This document shows, one piece after another, positions 1 to 47,807 of a DNA stretch of 47,807 nucleotides (position 1 is its first letter; the number at the start of each line of letters is the position of its first letter). A program made the translations under genes and the position numbers. This DNA comes from a virus, in the IMG/VR virus record IMGVR_UViG_3300042010_000231, positions 1-47,807 of that record; one strand, 5' to 3'. The notes below the pieces were generated by a model. The model did no database searches. It saw only the letters and a program-made list of their open reading frames with translations, and was not told where the DNA came from.

Positions 1-83
1 TCCCGGTTTTCCACCCTGCGCACAGCTGTCACCCATTCGTGTGGAAACGAACGTGGCAGCTCCCCATATCAAGGAGTCTGATA
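1..83 (+). ncRNA. 3' part of a structured leader (copy D), host flank
   Basis: This is host DNA left of the prophage. It matches the 3' end of the leaders in front of the two DUF6124 genes: a CCCGGT..CCA stretch, a hairpin with arms GCTGTCAC and GTGGCAGC enclosing TTCGT/ACGAA, a GGCAGCTCC box, then AAGGAG and a start codon at 84. The 5' part lies outside the window, so the partner of its long-range helix cannot be seen. In the uninterrupted host it would lead a 34-codon ORF and a DUF3077 gene. Homology was judged by eye. Confidence 0.5.
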
Positions 84-127
84 ATGCGCAGCATCAATCC
101 GTACAAAATTTGGTTTTCCCCTCTACG
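84..127 (+). pseudogene. 5' fragment of host leader ORF split by the prophage
   Basis: An ATG at 84 follows AAGGAG with good spacing. The frame reads MRSINPYKIWFSPLR up to the phage junction; in the lysogen it would run three codons into phage DNA and stop. Joining position 127 to 47125 continues the frame with NSQSRNTLPDRLSLIGGGQ and a stop that overlaps the ATG of the DUF3077 gene, giving 34 codons. The uninterrupted reading and the stop-start overlap suggest a real, translationally coupled leader peptide. Its function is unknown. Confidence 0.6.
122..127. repeat. Target-site duplication, left copy (TCTACG)
   Basis: The six bases TCTACG immediately precede the TG that begins the phage, and recur immediately after the terminal CA at 47118. 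Mu itself makes 5-bp duplications; here six bases match, and only the 6-bp reading leaves a CA at the right end. Confidence 0.8.
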
Positions 128-172
128 TGTTCAGGCCTGAGATAAATCCCAACGAGTAAGCGAGATAACTCC
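128..172. other. Phage left end with probable transposase-binding repeats
   Basis: The left terminus begins TGTTCAGGCC. Two similar stretches follow in the same orientation, TGAGATAAATCCC at 138-150 and GCGAGATAACTCC at 160-172. A third relative, GCGAGGTAAATGG, lies inverted near the right end (47074-47086). This arrangement fits MuA-type end-binding sites. The assignment is inference from repeat placement. The TCCGGGACA/TCGGGACA pair at 183-209 could be further sites. Confidence 0.5.
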
Positions 173-240
173 GGTCCATTCCGGGACAGACTGGCACAAA
201 TCGGGACACCCAGTGCAATAGCCTTGCACCCCACGTAATA

Positions 241-275
241 GAAAAAGCCCCGTTCAGTCATCGCCTGACGGGGCA
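241..275 (-). terminator. Terminator of the leftward early operon
   Basis: Read on the minus strand, GCCCCGTCAG and CTGAACGGGGC form a strong GC stem with one bulged base and a short loop, followed by TTTTTC. It overlaps the last codons of the Mor-like gene and would stop early transcription before the left end of the phage. Confidence 0.75.
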
Positions 276-616
276 AACATATCGACCTGGCGACGCGCAA
301 TCTCATCCTTACGCACCGCCTTCACAATCTTATAAATCCACTGAAGCGACACCCCCCACTTACGCGCCAAGTCGCTTTGATTGGTGCCGTTGAACTCCTC
401 GTAGATCAGCCGATCCCGCCGACTCAACTTACCCGCCAGTCCCATCGGAAAATACACATTCTGCCCACCCCAATGCGCCGCCATACGATCGGCGACCTCC
501 TGGGCCACATGGCGAGCAGAACCCTCATCCATCGACACCAACTCCTTCAGTGAAGCCGCAACGTGTTCAGTCAGATCAACCAGCAGCTCCGGCCCCTTGC
601 TTCGGAAGTCACTCAT
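254..616 (-). CDS. Mor/C-family transcriptional activator
   Basis: This 120-residue protein has the Mor family layout: an N-terminal dimerisation part (about 1-65), a conserved GGQNVYFPMG segment (about 50-60), and a C-terminal helix-turn-helix (about 70-110) in which the Ser-Asp-Leu-Ala and Trp-Ile-Tyr-Lys helices can be seen. In Mu, Mor and C activate middle and late promoters by binding DNA and recruiting RNA polymerase. Here it is the last gene of the leftward early operon, so early transcription would produce the late activator. The obvious candidate target is the TTAAACCCGATTAAAAGC motif found before four late operons. Start: ATG at 616; a downstream terminator overlaps its end. Confidence 0.88.
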   Translation of the reverse strand: MSDFRSKGPELLVDLTEHVAASLKELVSMDEGSARHVAQEVADRMAAHWGGQNVYFPMGLAGKLSRRDRLIYEEFNGTNQSDLARKWGVSLQWIYKIVKAVRKDEIARRQVDMFAPSGDD

Positions 617-643
617 ACATCCACCACCGCAGCAGGGCCAGAC

Positions 644-961
644 TCATAAATCCTGCTCCTTCACCAACGAAAACCAAGCCACATCAACACCCCGAACCGT
701 CACGGTGTTACAGGTAAATTGCCCCGCAGGCACATAGCGAATCCCCCGCAACTGATACCCGAACCGCTCCATAAACAGCTCGACACAGTCCTCTTCGATA
801 AAAATCTTATTGTCCAACAGCATCAAAAGCTTGATCGAAATACCGGCCTCACGGATTTCGCGAGTCAACTCATTAAAAGTCGAAAGCCTTGCCGGGAATT
901 CCTCAGTCAAAATGCTCAACGGCTCACCCACCGAAGCACCCACCAGATTCAGAGCATCCAT
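644..961 (-). CDS. Hypothetical early protein
   Basis: I do not recognise this family. With the ATG at 961 it is 105 residues; that start has a GGGGG ribosome-binding stretch about seven bases upstream and lies one base after the stop of the MuB-like gene, so the two are probably translationally coupled. The protein is soluble, mixed alpha/beta in appearance, with no membrane segment and no cysteine cluster (one Cys in the middle, one near the C-terminus). It sits between the transposition ATPase and the Mor activator, where B3-like phages carry short conserved hypotheticals. Confidence 0.75.
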   Translation of the reverse strand: MDALNLVGASVGEPLSILTEEFPARLSTFNELTREIREAGISIKLLMLLDNKIFIEEDCVELFMERFGYQLRGIRYVPAGQFTCNTVTVRGVDVAWFSLVKEQDL

Positions 962-962
962 C

Positions 963-2144
963 TCAAACCCCCTTAACCACATCAGCAGTCACCATCGGCA
1001 CCCCAAGCTGAACAGCCAGATTCATCGCCGCGATAACCAAATTGCCGATCGCCAAGGGGTAAAGCAGCGACACAGTCACGTCCCGCCCTCCATGACGTGC
1101 TGGCTGGGACAGCCGCGCAGCGATCGCCTGAATACCACCCTCATCAATGACCTCGCCGAGCGCTTTGCCCGCCCGGTCAAAACGGAACGTCAAAAACTCC
1201 TTTAGCCGCGAATGATCAACTGGCGTCAGCGTGACCCGCTCACACCGCTGCACCACCTCACGCACATCCGCATTACGCTCACTCAACTTCACCCCCAGCT
1301 CAGGCTGGCCAATCATGATAATGCTCACCAACTTAGTGAACCCGACCTCCAACTCCAGGATGCGCTTAAGGTGCTTCAGCGTCGGGACCGGCAAACTATG
1401 AGCCTCCTCAATCACCAAACAATGGCGATACCCGGCTGCATGCGACTCCTTCAACGCCTTATGCAACTGAGCGAACCGAGCCTCAGGACTGCTCTTGGGC
1501 TTAGCCAATGGTGCGACGGCCGCCATCATTGACTCGGCAATGTGCGTGCTTTTCAGCGACTTACCCTTAACGTCGTTGTCCTCGGACGCCAACACATACG
1601 GCTCAATGATCATCACCGGGTCATTGTTTTCGGCAATGCGATTCACCAAATCCCGGCGAAGCGTACTTTTGCCAGCCCCCGATTCCCCCTCAACCGCCAG
1701 GAAACCACCATGGCGAGCCGTCTGATACATCACCTCACGCACATACCGAATATCCGGGCTCACCCACATATCCTGCGCACACTGCAACTCATCAAACGGG
1801 TCTCGAAACAAACCAAAAGCCTTACGAGTCATCGCCTGTAACGTCTGCTTTGGCAGCAACATCAAATCGTCCTCCCCGGACGGCACTTTCAAAAGGGCCC
1901 GACCGGCCGTGTTAGCGCACGGCGGGTCCACATCATCAAACGCATGGGCGACAGCGGCATCATTGGCCCCTGACTCAGTCAAAAACACCCGAATACGCCC
2001 CTGTAACTCGGCACAGTCCAGGCTGCGCGGCCAATACCCGTGATTCACCAACTGCGCAACCGTCGCACCGCTCAAGCGCAGAGACTTGGCCAACGCCGAT
2101 TGAGGCTGGCCCACCGCCTGCAAAACCTTCTTCAGCTTCAACAT
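963..2144 (-). CDS. MuB-like transposition ATPase (target DNA activator)
   Basis: AAA+ ATPase that, as in Mu, would bind target DNA and activate the transposase. The N-terminal 50 residues look like a small helix-turn-helix DNA-binding domain (AKSLRLSGATVAQLVNHGYW). Walker A is GESGAGKST (about 153-161) and Walker B is CLVIEEAH (about 242-249), followed by a sensor-like IIMIGQPEL segment. The family overlaps with ExeA-like ATPases, but the adjacent transposase decides the role. I chose the ATG at 2144, which overlaps the transposase stop as TGATG and has GGGGG six bases upstream; a GTG one codon earlier is possible. Confidence 0.92.
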   Translation of the reverse strand: MLKLKKVLQAVGQPQSALAKSLRLSGATVAQLVNHGYWPRSLDCAELQGRIRVFLTESGANDAAVAHAFDDVDPPCANTAGRALLKVPSGEDDLMLLPKQTLQAMTRKAFGLFRDPFDELQCAQDMWVSPDIRYVREVMYQTARHGGFLAVEGESGAGKSTLRRDLVNRIAENNDPVMIIEPYVLASEDNDVKGKSLKSTHIAESMMAAVAPLAKPKSSPEARFAQLHKALKESHAAGYRHCLVIEEAHSLPVPTLKHLKRILELEVGFTKLVSIIMIGQPELGVKLSERNADVREVVQRCERVTLTPVDHSRLKEFLTFRFDRAGKALGEVIDEGGIQAIAARLSQPARHGGRDVTVSLLYPLAIGNLVIAAMNLAVQLGVPMVTADVVKGV

Positions 2145-3919
2145 CACTCACCCCCAACCGCCGCCCGAACCAGGCTGAACGGTGTACGCAGGACCTCAAC
2201 GGGCCGATTCAGCTCGGCCTCAACGGCGTCCAGCTGCTCCTCAAAAACACCTTCCGGATACCGCTGCTGCAGCCAGCCAAACGTCTCGGCCGTCCAAAGA
2301 TGGCCAAGGCGCGGGCGCAACAACTTCGCAGCCTCAACATGACTGAGCGGTACAAATTCAACGGAAGGTGCATCAACATTAAGCGCAGTGCCGCGCCGTG
2401 GCAGATAAGCCGGCAGCACCGTATCGTTCACATGTTTATGTGGATCAATCAGCCCACCGAACGGCACGGCCTTCGCCTTACGAGCAGCCTGCGCATCGGC
2501 CTGATTCGTCGTGCCAGTCGCCAACTGCTCCAACACCTTGCGCGACACCTGGGCCGGCGTATCGCAATGGCGCTTGAACTGCTCACCAATCATCGCGGCC
2601 GACTCGGCAAACCCAAACGCATCCACCCCAATGCGCTCAATCACGTGATACCGCTCACGCCCGTCATCACCCACCAACACCGCAATCGCTGAATCCTTAT
2701 CCCGCCAGCAATTGCGAGTAATCAGCAGCTGTTCACCCACCATCACCCCCGGCACTGAACTCACATCAAACTGAGTGCCCCGGAACGAAACCCGCAGCAA
2801 ATTGCTCACCTTGCGGTTTTCCGGCGTACTCACCGCCAACTCGCGACACACCTCAACACCCGGCGCCAGACGCAACTGGTCCGGCGTAATCAACTGCCAA
2901 ACCCCATACCGAGTTCGCCGCGTGCGGGTATGAATAGACGTCCCATTGAAATACCGCATCCACTGACCGGCCCAGGCATTGATCTGCGCCAGACTGCTCG
3001 CCGCCTGAAACTTCAAAGCACTTTCAAACTCCCTCTCAACAAGATTGTGCGCCTGTTCGACCTGACCCTTGGCCCGCGCATTACCGACCCGATTAATAAT
3101 CAAATCAATCGACAGAACCCGACAAAGATTACGGAAAATACCACTCGTCATCGCCGCCCCCGGGTCCGTCATCAACACCCAAGGCACCCCATGAAAAGGG
3201 TCAGACTCACTGCGCTTCTGCATCGCATTAATCAACACACCGCACAGATTTTCAGCCGACTCCGCGCCCAACACATACTCCACATACAGCGTGCCGCTCG
3301 TGTGATCCGTGATCACATACCGCCACAGCCGTTGGCGCTCGATCTTCTTCAGATTGGCGGGCTTACCGTCGTAAAACTCCGATTTATTCATCACCCGAGC
3401 GCCGTCATCGGCCAGATAAAACTGCGTCGAAATTGACGCATCAATCTGCCAAACATGATTAGGATGCTGACTCGCCAGCGACACCGCCGGTGCATCCTGC
3501 AACAGCTGCTCCGGGTGCAACTTATAAGCACGCAACGCCCGGCTGATCGCACTGCGGCTCAAGGGTCGAAACTCGCCCGTTTGCTCATCCACCCGGCCAG
3601 CCACCACCAGGTGATTACTGCGCAAGCGCTCAACGGCCCGCACAATTGTCGACAACTGCTTATTGTTGGCCCGGATCGACTCCATCAACACCGCCGAAAT
3701 CAACCGCGCCTCCTCAATCGGCAACGCGCTACAACCCGCATCACTGCGACGCTTACGCGGCTTAGCCAAGCGCACCGCCTTCAACTGGCGTTGCAGGGTA
3801 GAAATAGACACCCCCAGCGCCAACGCGCCAGCCTGGTAAATAGCCGTACGCTCCCCATGCGCTGCCGCATCAGCGCGCTGCGCTACCTGAATCAACTGCT
3901 CGATATGTACCGGATTCAT
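2144..3919 (-). CDS. MuA-like DDE transposase
   Basis: This 591-residue protein catalyses strand transfer during integration and replicative transposition. An N-terminal helical DNA-binding part (about 1-140) is followed by the RNase H-like core. The catalytic triad reads as Asp in VWQIDAS (about 160), Asp in LMTDPGA (about 252) and Glu in AKGQVEQ (about 288), with 35 residues between the last two, as expected for D-D-35-E enzymes. A beta-barrel Mu-type C-terminal domain follows (about 340-430), then a tail that may contact the B ATPase. Start: ATG at 3919 with GGAGG eight bases upstream; a TTG one codon earlier is less likely. It follows the gene at 3923-4852 closely. Confidence 0.94.
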   Translation of the reverse strand: MNPVHIEQLIQVAQRADAAAHGERTAIYQAGALALGVSISTLQRQLKAVRLAKPRKRRSDAGCSALPIEEARLISAVLMESIRANNKQLSTIVRAVERLRSNHLVVAGRVDEQTGEFRPLSRSAISRALRAYKLHPEQLLQDAPAVSLASQHPNHVWQIDASISTQFYLADDGARVMNKSEFYDGKPANLKKIERQRLWRYVITDHTSGTLYVEYVLGAESAENLCGVLINAMQKRSESDPFHGVPWVLMTDPGAAMTSGIFRNLCRVLSIDLIINRVGNARAKGQVEQAHNLVEREFESALKFQAASSLAQINAWAGQWMRYFNGTSIHTRTRRTRYGVWQLITPDQLRLAPGVEVCRELAVSTPENRKVSNLLRVSFRGTQFDVSSVPGVMVGEQLLITRNCWRDKDSAIAVLVGDDGRERYHVIERIGVDAFGFAESAAMIGEQFKRHCDTPAQVSRKVLEQLATGTTNQADAQAARKAKAVPFGGLIDPHKHVNDTVLPAYLPRRGTALNVDAPSVEFVPLSHVEAAKLLRPRLGHLWTAETFGWLQQRYPEGVFEEQLDAVEAELNRPVEVLRTPFSLVRAAVGGE

Positions 3920-3922
3920 CAA

Positions 3923-4852
3923 TCAGGCCTCCGCCGGCGTCAGCCAGACCGCAGCGCCATCCACCAGATCAACCAAATTGAACTCACTGCGAACCGTCCC
4001 CAGCGTGACCTCCAACTGCCGAATCAAACCGGACTTAAACGCACGGTGATCCTCGCCGTCGACAGCCAACGCCCCAAGCTTGGCAAACCCCTCACGCAAC
4101 GGCCCCAACACACTGGCCTCCGCCTCATAAGCAATCGCCGCCACTTCCCCGCGTAAAGCCTTCGCCGCCTCATCCGCCGGCATCGCCTGAATCCGCTTAC
4201 GCGTGCTCTCCAACTCCCGCCGGGCCTTATCCAAATCAAAGGTCTTCTTCGCCATCACCTCACTTTGTGCGGCGTAATCAGCACTCGACTCATCAAGGCA
4301 CCGGCCCAGAGCCTCCTTCTCCTTGGCGTGCCTAGCAATAATCTCCTCGGCAAGCTCAACAAACGCCTCCTTATCGCCGGCTTTAGCCACCTCAATCAGC
4401 GCCGCCTGCTGGTCCTGCGGCAAACGCCGATACTGACCCAACTCCCGGTAACCAATCCCCATCCGCGACATCGACTCCAACGCCTCCTCACCAAAGGCCC
4501 GCAAATTCGCAATATCTCGATCCACCTGATCAACCGAACGGCCCAACAACCCACAAAACTCAACCCACGTACCACTCAACAACCCCGCACCGTGCGGACT
4601 CTTACGCCCGGCCATCCCCCGATACAGCTTGTTCTCCTTAACAAACGCCAACTTCGACGTCCGCACCGTGCGGGAAAACTCCTCAAACGCGCCCGCCATC
4701 TGCGCCTGGCCCAACAACTGATTCACCATATCCCGCTCATCACTGTGCGAGGCGTGCAACGCTGCCATCGCATTCTGATCAGCCGTCAACATCGCCCCAT
4801 TCAAAGCAGGCAACGCCAATGCCTCGACGGAAATGCTCTTCGTCCGTGCCAT
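3923..4852 (-). CDS. Conserved early phage protein, coiled-coil rich
   Basis: 309 residues. I recognise this only as a protein recurring beside transposase A in B3-like Pseudomonas phages; no enzymatic motif is visible. Residues about 45-160 are helical, with a conserved-looking segment GLLSGTWVEFCGLLGRSVDQVDRD (cited only by its ends, GLLSG and QVDRD) resembling the core of DUF3102-type proteins. Residues about 165-245 are a charged coiled coil (EKEALGRCLDESS, KARRELESTRKRIQ). The start ATG at 4852 has a strong AAGGAGG site. A DNA-associated or replication accessory role is a guess from position. Confidence 0.82.
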   Translation of the reverse strand: MARTKSISVEALALPALNGAMLTADQNAMAALHASHSDERDMVNQLLGQAQMAGAFEEFSRTVRTSKLAFVKENKLYRGMAGRKSPHGAGLLSGTWVEFCGLLGRSVDQVDRDIANLRAFGEEALESMSRMGIGYRELGQYRRLPQDQQAALIEVAKAGDKEAFVELAEEIIARHAKEKEALGRCLDESSADYAAQSEVMAKKTFDLDKARRELESTRKRIQAMPADEAAKALRGEVAAIAYEAEASVLGPLREGFAKLGALAVDGEDHRAFKSGLIRQLEVTLGTVRSEFNLVDLVDGAAVWLTPAEA

Positions 4853-4861
4853 ACAACCTCC

Positions 4862-5164
4862 TTAAACGATCGATCCAGCGGCAATCCGCTGATTGATTTC
4901 CTGCATACGCCCCGTCAAACGAACCATGTGCTCGGCATGCGCCTGCGCGATCTGCAACACACCCACCGAATGCGCAAAGCGCCCGTTATCCAGCTTCACC
5001 GCCAGACCTTCCTCAATCAGCGTCTGCATCGCTCGCGTGATATTGCTGGGGCTGTCCTGCGTCAGAAAAGCCAGCTCCGAATTACTCAAACCCGTCACCG
5101 TGTGGCCCTTCAACGCCTTCAGCACACGCAACACCCGCGCGGCTGCCGACACCGTGCGATTCAT
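4862..5164 (-). CDS. IclR-type winged helix DNA-binding protein
   Basis: 100 residues, essentially only the N-terminal winged helix-turn-helix of IclR regulators: RVLRVLKALKGHTVTGLSNSE then DSPSNITRAMQTLIEEGLAVK. The effector-binding domain of full IclR proteins is absent, as usual for the short phage version. It probably modulates early transcription or transposition. GGAGG lies six bases before the ATG at 5164, and the start overlaps the end of the upstream gene by four bases. Confidence 0.8.
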   Translation of the reverse strand: MNRTVSAAARVLRVLKALKGHTVTGLSNSELAFLTQDSPSNITRAMQTLIEEGLAVKLDNGRFAHSVGVLQIAQAHAEHMVRLTGRMQEINQRIAAGSIV

Positions 5165-5373
5165 AAGCTCGCCTCCGGCCCAAACATTTCAGGTAAATTG
5201 ACACCCTCAATACCCATGGCATTAACCAGCGAACGGGTTAGGCCAGTATTGAAAGCGCCGAAAATGGTGTGGGTTCGTGGGTTTTTTGTAGGAAGTTTCT
5301 TTTTTTGCCCTGCACACCCACACGGCAGGGGTTTTAAAGCGGTAGATTCCAAATAACCGATATCATTTTTCAT
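5161..5373 (-). CDS. Small hypothetical early protein
   Basis: 70 residues when started at the ATG at 5373, which has GAGG seven bases upstream; a GTG at 5385 would add four residues. A PCGCAGQKKKLPTKNPRTH segment is basic and holds two Cys. No known domain is recognised. The four-base overlap with the next gene marks it as a member of the early operon. A second pair of cysteines for a zinc site is not visible. Confidence 0.6.
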   Translation of the reverse strand: MKNDIGYLESTALKPLPCGCAGQKKKLPTKNPRTHTIFGAFNTGLTRSLVNAMGIEGVNLPEMFGPEASL

Positions 5374-5381
5374 CGTGAGCC

Positions 5382-5618
5382 TCACGCCATACAGCAGGTC
5401 AGCTCAAGGGCCGTCGCCGGGTCATTACAAATTTCGCCGGCCTTAAGACCTAACTTGATCGCAATCTCGTGGGCCTGACCCCGCACACATTTCTTGCGTC
5501 CACCCAACACCTCGAACACCAGGTTGGGCGAAAAACGATTAGCGATTGCCCACTGGGTAATCGAAACACCTTTGGCCTTGAGCTCAGCTCGGGCCTGGTC
5601 TGCAGTACGTAGCGCCAT
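5382..5618 (-). CDS. BcepMu gp16-like DNA-binding protein
   Basis: 78 residues beginning MALRTADQARAEL. A compact helix-turn-helix (SITQWAIANRFSPNLVFEVL, then GRKKCVRGQAHEIAIKLGLK) matches the BcepMu gp16 phage-associated DNA-binding family, which plays a Ner/Cro-like part at the start of the early operon. The frame extends upstream to 5780, but the ATG at 5618 is chosen because GGAGGG lies about seven bases before it and homologous proteins start there. As first gene after the operators it would lower repressor or early transcription, as Ner does in Mu (inference). Confidence 0.82.
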   Translation of the reverse strand: MALRTADQARAELKAKGVSITQWAIANRFSPNLVFEVLGGRKKCVRGQAHEIAIKLGLKAGEICNDPATALELTCCMA

Positions 5619-5695
5619 GGGGTCCCTCCGGGGGCTGCCGGCACCCACTTTGGTGCCGATTAAGTTGCCGTTCGTGGTCGGACGGTGTGAACCCA

Positions 5696-5748
5696 TAATG
5701 GAACCGAACGGTTCCTTTTGAAAGGCTTTTTGGTAACCGAATGGTTTC
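5696..5748. promoter_or_regulatory. Repressor operators and divergent early promoter region
   Basis: Two related dyads lie between the divergent early and repressor genes: GGAACCGAACGGTTCC (5700-5715, 7-bp arms about AA) and GTAACCGAATGGTTTC (5733-5748). They are 33 bp apart, about three helical turns, which suits cooperative binding by a repressor dimer pair. Dyad 1 falls between a weak leftward -35 (TTTCAA, opposite 5718-5723) and -10 (CATTAT, opposite 5696-5701) with a 17-bp spacer. Dyad 2 covers the repressor start codon at 5741. The promoter boxes are weak calls; the dyads are clear. Confidence 0.65.
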
Positions 5749-6160
5749 TTTTTGTGAACGACTGCGCGCAGAACGAACACGACTTGGCCTCAACCAAACC
5801 GACTTCGCGGCATTGGCCGGCGTGACCAAGAAAACCCAAATGCTCTACGAAGCAGACGAACGCGTGCCCGACGCCAACTACATGGCCGCCATCGCCAAAG
5901 CCGGTGCCGACATGTACTTCATCATCACCGGGCAAAGAATCGCCGTCACGCCGCCAGCCGCGGCATGGGCCCCCATCGACAGCGAAAAACTCGGTCGAAT
6001 CATCGAAATGCTAGAGGCAGCAGCCAAACAAGCCGGACGGCGCTGGCCGTCCAAAAAATTGGCCGAAGTGGCCGCAGAGATCTACAACGCGCTAGGTGAA
6101 GAACAAGGGTTTGATGAACCACGCGTTGAGCGAATATTGAAGTTGGTAGTAAATCGCTAA
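5741..6160 (+). CDS. Phage repressor, XRE-type helix-turn-helix
   Basis: 139 residues. An N-terminal XRE/lambda-Cro domain (residues 4-65: LRAERTRLGLNQTDFAALAG, then VTKKTQMLYEADERVPDANY) is followed by MYFIITGQRI, the usual boundary of short phage repressors, then a charged helical C-terminus that likely dimerises. No S24 self-cleavage protease domain is present, so induction would not be by simple RecA autocleavage. It is divergent from the early operon. The start codon lies inside the second operator and no good ribosome-binding site precedes it, so translation may be weak or leaderless and self-controlled (inference). Confidence 0.85.
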   Translation: MVSFCERLRAERTRLGLNQTDFAALAGVTKKTQMLYEADERVPDANYMAAIAKAGADMYFIITGQRIAVTPPAAAWAPIDSEKLGRIIEMLEAAAKQAGRRWPSKKLAEVAAEIYNALGEEQGFDEPRVERILKLVVNR

Positions 6161-6176
6161 ATAGAAAAGGAGTTGT

Positions 6177-6716
6177 ATGCCGAGCGAGGAAGAAGACCTG
6201 GTTAAAAAATTGTCAGCCAGGCTTTCGGGGGAAATCGAAAATCTCCCCAAGGATGGAACGGATCACGCGTTCACAGTAAATATCAAAGGCAATCGGGGGC
6301 ACATCAACTTCGGGCACCAGACCTTCGACATAAAAGCCACCAAAGAACCGCCGCCAGACGGCAGCAACCGCTCCAGAGGGTGCCCCCAGTGTGGTCAATC
6401 CACCTGGCGCTACACACAGCTGTGCATGCACTGCCAATACAACCTTCATCACCATGACGACGTCGCGGCCTATGAACAAGCACGCGCACACAAAGAAAGA
6501 ATGACCCATCAACTGCTCAAGCTCTTTGTCCTCTGCGTGGGGGTCGCGCTACTCATTTTTTTCATCAGCGACTATTTGCCCGAACCGCTAAAACCATGGG
6601 CCTTGGCCCTCACTGGCGTGTTTGGTTTATTGGCCTTCGTGATCATCACATCACCCAATGAACAGCCCGCCAGACGGATGCGTAACCGTCACCTTGCAAT
6701 GGTCATGGACGACTAA
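6177..6716 (+). CDS. Zinc-ribbon membrane protein, unknown
   Basis: 179 residues with AAAAGGAG before the ATG. A soluble N-terminal part contains HINFGHQTF and then a zinc ribbon, CPQCG (about 65-69) with CMHC (about 80-83). Two membrane segments follow (about 113-133 and 140-160), leaving a short basic C-terminus. I do not recognise a named family. It is the first of a run of accessory genes between the repressor and the lysis operon, where Mu-like phages carry lysogenic conversion or exclusion genes. Role unknown. Confidence 0.72.
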   Translation: MPSEEEDLVKKLSARLSGEIENLPKDGTDHAFTVNIKGNRGHINFGHQTFDIKATKEPPPDGSNRSRGCPQCGQSTWRYTQLCMHCQYNLHHHDDVAAYEQARAHKERMTHQLLKLFVLCVGVALLIFFISDYLPEPLKPWALALTGVFGLLAFVIITSPNEQPARRMRNRHLAMVMDD

Positions 6717-6735
6717 AAAAACAAAAGGGAGCTGT

Positions 6736-7332
6736 ATGAGCCAGAAGAAAAACAACACACCTTGGAAAGAAAAACACTCTGCCGAAAAAATCGGATTGCT
6801 TGCCGGTTGGGCGCTCATTGCCGCCCTCATGTGGTACTGGTTAACACCCGGTCAGTCACCACCGACTGAACCATCAACCCACTTCATCGCCGAAGCACAA
6901 ACCCCCGCAGCCATTCACACCCACGCCAGCGCCCAAGCATTGAACGATGCGACCCAGTACCTCTCGCAACTCGACCAAGCCATGGCTCAAGGCCTACACA
7001 TCCTCAAAGCTAACAACCTCTCTGAACTGGCGACTCACAGCCAAGTATTCAAAGCATTACTTGAAACCGGTCACGCGCAATTTGGCCGTTCCGTCTTCGA
7101 ACCGTTAGGCCACTGCGGCTCAGCGGGTGTCTTCGCCAACAGCTGGTGGCAGACCCAAGTGAATGCCGCACGCCAAGGGGGCACCGAGACCATTCCAGGC
7201 GCCATCCAAAGCAATCTGGATGAATACAGCATGAACCGACGCGAATGCCTAAAACAGGCAGATCCTTCAACAAACGTTGCGTCGGTAATCAAAAAACACA
7301 TCCACAGAACAGAATGCACACTAGAGTGCTGA
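6736..7332 (+). CDS. Membrane-anchored hypothetical protein
   Basis: 198 residues from the ATG at 6736, which has AAAAGGGAG seven bases upstream; the same frame is open further up but without a better start. One N-terminal membrane segment (about 15-35, LLAGWALIAALMWYWL) is followed by a periplasmic-looking helical domain with four or five Cys, including CLKQ and a C-terminal CTLEC. Paired cysteines fit disulphides outside the cytoplasm. Function is not recognised; it probably pairs with the zinc-ribbon membrane protein 19 bp upstream. Confidence 0.7.
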   Translation: MSQKKNNTPWKEKHSAEKIGLLAGWALIAALMWYWLTPGQSPPTEPSTHFIAEAQTPAAIHTHASAQALNDATQYLSQLDQAMAQGLHILKANNLSELATHSQVFKALLETGHAQFGRSVFEPLGHCGSAGVFANSWWQTQVNAARQGGTETIPGAIQSNLDEYSMNRRECLKQADPSTNVASVIKKHIHRTECTLEC

Positions 7333-7396
7333 CTGAGCAAAAAAGCAGTCAGCCAAGTAACGTAACTGAAGAACCATAACAGCAAGGAATCAGGTA

Positions 7397-7594
7397 ATGA
7401 GAAGGGACAGAGATGACCATAGTCGCGACCGTGACAGAGACCAAAACGGAGATCTCCACAACAATAATGATCAAGGGTCCCGCCACCCGGGCTTAGAAGA
7501 TCATAAAGAGCGGGGGTTTCCTGAAGTGGTAGACACTCTTCCTCCTCCACGACCACGGCCTGGCAGAGGGAACGGGGATGGAAGCGACAATTAA
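7397..7594 (+). CDS. Small disordered Arg/Asp-rich protein
   Basis: 65 residues rich in Arg, Asp, Asn and Pro (RRDRDDHSRDRDRDQNG, later PPPRPRPGRGNG), predicted by eye to be disordered. Its stop region overlaps the start of the next gene by 17 bp. A hairpin CTGACTG..CAGTCAG lies upstream at 7331-7354. The ribosome-binding site is weak (AAGGAATCAGG), so it could be non-coding. Similar disordered microproteins accompany the DUF6338 membrane protein at 42 kb, which argues mildly for its reality. Confidence 0.45.
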   Translation: MRRDRDDHSRDRDRDQNGDLHNNNDQGSRHPGLEDHKERGFPEVVDTLPPPRPRPGRGNGDGSDN

Positions 7595-8135
7595 TGATCT
7601 TGCGGAACGTTGGGAGGCCAAGCTTTTCAGCGTGCGCCGCTCAATCCGCTATCACCAACGTCGTCGTGCGTTCTATGACAGGCTGGATAAAGCATCCAAC
7701 ATGCTGTCGTTGATATTTGGATCTGCCACGATTTACGGCATCCTTCAAACGAACGCACAAATTGTGGCGTTGGTAGCATCCGCCATTGTGACCGTTGTCT
7801 CATCCATCAATTTGGTCGTCGGCAGCGCACAACGCGGCCGCGACCATACAGACTTCATGCGCAAGTACGTCGAATTAGAAAAACGCATGCTGGCGAACCC
7901 ATCCGAAGAACTTCTGCTAGAAGTAGCCGCGGCACGGCTGACTATTGAGGCAGAAGAGCCTCCGGTCTTGCACGTGTTGAATTGCATCTGCCATAACGAA
8001 ATGGTGCGGGCCATGGATTACCCAAAAGAGGAGTACTACACAATCGGGACATTCCAAACTTTGGTGTCTCAGGTGTTCGATTTCCGAGAAAGCAGCATCC
8101 AACGCCCGGACATCGAACCAGTACCCACTCCTTAA
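7578..8135 (+). CDS. Two-TM protein resembling SLATT-domain effectors
   Basis: 185 residues. A basic amphipathic start (RWEAKLFSVRRSIRYHQRRR) is followed by two membrane helices (about 36-56 and 60-82) joined by a very short turn, then a cytoplasmic helical domain. This is the layout of SLATT proteins, two-TM effectors of nucleotide-signalling (SMODS) conflict systems thought to form pores. No nucleotide cyclase is next to it, so the assignment is by architecture only. The ATG at 7578 has GAGGG upstream. The stop TAA at 8133-8135 lies inside the first late-promoter motif, so transcription units abut. Confidence 0.65.
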   Translation: MEATINDLAERWEAKLFSVRRSIRYHQRRRAFYDRLDKASNMLSLIFGSATIYGILQTNAQIVALVASAIVTVVSSINLVVGSAQRGRDHTDFMRKYVELEKRMLANPSEELLLEVAAARLTIEAEEPPVLHVLNCICHNEMVRAMDYPKEEYYTIGTFQTLVSQVFDFRESSIQRPDIEPVPTP

Positions 8136-8150
8136 ACCCGATTAAAAGCC
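8130..8150 (+). promoter_or_regulatory. Late-promoter motif, copy 1
   Basis: CCTTAAACCCGATTAAAAGC is shared exactly, in the same orientation, with 35885 and 42905 and with two changes at 21907. It lies 83 bp before the endolysin start. Two TTAA cores 6 bp apart could bind a dimeric activator of the Mor/C type. Mu has four C-dependent late promoters, which matches the count here. The activator link is inference. Confidence 0.65.
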
Positions 8151-8159
8151 CCTCCAGCC

Positions 8160-8183
8160 CACGCCGCCCACCATAGCGGCGTG
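8160..8183 (+). other. Hairpin in the lysis-operon leader
   Basis: CACGCCGC (8160-8167) and GCGGCGTG (8176-8183) form a perfect 8-bp GC stem with an 8-base loop between the late motif and the endolysin start. No T tract follows, so it is more likely an mRNA 5' stem than a terminator. Confidence 0.45.
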
Positions 8184-8232
8184 TGCATTTCTGGCACCCG
8201 CACAACCGGGTGCCCTGACTGGAGGCGACCCC

Positions 8233-8739
8233 ATGCGACCCGAACAACCCCGCGGCATCCGCAATTACAACCCCGGCAACATCCGCCACGCCAACGGCAT
8301 CCGCTGGCAAGGCATGGCCGCCACCCAACAAGACAACCAATTCGTCCAATACCTAAACCCAGCCTGGGGCATCCGCGCCATGGCCCGCGTCCTCATCACC
8401 TATCAAGACAAACGCCTAGCCGTCAACGGCACCCGCATCGACACCGTGCGCGAAATCGTCGAACGCTGGGCACCGCCCACAGAAAACAACACCGACGCCT
8501 ACGTCATCAGCGTCGCCCGCGCCTTAGGCCTCGACCCCGAAGTCGACAGCGTCGACGTCTACGACTTCGACGTCATGCGCGCCCTGGTCACCGTCATCAT
8601 CCGCCACGAAAACGGCGCGGGACCTTTACCGGGTGGTCGCTGGTACGGCGACGCCATCATCGCCGAAGGCCTGGCACTGGCCGGCATCGAACGCGGCACC
8701 ACCCACGGCCAGACCATGGGAGCCACCGCATGCCACTGA
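8233..8739 (+). CDS. Endolysin / lytic transglycosylase-like (P5-type structural protein)
   Basis: 168 residues starting MRPEQPRGIRNYNPGNIR. The GIRNxNPGNIR, FVQYLNPAWGIRAMARVL and ALVTVIIRHENG segments are hallmarks of the phage proteins often annotated as structural protein P5 or virion-type lysozyme-like muramidase. The role would be peptidoglycan cleavage at lysis. No signal peptide is visible, so export would need the holin that overlaps it. GGAGG lies seven bases before the ATG. Confidence 0.78.
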   Translation: MRPEQPRGIRNYNPGNIRHANGIRWQGMAATQQDNQFVQYLNPAWGIRAMARVLITYQDKRLAVNGTRIDTVREIVERWAPPTENNTDAYVISVARALGLDPEVDSVDVYDFDVMRALVTVIIRHENGAGPLPGGRWYGDAIIAEGLALAGIERGTTHGQTMGATACH

Positions 8740-8948
8740 TCAACAACTGGCGCCGCAGCCACAGGCTCTACAGCATTCAGATCAGCCTGGTCATCGCCCT
8801 GGTCGCGCTCGCCCAACTGGACCTGTTGCCCCTCTGGCAACCCCAACTGTCACCCAAAGCCTACGCCGCCCTCAACAGCGCACTGGCCATCCTCCTGTTC
8901 GTCGCACGCCTGATCAAACAAGGCCCCGACCAACCAGCCCTGCGCTAA
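8730..8948 (+). CDS. Holin-like small membrane protein
   Basis: 72 residues starting MPLINNWRRSHRLYSIQ, overlapping the endolysin stop by 10 bp. Two hydrophobic segments (about 14-31, IQISLVIALVALAQLDLL, and 44-63, ALNSALAILLFVARLI) with a basic N-terminus fit a phage holin of the DUF7940 type, which opens the inner membrane for the endolysin. The start is inferred from the overlap; the frame is open much further upstream but that part is the complement of the endolysin's reading. Confidence 0.72.
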   Translation: MPLINNWRRSHRLYSIQISLVIALVALAQLDLLPLWQPQLSPKAYAALNSALAILLFVARLIKQGPDQPALR

Positions 8949-8973
8949 ACCGCAAACCCACAGGCGGTGTTGA

Positions 8974-9279
8974 ATGAACCTGAACGACCTCAACTTCGGC
9001 TTCCAGACCGTCCAGTGGCTGATCCTCACCGTACTGGGCGTCTACACCTTCATGACCAAACGCCAGGCCGCCAGCGCCCAGGAACTGCTCGAACTGCGCA
9101 CCCGCATCGTCGCCCTCGAAGAACACATTCGGCACCTGCCAGACCCAACCGCCGTCACCGACCTATTAGGCGACATGAAAGCCGTACGCGCCGAACTGTC
9201 CGGCGTCAAAGACGCCCTCGGCCCATTAGCCCGATCGCTCGACCGCATCAACGACTACCTGCTGCGAGAAAAAACATGA
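8974..9279 (+). CDS. DUF2730 family phage protein (Mu gp25-like)
   Basis: 101 residues: one N-terminal membrane segment (about 10-28) and a long helical/coiled-coil region (ELLELRTRIVALEEHIRHL, later LLGDMKAVRAELSGV). This matches DUF2730, found in Mu-like phages between lysis and terminase genes; a spanin- or packaging-linked role has been guessed but is not established. It ends with ATGA, overlapping the next start. Confidence 0.8.
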   Translation: MNLNDLNFGFQTVQWLILTVLGVYTFMTKRQAASAQELLELRTRIVALEEHIRHLPDPTAVTDLLGDMKAVRAELSGVKDALGPLARSLDRINDYLLREKT

Positions 9280-9569
9280 CCCACTACGCCGACTTCCTAC
9301 GCCAAGACATGCGCCTGGTCATCCTGCGGCTACTGGTCGAAATGCCCGGCTACCGCGCCAACAGCTCCGTCCTCAACACCGCCCTCGACAACTTCGGCCA
9401 CACCGCCAGCCGCGACCAAGTCAAAACCGAACTGCACTGGCTCGCCGAACAAGGCGCCATAACCCTGGCCGACGTAGGCCCCGTACTCGTCGCCACCCTC
9501 ATCGAACGCGGCCAAGACATCGCCGCCGGCCGCGCTCGCGTGCCTGGCATCAAACGGCCGGGGGCCTGA
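9276..9569 (+). CDS. VpaChn25_0724-type phage protein (Mu gp26-like)
   Basis: 97 residues starting MTHYADFLRQDMRLVILRLL. The fold reads as a small winged-helix (SRDQVKTELHWLAEQGAITL) ending VPGIKRPGA, the usual ending of this Mu-like family. It may bind DNA in packaging or regulation; the function is not known. Start set by the four-base ATGA overlap with DUF2730. Confidence 0.8.
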   Translation: MTHYADFLRQDMRLVILRLLVEMPGYRANSSVLNTALDNFGHTASRDQVKTELHWLAEQGAITLADVGPVLVATLIERGQDIAAGRARVPGIKRPGA

Positions 9570-9571
9570 CC

Positions 9572-10123
9572 ATGGCCGGCAAATCCTCCATCAACCGCCT
9601 GCCACCGGTGGTCAAGGCCTACATCCACAAGCTCTTGCGCGAAGACCGCCTGACCCTCGACGACATGCTCGCCGACATCCAAGGGCGCTTCCCCAACGAA
9701 AAAGCCCCCAGCCGCAGCGCCCTGGGCCGCTTCAAACTCGGCTTCGACGAACTCATCGACAAAGCCCGTCAGCAACGTGAAATGGCCGAAGCCTTCGTTG
9801 GCGCGTTCGGCGAAGACGCCTCAGACAAAACCGGTGTGCTGCTGGTCGAAGCCATCTCAACCCTGACCTACCAGGCCGCCATGGGCGCCCATGAAAAAGA
9901 CGACGTCACCATCGCCGAAGTCTCCGCCTTGGCCCGCGCCGCCAAAGCCACCATGGAAGCCCGAACCCTCAGCGTCAAAGAACGCCTGGCCATCGAAAAA
10001 GCCACCCGCGAACGCCTGCTCCAGGAACAAGCTGCCGAACTCGACAACGCCGTCAAAGCCCAAGGCATGACCGAAGACCAGGCCCTGTTCTGGCGCCAGA
10101 AATTCCTCGGCGTCAAACCATGA
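9572..10123 (+). CDS. DUF3486 protein, probable small terminase (Mu gp27-like)
   Basis: 183 residues beginning MAGKSSINRLPPVVKAYIHK. The DUF3486 family occupies the small-terminase position in Mu-like phages. An N-terminal helix-turn-helix (LTLDDMLADIQGRFPNEKAP, then SRSALGRFKLG) could recognise packaging DNA; the rest is helical, with a coiled-coil stretch near 125-160 (VKERLAIEKATRERLLQEQA). It overlaps the large terminase by four bases. Confidence 0.85.
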   Translation: MAGKSSINRLPPVVKAYIHKLLREDRLTLDDMLADIQGRFPNEKAPSRSALGRFKLGFDELIDKARQQREMAEAFVGAFGEDASDKTGVLLVEAISTLTYQAAMGAHEKDDVTIAEVSALARAAKATMEARTLSVKERLAIEKATRERLLQEQAAELDNAVKAQGMTEDQALFWRQKFLGVKP

Positions 10124-11724
10124 AACCCTCATCCAGCACACTGCGCGTCATCGAATGGGACGAACTGCCGCCCAGCGTCCGGCAGATCCCCGAAGGCTAC
10201 AACCCACTGCTCGAAGGCATCCTCATGGCCCACCAATCCGATTGGTTGGCCATCGACGCGCACATCAAACTCTGTGAAAAAGGCCGCCGCACCGGCATCA
10301 CCTTCGCCGAAGCACTGGACTCAGTCATCACCGCGGCCTCGCAAAAAATTGCCGGCGGCATGGACTGCTTCTACATTGGCGACACCAAAGAAAAAGGCCT
10401 GGAATTCATCGGCTACTGCGCCAAATTCAGCTGCGTCATCGCCGAAGCCCAGGCCTCGGGCATCAGCCAAATCGAAGAATTCCTCTTCCAAGACCAAGAC
10501 GACGCCGGCAACACCCGCCAGATCAACGCCTACCGCATCCGCTACGCCTCGGGTTTCAAAATCGTTGCACTGTCCAGCAACCCGGACGGCGTGCGCGGCC
10601 TGCAAGGCAAAGTCATCATCGACGAAGCCGCCTTCCACCGCGACGTCTCCGCCGTGCTCGACGCTGCCACGGCGCTGCTGATCTGGGGCGGACGCATCGT
10701 CATCATCAGCACCCACAACGGCAAGGCCAACGCCTTCAACCAAATGGTCAGCGACATCCGCGACCAGCGCTACGGCAGCAGCGCCAAGGTCTTCCGCGCC
10801 ACCTTCGACGACGCCGTCGCCAACGGTTTGTATGAGCGGGTGTGCTTCATGGCCGGCAAGGTCGCCACGCCAGAAGGTAAGGAAGCCTGGTACAAACAAA
10901 TCCGCAACGCCTACGGCCCACGCAAAGCGCAAATGCGCGAAGAACTCGACGCCATTCCCCGCGACGGCAACGGCGTCTGCATCCCCGGCGTCTGGATCGA
11001 TGAAGCCATGCGCCCCGGTCGCACCGTCCTGCGCCTGGCACTGGACGACGACTTCACCCAACAACCGGTCTACCGGCGTGAGGCCTACGTCAACGACTGG
11101 ATCGAGCGCTACCTGGCGCAATGGCTACAGCCGCTAAACCCCCAGCTGCGCCACTTCCTCGGCATGGATTACGCCCGGCACCGAGACTTCTCCATCATCT
11201 GCCCCATGTCCGTCGACCAGACGCGGCATCGCGACGTGCCGTTCGTGGTCGAAATGCACAAAGTGCCCACCCGGCAACAACAGCAGATCCTGTTCTACAT
11301 CCTGCGCCGGCTGCCGCGGTTCGTCGGCGCCGCACTCGACGCCACCGGCAGCGGCGAAACACTCGCCGAAGACACCGCCGACGAGTTCGGCCACAACCGC
11401 ATCCAACAAGTAAAAATCACCCGCGCCTGGTACGGCGCCTGGATGCCCAAGTTCGTGCAACTGTTCGAAGACGGCACCGTCACGCTGCCCAAAGACGACG
11501 CCCTGCACCAAGACATCCGCGCCATCGAAACCGTCGACGGCATCCCCATGATCGTCAAAGCCCGCAAACAAGACCTCAAAGACCCCGACCTCTACCGCCA
11601 CGGCGACTTCGCAGGCGCAGGCGCCTTGGCCAACTTCGCCACACTCGAAGTCGCCAGCGGTCCGGTCACCGTCAAATCTCGCCGCCCACGCCAAGGCCAA
11701 CACATCACCCAGGGGTACGCATGA
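10120..11724 (+). CDS. Terminase large subunit (Mu gp28-like)
   Basis: 534 residues. The ATPase half has an adenine-binding QSDWLAID, a Walker A-like CEKGRRTGIT (about 50-59), and a Walker B IIDEAAFHRD (about 166-175) followed by the coupling IISTHNG. The nuclease half begins near 340 with FLGMDYARHRDFS and later ALDATGSGETLAED, acidic residues of the RNase H-type terminase nuclease. It would cut and pump DNA into the prohead, headful style as in Mu. ATGA overlaps on both sides place it in a tight packaging operon. Confidence 0.93.
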   Translation: MKPSSSTLRVIEWDELPPSVRQIPEGYNPLLEGILMAHQSDWLAIDAHIKLCEKGRRTGITFAEALDSVITAASQKIAGGMDCFYIGDTKEKGLEFIGYCAKFSCVIAEAQASGISQIEEFLFQDQDDAGNTRQINAYRIRYASGFKIVALSSNPDGVRGLQGKVIIDEAAFHRDVSAVLDAATALLIWGGRIVIISTHNGKANAFNQMVSDIRDQRYGSSAKVFRATFDDAVANGLYERVCFMAGKVATPEGKEAWYKQIRNAYGPRKAQMREELDAIPRDGNGVCIPGVWIDEAMRPGRTVLRLALDDDFTQQPVYRREAYVNDWIERYLAQWLQPLNPQLRHFLGMDYARHRDFSIICPMSVDQTRHRDVPFVVEMHKVPTRQQQQILFYILRRLPRFVGAALDATGSGETLAEDTADEFGHNRIQQVKITRAWYGAWMPKFVQLFEDGTVTLPKDDALHQDIRAIETVDGIPMIVKARKQDLKDPDLYRHGDFAGAGALANFATLEVASGPVTVKSRRPRQGQHITQGYA

Positions 11725-13169
11725 ACACCAACGGCCTGTGGGTCAGCCCCACCGAATTCATAAGCTTCGCCGAAGCCAAACGCAGCACCAGGCTCAACCA
11801 CCACATCGCCACCCGTGGCCGCACCGAAACAGACGGAGTCAGCGGCGCTAATCTGCCCAACCCAGACCCCATCCTCAAAGCCCAAGGCAAAGACATCACC
11901 GTCTACCGCGACCTGCGCAGTTCCGCCTTGGTCGGTGGCAACATCCGCCGCCGCAAGGCCGCGGTACTGTCCCTGGAACGCGGCCTAAAACGCGGCGAGG
12001 CACCGCCGAATGTCGAGCGCTTCATCACCGACTGGCTCACCGACCTCGACCTCGACCGCATCATCCGTGAACTGCTCGACGCGCCGTTATTCGGCTACCA
12101 GCCCATCGAACTCATGTGGCAACCGCTGGGCCTGCACCAAGTGCCGCAAGACCTGCTCGGCAAACCGTCCGAATGGTTCTTCTACGACAAAGACAACGCA
12201 CTGCGCTTTCGCGCCAAAGACGCAGGGCAAGACGGCGAACTGTGCGACCCGCAACGTTTCATCGTCGCCCGCCAAGATGCCACCTACGCCAACCCCTACG
12301 GTTTCCCGGATCTGAGCATGTGCTTCTGGCCGGCCACCTTCATGAAAGGCGGGCTCAAATTCTGGGTGCAGTTCACCGAAAAGTACGGCAGCCCCTGGGT
12401 CATCGGCAAACACCCACGCGGCGCCACCGACGGCGAAACAGAACTGCTGCTCAACAGCCTCGAAGCCATGGTCCAGGACGCCGTCGCCGCCATCCCGGAT
12501 GATGCCAGCGTGCAAATCATCGAAGCCGCCGGCAAAGCCGGCAGTGCCGAGGTCTACCGCCAACTGCTGGAGTACTGCCGCAGCGAAATCAACGTCGCCA
12601 TGCTCGGGCAAAACCAGACCACCGAAAAAGACAGCAACCACGCCAGCGCCACCGCCGGCGCCGAAGTCACCAAAGACATCCGCGACGGCGACGCCGCCAT
12701 CGTCGCCACCGCGCTAAACGCCTGCATCCGCCAAGTCGTCGACATCAACTTCGGCACCGACGTCGTGGCACCGCTGTACGCCCTGTGGCAACAAGAAGAA
12801 ATCGACAAAAGCCTGGCCCTGCGCGACAAAGCCCTGACCGACTCCGGCGTCAAATTCACCAACGCCTACTGGCAGCGCACCTACAACCTGCAAGACGGCG
12901 ACCTGCAGGACGCGCCAGCCACCACCGACTCAGCCGAATTCGCCGAGCCAACCCAACGGCCGCTACTGGATCAACGTGCACTCGACCAAGCCATCGACAG
13001 CCTGCCCGCCGAAGTACTCCAACAACACAGCGAACAAACCCTCAACGCAGTGTTAGCCGAAGCCTCGCCACAACACGAAAACCAGGCACCTGAGCAACCA
13101 CTCGCCCACTGGCTGTTCATGGCCGACACCTGGGGCCGCCTCAGCGCCCACGCCGATCGGGAAGACTGA
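11721..13169 (+). CDS. DUF935 portal protein (Mu gp29-like)
   Basis: 482 residues starting MNTNGLWVSPTEFISF. DUF935 features are clear: RDLRSSALVGGNIRRRKAAV near 60-80, the WQPLGLH and FGYQPIELMW region near 125-135, and LLEYCRSEINVAMLGQNQTT near 280-300. It forms the dodecameric portal at the head vertex and docks the terminase. The start at 11721 overlaps the terminase stop by four bases. The C-terminal 60 residues are Gln/Glu/Ala-rich and less conserved. Confidence 0.92.
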   Translation: MNTNGLWVSPTEFISFAEAKRSTRLNHHIATRGRTETDGVSGANLPNPDPILKAQGKDITVYRDLRSSALVGGNIRRRKAAVLSLERGLKRGEAPPNVERFITDWLTDLDLDRIIRELLDAPLFGYQPIELMWQPLGLHQVPQDLLGKPSEWFFYDKDNALRFRAKDAGQDGELCDPQRFIVARQDATYANPYGFPDLSMCFWPATFMKGGLKFWVQFTEKYGSPWVIGKHPRGATDGETELLLNSLEAMVQDAVAAIPDDASVQIIEAAGKAGSAEVYRQLLEYCRSEINVAMLGQNQTTEKDSNHASATAGAEVTKDIRDGDAAIVATALNACIRQVVDINFGTDVVAPLYALWQQEEIDKSLALRDKALTDSGVKFTNAYWQRTYNLQDGDLQDAPATTDSAEFAEPTQRPLLDQRALDQAIDSLPAEVLQQHSEQTLNAVLAEASPQHENQAPEQPLAHWLFMADTWGRLSAHADRED

Positions 13170-13170
13170 C

Positions 13171-14007
13171 ATGGCCACCCCCGCGAAACGCCTCAACCCG
13201 GCAGATCTCAAAGCCATCTTCGGCCTCGAACCGGCCAACGCCATCGCCTACCTAAAACGCAAGGGCTACGCCATCACCTGGCACTGGCAGGACATGCTCG
13301 ACCAAGCCCACGAACAAGCCTTCACCGTCGCCAAAGCCATGCGCCTGGACCTGCTCTCCGACATTCGCGCCGCATTGGAAACAGCCCTGCAACAAGGCCA
13401 AACCCTCAAGCAATTCACCACCCACCTGCAACCCATCCTGCAAGCCCAAGGCTGGTGGGGCAAACAAGTCATCGTCGACAGCCAAGGCACCGGCGAACTC
13501 GTCCAACTCGGCAGCCCACGAAGGCTAAAAACCATCTACCAAACCAACCTGCAAAGCGCCTACATGGCGGGCCGCAAAGCCAGCATGGAAGCCACCGCCC
13601 AAACCCACCCGTACTGGATGTACATCGCCATCCTCGACGGTAAAACTCGGTCCAGTCACCGAGCGATGCACGGCCAAGTTTTTCGCCACGACGCCCCCCT
13701 CTGGTCATCCATTTTCCCGCCCAACGGTTTTAACTGTCGCTGCCGCGTCATCGCCTTGAGCGAAGCGGCCGTGAAGCGTCGCGGGCTAACAGTCGTATCG
13801 AGCGAAGGAAGGATGTTCGTAGAAACGGTAGAGACCGGCACTGACAAACGCACCGGGGAAATCCGCACGGCTTCAGTCACCGGCATTCGCCTCACCAACA
13901 CCCAAGGCCACGCCGCCACATTCCGCACCGACCCCGGCTTCAACCACGCCCCCGGCACCGGCCTGGCCGAGGCCCTAAAACAAAAGCTGACAAACTCGCC
14001 CAATTAA
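13171..14007 (+). CDS. MuF-type head morphogenesis protein (Mu gp30-like)
   Basis: 278 residues. Central Phage_Mu_F region: RRLKTIYQTNLQSAYMAGR (about 112-130), LDGKTRSSHRAMHGQVF (about 151-167) and IFPPNGFNCRCRVIAL (about 177-192) with the characteristic NCRCR. Such proteins bind the portal and help head assembly or are ejected with DNA. It follows the portal by one base. A REP element separates it from gpG, unusual inside a late operon. Confidence 0.9.
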   Translation: MATPAKRLNPADLKAIFGLEPANAIAYLKRKGYAITWHWQDMLDQAHEQAFTVAKAMRLDLLSDIRAALETALQQGQTLKQFTTHLQPILQAQGWWGKQVIVDSQGTGELVQLGSPRRLKTIYQTNLQSAYMAGRKASMEATAQTHPYWMYIAILDGKTRSSHRAMHGQVFRHDAPLWSSIFPPNGFNCRCRVIALSEAAVKRRGLTVVSSEGRMFVETVETGTDKRTGEIRTASVTGIRLTNTQGHAATFRTDPGFNHAPGTGLAEALKQKLTNSPN

Positions 14008-14032
14008 AGGGAAAGCAGCAGCCAACACCTAA

Positions 14033-14079
14033 CCTGTGGCGAGGGGGCTTGCCCCCGTTGGGCTGCGCAGCGGCCCTAA
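14033..14079 (+). repeat. REP element (Pseudomonas type), copy 1
   Basis: CCTGTGGCGAGGGGGCTTGC begins a REP of the P. fluorescens type; hairpin arms are GGGGGC/GCCCCC and GGCTGC/GCAGC. It lies in the 123-bp gap between the MuF and gpG genes. A near-identical element is at 16551. REPs are chromosomal repeats mobilised by RAYT transposases and are rarely expected in phage late operons. Confidence 0.85.
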
Positions 14080-14130
14080 ATCAGCCATTAGATAATTTCT
14101 GACACCCCGCAAAGCCAGCATAGAGGTCCC

Positions 14131-14607
14131 ATGTTCACCATCGAACTAGAACATCACCACCTACAACAAACCCTGAACAAAGTGGAATGGGCCATCGGCG
14201 ACCTCGCGCCACTCATGCAAGGCATCGCCGCCGAACTCGCCAACCAAACAGAAGAAAACTTCGAAAACGAAGGCCGCCCCCAATGGCCCGAACTCTCCGA
14301 CACCACCACCGAACGCCGGTCAAAAATGGGCAACTGGCCCGGCCAGATCCTACAGGTCAGTGCCGCCGGTCTGGCTGCCTCGATCACCACCCATGCCACC
14401 GACAGCTCAGCCCTGATCGGCAGCAACAAACCTTACGCAGCCATGATGCAACTCGGTGGCGACCAAGCAGACTACCCGCACCTGTGGGGCGACATTCCGG
14501 CTCGGCCGTACCTGCCGATGGACGCTGCAGGCGCACTGCAATCTCAAGCAGAGCAAGCCCTGCTTGAGCTAACGCTTTTGCATCTTGAACAGGCTGCTCG
14601 TAGCTAG
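14131..14607 (+). CDS. Phage virion morphogenesis protein (Mu gpG-like)
   Basis: 158 residues with the family segments NFENEGRPQWPELSDTTTER (about 48-67) and YAAMMQLGGDQADYPHLWG (about 106-124), then IPARPYLPM. The family is also known as the tail completion/virion morphogenesis protein gpG. It is the last gene of the first head transcription unit; the next head gene is 7.4 kb away, beyond the cargo block. Good spacing from AGAGGT to ATG. Confidence 0.88.
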   Translation: MFTIELEHHHLQQTLNKVEWAIGDLAPLMQGIAAELANQTEENFENEGRPQWPELSDTTTERRSKMGNWPGQILQVSAAGLAASITTHATDSSALIGSNKPYAAMMQLGGDQADYPHLWGDIPARPYLPMDAAGALQSQAEQALLELTLLHLEQAARS

Positions 14608-14648
14608 TGTCAGAAGGTATTAGCAATGCCTTGGCAAACGTTCGACTG

Positions 14649-15899
14649 TTATTCGGGAGCCTTAACGAGCCCGGTTCCTACATCAAGTAAGTCGAAGCCG
14701 GAAACAAAGACATTATTGACTGCAGTGCCAACTAATTTACCAATCAAGGCCGAATAGCTGTATCCACCTGCATTTCTGAGCTCTTCAATCCAAAGAGCGG
14801 CCACACCAGCAACATGCGGGGCAGCCATGCTGGTGCCGCTAAGTTTTTTTACACCCCCTCCAGCTTGGGCAGAAAGAATGTCCACCCCGGGCGCTCCAAC
14901 GTTGGAGCCCACGTTTGAAAAAGGAGCAATATCAAAAGGTTGGCCATTAAGCGTTTGCTTCAAAGCAGCAACAGAAACAATTCCCTCGGCTACTGCTGGG
15001 GGACTTACACCCACTTCATACTCAGGATCTATGTTTTTTTTACTTTCATTTCCTGCTGCTGCCACAATAAGAATCTTTCTACTGCGCATCAAGGAAGCAA
15101 GTCGATCGAACATGATTACATTGGCGCGATAGCCTTCTAATGCGCGAGAAACGGCTAGCTCAGTCGGCATATGTTGCTCTAATTGCTTTACTTTTCCCGG
15201 ATAATCAATCCCCAATGACATTGAAATAATGTCCGCCCCCTGTTCGGCGGCCCATTGGATAGCGTTAACGACCTGCTCGCTATCGCCTCCTTGAGAACCG
15301 ATAACTTTGGCCACCAAAACTCTTTCTACACCCGTCGCGATGCCTATGCGGCCATAGTCACCATTGCGACCAAATATCGTTCCCGCACAATGTGTGCCGT
15401 GCCCATGAGTGTCACTAACGTCATCCTCACCATCACCATCATTGGTAAAATTACGCACAATGAACTCAATGCCTGTAAAAGCGGGGTGAGTGAGATCGAT
15501 ACCCGTATCGAGAATGGCGACTGTGACCCCCTTTCCCGTATAGGCTGATGTTGCTGCGCCCACAGCTTTCACCCCCCAGGCGATAGACTCTGCGGTCAAA
15601 GCATCGGCACTAGTTGGATACTCGACAGGGGCGATCAGTTGCACTGGCATTACCGGAGCAACCGCAACTGTTTTTGGATCGACTTTTATATCCTCGATGG
15701 AACTAACATTGAGTTCACCCACATCAACAGAAAAGTCAATTTTTTTTAGTATATTTATGTCGAAGGTTTGAGGCATATCCAGTTTGAATGGTTTGTTAGT
15801 GTCTATTGCAATCTTTTGATTTGGATCAAGCTCTTCATCGGATTGAATGACGACCTGCTTCTCGGAAAAGCCGCGGCCGTATCGGAAGTTTATGGTCAT
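14649..15899 (-). CDS. Subtilisin-like serine peptidase (S8), cytoplasmic type
   Basis: 416 residues from the ATG at 15899, which has AGGAG eight bases upstream; the frame is open 60 bp further. A novel N-terminal part of about 100 residues (acidic, beta-rich) precedes a complete S8 domain with Asp131 in AILDTGID, His167 in GHGTHCAG, oxyanion Asn284 in AAAGNES and Ser357 in LSGTSMAAPHVAG. No signal peptide is visible, so it may act inside the cell. It is opposite to the late genes and downstream of a 78-residue gene in the same operon. A pairing of peptide and protease suggests a conflict or peptide-maturation system (inference). The AT content is higher than in the phage core. Confidence 0.9.
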   Translation of the reverse strand: MTINFRYGRGFSEKQVVIQSDEELDPNQKIAIDTNKPFKLDMPQTFDINILKKIDFSVDVGELNVSSIEDIKVDPKTVAVAPVMPVQLIAPVEYPTSADALTAESIAWGVKAVGAATSAYTGKGVTVAILDTGIDLTHPAFTGIEFIVRNFTNDGDGEDDVSDTHGHGTHCAGTIFGRNGDYGRIGIATGVERVLVAKVIGSQGGDSEQVVNAIQWAAEQGADIISMSLGIDYPGKVKQLEQHMPTELAVSRALEGYRANVIMFDRLASLMRSRKILIVAAAGNESKKNIDPEYEVGVSPPAVAEGIVSVAALKQTLNGQPFDIAPFSNVGSNVGAPGVDILSAQAGGGVKKLSGTSMAAPHVAGVAALWIEELRNAGGYSYSALIGKLVGTAVNNVFVSGFDLLDVGTGLVKAPE

Positions 15900-15985
15900 G
15901 GTCGGTGACTCCTGAGCGATGGTATTGATTTCCAAACCGCCTCCGCACAGCGGAACCAAGGCCGCAACGAGTGCGGCCTTGGCAT

Positions 15986-16222
15986 TCAGCAGCCTTTATG
16001 CGTGAACCAGGCTTTGGCAGCAACCAGTACGCCTTGGCCGGCCAGTTTTCCGATAACACCAGGAATGAGCCCAACTAAAGTTCCCAAAAAACCAAGAATA
16101 AGTTCTTTGTTCTCGCAAAGAGACTCAGTACTGATATTTTGCACCTGAACGCCTCCCTGAGCGTCAAGGGCGATCATGACTTCTTTTTCGATCTGTTTGA
16201 TTGCGTCATCTGTTAAGTTCAT
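15986..16222 (-). CDS. Small Gly-rich hydrophobic peptide, protease partner
   Basis: 78 residues, preceded by CGGAG six bases from the ATG. An acidic leader (MNLTDDAIKQIEKEVMIALD) runs to a double glycine (AQGG at about 20-24); the C-terminal half (FLGTLVGLIPGVIGKLAGQG) is Gly/Ala/Val-rich and could insert in membranes, and the chain ends in Cys. The layout recalls class II bacteriocin precursors, with a leader ending in GG, but no ABC exporter is present. The subtilisin gene lies 86 bp downstream on the same strand. It could be a substrate, inhibitor, toxin or partner of the peptidase. I cannot assign a family. Confidence 0.65.
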   Translation of the reverse strand: MNLTDDAIKQIEKEVMIALDAQGGVQVQNISTESLCENKELILGFLGTLVGLIPGVIGKLAGQGVLVAAKAWFTHKGC

Positions 16223-16550
16223 TGTCGGCTCCGTTATTCTGTTTTATTTAATAACTACCAAAGATGTTGCAAAAAACAGTATGGATCCAAGATGGCTTTT
16301 TGCCCGCAATGATTTATATTATTTTGCTATATTTTCTATCGCCCGCAGCGAAAGCTAATGAGATAGCCGGGTTAATTAATGCGAGGTGAGGGTGCGGCTT
16401 TAATCTTAAGTGTCTCACTAGTGTTACATTTTGCAGTTCTGGACGTTCTACGAACTGTGTTGGCTTGAATTAGCACTCTTGCATCCAAAGCAACGCGCAC
16501 AAACAAGCCGCCCTCTTCAAAGGCAAGCCCAAACATGCGATGAGCAGAGA
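16223..16550. other. AT-rich gene-free stretch with probable leftward promoter
   Basis: No supported gene. The part next to 16222 is AT-rich and holds, on the minus strand, TTGCAA followed about 15-16 bp later by TTAAAT/TAAATA, a plausible promoter for the peptide-protease pair. The rest shows nothing clear up to the REP. Confidence 0.35.
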
Positions 16551-16600
16551 AACCTGTGGCGAGGGAACTTGCTCCCGCTGGGCCGCGCAGCGGCCCCCAA
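16551..16600 (+). repeat. REP element (Pseudomonas type), copy 2
   Basis: CCTGTGGCGAGGGAACTTGC matches copy 1 at 14033 closely and in the same orientation, again followed by the second GC stem (GGGCCGCGCAGCGGCCC). The two REPs flank gpG and the subtilisin/peptide pair, a 2.5-kb segment. Confidence 0.85.
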
Positions 16601-16635
16601 AAGGGAACAACTGCCCAACCCAACCCAACGTCAGT

Positions 16636-16667
16636 CACGCACGCACGCACGCACGCACGCACGCACG
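16636..16667. repeat. Tetranucleotide repeat, (CACG) x 8
   Basis: Eight perfect tandem CACG units, 14 bp beyond the stop of the DUF6124 gene at 16682. Long perfect tetranucleotide tracts mutate by slippage. Here it is non-coding, so any effect would be on mRNA 3' structure or on read-through. Confidence 0.85.
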
Positions 16668-16681
16668 ACAGCAGACCGCAC

Positions 16682-17041
16682 CTATTCAGGTGGGTCCATC
16701 AGATCCAGTAATCGGTTTGCCGTGATTTCAGCCAGCATGACGTTATTGGCAATGCCCAACAGGGAATAGCGCGAGCCACCATCCAAGCGGTCCACCAACT
16801 CGTGGACCATCACATCAATCGAAGCCAGGGTTTCGACCAGATGCACCGTTAGGGTTTCGGTCGTGGCCTCTGCGTCCACGGAAAACAGGGTGCTGCGTGT
16901 TCGCGGGGTGGCTTTGATGTCGGCAATCGACGGGAAGTGGAAGTTCAGAGCCCGCTCGGCGGCCTCGTTGAGCTTCTTTGAATCGGGTTCATACGGGGAG
17001 ACCGGATCAGTGTCCGGCGGATTGGGTGTGACCTTGAACAT
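16682..17041 (-). CDS. DUF6124 family protein, copy 1
   Basis: 119 residues starting MFKVTPNPPDTDPVSPYEPD, the usual start of this Pseudomonas family. A long helical core follows (LNEAAERALNFHF; TLTVHLVETLASIDVMVHEL; LLGIANNVMLAEITANRLLD). The paralogue at 35172 starts with the same MFKVTPNPP and keeps the same helices. Function unknown. The ATG at 17041 has AGGAG nine bases upstream and is preceded by a long structured leader that is conserved between the copies, so expression is probably controlled at the RNA level. Confidence 0.85.
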   Translation of the reverse strand: MFKVTPNPPDTDPVSPYEPDSKKLNEAAERALNFHFPSIADIKATPRTRSTLFSVDAEATTETLTVHLVETLASIDVMVHELVDRLDGGSRYSLLGIANNVMLAEITANRLLDLMDPPE

Positions 17042-17361
17042 GGTGAAACTCCTAGAGAAAAGGAGCTGCCGCCATTCGCTGCGAAACGAAAAAAGGTGGC
17101 AACTGTACGCGGGTTCGCAGACCAGGACTCTAGGAACCCGGCAGACCCTAAGGCCTCCCACGCACAGCCGCCATGACATGAATGACAGACCTAATGAAGC
17201 GTCTGCTCACGGACGGTAGACGTTGTGCGTCTAGAGTTTACCCGGGCTGCGAAACCCGATCACTGATGGGCAGTGACACGAATCAAGTTACCGAGCGGCC
17301 CCAAGGCGCACAAGCCGGCGGATTCTGGCGCAGCCGTAGGCAACGGCGCAAGGTCTTGTAG
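17042..17361 (-). ncRNA. Structured leader RNA, copy A
   Basis: On the minus strand this runs from GCTACAAGACCTTGCG to the DUF6124 start. Blocks shared with copies B and C include CAGAATCCGC, the hairpin TCACTG/CAGTGA and CGGGTTT..CCCG. A long-range helix can form between GGGTTTCGCAG (opposite 17247-17257) and TCTGCGAACCC (opposite 17111-17121); copy C has different bases in both strands that still pair. No ORF is needed to explain the conservation. It could be a cis-regulatory leader or a separate small RNA. Confidence 0.6.
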
Positions 17362-17643
17362 CTTTCAGGAAGTAACCTACAGAGCTTTTAAACAAGGACT
17401 GTCAGAAGGATGTTGAATCACAGGGCATACGGGTATTACAGGCGATCAAAAGCCTCAAAAAATGTGAGCTGCGATTGCCGCATTTAGGTTGAACGTCGCA
17501 AGTCTCAGTAGCCAAAAGCCACTATTAAGATTTACCTTCCAAGCCATAAAAGCTACGATGCTCACCACTCAAATTTTTTCGATCGGACAGCTGCCTTTAT
17601 TACAAAGTACCTTCCGATACGTATTAACTATCCGAGATCCAGT
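17362..17643. other. Region upstream of the Septu-like ATPase, open in frame
   Basis: No gene with a standard start. From 17512 the reading frame of the ATPase is open for 44 codons without ATG, GTG or TTG and reads like protein (for example KIYLPSHKSYDAHHSNFFDR). An alternative start such as ATT, or loss of the true start, is possible. No clear promoter was seen. Confidence 0.35.
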
Positions 17644-19044
17644 ATGGGGCAGATTAACGAATTTCCATTTGAAAGCAATTTCATACCACTATCCAAAAAA
17701 GGGAAAAGCTCAAAATCCAACACGTTCTCCGTACTCATAGGGAAAAACGGTGTAGGAAAGAGCCGGCTTTTATCAGACATCGCAGAGAACTATTCAAAAA
17801 AAATATTTGAGGAAGATGCTTTCTATTTTGATGATGGGTTCACACCTTCAAAAATTCTCGCAATTTCAACTAGCCCCTTCGACAAATTCCAAACTACAAA
17901 AACAAATATAAAGCAATGGGAAAACCGATATCACTATGTAGGCATGAAAGGCTCACTGGCGTACTCAAACAATGCCATGGCTCTTATATCGTCCGCAGCC
18001 AAAGGCCTTTTAAACAAATGTCTAAAATCAACTAGAACAAATAATCTCGAAGAGCTTTTTAGTCTTTTGCATCTTGAAAAAAACCTAACATTTATTTTTA
18101 AGTTAAATATAAAGCCACACTTAGAAGTAGCGCAAAAGCCATCAGCAAAAAAATATATTCTAGACTATGAGACGACTGGTATTGATTTGTTCAATTACCA
18201 AGGCGCCCCAAGCGACGATGCTTTTAGAGAGCTGCTCGAAGATCGGGCCTATGAGGCATACATAAAGTCGAGCCAGACCGTTAAAAAGGAAATTGCCAAA
18301 TCTCTAACCTATGTGTGGGGGCATTTGGAAACAAAGAAAAACGCATTATTCGGCCTGAATTTTGATTATCGAAATAGATTTTCCAAGGGGTTCCTTGACA
18401 AGGAAATGGTTGAGTCGGTTCTAGCATTGCTCAATTCTGGAATAGTGAGATTGCTTGACTTAAAGCTTCGAAAAATAAAAAACAAAAAAGAAGAGTTTCA
18501 GGAATTATCACTTAGGCGTGCTAGCTCTGGCGAGCAATGCCTTCTAGTTATCATGCTTGGTATTGCAGGGCTAATAGAAGATAATGCTCTAATACTAATT
18601 GATGAGCCAGAAATCAGTTTACACCCTTCATGGCAAGAAAAATTTATGAACTTGCTGATGACCGTTTTTTCTGACTATAACGGATGCCATTTTATTATTG
18701 CAACACACTCACCACAAATAGTATCTCGTCTTGCCGCTGAAAACTGCTTCATTACCATAATGGGCGAAAACAAAATGTACTCAGCATCCGAGTACTTTCA
18801 CAGATCAGCAGATTATCAATTAGCCGAGCTGTTCGACGCCCCTGGAATAATGAATGAATATGTTACGCGATTAGCATTCAATCTTCTCTCAAAGGTAAAA
18901 ACGCATAAAGGTGTCGACTTCAAAGACCAAGCAGAAATGAAAAAGCTAGAAAGCATATTGAATAAACTTGACTCCGAAGACCCTAATTACGAGCTATTGA
19001 CATCCGTAATTGACACATGCGTATTTTTTATGGATAGGGGTTAA
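17644..19044 (+). CDS. AAA+/ABC-type ATPase of a Septu-like defence pair
   Basis: 466 residues. Walker A GKNGVGKS (33-40), an ABC signature-like ASSGEQC (about 293-299), Walker B ALILIDEPE with Asp320/Glu321, and the H-loop IIATHSP near 355. This is the OLD/RecF/PtuA type ATPase. The gene directly downstream, four bases away, encodes an HNH nuclease, which is the PtuA-PtuB arrangement of Septu anti-phage systems. In Septu the ATPase forms a multimeric sensor that holds the nuclease. Unlike the phage core it is AT-rich, so it was acquired. The start at 17644 has a weak ribosome-binding site, and coding-like sequence extends upstream without a start codon. Confidence 0.82.
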   Translation: MGQINEFPFESNFIPLSKKGKSSKSNTFSVLIGKNGVGKSRLLSDIAENYSKKIFEEDAFYFDDGFTPSKILAISTSPFDKFQTTKTNIKQWENRYHYVGMKGSLAYSNNAMALISSAAKGLLNKCLKSTRTNNLEELFSLLHLEKNLTFIFKLNIKPHLEVAQKPSAKKYILDYETTGIDLFNYQGAPSDDAFRELLEDRAYEAYIKSSQTVKKEIAKSLTYVWGHLETKKNALFGLNFDYRNRFSKGFLDKEMVESVLALLNSGIVRLLDLKLRKIKNKKEEFQELSLRRASSGEQCLLVIMLGIAGLIEDNALILIDEPEISLHPSWQEKFMNLLMTVFSDYNGCHFIIATHSPQIVSRLAAENCFITIMGENKMYSASEYFHRSADYQLAELFDAPGIMNEYVTRLAFNLLSKVKTHKGVDFKDQAEMKKLESILNKLDSEDPNYELLTSVIDTCVFFMDRG

Positions 19045-19047
19045 ATA

Positions 19048-19692
19048 ATGCCTCTCATTAGAAATCACTTTGTATACGAAAATGATGAGCTGGCGTTAAT
19101 CAGAGCGAAGAAGCTTGAGGGGTTTACACACCACGACTGGAGTCATGAGACTCTTATGTCATTAAGATCTCGAATTCGAGATTTTTACAGGAGAGAGCAA
19201 AATGGACATTGTGCATACTGCATGCAGACTATATCTCTTCAAGCCGCCGCAAATGCTCAAGTAGAGCACATACTCCCAAAATCAAAACATGAAGCATTCA
19301 TATTTGAAGTAAAAAATCTTTGTGTGATTTGTGCCGACTGCAACCAGGCTAAAGGTGCAAAAAATGCTCTTATTGGCGAGGAGATTGATACTGTCCAGAA
19401 TCTACCCCGCCGTTATCCGACTAGTTCTGCTAGATTTCTGATTATTCATCCTGCCATTGATGTGTATCGCGAGCATATCGCCATCAATGGTAAGATTTAT
19501 ATAGACCTTACTCCAAAGGGGCACTTCACGATAGGGACTTGTAACCTCAATAGATTTACGCAGAAATTTGGCATCGAGCAATCAATGCTTGATGATTACG
19601 GTATATTCCAACTACTTGAAAGTTATTCAAGTGGAGGGGCGCAAGAAAAGCGGAATGCCTTCGAGAGAATTAGAGAGTTGCGCGGAGGGTAA
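19048..19692 (+). CDS. HNH endonuclease of a Septu-like pair
   Basis: 214 residues. Zinc-site cysteines CAYC (55-58) and CADC (95-98) bracket an HNH core with VEHILPKSKH (72-81) and ADCNQAKG (96-103), the pattern of PtuB-like nucleases. It would degrade DNA when released or activated by the ATPase. AGGGG lies seven bases before the ATG. An AT hairpin CAAAAAC/GTTTTTG at 19702-19727 follows and may be a weak terminator. Confidence 0.85.
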   Translation: MPLIRNHFVYENDELALIRAKKLEGFTHHDWSHETLMSLRSRIRDFYRREQNGHCAYCMQTISLQAAANAQVEHILPKSKHEAFIFEVKNLCVICADCNQAKGAKNALIGEEIDTVQNLPRRYPTSSARFLIIHPAIDVYREHIAINGKIYIDLTPKGHFTIGTCNLNRFTQKFGIEQSMLDDYGIFQLLESYSSGGAQEKRNAFERIRELRGG

Positions 19693-19800
19693 AATTTAAA
19701 TCAAAAACATGATTGAATTTGTTTTTGGTACGTGGCCACCTGCCGAGCGACGATACTGCAGAAACTTTCATCATCTAAATAAATATAAGTGCCGAGAGCA

Positions 19801-20664
19801 ATGGACAAAACATTACATACACCTTGGGAGCTCCTTGCCGGAAGTCCAGTATTAGATGCCGTGCTATCAGACTGGACAAATCTTTTAGCGGACAAATCTC
19901 AACTGGAGCTAGCATATCAGACGTTCCTAAAACGTCACGCAGGGATGTTCTTTCCATCTATGCCTTTACATGATGAGATTATTTTGTCAGGTCTCAAGCT
20001 TGGAGCGGACCACGAGGTGGATTTTGTTATGGCTCACAGCGAAAGAAGCTTGGGATTTATTTATACGTTGATTGAGATTGAAACACCGCATGATACTGCT
20101 TTCACAAAAGCTGGTGATCCTAGGGCTCGCCTGAGTCATGCAATTCAACAAACGAATGATTGGAAGTCGTGGTTAGAAGAAAATCGCGATCAGGTTCAAC
20201 GACTGTTCCCCTCTAAGAGGCTGAGAGTGACAGGCAAAACCCACTTTCGCTATATGGTGATCATGGGCAGAAGGTCTGATGAATTCAATGAAAGAAGGAA
20301 TGCGTGGTCCGAAACAACTGGCGTTCAAATTCGGTCTTTTGATTGGTTTACTGATAATCTACTCAACAAGCAATTTCACTCTTTCAATTCGTATGCCTCG
20401 GACATAATTAAGCCGAGTTACGAAGAAGACAATCAGTTCACCAATCCTTTTGCCGTTGCATACACAGATGCCGACTGGCGCAAAATAGTTGATGATCCAA
20501 GGCTAACATTAAGTCATATGGTTGGGCACAACCTAGAAATTTTAGCAAAACACCGTACTTATAATCGTGATCGCTGGAATCCATTTATTGATTATATAAA
20601 CTCACTTCCGGGCAGCCTGCTTTTCCCATCCGAAAGGGAGTATTGGAGAATGAGTCATAGGTGA
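19801..20664 (+). CDS. Shedu-like DUF4263 nuclease
   Basis: 287 residues from the ATG at 19801 (a GTG at 19789 is possible; neither has a strong ribosome-binding site). The DUF4263 domain, a PD-(D/E)xK nuclease used by Shedu defence, shows HEVDFVMA (Asp74), YTLIEIETP (Glu92/Glu94) and a downstream ARLSHAIQQTNDWKSWLEEN helix. In many members the motif is ExK; here it reads ExE-T, a variant I believe also occurs in the family. It stands alone, next to Septu, so it is either a single-gene Shedu or a third element of the island. Confidence 0.75.
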   Translation: MDKTLHTPWELLAGSPVLDAVLSDWTNLLADKSQLELAYQTFLKRHAGMFFPSMPLHDEIILSGLKLGADHEVDFVMAHSERSLGFIYTLIEIETPHDTAFTKAGDPRARLSHAIQQTNDWKSWLEENRDQVQRLFPSKRLRVTGKTHFRYMVIMGRRSDEFNERRNAWSETTGVQIRSFDWFTDNLLNKQFHSFNSYASDIIKPSYEEDNQFTNPFAVAYTDADWRKIVDDPRLTLSHMVGHNLEILAKHRTYNRDRWNPFIDYINSLPGSLLFPSEREYWRMSHR

Positions 20665-20694
20665 TAAGAGCTACGCCGGGCAAAATCGTGGCCT

Positions 20695-20724
20695 GACCCG
20701 ATTTATCCGGACCCGATTTATCCC
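20695..20724. repeat. Two tandem 15-bp repeats
   Basis: GACCCGATTTATCCG and GACCCGATTTATCCC lie head to tail between the Shedu-like gene and the next ORF. They resemble a binding site for a dimeric regulator or a remnant of a larger repeat. No hairpin is formed. Confidence 0.7.
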
Positions 20725-20738
20725 GACTTGGGGCTAGT

Positions 20739-21587
20739 ATGATTTTAGAAGTTATGGTGCAGGCTGTTGATTTTTTACATTCGATACCGGATGTGATTTG
20801 GTCAGGAATCATAGCTTCCGGGCTGACTTTGAGTGGTGTATTAATATCTAACAGGAGCAACACGAAGCGGTTGAGGATGCAGTTAATGCATGATTCTGCC
20901 GAGAAATCACAGGAGCGGATAACAAGTATTCGACGTGAGGTTTATTTGCGCGCAGCGGACGAAGCGCATAAAACAATCAGGCACTTCGTCAATTTACCCT
21001 ACATAAATTTGGCGGAGACGAATCCATCAGAGGAACTTCACGGCTTTTATTCTATATTGTCAAAGCTGAAGCTTGTCGCGGAGCCGAGCACCTTATCTCT
21101 AGTGACTGAGTTGGATGCAGAGTGCAATAGGCTCTTTGTGAGATTGCTGATGGAGGTCCAACCGATACAAGATGCACGTACTAATTTATTAGGATTTGAG
21201 GAGAACCGTGATTTTTTCAATAAGAAGGCGGTAGAAACGTTCGCAGAGATAAAAATCCTCAGCGAAAGTGCTAATCCCGACACCCTACGTTTAGACGCGT
21301 TAATGAAAGATCATAAAAACTATTTGTTGATAGTCGCTGCGCATGAGCAAACCCGAAAAGATCAACAGGAAGAGTTGGATGGTCTTCTCAAGGCGTACAG
21401 TCATGTAATTTATCCTGAGCTGGCGCCATTTGGAAAGCTTTTGATTCAGATAGAAATAGAGATGCGCGGCGAGCTTGGACTGACAACAGATGTTGTTGCC
21501 TATGCAGCGCAAATGGACCGACAACGAGTTGAATTAGGGGATTTGCTCGAAAGAACTCTAGAGTCAATACATTCATCGGATAAATGA
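20739..21587 (+). CDS. Membrane-anchored helical protein, unknown
   Basis: 282 residues. One N-terminal membrane helix (about 18-38, VIWSGIIASGLTLSGVLIS) is followed by a long helical cytoplasmic region with a coiled coil (AEKSQERITSIRREVYLRAA). GGGG lies five bases before the ATG. Proteins with a single TM and helical body are common in defence islands, but I do not recognise the family. It may belong with the Shedu-like gene 74 bp upstream. Confidence 0.7.
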   Translation: MILEVMVQAVDFLHSIPDVIWSGIIASGLTLSGVLISNRSNTKRLRMQLMHDSAEKSQERITSIRREVYLRAADEAHKTIRHFVNLPYINLAETNPSEELHGFYSILSKLKLVAEPSTLSLVTELDAECNRLFVRLLMEVQPIQDARTNLLGFEENRDFFNKKAVETFAEIKILSESANPDTLRLDALMKDHKNYLLIVAAHEQTRKDQQEELDGLLKAYSHVIYPELAPFGKLLIQIEIEMRGELGLTTDVVAYAAQMDRQRVELGDLLERTLESIHSSDK

Positions 21588-21906
21588 CTAGTTTGGAAGG
21601 AATAACGCTCAAAAGTAATGTCTAGTTCGTTTGAGAATGGTGGGGCCTGAATGCTCTATCGGTCGCATTCATTGTGTGTGTAACCTAAAGGAGATTGGAC
21701 CTACGCTCAGACGGCTTAGACGACGCGAAAAAGGGCAAGCTGCGCGTTGGCTCACGGATGAGCAAAGAACACGACGTAAATGCTTTATAAAGCCAGCCAG
21801 CCGCATAGCGCAGCACTGGCTCCCCTCGTCATCACTTCCCATCTCATCTCGCTCATCAAAACCATCACACCCGTCGCGAATCTCGCCTGGCACTCCCACC
21901 CAAACC
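21588..21906. other. Gene-free stretch before the head operon
   Basis: No supported gene. Frames that are open here (for example one running from 21780 into the protease gene) lack protein-like composition and are read through as antisense or out-of-frame of the head genes. It ends at the second late motif. Confidence 0.4.
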
Positions 21907-21927
21907 CTTTAAACGCGATTAAAAGCC
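21907..21927 (+). promoter_or_regulatory. Late-promoter motif, copy 2
   Basis: CTTTAAACGCGATTAAAAGC differs from the other three copies at two positions. It lies 54 bp before the phage protease start and would drive the protease-capsid-tail tube unit, the counterpart of the I promoter of Mu. Confidence 0.6.
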
Positions 21928-21981
21928 CCATCCCAACCAAAACTTCAAGCTCTGCACATTCCCTCTATGCAGCGCACCGCC

Positions 21982-23001
21982 ATGAAACCCCTCCACATCT
22001 TCAAACCCGGCACCCACACCGCCATGTGCGGCACCAGCTTCAACTTCACCGAATCCGACCTAACCGCCACCGTCGCCGCCTACAACCCATCGCTCCACGA
22101 AGCCCCCATGGTCATCGGCCACCCCCAGCACGACGCCCCAGCCGCCGGCTGGATCAAATCCCTGTCATCCACCGCCCAAGGCCTGATCGCCGAGTCCCAG
22201 CAAGTCGACGCCACCTTCGCCGAGCAAATCGCCAAAGGCAGCTACAAAAAAATCTCCGCCTCCTTCTACCACCCAGACGCCGCCAACAACCCCGTGCCCG
22301 GCGTCTACTACCTGCGCCATGTCGGCTTCCTCGGCGCCCAGCCGCCATCAGTGAAAGGCCTACGCCCCATCGAACTGGCCGACGACGAACAAGGCGTCAT
22401 CCAGTTCAGCGACCACGGCCACTACCTCAGCGCCGACCTCTGGCGCCGCTTCCGCGAATGGCTCATCGGCCAGTTCAACAAAGACACCGCCGACCAGGTC
22501 GCCCCGTCGTGGGCCATCGACAGCCTCGCCGAAACCGCCCGCCAGCCAGAACAGCCCCTGCAGACCGCCTTCTCAGAACCCACCCAAACCCCACAGGTCA
22601 CCCACATGCCCGAGCAAGACACCGCCGCCCTAGAGGCAGAAAACAAACGCCTGAAAGCAGACATCGCCCTGCGTGATAACGCGGCTCGCATGGCGGCGCA
22701 AAGCGCCATCCACACCGCCAGCGTCGACTACGCCGAGAAGCTGGTAGCGGCAGGCATGAAGCCCGTTCACGCACCAGCAGTCATCGCTGCACTGGACTAC
22801 GCCGAGTCCAGTCAATCGCCGTTGGAATTCGGCGAAGACGACGCCCGTCAGCCCTTGAGCGAAGGCCTCAAAGCCATCTTCAAAGACCTGGCCGGCGGCA
22901 TCAGCTTCGCCGAAGTCGCCACCAAATCCCGCGCTGACGACACCACCAAACCAGCCACCAACCCATTACTCGCCGACGCCGAAGCCCGCGCCCAACGATA
23001 G
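21982..23001 (+). CDS. Prohead protease with C-terminal scaffold (Mu gpI-like)
   Basis: 339 residues starting MKPLHIFKPGTHTAMCG. The N-terminal 150 residues match the Mu gpI type: FTESDLTATVAAYNP, APMVIGHPQHDAPAAGWI, and IAKGSYKKISASFYHPD, whose Ser is the likely nucleophile. The C-terminal part from about 205 is acidic and helical (EAENKRLKADIALRDNAARM) and fits a scaffold that is cleaved off. ATG at 21967 is an alternative start, in the same frame; neither has a convincing ribosome-binding site. It is the first gene of the late unit after the cargo block. Confidence 0.88.
   Translation: MKPLHIFKPGTHTAMCGTSFNFTESDLTATVAAYNPSLHEAPMVIGHPQHDAPAAGWIKSLSSTAQGLIAESQQVDATFAEQIAKGSYKKISASFYHPDAANNPVPGVYYLRHVGFLGAQPPSVKGLRPIELADDEQGVIQFSDHGHYLSADLWRRFREWLIGQFNKDTADQVAPSWAIDSLAETARQPEQPLQTAFSEPTQTPQVTHMPEQDTAALEAENKRLKADIALRDNAARMAAQSAIHTASVDYAEKLVAAGMKPVHAPAVIAALDYAESSQSPLEFGEDDARQPLSEGLKAIFKDLAGGISFAEVATKSRADDTTKPATNPLLADAEARAQR
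22606..23001 (+). CDS. Nested scaffold protein (internal start in protease gene)
   Basis: An in-frame ATG at 22606, preceded by AGGTCACCCAC, would give 131 residues starting MPEQDTAALEAENKRLKADI. Mu makes its scaffold (gpZ) from an internal start in gene I, and lambda does so in gene C. The start context here is plausible but not strong. Confidence 0.45.
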   Translation: MPEQDTAALEAENKRLKADIALRDNAARMAAQSAIHTASVDYAEKLVAAGMKPVHAPAVIAALDYAESSQSPLEFGEDDARQPLSEGLKAIFKDLAGGISFAEVATKSRADDTTKPATNPLLADAEARAQR

Positions 23002-23009
23002 GAACCCCC

Positions 23010-23378
23010 ATGGCCACCTTCACCCAACCCAACGACCTGGGCGACTTACTGCTGGTCGAAGTCAGCCCAGGCTGGACCCGTTCCAAGGCCACGCTGCTGG
23101 CCGGCACCGACTACCCATTGGGCCAAGTGCTGGCCAAAGTCGCCGGCAAATACCAACAGCTCGATCCAGCAGGCACCGGCGCCGCCAAGAAAGCCGCCGC
23201 CGTACTGGCCGAACCCATCGACGCCACCGCAGGCGACCAGCCAGGCGTCGTCATCGCCCGCGGCGCCGTCTTGGCCCTGACCGAACTTGCGTGGCCCGCC
23301 GGCATCACCGAAGCCCAAAAAACCACCGCCCTCGACGAACTCAACACCTTGGGCATCGTCGCCCGCGCCACCCTTTAA
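23010..23378 (+). CDS. Head decoration protein (lambda gpD-like)
   Basis: 122 residues. The HDPD pattern is visible: RSKATLLAGTDYPLGQVLAK, then PIDATAGDQPGVVIARGAVL. It would bind the capsid surface as trimers and stabilise the expanded head. AGGAACCCCC precedes the ATG. Lambda-type D and E proteins are not what Mu uses, so the head is a recombinant module. Confidence 0.88.
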   Translation: MATFTQPNDLGDLLLVEVSPGWTRSKATLLAGTDYPLGQVLAKVAGKYQQLDPAGTGAAKKAAAVLAEPIDATAGDQPGVVIARGAVLALTELAWPAGITEAQKTTALDELNTLGIVARATL

Positions 23379-23391
23379 TCCGGAGCCCACC

Positions 23392-24372
23392 ATGAACCTG
23401 CAAGACCTGTTCAGCGTCGCCAACCTCACCGCCGCCGTGAACAAACTCCCGGTCATGCCCGGCAAGGTCGGCGCCATGGGGCTGTTCGACGAAAAAGGCG
23501 TCACCAGCACCACTGTCATCATCGACGAGCGCGAAGGCCGTCTGGTGCTCGTGCCCAACACCTCGCGCAACGACGACCCGGCGCCCATCAAAGGCAACAA
23601 ACGCAAACGCCGCACCTTCGAAACCCTGCACCTGCCCATCAACCGGCCGCTGCTGCCCAGCCAGTTGCAAGGCATCGCCGCGTTCGGCCAGGAAAGCGCC
23701 ACCACGCCTATCGCCACCGTCATCAACGACCATCTGCAAGACCTCAAAAACAGCATCGAAGCCACCCGTGAGTTTCAGCGTGTCGGCGCCTTGCGCGGCA
23801 AGTTGCTCGACGCCGACGGCGAGACCATGTTCGACCTCTATAAGGAGTTCGAAGTCAGCCAAAAGAAAATGACCGTCGCCCTCAGCGCCGCAGGCACTAA
23901 CGTGCGCAAAGCCTGCCTCGACGCCAAACGCCATTCAGAATCCAAGCTCGGCGGCGTGATGGTCACCGGCTTCCGCGCACTGTGCGGGCCGGACTGGTTC
24001 GACGCCTTCACCGACCACGCCAACGTCAAAGCCGCCTTCGCCAACTACCAGGAAGCCCAAGACCGACTCGGCGGCGACATGCGCACCGGCTTCACCTTCG
24101 GCGGCATCGAATTCATCGAATACGACGTCACCGTCAGCGGTCAGCGCTTCATTCCGGCAGACATCGCCCAGGTCTTTCCCATGGCCCGCGGCGTGTTCCG
24201 CCTGTTCAACGCCCCGGCCAACTACAACGAAACCGTCAACACCCTGGGCCAGCCGTTCTACAGCAAGGCCGAGCCGCGCAAGATGGGCAAAGGCTGGGAC
24301 CTCGAAGCCCAAGCCAACCCGTTGGCCATGTGCTTGTTCCCCGAAGCCCTGGTCGAGCTGAAGGTGGGTTGA
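23392..24372 (+). CDS. Major capsid protein (lambda gpE family)
   Basis: 326 residues starting MNLQDLFSVANLTAAVNKLP. Gp E family segments: MPGKVGAMGLFDEKGVTSTT, RKRRTFETLHLPINRPLLPS, FRALCGPDWFDAFTDHANVK and the C-terminal NPLAMCLFPEALVELKVG. HK97-fold shell subunit, expected to assemble with the decoration protein upstream. CGGAG lies six bases before the ATG at 23392; the frame is open upstream but the match to the family begins here. Confidence 0.9.
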   Translation: MNLQDLFSVANLTAAVNKLPVMPGKVGAMGLFDEKGVTSTTVIIDEREGRLVLVPNTSRNDDPAPIKGNKRKRRTFETLHLPINRPLLPSQLQGIAAFGQESATTPIATVINDHLQDLKNSIEATREFQRVGALRGKLLDADGETMFDLYKEFEVSQKKMTVALSAAGTNVRKACLDAKRHSESKLGGVMVTGFRALCGPDWFDAFTDHANVKAAFANYQEAQDRLGGDMRTGFTFGGIEFIEYDVTVSGQRFIPADIAQVFPMARGVFRLFNAPANYNETVNTLGQPFYSKAEPRKMGKGWDLEAQANPLAMCLFPEALVELKVG

Positions 24373-24375
24373 CCC

Positions 24376-24807
24376 ATGCGCTACTGCACCCGCGCCGACC
24401 TCGGCAACGCCATTCCACAGATCACACTGATTCAACTCTCCAACGACGACCCGGCCGCCTCGCAGCCCAACGAAAGCGTCATCGACGACGGCGTGCGCCA
24501 CGCGCAAGAACTGGTCGATGGCTACCTGCGCGGGCGCTACCACCTGCCACTCGACCCGGTACCCACCATGTTGCGTGATGCCGTGGTCTACCTGGCGCGG
24601 CACTGGCTGTATCAGCGTCGCCCCGAAGGCGCATTGCCCGATGCTGTAAAGGACAGCCGCAAAGACACTCTCAAGCTCTTGGAAAACATCCGCGACGGCG
24701 TTGTCACTTTAGGCCTGCCCACCGGCCACGCCGCGCCGGAACCGGGGGAGATCCGCGTGCGCTCACGCCCTCAGCAATTCAGCGCCCAAACGTGGGAACG
24801 CTACTGA
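24376..24807 (+). CDS. DUF1320 head-tail connector (Mu gp36-like)
   Basis: 143 residues starting MRYCTRADLGNAIPQI. DUF1320 members have the same opening and the segment VRHAQELVDGYLRGRYHLPL (about 39-58) and YLARHWLYQRRPEG. It probably forms the adaptor ring below the portal. It starts three bases after the capsid gene and overlaps the next gene. Confidence 0.85.
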   Translation: MRYCTRADLGNAIPQITLIQLSNDDPAASQPNESVIDDGVRHAQELVDGYLRGRYHLPLDPVPTMLRDAVVYLARHWLYQRRPEGALPDAVKDSRKDTLKLLENIRDGVVTLGLPTGHAAPEPGEIRVRSRPQQFSAQTWERY

Positions 24808-25295
24808 TGACCCAGGTGATCCCTAAAACTCAAACCGAGCAACTGATGGACGCCGTGCTCGCAAAACTGCAGCACGACGTCGGCCACGAACTGATGGTCG
24901 AGCTGTTCCCCGAAAACCCGCTGCAGTACCGCCTCAACCACCCACGCGGTGCCGTCTTGCTGGCCTACGGCAAGTCCACCTTTGGCATCTCGGAGAGCAC
25001 CGATGCGACCTTTCAAGCCCGCAACGTGGTGCTGCGCCTCACGCTGATCTTTCGCCAGCTCAACGGCACCGCCGGCGTAATCAGCTACCTCGACCGCATC
25101 CGCACCTGCCTCACGGGGTGGTATCCGCCAAACGCTGATCAGGCCTGCCGCCCTCTGTCCGAGCAGTTCATCGGCCACCAAAACGGCGTCTGGCAGTACG
25201 CCCAGGACTTCGCCACCCGCGCCACGCAACTGCAATTCATGCCTCCCGAACACGGGCCGCTGCTCAAACACGCTGCATTCGAGGACCACCCATGA
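24807..25295 (+). CDS. Gp37/DUF1834-like protein (Mu gp37 position)
   Basis: 162 residues from the ATG at 24807, which overlaps the DUF1320 stop (TGATG); a GTG at 24792 is an alternative. The segments VLLAYGKSTFGISEST and VVLRLTLIFRQLNGTAGVIS match the Gp37 family of Mu-like phages, proposed tail terminator or connector proteins. Confidence 0.8.
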   Translation: MTQVIPKTQTEQLMDAVLAKLQHDVGHELMVELFPENPLQYRLNHPRGAVLLAYGKSTFGISESTDATFQARNVVLRLTLIFRQLNGTAGVISYLDRIRTCLTGWYPPNADQACRPLSEQFIGHQNGVWQYAQDFATRATQLQFMPPEHGPLLKHAAFEDHP

Positions 25296-25525
25296 ACCTG
25301 ACCCGTTATCGCTACACCGGCCCGCAAAGTGCCGCCTCCCTGCACGTGGGCGATACCGCCGAGCCACTCGACGTTCAGCTGCTGCCAGGCAAGCCCGTCG
25401 AGCTGCCGGCCGATCACGAATACACCGTCGTGCTGTTAGCGCTCAAACACCTGACACCGCTACCGGCCCACACAAAGCCGGCCAACAAAACCGCTCTCGC
25501 GTCTCTAAAACCAGAGAAGGAATAA
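25292..25525 (+). CDS. Small phage protein (Mu gp38 position)
   Basis: 77 residues, overlapping the previous gene by four bases. No domain is recognised; a beta-rich core (YRYTGPQSAASLHV, EPLDVQLLPGKPVELPADHE) and a basic C-terminal tail. Its place between connector and sheath matches Mu gp38, of unknown function. Confidence 0.72.
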   Translation: MNLTRYRYTGPQSAASLHVGDTAEPLDVQLLPGKPVELPADHEYTVVLLALKHLTPLPAHTKPANKTALASLKPEKE

Positions 25526-25531
25526 ACGCCC

Positions 25532-26956
25532 ATGCCAGCCAACTATCTACACGGCATAGAAAACACCGAAGTCGAGCGTGGGCCTCGTCCTGTTCGGGTA
25601 GTCAAATCGGCGGTCATCGCCTTGGTCGGCACCGCGCCGGTCGGGCCCGTCAATGAGCTCACCCTGTGCCTGAACGACACCCACGCCGCCCAGTTCGGCG
25701 CGCACCAAAGCGGCTTCAGCATCCCCGAAGCGCTGCAGGGCATCTACGACTTCGGCGCTGGTACCGTGCTGGTCGTCAACGTGCTCGATCCGGCGATCCA
25801 CAACGCCACGGTCACTGACCAACCCCAACAGTTCGCCGACAACGACCTGTTGCAGCTGGCGCACGGCGCGCTGCAAACCCTGCAACTAAAGTCCGCCGAC
25901 GGGTCGGTCACCCACGGGCTAGGCACCGACTACACCGTCAACATGCTCACCGGCCACATCAGGCGCCTGGCCACCGGCAGCATGGCCGCCAACGCCCAGA
26001 TCAAGGCTGATTACACCCACGCCGACCCCAGCCAAGTCACCCCGGCCGACATCATCGGCGGCATCACCCTCGCGGGGCGGCGCACCGGTTTGAAGGCCTT
26101 TCAAGACAGCTACAACCAGCTGGGATTCTTCCCAAAAATCTTCATCGCACCAGGTTTCAGCACCTTGAAGGCAGTCACGGCCGACCTGGCCATCTCGGCC
26201 GGCCAGGTCGGCGGCGTGGCCTACGTCGATGCGCCCATCGGCGCCACCGTGCAGCAAGTGCTGGCTGGGCGTGGGCCGTCCGGCGCCATCAACTTCAACA
26301 CCAGCAGCGATCGGGTCCGCCTGTGCTACCCACACGTCAAGGTGTACGACGCCGCCACCAACGGCGAGCGCCTGCAACCCTTGTCGATCCGCGCCGCCGG
26401 CCTGCGCGCCAAAGTCGACAACGACCACGGCTACTGGTGGAGCAGCTCCAACCAACCCCTGCTGGGTGTCATCGGCCTGGAACGGCCACTCACCGCACGC
26501 ATCGACGACGCCACCAGCGAGGTCAACCTGCTCAACGAAAACGGCATTACCACCGTCTTCAACTCGTATGGCACCGGCCTGCGTTTATGGGGCAACCGCA
26601 CCGCGGCCTGGCCCACCGTCACCCACATGCGCAACTTCGAAAACGTGCGCCGCACCAAAGACGTCGTCGACGAATCCATCCGCTACAGCGCGCTGCAATT
26701 CGTCGACCAGCCCATCACCACCTCGCTCATCACCAGCATCACCGAAAGCGTCAACCTGTTCCTGCGCAAACTCATCGGCGACGGCGCCTTACTCGGCGGT
26801 GAATGCTGGTACGACCCGGCCCGCAACCCACAAACCGAACTGGAACAGGGCCACGCACTGTTCAACTACAAACTCACCGTACCGCTGCCGTTTGAACGCG
26901 GCACCTTTGAAACCGAAATCACCGGGGATTACCTGGTCAACCTGGGGAACGCATAA
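25532..26956 (+). CDS. Contractile tail sheath (P2 FI-like)
   Basis: 474 residues. Opening LHGIENTEVERGPRPVRVVK and the later segments LGFFPKIFIAPGFSTLKAV, NGITTVFNSYGTGLRLWGNR and the C-terminal handshake region LPFERGTFETEITGDYLVNL identify a P2 FI/Mu gpL-type sheath. The GKEY-free, RTKDVVDESIRYSALQFVD segment near 370-390 is also typical. It contracts around the tube to inject DNA. No gap to the tube gene. Confidence 0.92.
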   Translation: MPANYLHGIENTEVERGPRPVRVVKSAVIALVGTAPVGPVNELTLCLNDTHAAQFGAHQSGFSIPEALQGIYDFGAGTVLVVNVLDPAIHNATVTDQPQQFADNDLLQLAHGALQTLQLKSADGSVTHGLGTDYTVNMLTGHIRRLATGSMAANAQIKADYTHADPSQVTPADIIGGITLAGRRTGLKAFQDSYNQLGFFPKIFIAPGFSTLKAVTADLAISAGQVGGVAYVDAPIGATVQQVLAGRGPSGAINFNTSSDRVRLCYPHVKVYDAATNGERLQPLSIRAAGLRAKVDNDHGYWWSSSNQPLLGVIGLERPLTARIDDATSEVNLLNENGITTVFNSYGTGLRLWGNRTAAWPTVTHMRNFENVRRTKDVVDESIRYSALQFVDQPITTSLITSITESVNLFLRKLIGDGALLGGECWYDPARNPQTELEQGHALFNYKLTVPLPFERGTFETEITGDYLVNLGNA

Positions 26957-27481
26957 ATGGCTGGCTTTAGCGCGCATCGCATTTCCAATGCCAACGTGTA
27001 TCTGGATGGCAGTAGCTTCTTCGGCAAGTGTGAAGAGATTGATTTGGGCACCATCAAAACGGTGATGAGTGACTTTCAGGGACTGGGCATGGTCGGGCTG
27101 ATTGAGCTGCCGGATGGGATCGATAAGTTGGAGGGGAAAATCACTTGGAACAGCTTGTATTTCGAGGCGGCCAAGAAGCTTGTGACGCCGTTCAAGAGCG
27201 TGCAGCTGCAGTGCCGGTCTAACGTGCAGGTGTTCAATAATGGGGGGCTGGTGAATGAGATTCCGCTGGTTACGACCATGACCATTACCGGGAAGGAATA
27301 TCAGCTGGGCACGCATAAACCACGCGATCCGACGAAGTACGAGACGCCGTTTTCGGCCACGTATGTACGGCAGATGATCAATGGGGATGAAGTGGTGCTG
27401 CTGGATTATCTGGCGAATATTTTTCGGGTGGGTGGTGAGGATCAGCTGGCTCGGTACAACAAGAATCTTGGGATCGCTTGA
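26957..27481 (+). CDS. Tail tube protein (P2 FII-like)
   Basis: 174 residues starting MAGFSAHRISNANVYLDGSS. FII features include FQGLGMVGLIELPDGIDKLE and the C-terminal YVRQMINGDEVVLLDYLANI, then RVGGEDQLARYNKNLGIA. It polymerises on the tape measure inside the sheath. The gene uses clearly fewer C-ending codons than its neighbours (many GGT, GAT, AAT, TTG), a sign of separate origin or recent recombination. A terminator follows. Confidence 0.92.
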   Translation: MAGFSAHRISNANVYLDGSSFFGKCEEIDLGTIKTVMSDFQGLGMVGLIELPDGIDKLEGKITWNSLYFEAAKKLVTPFKSVQLQCRSNVQVFNNGGLVNEIPLVTTMTITGKEYQLGTHKPRDPTKYETPFSATYVRQMINGDEVVLLDYLANIFRVGGEDQLARYNKNLGIA

Positions 27482-27493
27482 TGCTTCCCAATT

Positions 27494-27518
27494 AGGCCGC
27501 TTGTGAACGCGGCCTTTC
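27494..27518 (+). terminator. Terminator after the tail tube gene
   Basis: AGGCCGC (27494-27500) and GCGGCCT (27509-27515) pair, followed by TTTC. It ends the head-to-tube transcription unit just before the third cargo block. Confidence 0.65.
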
Positions 27519-27597
27519 GCTCAGGCATAGACAAGGCAAATAACCAACTCGAAGCACCATCTGCTGGCACTTGAGTTAAGCCTAAAACCGTGGATGG

Positions 27598-28368
27598 TTA
27601 GGCATTCTTCAAGAACGCAGCAATTTCTACCTCTTTGGCCTTGGAGAACACCCAGCCTCCTAGTGTGTTATTCCATCGCCCACCAAGATCCTTCAGTTGA
27701 TCTTTCAACTTCTTCGTATCGCCTTTGACAACAAATGACTTCACTTGGCCGTCCTTTTCGTAGTCCTCCATGAAGACCTTGTCTTCTTTGAGAATCTTTT
27801 TCAGGGTCGCGACCTTTTCCTTGACCTCTTTGGGCGTTGGAGGCACGGCTGGTAGTCCGCGAAGCAACCCACGAACATTTATTGAAATTTGGTTGAGAAG
27901 CTGTTCCTTGAAATCTGTGATGCTATTGTAGGATCCAGTCAAACCCAATTTCTGCATCTTTTTCTCGAATTCTTTCAACGACTTATACTGATCAATGTCC
28001 AGGTTTTTAGGGTCGATGTTTCGAGATGAAAAATAGACCATTACCGGCTTTTGGTTTTCGATGAACCATTCGATCTCTTCTGCTGTGCCACTCTCGCTGA
28101 CTCCGGTAGGTGAGCCAAGTCTTGTCCAGAAAACACCGATGACCATGTCGCAGGTAGTAACGATTTGACTGTTGATAACCCCTTGAGCACGATCCCCTAG
28201 CAGTGGTGCCGAGTGCGTTTCCCATTTCACAGGAAGGAGCACCACATTATTCGTCTGAGCATTGTTATTGTTCCAACGAGAGATAACCTCTGGTATTGCC
28301 TCACGTTCTTCGTCAACGTCGCCAGGGCTTGCGATTAGTATTTTGAACACCTTTGCATCGAAGGACAT
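27598..28368 (-). CDS. TIR/DUF4062-like effector domain protein
   Basis: 256 residues. The N-terminal 130 residues have the pattern of DUF4062-like, TIR-related Rossmann domains: KILIASPGDVDEEREAIPEV, LLPVKWETHSAPLLGDRAQG, CDMVIGVFWTRLGSPTGV and SGTAEEIEWFIENQKPVMVY. Such domains recur as effectors or sensors in bacterial conflict systems. The C-terminal 50 residues (FVVKGDTKKLKDQLKDLGGR, then WNNTLGGWVF) form a small domain also seen attached to nucleic-acid enzymes. It is divergent from the CHAT gene, with 638 bp between. Family naming is from memory; the catalytic Glu is tentatively in EEIEW. Confidence 0.7.
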   Translation of the reverse strand: MSFDAKVFKILIASPGDVDEEREAIPEVISRWNNNNAQTNNVVLLPVKWETHSAPLLGDRAQGVINSQIVTTCDMVIGVFWTRLGSPTGVSESGTAEEIEWFIENQKPVMVYFSSRNIDPKNLDIDQYKSLKEFEKKMQKLGLTGSYNSITDFKEQLLNQISINVRGLLRGLPAVPPTPKEVKEKVATLKKILKEDKVFMEDYEKDGQVKSFVVKGDTKKLKDQLKDLGGRWNNTLGGWVFSKAKEVEIAAFLKNA

Positions 28369-29006
28369 TTTTTCTCTCTTTAATTGCAGGATGCGGATGA
28401 GGAGTGCCCAACTAAAAATAGGCCCTAAGTGTTACCCAACACCTTGATTGGGTCGGTAGAACACACTCCGGTGGCAACACCCTCCACGGCTCTGGAGTAG
28501 GCTGTCAACGAAGGGAGAACGTTCTGATACAGCTGTCGAGGATAATGCGGGGCGCATAGGAAACACAATCAGCATTGCTACCGTAATTCCTCATACGAAA
28601 GATAGGTCAAGCCGAATGCAAATGACAGAACAAACGCTATGCAAACGGCTAATCAAGTGGTATTTAGCCTTCACAATCGCCATGCCGCTAGTCTTTATAA
28701 CCATAGTCAGCACCCATTTAAGCTGGGCTTATGCACGTTGCGGTGCCCCTCTTTCAACATCCCTACATTCCCGGCACTAGAGACTCACGGGCTTGGCCCA
28801 ATAACTTTTGCTACTCACCTCCCGTGCAGACACTGAAATCAACGCAACCGCGGTGACGCCTGCAGCGATGGTCAAGAGTTCGAAGAGAACCTGGTGAAAT
28901 GTTTGAGGCGTGGAGATCGGCGCTATCGTGTTTTTTGCTACTAATTTAGCGAGTCGAGACTTGACCCGCAGGTCAGTAACCATCTCATCAGTAAAAGGAA
29001 AGTCGT
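28369..29006. other. Divergent intergenic region between DUF4062-like and CHAT genes
   Basis: 638 bp with no certain gene. A small plus-strand frame at 28639-28836 has no protein-like features. A minus-strand frame at 28777-28983 is hydrophobic in part and is listed separately. Promoters for both effectors should lie here; I see no operator dyad. AAGGAAAG precedes the CHAT start. Confidence 0.4.
28777..28983 (-). CDS. Possible small membrane protein beside CHAT
   Basis: 68 residues with one hydrophobic stretch (about 34-52, LFELLTIAAGVTAVALISVS) after a basic N-terminus (MVTDLRVKSRLAKLVAKN). It starts 23 bp from, and divergent to, the CHAT start. The ribosome-binding site is weak. It could be a real membrane partner or chance. 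Confidence 0.3.
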   Translation of the reverse strand: MVTDLRVKSRLAKLVAKNTIAPISTPQTFHQVLFELLTIAAGVTAVALISVSAREVSSKSYWAKPVSL

Positions 29007-32000
29007 ATGGTTGACACGGAACCGCAGTCCACGCCAGCTGTTGTTGGATTTGATCCTTGGTCAGTTTTAGCCGAAATCACACTGGGTAGCATGGGGCTAT
29101 TGCTAGGCGGGATCTCGAGTAAGGTTCTCGGACGACTGCTTAACAAAAGCCTCGGCTTGCGATACGCCGAGACGAGCAATGAGGTCTTTACAGGCTTTAC
29201 TGTCGTCCTCCCTCCGAAAGGTGCTACCGCCCTCAGCGAACAGACGGTCTTCAATGCGTTATCCGCTGCTTTCATGGAGCTTGACGGCATCGAGCTTAAA
29301 GATACGCACTTGGCCAAATTTCGTAGTTCCATTGAAGTAGTGCACTCACCCTCACTTCAGATCCCTGATCTGGTAGCTGTAGTGAATATTGTGGGACGCA
29401 ACCACTTCATTTTTGTCGCCGAAGCTGGCAAGTACAGATCCAATGATGTGCATCTTCCACCAATCTTTGGGGTGTCTGCCGTACGTTCACCCGAAGGTAT
29501 CTGGGTGCGACATGTCGCAATCTTGGGGCAAAAACTCGTGTCCGCCGCCCAATCAGGTGAGGGTTACGTCTTTGTACATGTCACTGAAGCGCCACCGCAG
29601 AGGGTTGAAGCCCAAGCCCTATTACAAGAGATCGACTGCGACATCTGGCATGCCGAAATTGAGGGTGGTAACCGGGAACAAGAAGTCAGTCGTAATGCTG
29701 AGAGATGGGTAAAGATGGCTGTTTTGGGGTTGATCGATGAAATCCGAGATGAAATCGAAGCGCTGGCGCTAGATGACCTCACAAAAAAGCATCTACTTGC
29801 CCAGTTACTTGATCGCTCAGGCAAAGAGGATGAACTCCTTTCGGTTATTGGCGAAATGTTGGGTAGTGTTGCGGCACTGACAGCAATGCAAAGAATCCAG
29901 CTTTCTACTTTTGCTATCAAAGCAGGAAGCCTCACCACTGCAATGGATTTACTCGCTGAGGGGGTAGAGGGTCTTACTGAGGAAGAATGGTTTGAGAAGG
30001 CGTTGGATGTGGCAATGCGGCTGCGCTCCAACGACCTCATCGTTAAAATTGACGAGCAGATGTCCTCTCTGTTTCCAGCTTCAGCGATATTAAGGGAAAA
30101 TCGCGATAGGCGATTGCTTCTAAACTGTCACTTGGCATCCAGCAAGGAATTTGAGTTCTCAATTTCTGGCTTTTCAGATAGGCATGAACTCCTTTGGGCG
30201 GGACTCAAAGGGGCGGACGCTGTGTACGACCAAGTTCTTCGGATGACTTCTAAGTGGGAAACAGATTGGCAGGAGCTGGCATCAATCTGCTGCGCAGCAC
30301 ATGCTCAATCGATCGGTAAAAATCGAGATGCAGTAGAAATGGCGGTTTCTGTGGCCACTTCGAAGACGTATGGACGGCAAGCTTCCCGGATACTCCTGTC
30401 TTCTGTTCGACGCATGATGCTCAAGCAAGAAGTAGCCTCTAGTGAAAGCGATTACTATCGACAACCTTTGGCGGCAGTGATCAGATATTTGGCTCAACAC
30501 CCCCAAGATGAGCAAACACGAACCTCACTTACTTCACTCTTAACAGTGGAAGCATGCGGTGAGATCGCCGTTCCTGTGGCTGCAATTCTTGCACTAGATT
30601 TGGCTAGTGAAGGTGTACGACTCGCTAAGCCCCTATTTTTAAAAAGTGATAAGGAAGAATCGCGCCAGAGCACTTCAGAGTATTTGCCGAGCCCTCCTGA
30701 GTTCGAACGGGTAAAATATGACGCGGAATTTAAGCTAGTAGTGGAGTCCGGTCTACGATGGCTTAGTCAACAGCTGGCAACAGAGCCGGGAGTAACCCGC
30801 CTACCGGTTGAGCTAGTGGGAGTTGATCCGAATAACATCGTTCATCAACTAGTGAGCCTCATCCATCATAACGGCTCACATGGGCCAGAAGACACCGACC
30901 TCGAATTCCTAGAGAAAATGGTCCAATTGACGTGCGCAATTGCGCCATACGCAGACAATGAGCGCAATGGAGACCTTAGTGTAATGCGTCTCCTCGCCTG
31001 TCAGTCCGTGTTATGCGGTTCTGCACAGCACGCACGAAATCTTTGCGAACAGATTCTGTTGATGGGCCAAGAAAGCCCTCTTAGGAAACGACTTGCTTGG
31101 GCGGCGTTTGCGGATGTTTATCACCGCTGTCGCAAGCCAGTCGAGGCACTGATCGGTGTAGCTTGTGCTATGGCTACGGATTCTGAGGTCGGAGCTGCCG
31201 ATCTTTGGCAGGAAATTCATACCCTGATTCGTGTGTTGCGGGATCTTGGACAGATTTCATTGGCTCGAAAGCTAATACCCGTTATGAAGCAACTCCTTGA
31301 GCAACTCGGGTATGATCCTGAAAGCGATCTGCGCGTGATCACGTTGGAACTGAGCCTCCAACTGTTTGAAGTGCGTGACACACAGATTGCCGAGCTTAGT
31401 AATTTGGCCGAGACCATGGCCTCCAATTGCGAAGCTGTTCTCGAGCGCCCCAACTATCTGGTGCCTGCTGTGACGCTATTGGCCCAGATTGTGTTGAAGT
31501 GTGACTCCGTTGCTGCGCCAGTCAATGATCACTCTCGAAAAATTTTAGCTACGGCATTGACGCGTATTGGGGCAGATCTCGCTCAATTTGTGTCGACTGT
31601 TTCCTCTATTTCGCCGACACCTGCTCACGTCCTCGCAATGTACAACAAAGTCCATAGAGCAGTTTCGACAAGGGATGCTCCAGCAGACTTTGTTCCCGTT
31701 ACGATTGCAGCGCGGCGACTTTTAGATGGAACGAAAGATAAGCCCCCAGAGCCCGAGGTTTCATCCCTTGCAACGGAAATACTGGCGGAGCAAGGAGTTG
31801 AGCTGGTCGGTGATCTACCGTTGCTTACTTTCGGCTGGCCATTGGCATATGCACAAGAGCTCAGCCGTAGCGGTTTAGAGGTGGTTTTTCTTTCATTGAA
31901 CAGCCAGGGAGAGCTGTTAGTCACGCACGTGGTTCAAGGTGAGGTTCATCAGATTGAACAACTCCAAGGTGACAGATCGTTTCTCAAACGGATGCAAGTG

Positions 32001-32861
32001 TGGATCGAGGACTATCCAAAGGGATATGGACTCGTTGACGCGTGCGACGGAAATGATGAGTTCTATGACTCAATGGAAAGGCTTGGTGCAAAGGTTGCCT
32101 CGGAGGGGGAGCTGTTAATAATCGCCGAGCCGATGCTACAGCAACTTGCGATGAATCTTATAGTGGTAGAGCCGCTTGTGGGCTTTAGTTATTTTCTAGG
32201 CTCGAAGGCTGCTGTCGGCGCCACCCCTTCACTAAGGTGGTTATCTCAAGTGCGGGGAAGCGCCCGTAAGGGGCGTGGAGGTTACAAGGCGTGGATCTCC
32301 GCAGAGGAAAGCTCGTTCGATGGGGGAGCCTTAGGCTTAGTCTTGGATCGCCTTAAAGACACGTTCGCCCAGTATGACTTTGCTGTCGACACCGGGCGCA
32401 AGCTACCGCTTGATGTCTCGGATGCAAGCCTGGTGGTTGCCTGTGCTCACGGAGGGTTGACCAGTAGCGGCAAATTCATCCACACCATTAGCGACGAAGA
32501 TAATCTAGTCGAATCTCCCGGAGCACTTGCCCAAGCCTTAAGAGGGGTGGAGTTAGTGATTCTGTTCGTTTGCAGCGGCGGTCGTCTCGACAAACATCCC
32601 TTCGATAACTCTACGGTTGGACTACCTAAACAGTTGCTAAATCAGGGCTGTCGAGCTGTTGTGGCGTCCCCATGGCCGCTCGATGTCAAGGTTACTTACA
32701 ACTGGCTCGGCCCGTTCATGCAGGCTTGGGAAGCCGGCGAAACAGTTTTGAGCGCGACCAAAATGGCGAATGATGCGGTTACTTTGAGTTTGGGAGACCA
32801 CCCACAGTACGGCTTGGCAATGGCTGTCTATGGCGACGTGTTGCTGAACAAGCAAACGTAG
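29007..32861 (+). CDS. Membrane CHAT-domain caspase-like protease
   Basis: 1284 residues. An N-terminal hydrophobic segment (about 20-38, VLAEITLGSMGLLLGGISS) could anchor it. A region to about 230 follows, then roughly 700 residues of helical repeats that look TPR/ARM-like (for example ARNLCEQILLMGQESPLRKR, ARKLIPVMKQLLEQLGY). The C-terminal CHAT domain (about 950-1284) has the dyad His1148 in VVACAHGG and Cys1189 in LFVCSGG, then LLNQGCRAVVASPWPLD, all classic for CHAT. CHAT proteases act in type III CRISPR (Craspase) and gasdermin or TPR-CHAT defence. Here it lies beside a TIR-like protein in phage cargo. GC is lower than the core. AAGGAAAG precedes the ATG. Confidence 0.88.
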   Translation: MVDTEPQSTPAVVGFDPWSVLAEITLGSMGLLLGGISSKVLGRLLNKSLGLRYAETSNEVFTGFTVVLPPKGATALSEQTVFNALSAAFMELDGIELKDTHLAKFRSSIEVVHSPSLQIPDLVAVVNIVGRNHFIFVAEAGKYRSNDVHLPPIFGVSAVRSPEGIWVRHVAILGQKLVSAAQSGEGYVFVHVTEAPPQRVEAQALLQEIDCDIWHAEIEGGNREQEVSRNAERWVKMAVLGLIDEIRDEIEALALDDLTKKHLLAQLLDRSGKEDELLSVIGEMLGSVAALTAMQRIQLSTFAIKAGSLTTAMDLLAEGVEGLTEEEWFEKALDVAMRLRSNDLIVKIDEQMSSLFPASAILRENRDRRLLLNCHLASSKEFEFSISGFSDRHELLWAGLKGADAVYDQVLRMTSKWETDWQELASICCAAHAQSIGKNRDAVEMAVSVATSKTYGRQASRILLSSVRRMMLKQEVASSESDYYRQPLAAVIRYLAQHPQDEQTRTSLTSLLTVEACGEIAVPVAAILALDLASEGVRLAKPLFLKSDKEESRQSTSEYLPSPPEFERVKYDAEFKLVVESGLRWLSQQLATEPGVTRLPVELVGVDPNNIVHQLVSLIHHNGSHGPEDTDLEFLEKMVQLTCAIAPYADNERNGDLSVMRLLACQSVLCGSAQHARNLCEQILLMGQESPLRKRLAWAAFADVYHRCRKPVEALIGVACAMATDSEVGAADLWQEIHTLIRVLRDLGQISLARKLIPVMKQLLEQLGYDPESDLRVITLELSLQLFEVRDTQIAELSNLAETMASNCEAVLERPNYLVPAVTLLAQIVLKCDSVAAPVNDHSRKILATALTRIGADLAQFVSTVSSISPTPAHVLAMYNKVHRAVSTRDAPADFVPVTIAARRLLDGTKDKPPEPEVSSLATEILAEQGVELVGDLPLLTFGWPLAYAQELSRSGLEVVFLSLNSQGELLVTHVVQGEVHQIEQLQGDRSFLKRMQVWIEDYPKGYGLVDACDGNDEFYDSMERLGAKVASEGELLIIAEPMLQQLAMNLIVVEPLVGFSYFLGSKAAVGATPSLRWLSQVRGSARKGRGGYKAWISAEESSFDGGALGLVLDRLKDTFAQYDFAVDTGRKLPLDVSDASLVVACAHGGLTSSGKFIHTISDEDNLVESPGALAQALRGVELVILFVCSGGRLDKHPFDNSTVGLPKQLLNQGCRAVVASPWPLDVKVTYNWLGPFMQAWEAGETVLSATKMANDAVTLSLGDHPQYGLAMAVYGDVLLNKQT

Positions 32862-32898
32862 GGCGCGTGTTCAATGACACTCAGTGTGACCTCATGAG

Positions 32899-33176
32899 GG
32901 CTACAACACCTATCGTCATTGCCTACGGTGGCGACAGAATCGGCCGGCAGACGCACCACGTCGCCGCCGGTAAATTGTCTCCCGTCACCACTCACAGTGA
33001 CCGGGCGGAGCAGCCCGTAGCACGTTAAGTTGTACGCGTATCTTTTGTAAGGGACAGGCAGCTCCATGTCTGATTTTGATGGTAACTGTACGCCGGGTGC
33101 CCTCGGGCAAACCGGCATTGCAAAGCTCCTACTCGCTCCCATTACCGGCGTACAGTTACCATCTTTTTTTCACCCC
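32899..33176 (+). ncRNA. Structured leader RNA, copy B
   Basis: Downstream of the CHAT gene, this copy has GGCTACAACACC, CCTACGGTGGCGACAGAATC, the hairpin GTCAC/GTGAC with a different loop, and CGGGC..GCCCGTAGCA, aligned in order with copies A and C. Its 3' part is replaced by a long hairpin and T tract (33078-33170). No DUF6124 gene follows; the next gene encodes a lipoprotein. Confidence 0.55.
33078..33170 (+). terminator. Long-armed inverted repeat with T tract in copy B
   Basis: The arms GATGGTAACTGTACGCCGG (33078-33096) and its exact complement (33145-33163) are 19 bp and perfect, with a 48-base insert, followed by seven Ts. It reads as a strong intrinsic terminator or as a stable structured RNA end. 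The arms contain a minor internal stem (GTGCCCTCGGGC). Confidence 0.65.
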
Positions 33177-33330
33177 CGCACGGCTCCATTCAAAGGGAGC
33201 GCCGTAGCGATCAGCGTCGTCCCCATCAGCCGGTGACCAATCCGGCATCCGCCTACCAAAACTCTTCAAAAGCACCACGTCGCCACGCGAGTCCGGCAGG
33301 TTTAAAGCGGCCAGCGGGTAAGGTCGCGCC

Positions 33331-33400
33331 CCCGGAAAAATGTCGGACGCATCCTCGATCTTTGGAAACTTTCACGCGTTTAACGCACGCGTTTTAGGCG
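33331..33400. repeat. 70-bp direct repeat, copy 1
   Basis: Runs from CCCGGAAAAATGTCGGACGC to about GCGTTTTAGGCGC, with the core TTTCACGCGTTTAACG. The second copy is at 34771 in the same orientation, about three quarters identical by eye. The copies flank the lipoprotein and toxin-antitoxin genes. Confidence 0.65.
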
Positions 33401-33495
33401 CTCATTCTCGCGTACGCATTGCAGCCACGAACAACTCAGCTTGACTGGGAAGACCCGTGCTACCTTCCAGTCTCATTCATGACAAGGAGGTCGCC

Positions 33496-34089
33496 ATGCG
33501 CACCCTTTATATCCCTATCATCCTGGCGGCAACTTTTTTGGCATCTGGTTGTAGCATCAAGCAAACCGTGACGCCTGCTGAGCTGTCTTCCGAGATGACG
33601 CCAGAGATCTGTCTGATCCCCGCCGAAGGACTGCGAGAGGGATTCAACACGGTCTATGAAAACCTGCTCAAAAGCAAAGGATTCCAGACGCGTCAGCTTC
33701 CGCCAGGCAGCAGCCCGTCCAGCTGTCCTCTTTCGACGACGTATATCGGTACCTGGTCGTGGGACCTAGCTATTTACATGAGCTATGCAGATATCCGCGT
33801 TTATCAGTACGGCCAGCAGGTGGGCCAAGCGGAATATGACTCGCGTTGGGGTGGCGGTCGGGTCATTGATAAATTCATTATTGCTGAGAAAAAAATCACA
33901 GAGCTCACCAATCAGCTGTTTCCAAACGGTGCTGCAGGCTTAAAGGGAGTTCAGGAGTCAAACTCCGGGACCGCTGCCGCACTCATGACAAAAGACGCTT
34001 ACCAACAGCGGCAGCTCAAGCAGCTTGAACAGCAGGGCCTCCCCTATGAGGAGTACCAGAAGCGCTACAAGCTGATCATGGCTGACTAG
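33496..34089 (+). CDS. Sbal_3080-type lipoprotein
   Basis: 197 residues from the ATG at 33496, with AAGGAGG at seven bases. Signal peptide MRTLYIPIILAATFLASGC with lipobox LASGC, cleavage before Cys19. The mature part has SIKQTV, ICLIPAEGLREGFNTVYENL, TTYIGTWSWDLAIYMSYADI and YDSRWGGGRVIDKFI, the pattern of the Sbal_3080 lipoprotein family. The role is not known; as prophage cargo an outer-envelope lipoprotein may alter phage adsorption (superinfection exclusion), which is only a guess. Confidence 0.85.
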   Translation: MRTLYIPIILAATFLASGCSIKQTVTPAELSSEMTPEICLIPAEGLREGFNTVYENLLKSKGFQTRQLPPGSSPSSCPLSTTYIGTWSWDLAIYMSYADIRVYQYGQQVGQAEYDSRWGGGRVIDKFIIAEKKITELTNQLFPNGAAGLKGVQESNSGTAAALMTKDAYQQRQLKQLEQQGLPYEEYQKRYKLIMAD

Positions 34090-34166
34090 GCTCAGTTGAG
34101 GGGCGTTCTCTGCCGGTCATGTCCACGAAGCATGCTGGTCAAATCCGATGCAAATGACGGGTCGAG

Positions 34167-34436
34167 TCAGGGGTATTCCTGCCTGGCATGTAAAACGGTC
34201 ACGATCTCGATTCGATCCGTCACCCGGTAGACCACCAAGTAATTGGGGTGCACAACAATTTCCCGCGTACCGGGTACACGGCCAAATCGATAAAGGTAGG
34301 GATGTTGCGGAAGGGCTGAAGTCGCAGCCTCAATAGCCTGGTACAGCTCGGTCGCCGCTACAAGGTGGCGGTCGCCGATATAATCAATGATTTGCCACAG
34401 TTCAGTCCGCGCTTCGGGCCGCCACTCAACCAGCAT
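34167..34436 (-). CDS. RelE/ParE-family toxin
   Basis: 89 residues: VEWRPEARTELWQIIDYIGD, ALPQHPYLYRFGRVPGTREI and a C-terminal VVYRVTDRIEIVTVLHARQE, the standard ParE/RelE layout with the C-terminal Arg. Would inhibit gyrase (ParE) or cleave mRNA on the ribosome (RelE); which one cannot be told. The start overlaps the antitoxin by 11 bp. Confidence 0.88.
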   Translation of the reverse strand: MLVEWRPEARTELWQIIDYIGDRHLVAATELYQAIEAATSALPQHPYLYRFGRVPGTREIVVHPNYLVVYRVTDRIEIVTVLHARQEYP

Positions 34437-34617
34437 CGCGCTTATTGCGCTTGGCTTCGAGAAGGGATCGCATATCAGCCATTACCTGATCATGCGGGAC
34501 ATTCGGGCGTGGATCATCGAGCGACGCCTGTACTTTGGCACGGAACCAACGGTCGTAGCTGGCGGCCTGCTCTTCGGTTTCAAACTCTGAAACGATGGGG
34601 GAAAGTTCGGCGCTCAT
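34426..34617 (-). CDS. Antitoxin, stability-determinant type
   Basis: 63 residues from the ATG at 34617 with CGGAGG six bases upstream. MSAELSPIVSEFETEEQAAS followed by YDRWFRAKVQASLDDPRPNV matches the 'stability determinant' antitoxins paired with ParE/RelE toxins. It is first in the operon, as usual, and would bind toxin and its own promoter. Confidence 0.85.
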   Translation of the reverse strand: MSAELSPIVSEFETEEQAASYDRWFRAKVQASLDDPRPNVPHDQVMADMRSLLEAKRNKRDAG

Positions 34618-34770
34618 AGTGACCTCCGGGATCAATACCTAGCAGTCTAATCGGTATGTGGCTCACTGTCGTGGGTGTCAGGATGAAGTGCACCCAGCCA
34701 AGCACCGCCTGGCTCCATCGCTCTAGCTGATGGGAACAACCACACTAAACCTCTCGCTGGCGACAGCCAA

Positions 34771-34838
34771 CCCCTAAAAAATGCCAGACGCCTCCTCGAT
34801 TTCTTGAACGCTTTCACGCGTTTAACGTAAGCGTTTAA
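34771..34838. repeat. 70-bp direct repeat, copy 2
   Basis: Second copy of the repeat at 33331; core TTTCACGCGTTTAACG is identical. It ends about 20 bp before leader copy C. Confidence 0.65.
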
Positions 34839-34856
34839 GGACACCCGCTGTTACGT

Positions 34857-35171
34857 CCTAACGGCTACAACGCCTTGCGTCGTTACCTACGCGTGCGCCA
34901 GAATCCGCTGGCTTGTGCGCCTGTGGGGCGGGCTATATCGTTTCCCTGTCACTGAAAAACAGTGATCGGGTTTGGTAGACCCGTAGCATCGACGCATAGC
35001 GTCACCTTTGGCGGTCCTTTCTCAGGGCTGCGGTATCATGGTGGCCATGCGTAGGGCTCCTCCGGGGGCGCCGGTTCCGATGCCCGGTCTACCAACCTCC
35101 GTATGGCCGCCACCCTCCGTTTGGTAGCGAGATGGTGATGGCTCCAATTAAGTAGCATCGGAGTTTCATCT
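34857..35171 (+). ncRNA. Structured leader RNA, copy C
   Basis: GGCTACAACGCCTTGCG through the hairpin TCACTG-AAAAA-CAGTGA, then GGGTTTGGTAGACCC (34968-34982), whose partner GGTCTACCAACC lies at 35086-35097, giving a long-range helix of about 12 bp across some 105 bases. The 3' end has CACCC..GATGGCTCC and CGGAGTTTCATCT before the DUF6124 start, as in copies A and D. Confidence 0.62.
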
Positions 35172-35540
35172 ATGTTCAAAGTTACGCCTAACCCCCCCAA
35201 TACCGGTCCAGTACCCTACGACGCCTTTATTGATCTTGACCCCAAGAAAATGAAAGAGGCGGCCGACCGCGCACTCAGCTTCTACCTGAACCCCGGGGCG
35301 ATGAAAACGCAGATACCGCCCCACAGGCCCAGCACCATTTTCACCATCGACGCAGCGGTGGATGACGAAACGTTGCTCGTCGAGGCTTGCGAATCGTTGG
35401 CATCAGCCAGCGCCATGGTCAACGATCTCGTCGACTTGACGGACGACCCACGACGCCAAACGATGCTGGTACTGCAACGGGTCATCATGCTGGGTGAGTT
35501 AGCGGTCAATCGCGTACTGGATAACCACAAGCCTGGGTAG
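35172..35540 (+). CDS. DUF6124 family protein, copy 2
   Basis: 122 residues starting MFKVTPNPPNTGPVPYDAF. Compared with copy 1 the N-terminal nine residues are identical and the helical core is alignable (KMKEAADRALSFYL; LLVEACESLASASAMVNDLV; MLGELAVNRVLDN). Function unknown. It is preceded by leader copy C and followed by a terminator, so it is a self-contained unit. Confidence 0.85.
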   Translation: MFKVTPNPPNTGPVPYDAFIDLDPKKMKEAADRALSFYLNPGAMKTQIPPHRPSTIFTIDAAVDDETLLVEACESLASASAMVNDLVDLTDDPRRQTMLVLQRVIMLGELAVNRVLDNHKPG

Positions 35541-35552
35541 TCGCCAGGCGGG

Positions 35553-35584
35553 TAGCGAGGGCGCGCTTGCGTCCTCGCTATTTA
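35553..35584 (+). terminator. Terminator after DUF6124 copy 2
   Basis: TAGCGAGG (35553-35560) and CCTCGCTA (35573-35580) form a perfect 8-bp stem, followed by TTTA. The T tract is short. Confidence 0.6.
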
Positions 35585-35619
35585 GCAGCATTCAAAAGTC
35601 GCTACCGCGACAAGCTTCT

Positions 35620-35811
35620 TTATTGTTTCTTGGTAATGCCACCGACGTAGAACCGCAGATGATGGCGCGCAGCGCTTTCAGCGCTCAGGCCACGCAGCTC
35701 TGTTGACCGCTGCTCCCCATTCGGTAAAAACACCGTTAACGTATCGCCCTGCACCCAGTAAGGGGCGGCGTACTGCGTACCTTCATGCTCGATTGTGACT
35801 TCGTCTTCCAT
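35620..35811 (-). CDS. Small hypothetical protein
   Basis: 63 residues, likely all-beta (VTIEHEGTQYAAPYWVQGDT, LTVFLPNGEQRSTEL) with a short C-terminal helix. AAGG lies about nine bases before the ATG. I do not recognise a family; it resembles small Pseudomonas accessory proteins. It closes the third cargo block. Confidence 0.65.
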   Translation of the reverse strand: MEDEVTIEHEGTQYAAPYWVQGDTLTVFLPNGEQRSTELRGLSAESAARHHLRFYVGGITKKQ

Positions 35812-35884
35812 CTACAACACCTTGTCCTTTCTATGGAGTGATTGCCGCTCGATAACGATCCTCGATCGAGCCGCGAAATCCTCT

Positions 35885-35905
35885 CCTTAAACCCGATTAA
35901 AAGCC
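35885..35905 (+). promoter_or_regulatory. Late-promoter motif, copy 3
   Basis: CCTTAAACCCGATTAAAAGC, identical to copies 1 and 4, 51 bp before the tail assembly chaperone. Confidence 0.65.
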
Positions 35906-35956
35906 AGCGTCTGCGCCCAGCGCCATCATCAGGGCTCTCAACCTGGAGCCCCCACA

Positions 35957-36271
35957 ATGGCCGACGCACTCAGCTTCACCCTCAAATTCCCCTTCAAAAG
36001 CGCGAGCGGCGACACCCTCAAAATCCTGTCCATCACGCGCCTCAAACGCAAAGACATCAGCGCCGCGCAAGCGGTGACCAAAGACGAAGGTGCCATGGAA
36101 GACCAACTGGTGGCCAAGATGCTGGGCATCACCCTGGAAGACCTCGGCGAGTTCGACATTGCCGACTCGTCGTTAGCCACCGAGGTGTTGCGGGAAATGG
36201 CAGCCGGTAGAGCCATTGCTGCAGTCCTGGGACGAAGCACTGCTGCTGGTGCTGCGAATGCAGCCGTCTGA
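35957..36271 (+). CDS. Tail assembly chaperone (Mu gp41-like)
   Basis: 104 residues starting MADALSFTLKFPFKSASGDT. The KDISAAQAVTKDEGAMEDQL segment matches the Mu gp41/P2 gpE-type tail assembly family. These proteins bind the tape measure before tube assembly and usually have a longer form made by programmed frameshifting; the second frame overlapping its 3' end (to 36371) fits that. AACCTGGAG precedes the ATG. Confidence 0.87.
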   Translation: MADALSFTLKFPFKSASGDTLKILSITRLKRKDISAAQAVTKDEGAMEDQLVAKMLGITLEDLGEFDIADSSLATEVLREMAAGRAIAAVLGRSTAAGAANAAV

Positions 36272-36371
36272 AATCGAACGGCTAGACATGGTCGATTACT
36301 GGCGCTGGGTAGCGGTGTGTCAGCGCGAGATTAACCGCCGGCTCGAACTCGCCGAGCAATCGAGTAGCTGA
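36258..36371 (+). CDS. Tail chaperone extension (GpE+-like), probable frameshift product
   Basis: In the +1 (equivalently -2) frame, a segment reading MQPSEIERLDMVDYWRWVAV followed by CQREINRRLELAEQSS ends at 36371. It resembles the GpE-type extension of tail chaperones. The frame is open well upstream of 36258 (QSWDEALLLVLR precedes it), which favours frameshifting from the chaperone over independent initiation. Mu is reported to shift by -2 at the same place. No clean slippery heptamer is seen; GGGACGA near 36229 is a candidate. Confidence 0.6.
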   Translation: MQPSEIERLDMVDYWRWVAVCQREINRRLELAEQSSS

Positions 36372-36591
36372 CCACCGTCACCAAGCCAACCACAAGCCCC
36401 GCCAGCAACGCGCCGCCCGCAGCAATAGGGGCGGCCGCCAGGGCCAGCAGCGGCAGCACCAAACAAAACACCAGCACCGCCGCCCACACCGGCAAGTGCA
36501 CCAGGCACAGCCAGGCAAGCCAGATCACACCGGCGCCGATGGCCAGTGCATAGAGAATCTTGGCGGTGCGTAAAGCGGCTTTTTCAAACAT
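36331..36591 (-). CDS. Possible small membrane protein opposite to the tail genes
   Basis: 86 residues from the ATG at 36591. Strongly hydrophobic: two to three membrane segments (LYALAIGAGVIWLAWLCLVH, VWAAVLVFCLVLPLLALAAA, LLAGLVVGLVTVVSYSIARR). It fills the gap between the chaperones and the tape measure on the other strand, overlapping the chaperone extension. No good ribosome-binding site, so it may be chance, but the hydrophobic pattern is regular. Confidence 0.42.
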   Translation of the reverse strand: MFEKAALRTAKILYALAIGAGVIWLAWLCLVHLPVWAAVLVFCLVLPLLALAAAPIAAGGALLAGLVVGLVTVVSYSIARRVRAGG

Positions 36592-36609
36592 GCCCAAAGC
36601 GTAGCAACT

Positions 36610-39198
36610 ATGGCTAACGAAGTCCTCGTCGGGTTAAAAATTGGAGCAGTTGTCTCTGGCAGCTTGAACGCGGCATTCGGGTCGGCTAAATCGACCGTGC
36701 AGCAATTGGGTCGCGCCCTCCATGGCCTCACGGCCAAGCAACAGCAGATGGGCAACGAATTGTCGGCGTCCTTGGCCCGTGGCGGCACGGGTGTCGAGCG
36801 CCTGCGCCGGCAATACGCGGCGGTGGGCAGCACCCTTGATCAGCTCAAAATCAAACAAGACCGCCTCACCGCCAGCATCGCCCGCGGTGAAACCCTGAAA
36901 ACCAGACGTAGTGAATTGCGCGGCCAAGCCATGGAAGTGGCCGGTACTGGGGCGGCGTTGGGGGCGCCGATTTTTCAGTCGATGAAAACAGCCGTCGACT
37001 TCCAGGACCAGACCCGCGACATCGCCATCACCGGTGGCTTTAACCCGGCGCAAGAAGCCCACCTCAGCCATGTGATGCGCAAGGCGGCGCTGCGGTGGAA
37101 CCAGACCCAAACCGACGTTGCCAATGGCACCGCCATACTGATCGCCGGCGGTATTGCCAGCGCCAAAGAGCTGGCCGCCTATGCACCCGTCATGGCCAAA
37201 ACAGCCACCGCCACCCGCGCCAGCATGAATGACCTGGGGTCAGTGGCCATCGCGCTCAACGACAACTTGGGCATTGGCGCCGCCGGCCTCGAGCGGTCCA
37301 TGAACATGCTCGCGTTCGCGGGCAAAAGCGGCCAGTTCGAACTCGCCGACATGGCCAAATGGCTGCCGCAGTTAACCCCTCAGTTTGCCGCCTTGGGCAT
37401 TACCGGGGAGCGCGCCGTGGCGGAAATTGGCGCGTCGTTACAGATCGCCCGCCGTGGTGCCGGTAGCAATGACGAGGCCGCCAACAACTTCAAAAACTTC
37501 CTCTCAAAGATCACCGCGCCCGAGACGCTCAAGTCATTTGAAAAGGCTGGCATCGATCTCAAAGGCAGCATGAAGAACCTGGTCAGCGAAGGGTTTTCGC
37601 CTGCAGAGTCGATGATCAAAATCCTCACCGCACACCTCGGCACAAAAGCACCGGCCGCAGCCGCCGAGTACGGCAAGGCGCTGGACATTAAGGACGAGCA
37701 AGAACGACACATCGCACTGGCTCGGTTGGATGAAGCCTACAAACTCGGTGCGTTGTTTGCCGACCAACAAGTCTTGTCATTTGTCCGCCCCGCATTGGCC
37801 AACCAAAAAGACCTGAGCAACATCCAGCAAGGCAGCAAAGACGCCGCGGATAAAGGCGTGCTGGACCAAGACTGGGCTAAACGCATGGGCAGTTCCAAGG
37901 AGCAACTCAAAGAGCTGCGCAACAACCTGACAGACATCGGCATCTCGGTCGGCAACGCGCTGCTCCCCGCGATTGTCGATGTCAGCCGTGCAGTGGTCCC
38001 GCTCATGCGGTCGTTCTCGGCATGGGCACAGCAAAACCCTGAACTCATCAGGGGTGTAGTGGGCCTGGTGGGCGGTCTGTTACTGGGCAAAATGGCCTTC
38101 ATCGGCGTGGCTTATGGGGCCAACCTGGTGATGTCACCCTTTGTCGCCATGACCCGCACCATCACCACGCTCTCCGCCAAATGGACGCTGCTGCAGGGGA
38201 TGTGGCACATGGGCAAGTTCACGCCACTGACAACCGGCTTAAGCCGTGTCGGTCGGGGTATGCGCACGGTGGCCAGGTACGGCGGGTTGTTCTTGCGCGG
38301 CCTGACCACCGCCTTGGGCGCACCGTTGATGATGATCGCTCGCGGTGGCCTGTTCCTGGGCAAGATTCTGGGCGGTACCTTGCTGTTCGGGTTGAAGCTC
38401 GCCGGGCAGGCTGTCCTCTGGCTCGGCAGGGCCTTGATGATGAACCCCATCGGCCTGTTAATCACCGGTATCGCGATGGGCGCCTACCTGATTTACCGCC
38501 ACTGGACACCGATCAAGACCTTCTTCGCCGGCCTGTGGGACGAGGTAAAAGTCGGCTTCAGCGGTGGTTTGTCCGGTATCGTCGGGTTGTTGGCTAACTT
38601 CTCGCCGCTGGGCCTGGTCTACCGAGCCTTTGCCGGCGTTATGAGCTATTTCGGCATAGAGCTACCGGGCAAGTTCACCGAGTTCGGCGGCATGCTGATC
38701 ACGGGTCTGGTCAATGGCATCAGCAACATGGCCGGGGCCCTCAAAGACAGCGTCGTGGGCATCGGGTCGTCCGTTAAAGGCTGGTTTACCGAAACCCTCG
38801 GCATTCAGTCACCTAGCCGCGTGTTCATCGGCTACGGCGCCAACATCAGCGAAGGCGCCGCTATTGGCATCCGTGCTCATTCAGGTCTGGTACACAAGGC
38901 CGCACTCGATATGGCCGCGCAATCAAGCGTCGACCTTGCCCCGCCAAACCCTGCGCAGGTGTCCAAGGCAAGCATGATGGACGGCGCTGGGGGTACATCC
39001 CCAGTTGCAGGCCCTAGTGCGGCGGGCCCAGTGAATTTCCATTTCTCACCTCAAATCAACGTACCTGCTGGCGCGGACATGGGCCCAATCAATCAAGGGT
39101 TGCAGGCCAGCTACACCGAATGGATGCGCATGATGGAGCGCTACATCCACGACCAGCGTCGCCGCAGCTATGGCCCATCCCATCAGGGGGGCGTCTGA
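36610..39198 (+). CDS. Tail tape measure protein
   Basis: 862 residues. N-terminal coiled coil (KSTVQQLGRALHGLTAKQQQ; LRRQYAAVGSTLDQLKIKQD), then the TP901-type core (TRDIAITGGFNPAQEAHLSH; NGTAILIAGGIASAKELAAY; LAFAGKSGQFELADMAKWLP), several hydrophobic segments at about 470-640 and a C-terminal SPSRVFIGYGANISEGAAIG motif. It sets tail length; at about 1.5 A per residue that suggests a tail near 130 nm (family rule of thumb). It is translated just before gpU with a three-base overlap. Confidence 0.9.
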   Translation: MANEVLVGLKIGAVVSGSLNAAFGSAKSTVQQLGRALHGLTAKQQQMGNELSASLARGGTGVERLRRQYAAVGSTLDQLKIKQDRLTASIARGETLKTRRSELRGQAMEVAGTGAALGAPIFQSMKTAVDFQDQTRDIAITGGFNPAQEAHLSHVMRKAALRWNQTQTDVANGTAILIAGGIASAKELAAYAPVMAKTATATRASMNDLGSVAIALNDNLGIGAAGLERSMNMLAFAGKSGQFELADMAKWLPQLTPQFAALGITGERAVAEIGASLQIARRGAGSNDEAANNFKNFLSKITAPETLKSFEKAGIDLKGSMKNLVSEGFSPAESMIKILTAHLGTKAPAAAAEYGKALDIKDEQERHIALARLDEAYKLGALFADQQVLSFVRPALANQKDLSNIQQGSKDAADKGVLDQDWAKRMGSSKEQLKELRNNLTDIGISVGNALLPAIVDVSRAVVPLMRSFSAWAQQNPELIRGVVGLVGGLLLGKMAFIGVAYGANLVMSPFVAMTRTITTLSAKWTLLQGMWHMGKFTPLTTGLSRVGRGMRTVARYGGLFLRGLTTALGAPLMMIARGGLFLGKILGGTLLFGLKLAGQAVLWLGRALMMNPIGLLITGIAMGAYLIYRHWTPIKTFFAGLWDEVKVGFSGGLSGIVGLLANFSPLGLVYRAFAGVMSYFGIELPGKFTEFGGMLITGLVNGISNMAGALKDSVVGIGSSVKGWFTETLGIQSPSRVFIGYGANISEGAAIGIRAHSGLVHKAALDMAAQSSVDLAPPNPAQVSKASMMDGAGGTSPVAGPSAAGPVNFHFSPQINVPAGADMGPINQGLQASYTEWMRMMERYIHDQRRRSYGPSHQGGV

Positions 39199-40079
39199 TG
39201 TTTGCCATCCTGGGCGATATCGAATTCACCGTGGCCGGCGGCATCAGTGGCATGGAACAAAGCGGCTCGGCCGACTGGGCAGAGCACGCACGTATCCAGG
39301 GCAAGCCCTTGCTGGAATGGATCGGTGAAGGGCTCGATGAATGCACCCTGACCATCGAACTGCACCCGGTGCTGGGCAATCCAGAGCAGCGCTTGAGGGC
39401 GTTGCGCCAGGCCAAAAGTGAGCATCAACCGCTGGCATTTGTGATGGGCAGCGGTGAATACCTGGGTGCCTACGTCATCACCCAAATGTCCAATGCCATC
39501 CGTCGTGCAACCGCCGTGGGCCAGATCAAGGCGGCCACGGTTCATCTGAGCCTTAAGGAATACACCGGGGCGTTTACGCGCAAAGTCGCCCGACCGGGCC
39601 TGCTCGATTCTGCCGTGAACGGGACATCGGCAGCCGCCGCCGGTAAGCCCGGTCTGATCTCGCGCCTGATGCCCACGCCCAGTACCGTCCAAGCGGTGAT
39701 CGGTCACGCAAAAACAGCCGGCAACATCCTCAAGGCTGGCCAGAATGTGTACCAGACAATCAAGAGCGGCAACGCCTCGATGGTCCTCGGCCAAGTTCCG
39801 CAATTGTTAGGCGTCACGGCCCGGGCCATAGCACCGTTGCAAGGGCTGAAGGCAGCCGCCGGGTTACTCGAAGACGGCGCCGACCTGTCGCAAGTGGGTG
39901 AACGCGTATTGGGCAGTGTGATGGGCGCTCGAACAGCCCTTGATCCGGTCGACCTGGGCAACATCATCGACCGCTTCACCGCATCTCACGAGTCGCTCGA
40001 CCAGGCGCTCACCACACTGCACAGCGCCCGTACCCGGCTGGCGGGCTTGGCAGGCCAAGTCTTGACGAGGAAGGCCTGA
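39198..40079 (+). CDS. Tail protein gpU (P2-like)
   Basis: 293 residues starting MFAILGDIEFTVAGGISGME. The first 130 residues match P2 GpU (FAEHARIQGKPLLEW-like stretch, LRALRQAKSEHQPLAFVMGS, GAYVITQMSN), followed by a longer C-terminal extension than P2. The start overlaps the tape measure stop; the frame is open upstream. Confidence 0.85.
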   Translation: MFAILGDIEFTVAGGISGMEQSGSADWAEHARIQGKPLLEWIGEGLDECTLTIELHPVLGNPEQRLRALRQAKSEHQPLAFVMGSGEYLGAYVITQMSNAIRRATAVGQIKAATVHLSLKEYTGAFTRKVARPGLLDSAVNGTSAAAAGKPGLISRLMPTPSTVQAVIGHAKTAGNILKAGQNVYQTIKSGNASMVLGQVPQLLGVTARAIAPLQGLKAAAGLLEDGADLSQVGERVLGSVMGARTALDPVDLGNIIDRFTASHESLDQALTTLHSARTRLAGLAGQVLTRKA

Positions 40080-40285
40080 TGTTTATCACCCATGTCACCA
40101 CCGAAGGCGAACGGTGGGATCAGTTGGCCTGGCGTTACTACGGCGATGCTCATCGCTATTTACCAATCGTTCAAGCCAACCCTCATGTGCCGATCACCGC
40201 CATCTTGCCGTCAGGTTTGACCTTGGCCATCCCCATCCTCGAACCCGTGACCTCCGCCCAGGACCTGCCACCATGGATGCGATAA
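40079..40285 (+). CDS. Tail protein X (LysM-like)
   Basis: 68 residues: THVTTEGERWDQLAWRYYGD followed by IVQANPH and ILPSGLTLAIP, the P2 gpX/LysM pattern. It starts on the last base of the gpU stop. It probably sits at the tail hub. Confidence 0.9.
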   Translation: MFITHVTTEGERWDQLAWRYYGDAHRYLPIVQANPHVPITAILPSGLTLAIPILEPVTSAQDLPPWMR

Positions 40286-41304
40286 TCCCCGCCCAGGTAC
40301 CGCAAGCGCGCTTCGTGCTGACCTACCAACAGCACAACATCACCCGTAACGTCAGCCAGCATTTGCTCTCGGTGTCCTATGACGACTACCTCACCGGCCA
40401 AGCCGACAGCCTGGCCGTCGAACTGGAAGACACCGACGGCAAATGGCGTGAACAGTGGTATCCAGGCCATGGCGACAGCCTCACCTTGTCCATGGGCTGG
40501 GAAGGCCAACCACTACGCGCCCTCGGCCGTTTCGAAATCGACGAAGTCGAACTCAATTGCCCACCCTCGACCATCACCATCCATGGCTTGGCCACCGGCA
40601 TCAAAGCGGCGTTGCGCACACCCTCACACCACGCCTATGAAAACACCACGCTGCCGGCCATCGCCCAACAGATCGCCGCACGCCAGGGCCTGGAACTGAT
40701 CGGCACCATCCAACCCATCCCACTCGATCGCCTGACCCAGCAAGACGCCGACCTGACCTTCCTGCGCAACCTCGCGGCCGAGTACGACTACGCCTTCAAA
40801 ATCACCGGCCATCGCATGGTCTTCCATGCCATCAGCGCATTAGCCAAAGCGGCGCCAGTGGCAACGCTGGTACTCCAGGACCTAAGCAACGTGAACCTGC
40901 GCGACCAAATCCAAAACGTACCCCAGGCCGTCGAGATCAAACACAAAGACCCCGCCACAAAAACACTGGTGACCTACAAGATCGAAAACAACCAAACCGT
41001 CGCGGCACCCAGCAGCATCAGCAAAACCACCACCAGCGGCGACACCCAAAAAAGCCGAAAACGCAGCGCCTCGACCGAAGAATCCAAAGCAAAAGCCCAA
41101 GCCGAACTGGCCAAAGCCAACCGCGAACGCACCACCGGCAACTGGTCAGCCATGGGCCGGCCCAACCTGGTCAGCGGCAACGTCGTCACCCTGGTCGCAG
41201 CAGGAAAACTCGGTGGCCACTACCTCATCACAGCCTCACAACACCGCATGACCCGCACCGGCTACACCGTAAGCCAATCAGTCAGCCGCGTATCCGCGCC
41301 CTGA
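40273..41304 (+). CDS. Baseplate hub protein gpD (P2-like)
   Basis: 343 residues starting MDAIIPAQVPQARFVLTYQQ; overlaps gpX by 13 bp in another frame. Late-control/gpD features: DDYLTGQADSLAVELEDTDG, LGRFEIDEVELNCPPSTITI, DADLTFLRNLAAEYDYAFKI. Forms the hub below the tube with gpV. The region 230-290 is a lysine- and serine-rich linker (SGDTQKSRKRSASTEESKAK). Confidence 0.9.
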   Translation: MDAIIPAQVPQARFVLTYQQHNITRNVSQHLLSVSYDDYLTGQADSLAVELEDTDGKWREQWYPGHGDSLTLSMGWEGQPLRALGRFEIDEVELNCPPSTITIHGLATGIKAALRTPSHHAYENTTLPAIAQQIAARQGLELIGTIQPIPLDRLTQQDADLTFLRNLAAEYDYAFKITGHRMVFHAISALAKAAPVATLVLQDLSNVNLRDQIQNVPQAVEIKHKDPATKTLVTYKIENNQTVAAPSSISKTTTSGDTQKSRKRSASTEESKAKAQAELAKANRERTTGNWSAMGRPNLVSGNVVTLVAAGKLGGHYLITASQHRMTRTGYTVSQSVSRVSAP

Positions 41305-41322
41305 CAATGGAGAATCGAGCAG

Positions 41323-41874
41323 ATGAGTGTTGAACTCGAATACGGCGAAGTCAGCGCCGTGGACTATCTCACTTGCCGCATCCGCGTACGCCTGGATGAC
41401 CGCGACGGCCTTCAGACCTACTGGCTCAACATGCCCCAGCGCAGCACCCAAAGCACACAACGCCGCCCACTCATGCCCGAACTGGGCGAACAAGTCGCGG
41501 TGCTGCTCGATGCCGATGGGGTGGGTGGTGTGTACTTAGGCGGGATCTACTCAACCGCCGAACCACCGCCGGTTACGGATGAGGACACGGACTATGTGCG
41601 GTTCAGTGATGGGACGGTCTCAACCTACAACCGTGCGGCCGGGGTGATGACGCTGGATTGCGTGGGGGCTTTGCTGGTGAAGTGCGGGCGCAACATCACG
41701 GTTGAAGCGGGTGAGCCGCTGGTGGTGAAAGCGCCTTCGGCGACGTTGGACATCCCACAGGTCATCTTGAATGGCGAACTGCTCGTGAAAGGCGGTCTGA
41801 AAGTGAATGGTGATATCGAAGCTACCGGTACGGTGATGGATATCGGCGGAAACTCAAACCACCATAGCCATTAA
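41323..41874 (+). CDS. Baseplate spike assembly protein gpV (P2-like)
   Basis: 183 residues. An OB-fold N-terminal half (EYGEVSAVDYLTCRIRVRLD; PLMPELGEQVAVLLDADGVG) and a beta-helical needle (GALLVKCGRNITVEAGEPLV; LLVKGGLKVNGDIEATG) ending in a His-rich NSNHHSH tip, which in gpV binds iron at the apex. It would pierce the outer membrane. The second half uses noticeably different codons (GGTG/GTG rich), with fewer C-ending ones, from about 41510. Confidence 0.92.
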   Translation: MSVELEYGEVSAVDYLTCRIRVRLDDRDGLQTYWLNMPQRSTQSTQRRPLMPELGEQVAVLLDADGVGGVYLGGIYSTAEPPPVTDEDTDYVRFSDGTVSTYNRAAGVMTLDCVGALLVKCGRNITVEAGEPLVVKAPSATLDIPQVILNGELLVKGGLKVNGDIEATGTVMDIGGNSNHHSH

Positions 41875-41893
41875 AAAGGCCCCGACTGGGGCC
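41873..41893 (-). terminator. Terminator of the DUF6338 cassette
   Basis: On the minus strand GGCCCC-AGTC-GGGGCC is followed by TTTTT, a textbook intrinsic terminator that begins just after the gpV stop and five bases after the last microprotein gene. Confidence 0.8.
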
Positions 41894-41898
41894 ACTGG

Positions 41899-42030
41899 TT
41901 AAGGCTTTTTAGGTGGTGGAGAGACTGGCTTACTTTCACTGGTTGGCTTCGGAGAGTAACCATCGCGGAACTCTTGCCGTCCACCTGACTTCGATCCACT
42001 AGTATTTCCTTTGCTCTGATTATCCGTCAC
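41899..42030 (-). CDS. Proline-rich microprotein, GTG start
   Basis: 43 residues from a GTG at 42030, with GGAA upstream. The C-terminal half (DGYSPKPTSESKPVSPPPKK) is alignable to that of the neighbouring microprotein (GYAPSPTNERAPAPPPKNP), which argues strongly that the frame is coding. Likely disordered, basic and Pro/Ser-rich. It is the last gene of the DUF6338 operon, ending at a terminator. Function unknown. Confidence 0.6.
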   Translation of the reverse strand: MTDNQSKGNTSGSKSGGRQEFRDGYSPKPTSESKPVSPPPKKP

Positions 42031-42085
42031 GTTCCGTGTCTTCCTTTATGTGTGGGATGAATTAAAAGTCTCTAACAAAGCCCGC

Positions 42086-42220
42086 TTACGGATTCTTGGG
42101 CGGCGGCGCTGGTGCCCTTTCATTGGTTGGGCTTGGGGCATAACCGCCTTTTACTGGATCGCGGTCTCGCTTGCTTGGTTGGTAGCCCTTCTCTGAACCG
42201 CCACTTTCTCTATTCTTCAT
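42086..42220 (-). CDS. Proline-rich microprotein paired with DUF6338
   Basis: 44 residues from the ATG at 42220 with AGGAG eight bases upstream. MKNRESGGSEKGYQPSKRDR starts the chain, which ends in APAPPPKNP. The start overlaps the DUF6338 stop by 11 bp, so translation is coupled. The frame is open for 33 codons upstream, but those lie inside the DUF6338 gene. Disordered; probably a partner of the membrane protein. Confidence 0.65.
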   Translation of the reverse strand: MKNRESGGSEKGYQPSKRDRDPVKGGYAPSPTNERAPAPPPKNP

Positions 42221-42827
42221 CGCCACTCTCCTGTGGGTGATTAAGGTGAAACAGCTCAAGTGTAGCGATTTCTTTAGCAAGGATGATGATGCCCGCAGAA
42301 TCACTTCTGGCCCTTTCAAATCCGCCTCCTTCGCTCAACACCCACGCTTCTTGAAGGTAAATTTGCTCCGATGCCGGGCTGCTCGAAGCGAAAGATTTCG
42401 AGTCGTAGAGTCCAGCCACCTGGCGTCCATCATTCAGCGTAGCGATCACCCAGTAAGGAACTCGCTGACTGAAGACGAAATCCCATGGTTTGCCGGTCGG
42501 GTGTGCAATTGACCGCTGCAGAAGTTGTGTTTTCCTCAGCCATAAAAATAGCCACGCCCACGCGATGGGTGCGACGAGCAGCACGACGACATAAAAAAGG
42601 ACATACAACGTTGGGTAACTGGACCTGAGGTTGAGGTGTTCAACCGCGTAAATCGGGCCCATCAGTAAGGCGTAATTGATGGAGCTGTACGCAACGGCAT
42701 CGACCAATTGTTGTGATGTGTCTTTGACCTGCGTCGGCTGAAGAAGCGCATATGTCTTTAGACTGATGAAGCCAGGGACTACGAATGCGATGAATAAAAA
42801 TAGCTTGTCGACTTCCCAAATGTCCAT
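42210..42827 (-). CDS. DUF6338 family membrane protein
   Basis: 205 residues starting MDIWEVDKLFLFIAFVVPGF. Three or four membrane segments (about 8-28, 46-66, 75-97), then a beta-rich cytoplasmic domain with GKPWDFVFSQRVPYWVIATL and GRQVAGLYDSKSFAS, ending QESGDEE. The DUF6338 match is from memory of the opening PGFISLKTYALL. It is cargo between gpV and gpW, on the strand opposite to the late genes, so it is probably expressed in the lysogen and may act in exclusion. Confidence 0.78.
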   Translation of the reverse strand: MDIWEVDKLFLFIAFVVPGFISLKTYALLQPTQVKDTSQQLVDAVAYSSINYALLMGPIYAVEHLNLRSSYPTLYVLFYVVVLLVAPIAWAWLFLWLRKTQLLQRSIAHPTGKPWDFVFSQRVPYWVIATLNDGRQVAGLYDSKSFASSSPASEQIYLQEAWVLSEGGGFERARSDSAGIIILAKEIATLELFHLNHPQESGDEE

Positions 42828-42904
42828 GCGAGTCCTTTAGGTACGTTTCAGCTGATGTTGCCCGTCTTCAACCTCGATTAATAGCTTGGCGGCCCGAACA
42901 GCAT

Positions 42905-42924
42905 CCTTAAACCCGATTAAAAGC
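42905..42924 (+). promoter_or_regulatory. Late-promoter motif, copy 4
   Basis: CCTTAAACCCGATTAAAAGC, identical to copies 1 and 3, 31 bp before gpW. It would drive baseplate, fibre and the Com-methyltransferase genes, as the last Mu late promoters do. Confidence 0.65.
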
Positions 42925-42955
42925 TGCAATTATCTGACTTCCGCACCATGTGCGC

Positions 42956-43333
42956 ATGACAACGCCCATTCCTCACACCAGCATCACCGCCGCCCACTGG
43001 CAGCCCGCCCTCGGTACCTCCGGCGAGGTGGTCGAGGGCCTGCGCGATATCGATCAATCCATTCGCATCATCCTGAGCACGCCCAAGGGCAGCGATCCCC
43101 ATCGCCCAGAATTTGGAAGTGACCTTCACCTGTACCTCGACTGGCCAACCAACCGCGTCACGCCGCATCTGGTGCGCGAAGCGGTCGACTCGATTCGCCA
43201 CTGGGAACCCCGCGTCTCAGTGGCCCAGGTGCAAATCCAGATCAACGCGGCGCAGATCATCGTGCAGGTGCATTGGCGCGTAGCCGGTGAAGTGTCCCAG
43301 CTGACCGAGGTGCCGTATGCGCGAGCTGCCTAA
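42956..43333 (+). CDS. Baseplate wedge protein gpW (P2-like, gp25 family)
   Basis: 125 residues starting MTTPIPHTSITAAHWQPALG. The gp25/W pattern is visible: QSIRIILSTPKGSDPHRPEF and DSIRHWEPRVSVAQVQI. Structural part of the wedge despite the lysozyme-like annotation of T4 gp25. A GTG two codons earlier is possible. Overlaps gpJ by 17 bp. Confidence 0.88.
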   Translation: MTTPIPHTSITAAHWQPALGTSGEVVEGLRDIDQSIRIILSTPKGSDPHRPEFGSDLHLYLDWPTNRVTPHLVREAVDSIRHWEPRVSVAQVQIQINAAQIIVQVHWRVAGEVSQLTEVPYARAA

Positions 43334-44438
43334 ACCCGAATTCATCAAAATTGATCCGGCCGCGCTAGAAGCACAACTGATTGCCCGCTACGAACAGAAG
43401 TCCGGCAAAACCCTGTACCCGGCCCAAATCGAACGGCTGTACATCGACCAAATTGCCTACGCGGTATCCCGGTTGCAGATGAGCATCCAGAACGCCGGCG
43501 AACAACTGCTGGTGCGTTTCGCCCGCAGCCCGATTCTCGACTACCTCGGCGAACTGGTCGCCACCCCCAGACTGCTGGCCCAAGCCGCCCGCTGTACCGT
43601 GCGTTTCACCATGCCCGCGGCGGTGACCCAGCCACTGCTGATCCCGATCGGCACTCGGGTCAGCACCCAGGATGCCAAGCTCACCTTTATCACCGATCAG
43701 GACGTGGTGATGGCCGTCGGTCAAACCCACATGACCGTCACTGCCACCTGCACGACCGCCGGCCAACAAGGCAACGGCTGGACCGTCGGCCAGATCAGCG
43801 CCCTCGGCAACTCGCCAGCAGCAGGCCTGATCGCCAGCAACATCACACTCACCACCCAAGGTGCCGAGGATGAAGACGATGACCGCTACCGCGAGCGAAT
43901 CATCCTGGCCCCCGAAGCCTTCAGCAACGCCGGCAGCCGCGCCGCCTATCGCTACCACACGTTGGCTGTGCACCAATCCATCATCGACGTCGCCGTACAT
44001 GGCCCAGATGAAGGTCAGCCGGACGGCCACGTCGCGCTATACCCGCTGACGACCACCGGCTTGCCAACGGACGATCTACTGCAACGCATAGAAGATCAGG
44101 TCAGCGGCGAAAAACTCCGTCCGCTGTGCGACACGGTCAATGCATTTTCGCCAACTGAAGTCGGCTATCAGATCAAGGCAAACATCACGTTCTACGCCAA
44201 CGCAGACCGCAGCGCCGCCATGGCAGCCGCGCAAGCCGCCGCACACGCCTATGCAGTCGAATCACGGGCCGGGCTCGGGCGTGACTTGGTAGCGGAACAA
44301 CTGACCGCTTTGCTTCAAGTCACTGGTGTGTACCGCGCCAATCTGAAGTTACCGTCAGGCCTGCGCGAGTTGCAAAGCAATGAATGGGCGAACTGCTCAT
44401 CCATCCAACTGATCGATGCCGGGGTGGCTTATGGCTGA
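43317..44438 (+). CDS. Baseplate protein gpJ (P2-like)
   Basis: 373 residues. The J family segments are ARSPILDYLGELVATPRLLA, IPIGTRVSTQDAKLTFITDQ, GAEDEDDDRYRERIILAPEA and AAYRYHTLAVHQSIIDVAVH. Forms the wedge ring with gpW and gpI. The start codon lies inside the end of gpW. Confidence 0.92.
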   Translation: MRELPKPEFIKIDPAALEAQLIARYEQKSGKTLYPAQIERLYIDQIAYAVSRLQMSIQNAGEQLLVRFARSPILDYLGELVATPRLLAQAARCTVRFTMPAAVTQPLLIPIGTRVSTQDAKLTFITDQDVVMAVGQTHMTVTATCTTAGQQGNGWTVGQISALGNSPAAGLIASNITLTTQGAEDEDDDRYRERIILAPEAFSNAGSRAAYRYHTLAVHQSIIDVAVHGPDEGQPDGHVALYPLTTTGLPTDDLLQRIEDQVSGEKLRPLCDTVNAFSPTEVGYQIKANITFYANADRSAAMAAAQAAAHAYAVESRAGLGRDLVAEQLTALLQVTGVYRANLKLPSGLRELQSNEWANCSSIQLIDAGVAYG

Positions 44439-44976
44439 TCAGCCACTGCCACCCGCGCTGGCCGGTGATGAGCGTTTTTCGCTGCTCTGTGAGCTGCTCG
44501 ACCAGGCATTAGCCGACCTCGATCTCAACGTGATGCTGGTTTACCTGATTGACCTGGTGAAACCCTCACTACTAACGGCGTTGGCCGATCAATTCTCGCT
44601 CCTCGACGAAGCGGCCTGGGAGCTGGCCGAATCCGAAGAAGCCAAACGCAACTTAATCAAAAACGCCGCCGAACTTCATCGTTTCAAGGGCACGCCGTGG
44701 GCCATCCGCGAGGTCATTCGATTACTCGGCTTTGGCGAAGTCACCCTCCAGGAAGGCTTAGACGCTCAGCCTGATGCAGATCCTTCCACCTGGCCGCTGT
44801 ATCGGGTCGTTCTTAAACGCGTCATCACCAACGATCAGGCGGTGCTACTGCGCCGCCTTCTACTGTCCGTCGCCCCCGCACGCTGCCGCCTGGTATCACT
44901 CGACTATCAGTCGGTTGCCATTCGCTACAACGCAGTCGCGTGCTACGACGGCCAATACAACCATGGGAGCAGCTAA
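44431..44976 (+). CDS. Tail protein gpI (P2-like)
   Basis: 181 residues from the ATG at 44431, which overlaps the gpJ stop; an ATG five codons earlier is also possible. LVKPSLLTALADQFSLLDEA and AAELHRFKGTPWAIREVIRL are typical of gpI, which links fibre to baseplate. Confidence 0.9.
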   Translation: MADQPLPPALAGDERFSLLCELLDQALADLDLNVMLVYLIDLVKPSLLTALADQFSLLDEAAWELAESEEAKRNLIKNAAELHRFKGTPWAIREVIRLLGFGEVTLQEGLDAQPDADPSTWPLYRVVLKRVITNDQAVLLRRLLLSVAPARCRLVSLDYQSVAIRYNAVACYDGQYNHGSS

Positions 44977-45920
44977 TGGCCGATCTACCCGAATCCCCCG
45001 ACTGGGCGCCTGGCGTCTACCAACTCGAAACCTCTGACCCCGTGTTGGGCGGCCCCGACGGCGTCTCCAATCAACAAGCCAAACACCTCGCGAATCGAAC
45101 AAGCTGGCTTAAGAAAAAAATAGATGCGTTTTTCGATGGCAGTGGCATGCCCTTTGCCAGTCAACGTGAAGCAGAAAAAGGAGCTGATACCAACAAACCG
45201 ATGAGTGCACTCAGAGTGTTCCAAGCCATCGGCGCCAAGGTCGTCCAGGCAACAACGAGTGCGCCAGGGATCGCAAGAATTGCAACTCAACTATTGGTTA
45301 AGGCGGGTACAGATGACCACACGATCGTGACGCCGAAAGCGCTCGCGGCAACATTCCCGTTCCGAGGCATTAAAGTCTATTCGTCGGCTGGAGGGTTCAC
45401 TTGGGAAGTACCACCTGGTGTCACTAAAGCTTGGGTGACTACTATCGGGGCCGGCGGTGGCGGAGCCCGGATTGCTGTTCTACCCGGTCCTTCTGGAGGA
45501 TCAGGTGGGGGTATTTCCAAAAAGCTTGTCGACCTGACAGGAGTAACGTCAGTCGCTGTAAAGGTCGGTGCAGGTGGCATAGGAGGCAAGGTTAATGGCA
45601 CGAATGGTACCGACGGCGGCAGCTCCGCATTTGGTGTAACACCGTGGGCAACAGGTGGCTATGGAGGTCGCATAGACGGAAAGGGACCGGAAGGGGGACA
45701 TGGCGTTGATGGTGATGAAACCAGCACCATCGGTGGAGGCTACCTTCCAGTTGGCACTGCCTCCAACGATGCTTTTATTGGTGGCGCTGGCGGCGGTGGA
45801 GTATCTGGATCCGCAGGAGTCGGCGACCACCGTCCGCGAAGTCCGGGACACGGTGGTGGTGGGCGAAACGGTGGCCCGGCACCTGATGGCGCAGATGGAC
45901 AAGTGACCATCCAATGGTAA
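44976..45920 (+). CDS. Tail fibre protein with glycine-rich tip
   Basis: 314 residues. The N-terminal part (WAPGVYQLETSDPVLGGPDG; SNQQAKHLANRTSWLKKKID) is the usual baseplate-binding region of P2/Mu-type fibres, with a TTSAPGIARIATQLLVKAGT repeat element (about 92-111). After about residue 140 it becomes Gly-rich (IGAGGGGARI; GAGGGGVSGSAGVG; GHGGGGRNGGPAPDGADGQV), like the polyglycine-sandwich adhesins of some T-even phages. It starts on the last base of the gpI stop. No fibre-assembly chaperone gene follows. Confidence 0.85.
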   Translation: MADLPESPDWAPGVYQLETSDPVLGGPDGVSNQQAKHLANRTSWLKKKIDAFFDGSGMPFASQREAEKGADTNKPMSALRVFQAIGAKVVQATTSAPGIARIATQLLVKAGTDDHTIVTPKALAATFPFRGIKVYSSAGGFTWEVPPGVTKAWVTTIGAGGGGARIAVLPGPSGGSGGGISKKLVDLTGVTSVAVKVGAGGIGGKVNGTNGTDGGSSAFGVTPWATGGYGGRIDGKGPEGGHGVDGDETSTIGGGYLPVGTASNDAFIGGAGGGGVSGSAGVGDHRPRSPGHGGGGRNGGPAPDGADGQVTIQW

Positions 45921-45967
45921 GCAATCGAAAGGCTTCTTAAAGGAGGCACATGACAAGGGGGCTGATC

Positions 45968-46168
45968 ATGCAGGAAATACGCTGTGGCGAGTGCCACCGC
46001 AAACTCGCCGCTGTCAGCGGTTTCACCGAACTACAAATCAAGTGCCCGCGCTGCCGGACACTCAATCACCTGAAGGCCCCGAGCCTCCTATCCGAATGCC
46101 CTGAGCATCTGCCCATAGAAGCGCAGAAATGCCCCAGCCCACCATTGGAAGCCTGTTCGCAGGCATAG
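45968..46168 (+). CDS. Com-like zinc-finger translational regulator
   Basis: 66 residues starting MQEIRCGECHRKLAAVSGFT. Two CxxC pairs (CGEC and CPRC, about residues 6-9 and 26-29) match Mu Com, a zinc-finger protein that activates translation of mom by remodelling its start region. I start it at the ATG at 45968, aligning with Mu Com; an ATG at 45950 has a strong AAGGAGG but too close. The gene overlaps the methyltransferase start by 40 bp, as com overlaps mom in Mu. The C-terminal 30 residues are longer than I recall for Mu Com. Confidence 0.8.
   Translation: MQEIRCGECHRKLAAVSGFTELQIKCPRCRTLNHLKAPSLLSECPEHLPIEAQKCPSPPLEACSQA
46105..46132 (+). promoter_or_regulatory. Start-codon-sequestering hairpin of the methyltransferase
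   Basis: GCATCTGC (46105-46112) pairs with GCAG (46123-46126) and, after two unpaired As, with ATGC (46129-46132). The AUG of the methyltransferase is therefore inside the stem. In Mu a comparable translation-inhibitory stem in mom mRNA is opened by Com binding just upstream. The Com-like gene is directly upstream here. No strong ribosome-binding site precedes the ATG. Confidence 0.6.
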
Positions 46169-46980
46169 GAGGTTTTGATGTCGGATTCGAAAACGCAGGC
46201 TACCGCACCGCCTGGCAAGTGGAACTCAACCCCATCAACCGGGCTGTCCTTGCCGATCGATTTCCACACGCCACCCAATTCGAAGACGTCCGCCACTGCG
46301 GCGCCCACAACCTCCGTCCCGTCGACGTCATCACTGGCGGCTTTCCCTGCCAAGACATCAGCCTTGCCGGCGCCAGACCCAGCAACAAAGAAACCCGAGG
46401 ACTGCGTGGCCAACGCAGCGGCCTATTCTGGGAAGTCATACGAATCCTCAAAGAGACACAACCTCGCTGGGTGGTGCTTGAGAATGTCGTTAACCTGCTC
46501 GCTATCAACGATAGCCGAGACTTTGAAACAGTCATCCGGGCCCTTGCGCAATGCGGGTATGTGGGATTCTGGCGAGTGCTTAATGCTCAATATTTCGGAG
46601 TCCCCCAGCAACGTCGTCGCGTATTCCTGGTCGCAGGTCATCGACGAATGCCCCCCATGGAGCTGCTGGCTGACGCTGCGCCAGTGGAAGCAATACCTCC
46701 AGCGTCTAGCAAGATCGCGTGGCCACGCCCCGCGGATGCATGGGCTGCCAATACTCTATTGGCAAACAAAGCAGGCTCACAAATCGCTATGGGCTGTACC
46801 ACTTTCATCGCTCAACCGCACGGATGGCATCAGATGGCTGAGCGGCAGCGAACGTCTGAAAATGATGGGCTTTGCCTCGGACTGGATGCGGCCAACCTTG
46901 CAGAGGCTTTCGCTGCCGGAAACGCCGTCGTTACGCAAATCGCGCAATGGATTGCCGAAAAACTAATTAAGGCACACTAA
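46129..46980 (+). CDS. Cytosine-5 DNA methyltransferase
   Basis: 283 residues. Motif I LFAGIGGFDVGFENAG (9-24), motif IV GGFPCQDIS with catalytic Cys74, motif VI VLENVVN (117-123), motif VIII QQRRRVFLVA (160-169) and motif X AGNAVVTQIAQWIAEKL (263-279). The target-recognition region is short. It stands where Mu has mom and overlaps the Com-like gene, so phage DNA modification against restriction is likely. A hairpin covers its start codon (46105-46132). The target sequence is not predictable. The +1 frame is open for most of the gene and carries a motif IX-like segment (LSGSERLKMMGF), which may indicate compensating frameshifts. Confidence 0.88.
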   Translation: MPQPTIGSLFAGIGGFDVGFENAGYRTAWQVELNPINRAVLADRFPHATQFEDVRHCGAHNLRPVDVITGGFPCQDISLAGARPSNKETRGLRGQRSGLFWEVIRILKETQPRWVVLENVVNLLAINDSRDFETVIRALAQCGYVGFWRVLNAQYFGVPQQRRRVFLVAGHRRMPPMELLADAAPVEAIPPASSKIAWPRPADAWAANTLLANKAGSQIAMGCTTFIAQPHGWHQMAERQRTSENDGLCLGLDAANLAEAFAAGNAVVTQIAQWIAEKLIKAH

Positions 46981-47073
46981 AAACAAAGGCAGCAGAGACC
47001 ACCGCCTCCGCTGCCTAACCCCAACACCTCACTTTCCGAAATTCCCTTGCACCACACGCAACAAACCTAAACT

Positions 47074-47118
47074 CCATTTACCTCGCACCCGCACCCGAGT
47101 TTTTCGCGCTCGGCATCA
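47074..47118. other. Phage right end with Mu R1-like site
   Basis: Read from the end inward the sequence begins TGATGCCGAGCGCGAAAAAC. From memory, Mu's right end is TGAAGCGGCGCACGAAAAAC, so CGAAAAAC occupies positions 13-20 in both. A further GGTAAATG about 18 bases on recalls GATAAATG in Mu. The site GCGAGGTAAATGG (opposite 47074-47086) relates to two left-end sites. Confidence 0.6.
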
Positions 47119-47124
47119 TCTACG
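47119..47124. repeat. Target-site duplication, right copy (TCTACG)
   Basis: Matches 122-127. Follows the terminal CA of the phage directly. Confidence 0.8.
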
Positions 47125-47185
47125 CAATTCCCAATCGCGTAACACCCTCCCCGACCGCCTCTCCCTCATCGGAGGTGGCCAATGA
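47119..47185 (+). pseudogene. 3' fragment of host leader ORF split by the prophage
   Basis: Continues the ORF that starts at 84: after the junction the frame reads NSQSRNTLPDRLSLIGGGQ and stops at TGA 47183-47185, which overlaps the ATG of the DUF3077 gene (ATGA). Confidence 0.6.
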
Positions 47186-47511
47186 TCGAACAACCCGAAC
47201 TCAAAACCATCGGCCTGACACCCGCCATCTACTGCGGGGATCAAGCGCTGTTCCATGTCACCTGCAACGTCCCCCTCGGCGATGCGTTGGCGATGGCTTC
47301 TGATTTTCTGTTTCTCGCCAAGGCGCTGACCAAGGATGCGGCTTACGCCAAAGACTCGGATTACCACGCCTGGGCCGCGCATTATTTGACGGCGATGAGC
47401 AAGGCGGTGGTGGATGATGCGGTGAAGGTGCTGAATCGGGATCGGGACAATGAGCTGGCGTCCAAGCGGGCGGGGGCGAAGTCTGAGGGGCTGGGGGATC
47501 GGACGACTTAG
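47182..47511 (+). CDS. DUF3077 family protein (host)
   Basis: 109 residues. FHVTCNVPLGDALAMASDFL (about 24-43) is the DUF3077 core, followed by a helical region (AWAAHYLTAMSKAVVDDAVK) and a low-complexity basic end. Function unknown; the family is typical of Pseudomonas. TCGGAGG lies seven bases before the ATG. The prophage has cut it off from its own leader and leader ORF, so its expression in the lysogen is probably changed. Confidence 0.82.
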   Translation: MIEQPELKTIGLTPAIYCGDQALFHVTCNVPLGDALAMASDFLFLAKALTKDAAYAKDSDYHAWAAHYLTAMSKAVVDDAVKVLNRDRDNELASKRAGAKSEGLGDRTT

Positions 47512-47549
47512 GATGATGCCAGAGCCTTCCGCATTGATGTTGGCAGGTC

Positions 47550-47583
47550 TGGCGCTTTCGCGAGCAAGCTTTGCTCCTACAGG
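47550..47583. repeat. REP-like element in host flank
   Basis: GCGAGCAAGCTTTGCTCCTA contains the stem GAGCAA/TTGCTC and reads, inverted, as the common Pseudomonas 'TAGGAGCAAAGCTTGCTCGC' repeat. It lies just after the DUF3077 gene. Confidence 0.75.
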
Positions 47584-47612
47584 GTTTGCGGTGAATTGAC
47601 TGGCATTGTTAG

Positions 47613-47634
47613 CCCCGAGTTCTTTCGGGGTTTT
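47613..47634 (+). terminator. Terminator downstream of the DUF3077 gene
   Basis: CCCCGA-GTTCTT-TCGGGG followed by TTTT. Clear intrinsic terminator for the host gene; the remaining 170 bp to the window end show no supported gene. Confidence 0.8.
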
Positions 47635-47807
47635 CAAACCTGTTGGTAAACACCACACCACCGCGCATGGATTTTCAGGTGTCGATGACTTCCTCCCCTT
47701 CCAGTACCAACCAAGCATGACTTCACGCCGTCGGCTTACCCGGCTCTTCCCGTCTCGTCGCCCGCGCTGCAACCTCTATCGCTCGAACGCTGATCGCCGC
47801 AAATATC

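Follow-up and report, generated by a model that had tools for sequence, protein, structure and literature searches.

The prophage analysed here carries a gene for a 78 aa peptide and, next to it, a gene for a subtilisin-like (S8) protease. Both are real genes; they are paired, they lie as cargo antisense to the late genes of the phage and beside defence genes, and they probably act together in defence. For the more specific reading that they form a two-gene conflict module, in which the peptide is the target of a protease gated by its own pro-domain and would in turn act at a membrane through its hydrophobic hairpin, we put the probability at about 40%. The window, by which we refer to the whole stretch of DNA that was analysed, is a virus record of 47,807 bases whose gene set (transposase, minor head, neck, head protease, tail sheath) is that of a Mu-like prophage, and the host genome carrying it is Pseudomonas-type. 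The features that define the surroundings of the pair are as follows.

14031-14076, plus strand: second REP copy, beyond the neck gene
14131-14607, plus strand: neck/tail-completion gene (phrog_26), left border of the cargo site
16551-16596, plus strand: REP element of the Pseudomonas type, on the peptide side
17644-19692, plus strand: complete Septu PtuA-PtuB pair (PtuA 3.2e-130, PtuB 2.6e-67), in the same cargo site as the S8/peptide pair
19789-20664, plus strand: Shedu SduA-like protein, 3' of Septu, in the same cargo site
21967-23001, plus strand: head maturation protease gene (phrog_976), right border of the cargo site

From a level of about 62%, the GC content drops to 37–50% across most of the stretch from the neck gene to the head protease gene, and in the phage Komp_PAO1_1 the corresponding position holds an antisense gene for a 709 aa protein (L100, 5112-7241, minus strand), for which no Pfam or PADLOC match was obtained. 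Based upon the drop in GC content and this antisense gene in the corresponding place, the stretch is taken to be a cargo site. The S8 and peptide genes are the first genes in it, and both are on the minus strand, opposed to the plus-strand late genes as the earlier note had observed; they are followed by a DUF6124 gene (minus strand), Septu and the Shedu-like gene. The pair had also been described as flanked by REPs. Two REP copies, 89% alike, are indeed present in the window, but the left one is separated from the pair by the neck gene.

Other features of the window were also recorded. A (CACG)n simple repeat (16636-16667) adjoins the REP element on the peptide side. Paralogues of the DUF6124 type are found at 16682-17044 (minus strand) and 35172-35540 (plus strand), one per cargo region, the family match having been run on the first of these. 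The 282 aa protein encoded by 20739-21587 (plus strand), which lies at the right-hand end of the first cargo site, matched nothing in Pfam or PADLOC. A gene for a 1284 aa protein with a C-terminal CHAT domain (29007-32861, plus strand) is found in a second low-GC cargo stretch, and the DUF4062-like gene at 27598-28368 (minus strand) matches the N-terminal 200 residues of the candidate defence family PDC-S60. Lastly, a DUF6338 gene (42210-42827, minus strand) lies antisense within the tail region, and its location is probably a third cargo site.

The pair itself comprises the following features.

14649-15899, minus strand: S8 subtilase of 416 aa (Pfam Peptidase_S8, PF00082, E=4.8e-44)
15620-15899, minus strand: N-terminal region of the protease (residues 1-93), predicted beta-beta-alpha-beta and pro-domain-like
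15908-15913, minus strand: ribosome-binding site of the protease, AGGAGT
15955-15983, minus strand: 12-bp hairpin between the two genes, without a T tract, in a region that folds better than shuffles (z -3.2)
15986-16222, minus strand: 78 aa peptide gene, 86 bp upstream of the protease
16229-16232, minus strand: ribosome-binding site of the peptide, GGAG

These coordinates and the exact gap agree with those given previously, and the numbering of the catalytic serine as S357 is likewise right, as translation from the ATG at 15899 yields 416 aa with D131, H167 and S357 as the triad. These three residues and the oxyanion residue N284 were invariant in an alignment of 26 rows. The N-terminus shows no hydrophobic signal, and hence the description of a complete S8 protease lacking a signal peptide holds; judging from its sequence, the S8 protease is cytoplasmic. 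Consistent with the absence of a signal peptide, the nearest solved structures of the catalytic domain include intracellular subtilisins (Bacillus ISP; PDB 7y6m and 7xr8). The claim that the enzyme has a novel N-terminal domain stands in so far as residues 1-93 have no sequence match, to an I9-type pro-domain or otherwise, in Pfam or PDB, but the predicted fold and the position of this region are those of a subtilisin pro-domain. In the AlphaFold2 model (mean pLDDT 85), nearly the whole chain is covered by the best Foldseek match, which is unprocessed pro-subtilisin E (419 columns), and we read residues 1-93, by inference from this model, as a reduced pro-domain.

The peptide consists of an acidic N-terminal helix (residues 5-21), a flexible linker (residues 22-31) and two hydrophobic helices (residues 39-52 and 56-76), which in the AlphaFold2 model, built from a two-row alignment (pLDDT about 74, residues 23-28 of low confidence), form a helical hairpin. 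No family was found for it in Pfam, NCBIfam, PADLOC or PHROG, the best Pfam match (E=0.14) being below the cut-off, and Foldseek of the model against PDB and BFVD gave nothing significant. Its sole homologue is in Aquincola tertiaricarbonis (L046, 1178-1411), where a peptide that is 45% identical over its full length is encoded; the hydropathy over 19 residues is 1.9 in the window copy and 1.8 in the Aquincola copy. The mismatches between the two genes at codon positions 1, 2 and 3 number 38, 20 and 56, and 22 of the 34 identical residues are encoded by different codons. Both copies are hence real coding genes, and the coding signature whose lack, according to the earlier note, would count against its proposal is present. 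The residues C36 and C78 and the motifs LVGLxPGVIGKLAG and AAxxWF are kept in both peptides. The double glycine, near which cleavage had been suspected, is not conserved, as the homologue has GD in place of the GG of the window peptide, and this leaves the double-glycine idea without support.

Aside from these two, the peptide appears to be very rare. No other convincing copy was detected in about 1,190 further distinct genomes, the samples examined being partly overlapping sets of 398 Pseudomonadaceae, 399 and 401 Burkholderiales-group and 369 Gammaproteobacteria genomes; neither was any detected in 16 genomes that contain relatives of the S8 protease. Searches of the IMG/VR viral contigs using the peptide, the two-row peptide alignment or a DNA pattern for PGVIGKLAG revealed no true relative, and the single match to this pattern was dismissed because no such ORF exists there. 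A tblastn search with the peptide against plasmids and phages found none. Weak genome matches were judged to be due to chance, as one of them (L095) overlaps house-keeping genes in an antisense frame and the other three (L096, L099 and L094) have scores at or near chance level. The small ORFs beside other S8 relatives were mostly non-coding when inspected by eye, and none of them matched the peptide profile.

In Aquincola, the peptide gene is found about 31–32 bp upstream of an S8 gene of the same clade, in the same order and orientation. This locus came to light in a search with the protease, independently of the peptide, which was scanned only afterward against the relatives; the co-occurrence of the two genes extends to a second genus. 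The Aquincola pair is flanked by ordinary host genes, and its S8 frame is interrupted by a frameshift in the draft contig. Two peptide-protease pairs, in two genera, are therefore known. As the peptide is so rare, and yet is found twice in the same order beside the same protease clade, a chance pairing is unlikely. However, the two proteases are not sisters: in a tree of 31 rows they are separated by a branch with 99/95 support, and forcing them into one clade was borderline rejected (AU p=0.046). This leaves two histories, namely two separate associations of the peptide with this clade, or an old pair that has since been mostly lost. The hairpin between the two genes, for which no counterpart is seen in the short Aquincola gap, is a possible attenuator or mRNA stabiliser, and by inference it could lower the expression of the protease relative to that of the peptide.

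Relatives of the protease with about 45–55% identity are found in Proteobacteria, Bacteroidota, Actinomycetota, Acidobacteriota, Cyanobacteria, Planctomycetota and Chlorobiota. Common to the clade are an insert that follows the SLG motif and, at the N-terminus, the short pattern YIILR...ELxxxxxxLxRDPxVxAVAPxMPxKLI. Scans of viral contigs with the protease and with the clade alignment detected no true relatives, which makes the copy in the prophage exceptional. Of 66 genes tested that lie beside or close to S8 relatives, seven matched CHAT, seven trypsin-like peptidases, three caspases and three NucA endonucleases. Judged against the general rarity of CHAT, caspase and NucA genes, rather than a background count, this is considered an enrichment. 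Clade copies on plasmids also adjoin caspase, CHAT, TIR and trypsin genes. Within the Pseudomonadaceae the clade is present in only 3/398 genomes (E<=1e-60). In Azotobacter the S8 gene is preceded by a gene for a trypsin-endonuclease I protein and by one for a further trypsin, while in two other Pseudomonadaceae (L104, 4860-9472; L105, 4956-9573) an S8 protein of 392–395 aa is encoded by the third gene of an operon with IetA and IetS (PADLOC 5.2e-75 and 3.7e-48, respectively, in L104, to which L105 is 82–86% identical), a three-gene form that was not found in the literature searched. Conflict or defence neighbours are thus seen at all four loci of the Pseudomonadaceae type, including that in the window, and the S8 clade is conflict-associated in that its neighbours are often conflict genes. 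The CHAT protein of the window showed weak similarity to, and no specific kinship with, the CHAT proteins beside S8 relatives. On plasmids, a sister lineage of S8 proteases carries an ORF of 74–80 aa directly behind the protease (L009, 4884-5126; L010, 4917-5156; L011, 3869-4093; L012, 3864-4091). These ORFs, as far as their sequences indicate, read like a stand-alone subtilisin propeptide or inhibitor, and the three tested for a Pfam family (L009, L010 and L011) had no match.

The clade neighbours, together with the local Septu and Shedu cargo, support reading the pair as a conflict module, which as cargo of a Mu-like prophage would probably be of an anti-phage or abortive-infection type. In the mechanism that we propose, the two genes would be co-transcribed, and the S8 enzyme, made in the cytoplasm, would be folded and then held by its own short pro-domain. 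A trigger would render the protease active, and it would then cut the peptide, most plausibly in the flexible linker of residues 22-31, so that the C-terminal hydrophobic hairpin is freed and may act at the inner membrane. The predicted anatomy of the peptide, with this linker preceding the hydrophobic hairpin, and the peptide-first gene order fit the idea of a substrate that is converted to a membrane toxin. Counting against the substrate model, no cleavage site is conserved between the two peptides (GG vs GD), only two pairs are known, their proteases are not sisters, that of Aquincola is frameshifted in its draft contig, and the peptide lacks a fold match.

The chief rival to this reading has the protease as the toxic component, restrained or anchored by the peptide. 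A toxin-antitoxin-like arrangement, with an S8 toxin and, encoded ahead of it, a small acidic protein whose binding would keep the toxin in check for as long as that protein is present, is in our estimate unlikely. An antitoxin-first gene order is common, with which the peptide-first arrangement agrees, and relatives on plasmids have the small ORF directly behind the protease. Additionally, the toxicity of cytoplasmic subtilases is proven for AAA-ATPase/subtilase modules, IetS and the mycoplasma subtilase T133 having been shown to be toxins whose antitoxins are AAA ATPases (PMC8562856). However, the peptide is hydrophobic and predicted to be all-helical, unlike the known subtilisin inhibitors, and most members of the clade lack the peptide and yet keep a pro-domain-like region of their own. 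The enzyme thus needs no peptide for its restraint, and for this reason an effector role for the peptide is favoured over that of an antitoxin. A part for the peptide as membrane anchor or co-regulator, by which the protease would be positioned or triggered and would itself supply the effector activity by cleaving host or phage proteins, is similarly improbable in our view. Although conflict peptidases are known to have small co-occurring partners (Trypco1/2 next to trypsins; PMC7159879) and the predicted hydrophobic hairpin could serve as an anchor, the peptide has no recognised adaptor domain and other clade members do without it.

The remaining alternatives are less probable still. That the two are independent cargo genes, adjacent by happenstance, we consider quite improbable: the lack of the peptide beside most S8 relatives, the existence of just two pairs and the non-sister proteases would agree with it, but the same order and orientation and the short gaps recur in two genera, and the peptide has no confident match elsewhere. 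A bacteriocin-like precursor matured by a LanP-type subtilase is very improbable. An acidic, leader-like N-terminus ahead of GG and a hydrophobic core is suggestive of one, some S8 enzymes mature peptides, and the protease has a weak PatA/PatG subfamily match; nonetheless, the homologue lacks GG, the neighbouring genes showed no transporter, modification or immunity gene, and double-glycine leaders are substrates of C39 peptidases rather than S8 enzymes. A role as a holin or in lysis was set aside because the homologue lies outside any recognisable phage region and the window gene opposes the late operon. Thus, the two-gene module, with the peptide as substrate and effector, is the reading that we prefer.

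Compared with known systems, the pair shows both similarities and differences. As in IetAS, which acts as a toxin-antitoxin pair and against phage, a cytoplasmic S8 protease is present in a defence locus, but IetAS contains the AAA ATPase IetA, whereas none is beside the window protease, where the 78 aa peptide takes the partner's place; IetS is also about 750 aa in length versus 416 aa here, and the match to the IetS model is weak and partial (7.4e-05 over 50 residues). In System 3 (NucA-trypsin-subtilisin), S8 and trypsin are coupled to an effector whose release by proteolysis has been proposed, and clade members elsewhere adjoin trypsin, trypsin-NucA and trypsin-endonuclease genes, but no trypsin, nuclease or EAD1 is beside the window pair, its candidate effector being a small hydrophobic peptide. 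Bacterial gasdermins are encoded together with proteases and damage membranes after cleavage, and the same logic, with a predicted cleavage, is proposed for the window pair; in contrast to them, the window peptide, 78 aa long and predicted to be all-helical, lacks a gasdermin fold and has no fold match. The intracellular subtilisins, the nearest solved relatives of the catalytic domain, are cytoplasmic as well, but the window enzyme differs from them in its N-terminal region, the helical insert after SLG and its context of conflict genes. The LanP/PatA peptidases with double-glycine bacteriocins likewise place an S8 enzyme beside a small GG-bearing peptide; here, however, GG is not conserved and the window ORFs include no C39/ABC exporter or modification genes. 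By the features tested, the pair is outside the IetAS, System 3, gasdermin and bacteriocin families.

The view that the pair constitutes an undescribed conflict system is therefore partly supported. The pair, which was not found described in the literature searched, is new as a rare variant, but peptidase-driven conflict systems are known as a kind, since peptidase cascades with S8 members, and with proposed proteolytic release of effectors, were described earlier (Kaur et al., 2020; PMC7159879). A broader proposal, which we offer tentatively and which may well prove wrong, is that the pair is a minimal protease-activated membrane effector and the clade a plug-in peptidase used across IetAS, trypsin-nuclease and CHAT/caspase loci. 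If our reading is true, the pair would be a very small case, of two genes, in which a bacterial membrane effector is activated by proteolysis, and attention would be drawn to an unnamed subtilase clade that occurs beside several unrelated defence systems, including as the third gene of IetAS. It would also amount to a concrete claim as to what S8 enzymes do in bacterial immunity.

Follow-up and report, generated by a model that had tools for sequence, protein, structure and literature searches.

Copies A and C, two of four related leaders in the window (the whole stretch of 47,807 nucleotides from a virus record that was analysed), are very probably C4 antisense units of the kind found in immI of phages P1 and P7, working as the full switch proposed below. 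The leader RNA is a real structured RNA of a family that has already been described, and the "covarying long-range helix" of the original prediction is the a' strand of C4 opposite its upstream target a1. Both copies have the C4 layout, their C4 part belongs to the Rfam family, the helices covary, and the antisense strands pair with both cognate targets, the second of which overlaps the Shine-Dalgarno sequence. The C4 antisense switch was first seen in phage P1 and is familiar as a switch for phage lysogeny; here it lies ahead of the small proteins DUF6124 and DUF3077, and it has numerous scattered copies in many Pseudomonas genomes.

The four copies had been placed at 17361-17042 (minus strand, copy A), 32899-33176 (B), 34857-35171 (C) and 1-83 (D), and we located all of them there. 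The shared block order described for them holds for A and C, but B has the 5' blocks with a diverged 3' half, and D contains only the last 36 bases of C4. The features are as follows.

17281 to 17363, minus strand: copy A, upstream block and promoter-like region (from the alignment; no compensatory pairs)
17314 to 17309 and 17290 to 17285, minus strand: copy A, -35-like CTTGTG and -10-like TAACTT (fitted pattern)
17239 to 17290, minus strand: copy A, c4-a1b1 target hairpins (RF03163 model match, below cut-off)
17257 to 17247 and 17237 to 17231, minus strand: copy A, a1 and b1; b1 extends just beyond the RF03163 match
17092 to 17178, minus strand: copy A, C4 antisense RNA (RF01695), with b' at 17137-17126 and a' at 17120-17112
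17049 to 17088, minus strand: copy A, second target, with a2 at 17088-17077 and b2 at 17057-17050 over the Shine-Dalgarno sequence at 17053-17049
16682 to 17041, minus strand: copy A, DUF6124 gene (PF19619, E 8.1e-18)
32899 to 33074, plus strand: copy B, 5' part with upstream block, promoter-like region, GTCACC..GTGAC hairpin and a1-like hairpin CCGGGCGGAGCAGCCCG
33075 to 33173, plus strand: copy B, C4-like hairpin with a 19-bp outer stem, then a T run; no DUF6124 ORF after it
34863 to 34941, plus strand: copy C, upstream block and promoter-like region, with CTTGTG at 34912-34917 and TATCGT at 34936-34941
34935 to 34987, plus strand: copy C, c4-a1b1 target hairpins (RF03163 model match, below cut-off)
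34968 to 34978 and 34986 to 34991, plus strand: copy C, a1 and b1; b1 extends just beyond the RF03163 match
35034 to 35117, plus strand: copy C, C4 antisense RNA (RF01695), with b' at 35075-35083 and a' at 35089-35097
35118 to 35163, plus strand: copy C, second target, with a2 at 35118-35129 and b2 at 35155-35162 over the Shine-Dalgarno sequence at 35160-35163
35172 to 35540, plus strand: copy C, DUF6124 gene (PF19619, E 2.5e-18)
1 to 127, plus strand: copy D, prophage-interrupted host flank, with the C4 3' end at 1-36 and, from the ATG at 84, the beginning of a short ORF
47120 to 47511, plus strand: other host flank, with a second CTACG at 47120-47124 (the first is at 123-127) and the DUF3077 gene at 47182-47511 (PF11275, E 1.3e-24)

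In copies A and C, the Rfam model of the C4 antisense RNA, RF01695, aligns over its full length with the 3' half of the copy, at 76.6 and 70.8 bits, both above the cut-off of 45. Upstream of C4, the c4-a1b1 model RF03163 gives 37.3 bits (E 1e-7) in copy A and 41.8 bits (E 1.5e-8) in copy C, scores below the curated cut-off of 46.7 despite the significant E-values. The same part reaches 21.4 and 23.5 bits with isrK (RF01394, E about 0.03), where the cut-off is 50. Sequence and structure of A and C, with a1b1 upstream, are those of the two C4 families; the differences are the low a1b1 scores and copy B, which at 35.2 bits is too diverged for RF01695.

The original prediction knew of no described RNA family with these features and named a match to a known Rfam family as evidence against itself. 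Since A and C match RF01695 and RF03163, the former above cut-off, the statement is not supported. A new family is ruled out for A and C by the matches to both RNA halves, and overall we give it next to no chance, even with an upstream block that lacks an Rfam match and an orphan copy B below the C4 cut-off; the upstream block also lacks covariation. For an RNA of the C4 type, the proposals of a "cis-regulatory leader" and a "trans-acting sRNA" were both close.

That upstream block, the first ~60 bp (GGCTACA..CCTTGCGCC..CCTAC..CAGAATCCGCC), had been counted as RNA. RNAalifold on 26 rows proposes three pairs, and in none of them have both partners changed; the block runs into a -35/-10-like pair, so it is probably promoter DNA and not part of the RNA. 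The putative promoter elements are present in 63 of the 70 distinct leaders according to a fitted pattern; a scan of 32850-35250 for strict consensus promoters found none.

The leader set consisted of 135 sequences, 119 of which were parsed (16 dropped) and reduced to 70 distinct leaders by merging identical (a',b') combinations. Across 31 distinct leaders, 99.6% of the cells at the nine positions of the a1:a' helix are paired. Changes on both sides keep the pairing, as had been claimed, in 33 double-change cells compared with 8.1 +/- 2.3 in shuffled alignments (none of 500 reaches 33) and with none at all in any of six slid alignments; the pairing strands quoted for A and C were exact. The nine further pair types of this helix are no excess, as 414 of 500 shuffles reach that number. 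In C4 and the 5' hairpin 98.1% of the cells are paired, with 79 double-change cells against 23.2 in shuffles (0 of 500). As for protein coding as a possible cause of the conservation, pairing in both regions argues for RNA. The view that the RNA is structured, shows compensatory changes and goes with DUF6124/DUF3077 genes is supported.

The two-target scheme of P1, with a1b1 and a2b2, agrees with the label used by Rfam. As in P1, the antisense strands are complementary both to an upstream a1/b1 and to a downstream a2/b2. Across the 70 leaders the mean energy of the cognate duplex is better than that of reassigned ones for b':b1, b':b2, a':a1 and a':a2 (0 of 2000 permutations each). The predicted b':b2 and a':a2 duplexes have -13.0 and -10.9 kcal/mol in copy A, and -13.9 and -9.7 kcal/mol in copy C. 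Neither the downstream targets over the DUF6124 ribosome-binding site nor the second pairing, b1:b', had been noticed in the original prediction.

According to our model, one transcript would carry, in order, the a1/b1 target, the C4 hairpin with b' and a', the a2/b2 target over the ribosome-binding site and the DUF6124 gene. C4 is most likely released from this transcript. By pairing with a2/b2 it would block the access of ribosomes and repress translation, so that DUF6124 would be made only when C4 is scarce or is titrated by a1/b1 acting as a decoy.

The b':b2 duplex overlaps an SD-like motif in 64 of 70 leaders, as expected for a P1-type target at the ribosome-binding site, and such an overlap is unneeded if pairing with a1/b1 or a2/b2 mainly caused early termination of transcription. 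The available text of PMC4825925 describes this route for the P4 CI RNA, which acts on seqA and seqC. Here, C4 is predicted to bind a1b1 more strongly than a2b2 (-34.7 vs -22.8 kcal/mol in A, -29.9 vs -21.3 kcal/mol in C), which would suit termination, yet we consider this route unlikely. Likened by description only, the P4 RNA is also an antisense encoded in a leader, with one target before it and one behind it, and differs in working through transcription termination (PMC4825925, available text).

Pairing of a1 with a' is also possible within one molecule, and alternative structures are reported for the long IsrK transcript (PMC4825925), so the leader might switch purely in cis, with no free antisense RNA. 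However, both target sites still match the same antisense strands in the 70 leaders, and in the family that C4 matches, the P1 RNA acts as a small antisense RNA, according to the accessible part of PMC12197685; we regard a cis-only switch as quite improbable.

Predicted pairing favours the own unit. The C4 of A prefers its own a2b2 (-22.8 kcal/mol) to that of C (-15.1), and the C4 of C its own (-21.3) to that of A (-8.9). Other units are not shut out, however: where leaders share an a' core, they bind one another's a1 as well as their own (-16.1 vs -15.9 kcal/mol), and among the b targets the cognate one alone ranks first for 26 of 70 leaders at b1 and 38 of 70 at b2. Within two genomes, where b' was set by fixed offsets, 11 of 18 and 17 of 42 C4 copies pair best with their own downstream target, and 13 of 18 and 26 of 42 with the upstream target of their own unit. 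Strict orthogonality between C4 copies is not supported by these counts.

Copy B, a diverged relative of C4 in the same phage lineage, is an orphan: its RNA is C4-like, but no DUF6124 gene lies behind it. The hairpin of copy B has a fold z-score of -7.19 and 22 double-change cells, where shuffles give 9.4 (none of 500 reaches 22), and the copy is conserved in relatives. For this comparison seven rows (ordinary DUF6124 leaders or unrelated) were excluded, giving 28 references; alignment A6 has 25 rows, with L063, L089 and L073, which look identical to L011, L021 and L016 in the alignment, kept out. Copy B may serve as a partner that acts in trans.

Copy D belongs to the host and not to the phage: a Mu-like prophage sits within a chromosomal C4-DUF3077 locus, and copy D would be this host unit, interrupted. 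It covers positions 52-87 of the C4 model, its 5' end cut off (19.3 bits, E 0.58). Both flanks of the interrupted locus were compared with the intact host DUF3077 locus L186, the copy D side by eye. In L186 a 38-codon ORF overlaps the start of DUF3077 by four bases.

As predicted, DUF6124 genes (PF19619, 64.5 and 66.2 bits, cut-off 27) follow two copies, A and C, and copy D lies in a DUF3077 locus (PF11275). A DUF3077 pseudogene is described for P. putida KT2440 (PMC9630843). Downstream of 60 C4 loci in two Pseudomonas genomes, DUF6124 is found in 41 cases and DUF6124 or DUF3077 in 48; one weak C4 of the 43 in genome G003 was left out of the locus set. A single locus (L187) is followed by a gene with a Bro-N domain, which is antirepressor-like. 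Using hhalign, DUF6124 is linked to DUF3077 with a probability of 79% (E 1.5e-5), and neither is linked to the unnamed proteins of 90-107 aa. Alignment A4 was made without L049 (a stop codon was reported) and L052. AlphaFold2 models of DUF6124 (pLDDT 74.9) and DUF3077 (81.2) have no PDB match at E <= 0.001. The neighbour scans covered 52 of 60 upstream references (eight omitted, one a repeat) and 56 of 59 downstream ones (three repeats omitted); among these 56, PADLOC gave one match, mad2.

A known arrangement close to this one is the immI operon of phages P1 and P7, c4-icd-ant in the available text of PMC8198154. It likewise has C4 in the leader and targets around C4 and at the ribosome-binding site, where the P1 C4 small antisense RNA acts (PMC12197685, accessible part), but its genes are icd and ant, whereas DUF6124 follows A and C. 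The isrK-orf45-anrP region of Salmonella Gifsy-1 is similar in that the a1b1 part weakly resembles isrK, and the overlap of the short ORF with the downstream gene in L186 is reminiscent of orf45-anrP coupling (PMC4825925). IsrK ends at a terminator (PMC4825925), whereas in the present leaders we identified no terminator separating a1b1 from C4.

C4 is present in 138 of 149 sampled Pseudomonas genomes. At least 27 candidates were scored in each of 34 genomes, a single match was found in ten, and nine genomes have 18-43 matches; the copies are dispersed between chromosomal genes. A multicopy, dispersed C4 in Pseudomonas, standing mostly ahead of DUF6124 or DUF3077 genes as in the two genomes above, was not found in the literature searched; the supplement of Weinberg 2010, outside that search, may note Pseudomonas copies.

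Tentatively, the C4-DUF6124/DUF3077 units might be genus-wide dispersed cassettes with individual antisense codes, whose RNA, of the phage-immunity type, silences a small, possibly toxic or antirepressor-like protein. Such an RNA-locked module could resemble a type I toxin-antitoxin system or serve prophage control, with orphans like copy B acting across copies; we see this as a speculative reading with a limited chance of being right. If expression data bear it out, the switch would give a first handle on the role of DUF6124 and DUF3077, and the many copies side by side in a single cell, each a separate antisense code provided by nature, would allow the evolution of specificity and cross-talk to be followed.

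Searching the window against Rfam at its own thresholds gave two matches, both to the C4 antisense RNA (RF01695), in the two leaders that precede DUF6124 (PF19619) genes, copies A and C:

17178-17092, minus strand, C4 antisense RNA in copy A, 76.6 bits
35034-35117, plus strand, C4 antisense RNA in copy C, 70.8 bits

For copies A and C, the original prediction that the leaders belong to no described RNA family is therefore wrong. At laxer Rfam thresholds, c4-a1b1 (RF03163) is found upstream of each C4 with 37.3 (A) and 41.8 bits (C), significant and below the cut-off of 46.7, and the orphan copy B matches C4 with 35.2 bits. C4 and c4-a1b1 are both tabulated in Weinberg et al. 2010 (PMC2864571). 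Background was drawn from PMC12197685, PMC8198154 and PMC8201110 for P1, and from PMC4825925 for IsrK.

The DUF6124 leader set consists of 54 loci from viral contigs and the best 80 of 380 relatives in Pseudomonas genomes. The alignable leaders follow a common plan: an upstream block, a promoter-like pair, a hairpin, the upstream target strands a1 and b1, the C4 RNA with its strands b' and a', the downstream target strands a2 and b2, the latter over the Shine-Dalgarno, and the ATG. Among 31 distinct leaders, 98.1% of the cells in the C4 and hairpin pairs are paired, with 79 double-change cells versus 23.2 +/- 4.2 after shuffling. For a1:a', 99.6% are paired, with 33 versus 8.1 +/- 2.3. Sliding the partner by 1-3 columns, a control that keeps the relatedness lost in the shuffles, leaves at most 10 and 0 double-change cells, respectively. 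The proposed long-range helix with compensatory changes is thus confirmed as a1:a'. The number of further pair types does not clearly exceed the shuffles (42/500 reach the count for C4 and hairpin, 414/500 for a1:a'). There are nine a' types, each with one matching a1 type.

Cognate pairing was compared in 70 distinct leaders. The energies are -10.2 versus -5.6 kcal/mol for b':b1 and -12.9 versus -6.6 kcal/mol for b':b2; against leaders with another a' core they are -15.9 versus -10.7 kcal/mol for a':a1 and -10.8 versus -8.9 kcal/mol for a':a2. In each of the four, none of 2000 reassignments reaches the cognate mean. Leaders sharing an a' core pair equally well with each other (-16.1 kcal/mol for a':a1, -10.8 for a':a2), therefore a' marks the type and b' the copy. 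The single best b target is the cognate one in 26/70 (b1) and 38/70 (b2) leaders, and the cognate is within the best 5% in 51/70 and 55/70. An SD-like motif shares bases with the b':b2 duplex in 64/70 leaders.

Across 60 copies from two Pseudomonas genomes, cognate antisense-target energies are stronger than reassigned ones (0/5000 permutations). When each genome is taken by itself, 11/18 and 17/42 copies have their own downstream target as the single best, and 13/18 and 26/42 their own upstream target; pooled, the numbers fall to 20/60 and 31/60. A fair statement is that the copies have private codes with likely cross-talk. Judged from sequence, a P1-type mechanism is best supported, and blocking of translation would be more likely than termination.

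Few parts of the leader are as well conserved as the upstream block (ten-column mean up to 1.75 bits), which has no compensatory pairs in the alignment. At its end, CTTGTG or a variant is followed after 17-19 bases by TANNNT in 63/70 leaders, a pattern fitted to the cases seen and counted without a shuffled control; a strict sigma-70 scan of 32850-35250 gave no promoter match. We infer that the block is promoter and operator DNA. By eye, other C4 subgroups seem to have different upstream blocks.

Copy B contains the upstream block and an a1-like hairpin, followed by a C4-like hairpin (19-pair stem) and a run of T; an ORF for DUF6124 is absent behind it. Relatives were found by blastn at 27 other loci (seven rows set aside), some of them probably the same phage recorded in two collections. 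In the loci L007-L011, the end of copy B is close to the start of the copy C unit; in the window, about 1.4 kb separate them, holding a ParE-family gene and an ORF without Pfam match. In 25 rows, 88.0% of the cells of its two helices are paired, with 22 double-change cells versus 9.4 +/- 3.1 shuffled (0/500) and at most 5 in slid versions. The 5 pairs with double changes and 17 further pair types do not exceed the shuffles (155/500 and 422/500 reach them). We interpret copy B as a constrained RNA. The pairing energies of its antisense-like strand are similar for a2b2 of A (-18.5 kcal/mol) and of C (-19.7 kcal/mol).

The window, a virus record, holds a prophage whose genes include a transposase (phrog_310), a DNA transposition protein, terminase, portal, tail sheath, tape measure and baseplate, and the prophage is called Mu-like on this gene content. 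It is placed between two short host flanks, bounded by a five-base repeat:

123-127, window sequence, CTACG
47120-47124, window sequence, CTACG

The left flank holds the 3' end of a C4 and the beginning of a short ORF, and the right flank a DUF3077 gene (PF11275, E 1.3e-24). Because these parts occur together in the chromosomal locus L186, copy D (1-83) is read as host DNA belonging to a DUF3077 locus, with the prophage inside a host C4-DUF3077 unit; the reading is based on the window and this one related locus, compared by eye. In L186, a 38-codon ORF (4837-4953, minus strand) starts 47 nt after C4 and overlaps the DUF3077 start by ATGA, which suggests translational coupling. From the literature on DUF3077 and DUF6124, one paper (PMC9630843) mentions a DUF3077 pseudogene with a frameshift. 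Cargo-like genes lie near the C4 units of the window (14649-15959, 17644-19692, 27598-34436): subtilase, AAA ATPase with HNH, CHAT, the ParE toxin family and a DUF4062-like gene whose match is below the cut-off.

Pairwise alignments through C4, 308 in all, were compared for different loci of the same two Pseudomonas genomes. The longest two, 5.5 and 4.4 kb, reach well into flanking DNA, and both join one genome to the other; the third is 0.9 kb. Copy A resembles five phage relatives almost wholly within about 0.7 kb. Of the neighbouring proteins (52 upstream, 56 downstream), at most three share any one Pfam family; the 25 families shown per side are mostly ordinary chromosomal ones. The C4 units thus resemble cassettes dispersed over chromosomes as well as prophages. 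Near the edges of many of 15 units inspected by eye (L188, L205, L210, L215 and others) there are palindromes of the GTGGGAGCGGGCTTGCTCGCGAAG type, which we take to be REP-like. The segment L187:8973-9066 resembles a microRNA precursor model on either strand, at scores far under the cut-off, and may be a palindromic repeat.

C4 matches occur in 9/9 genomes reached through, and so chosen for, DUF6124 loci (18 to 43 per genome), and in 138/149 genomes of an even genus sample. In that sample no more than 27 candidates were scored per genome, a limit reached by 34 genomes, which makes the counts lower bounds. In a class sample (at most 22 candidates scored), C4 is found in 7/185 genomes: the Pseudomonas genome at the centre of the sample and six others with 1 to 3 matches each. 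DUF6124 is present in 6/119 genomes of a family sample and 1/143 of a class sample, that one being the sample centre, and DUF3077 in 45/59 of a genus sample.

Downstream genes were counted for 60 of the 61 C4 loci of the two Pseudomonas genomes used above. DUF6124 (custom HMM) follows 41; in three of these the spacing is unusual (13, 72 and 206 nt), and the genes are perhaps decayed or misframed. Pfam, run on all 16 non-DUF6124 proteins, assigns DUF3077 to seven and Bro-N to one; eight others, of 90-107 aa, have no family above the cut-off, and three loci lack a recognisable gene. The median dN/dS of DUF6124, 0.34 (3759 non-independent pairs, 0.15 < dS < 1.2), suggests purifying selection. The Bro-N locus, L187 (C4 at 5001-5087, minus, 84.9 bits, before the gene at 4423-4950, minus), is the closest to the P1 antirepressor setting. 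In Pseudomonas phage DVM-2008 (L004), C4 (2662-2748, 78.7 bits) precedes DUF6124 (2795-3148, E 1.4e-31) beside prtR. On a Pseudomonas monteilii plasmid (L005:2975-3164), c4-a1b1 (46.4 bits) and C4 (75.2 bits) lie near ABC transporter genes.

Literature searches, which covered the main texts of open-access papers, gave no account of C4 multiplicity in Pseudomonas or of its link to DUF6124 and DUF3077; therefore, the RNA family is known, and its gene setting and scale are new.
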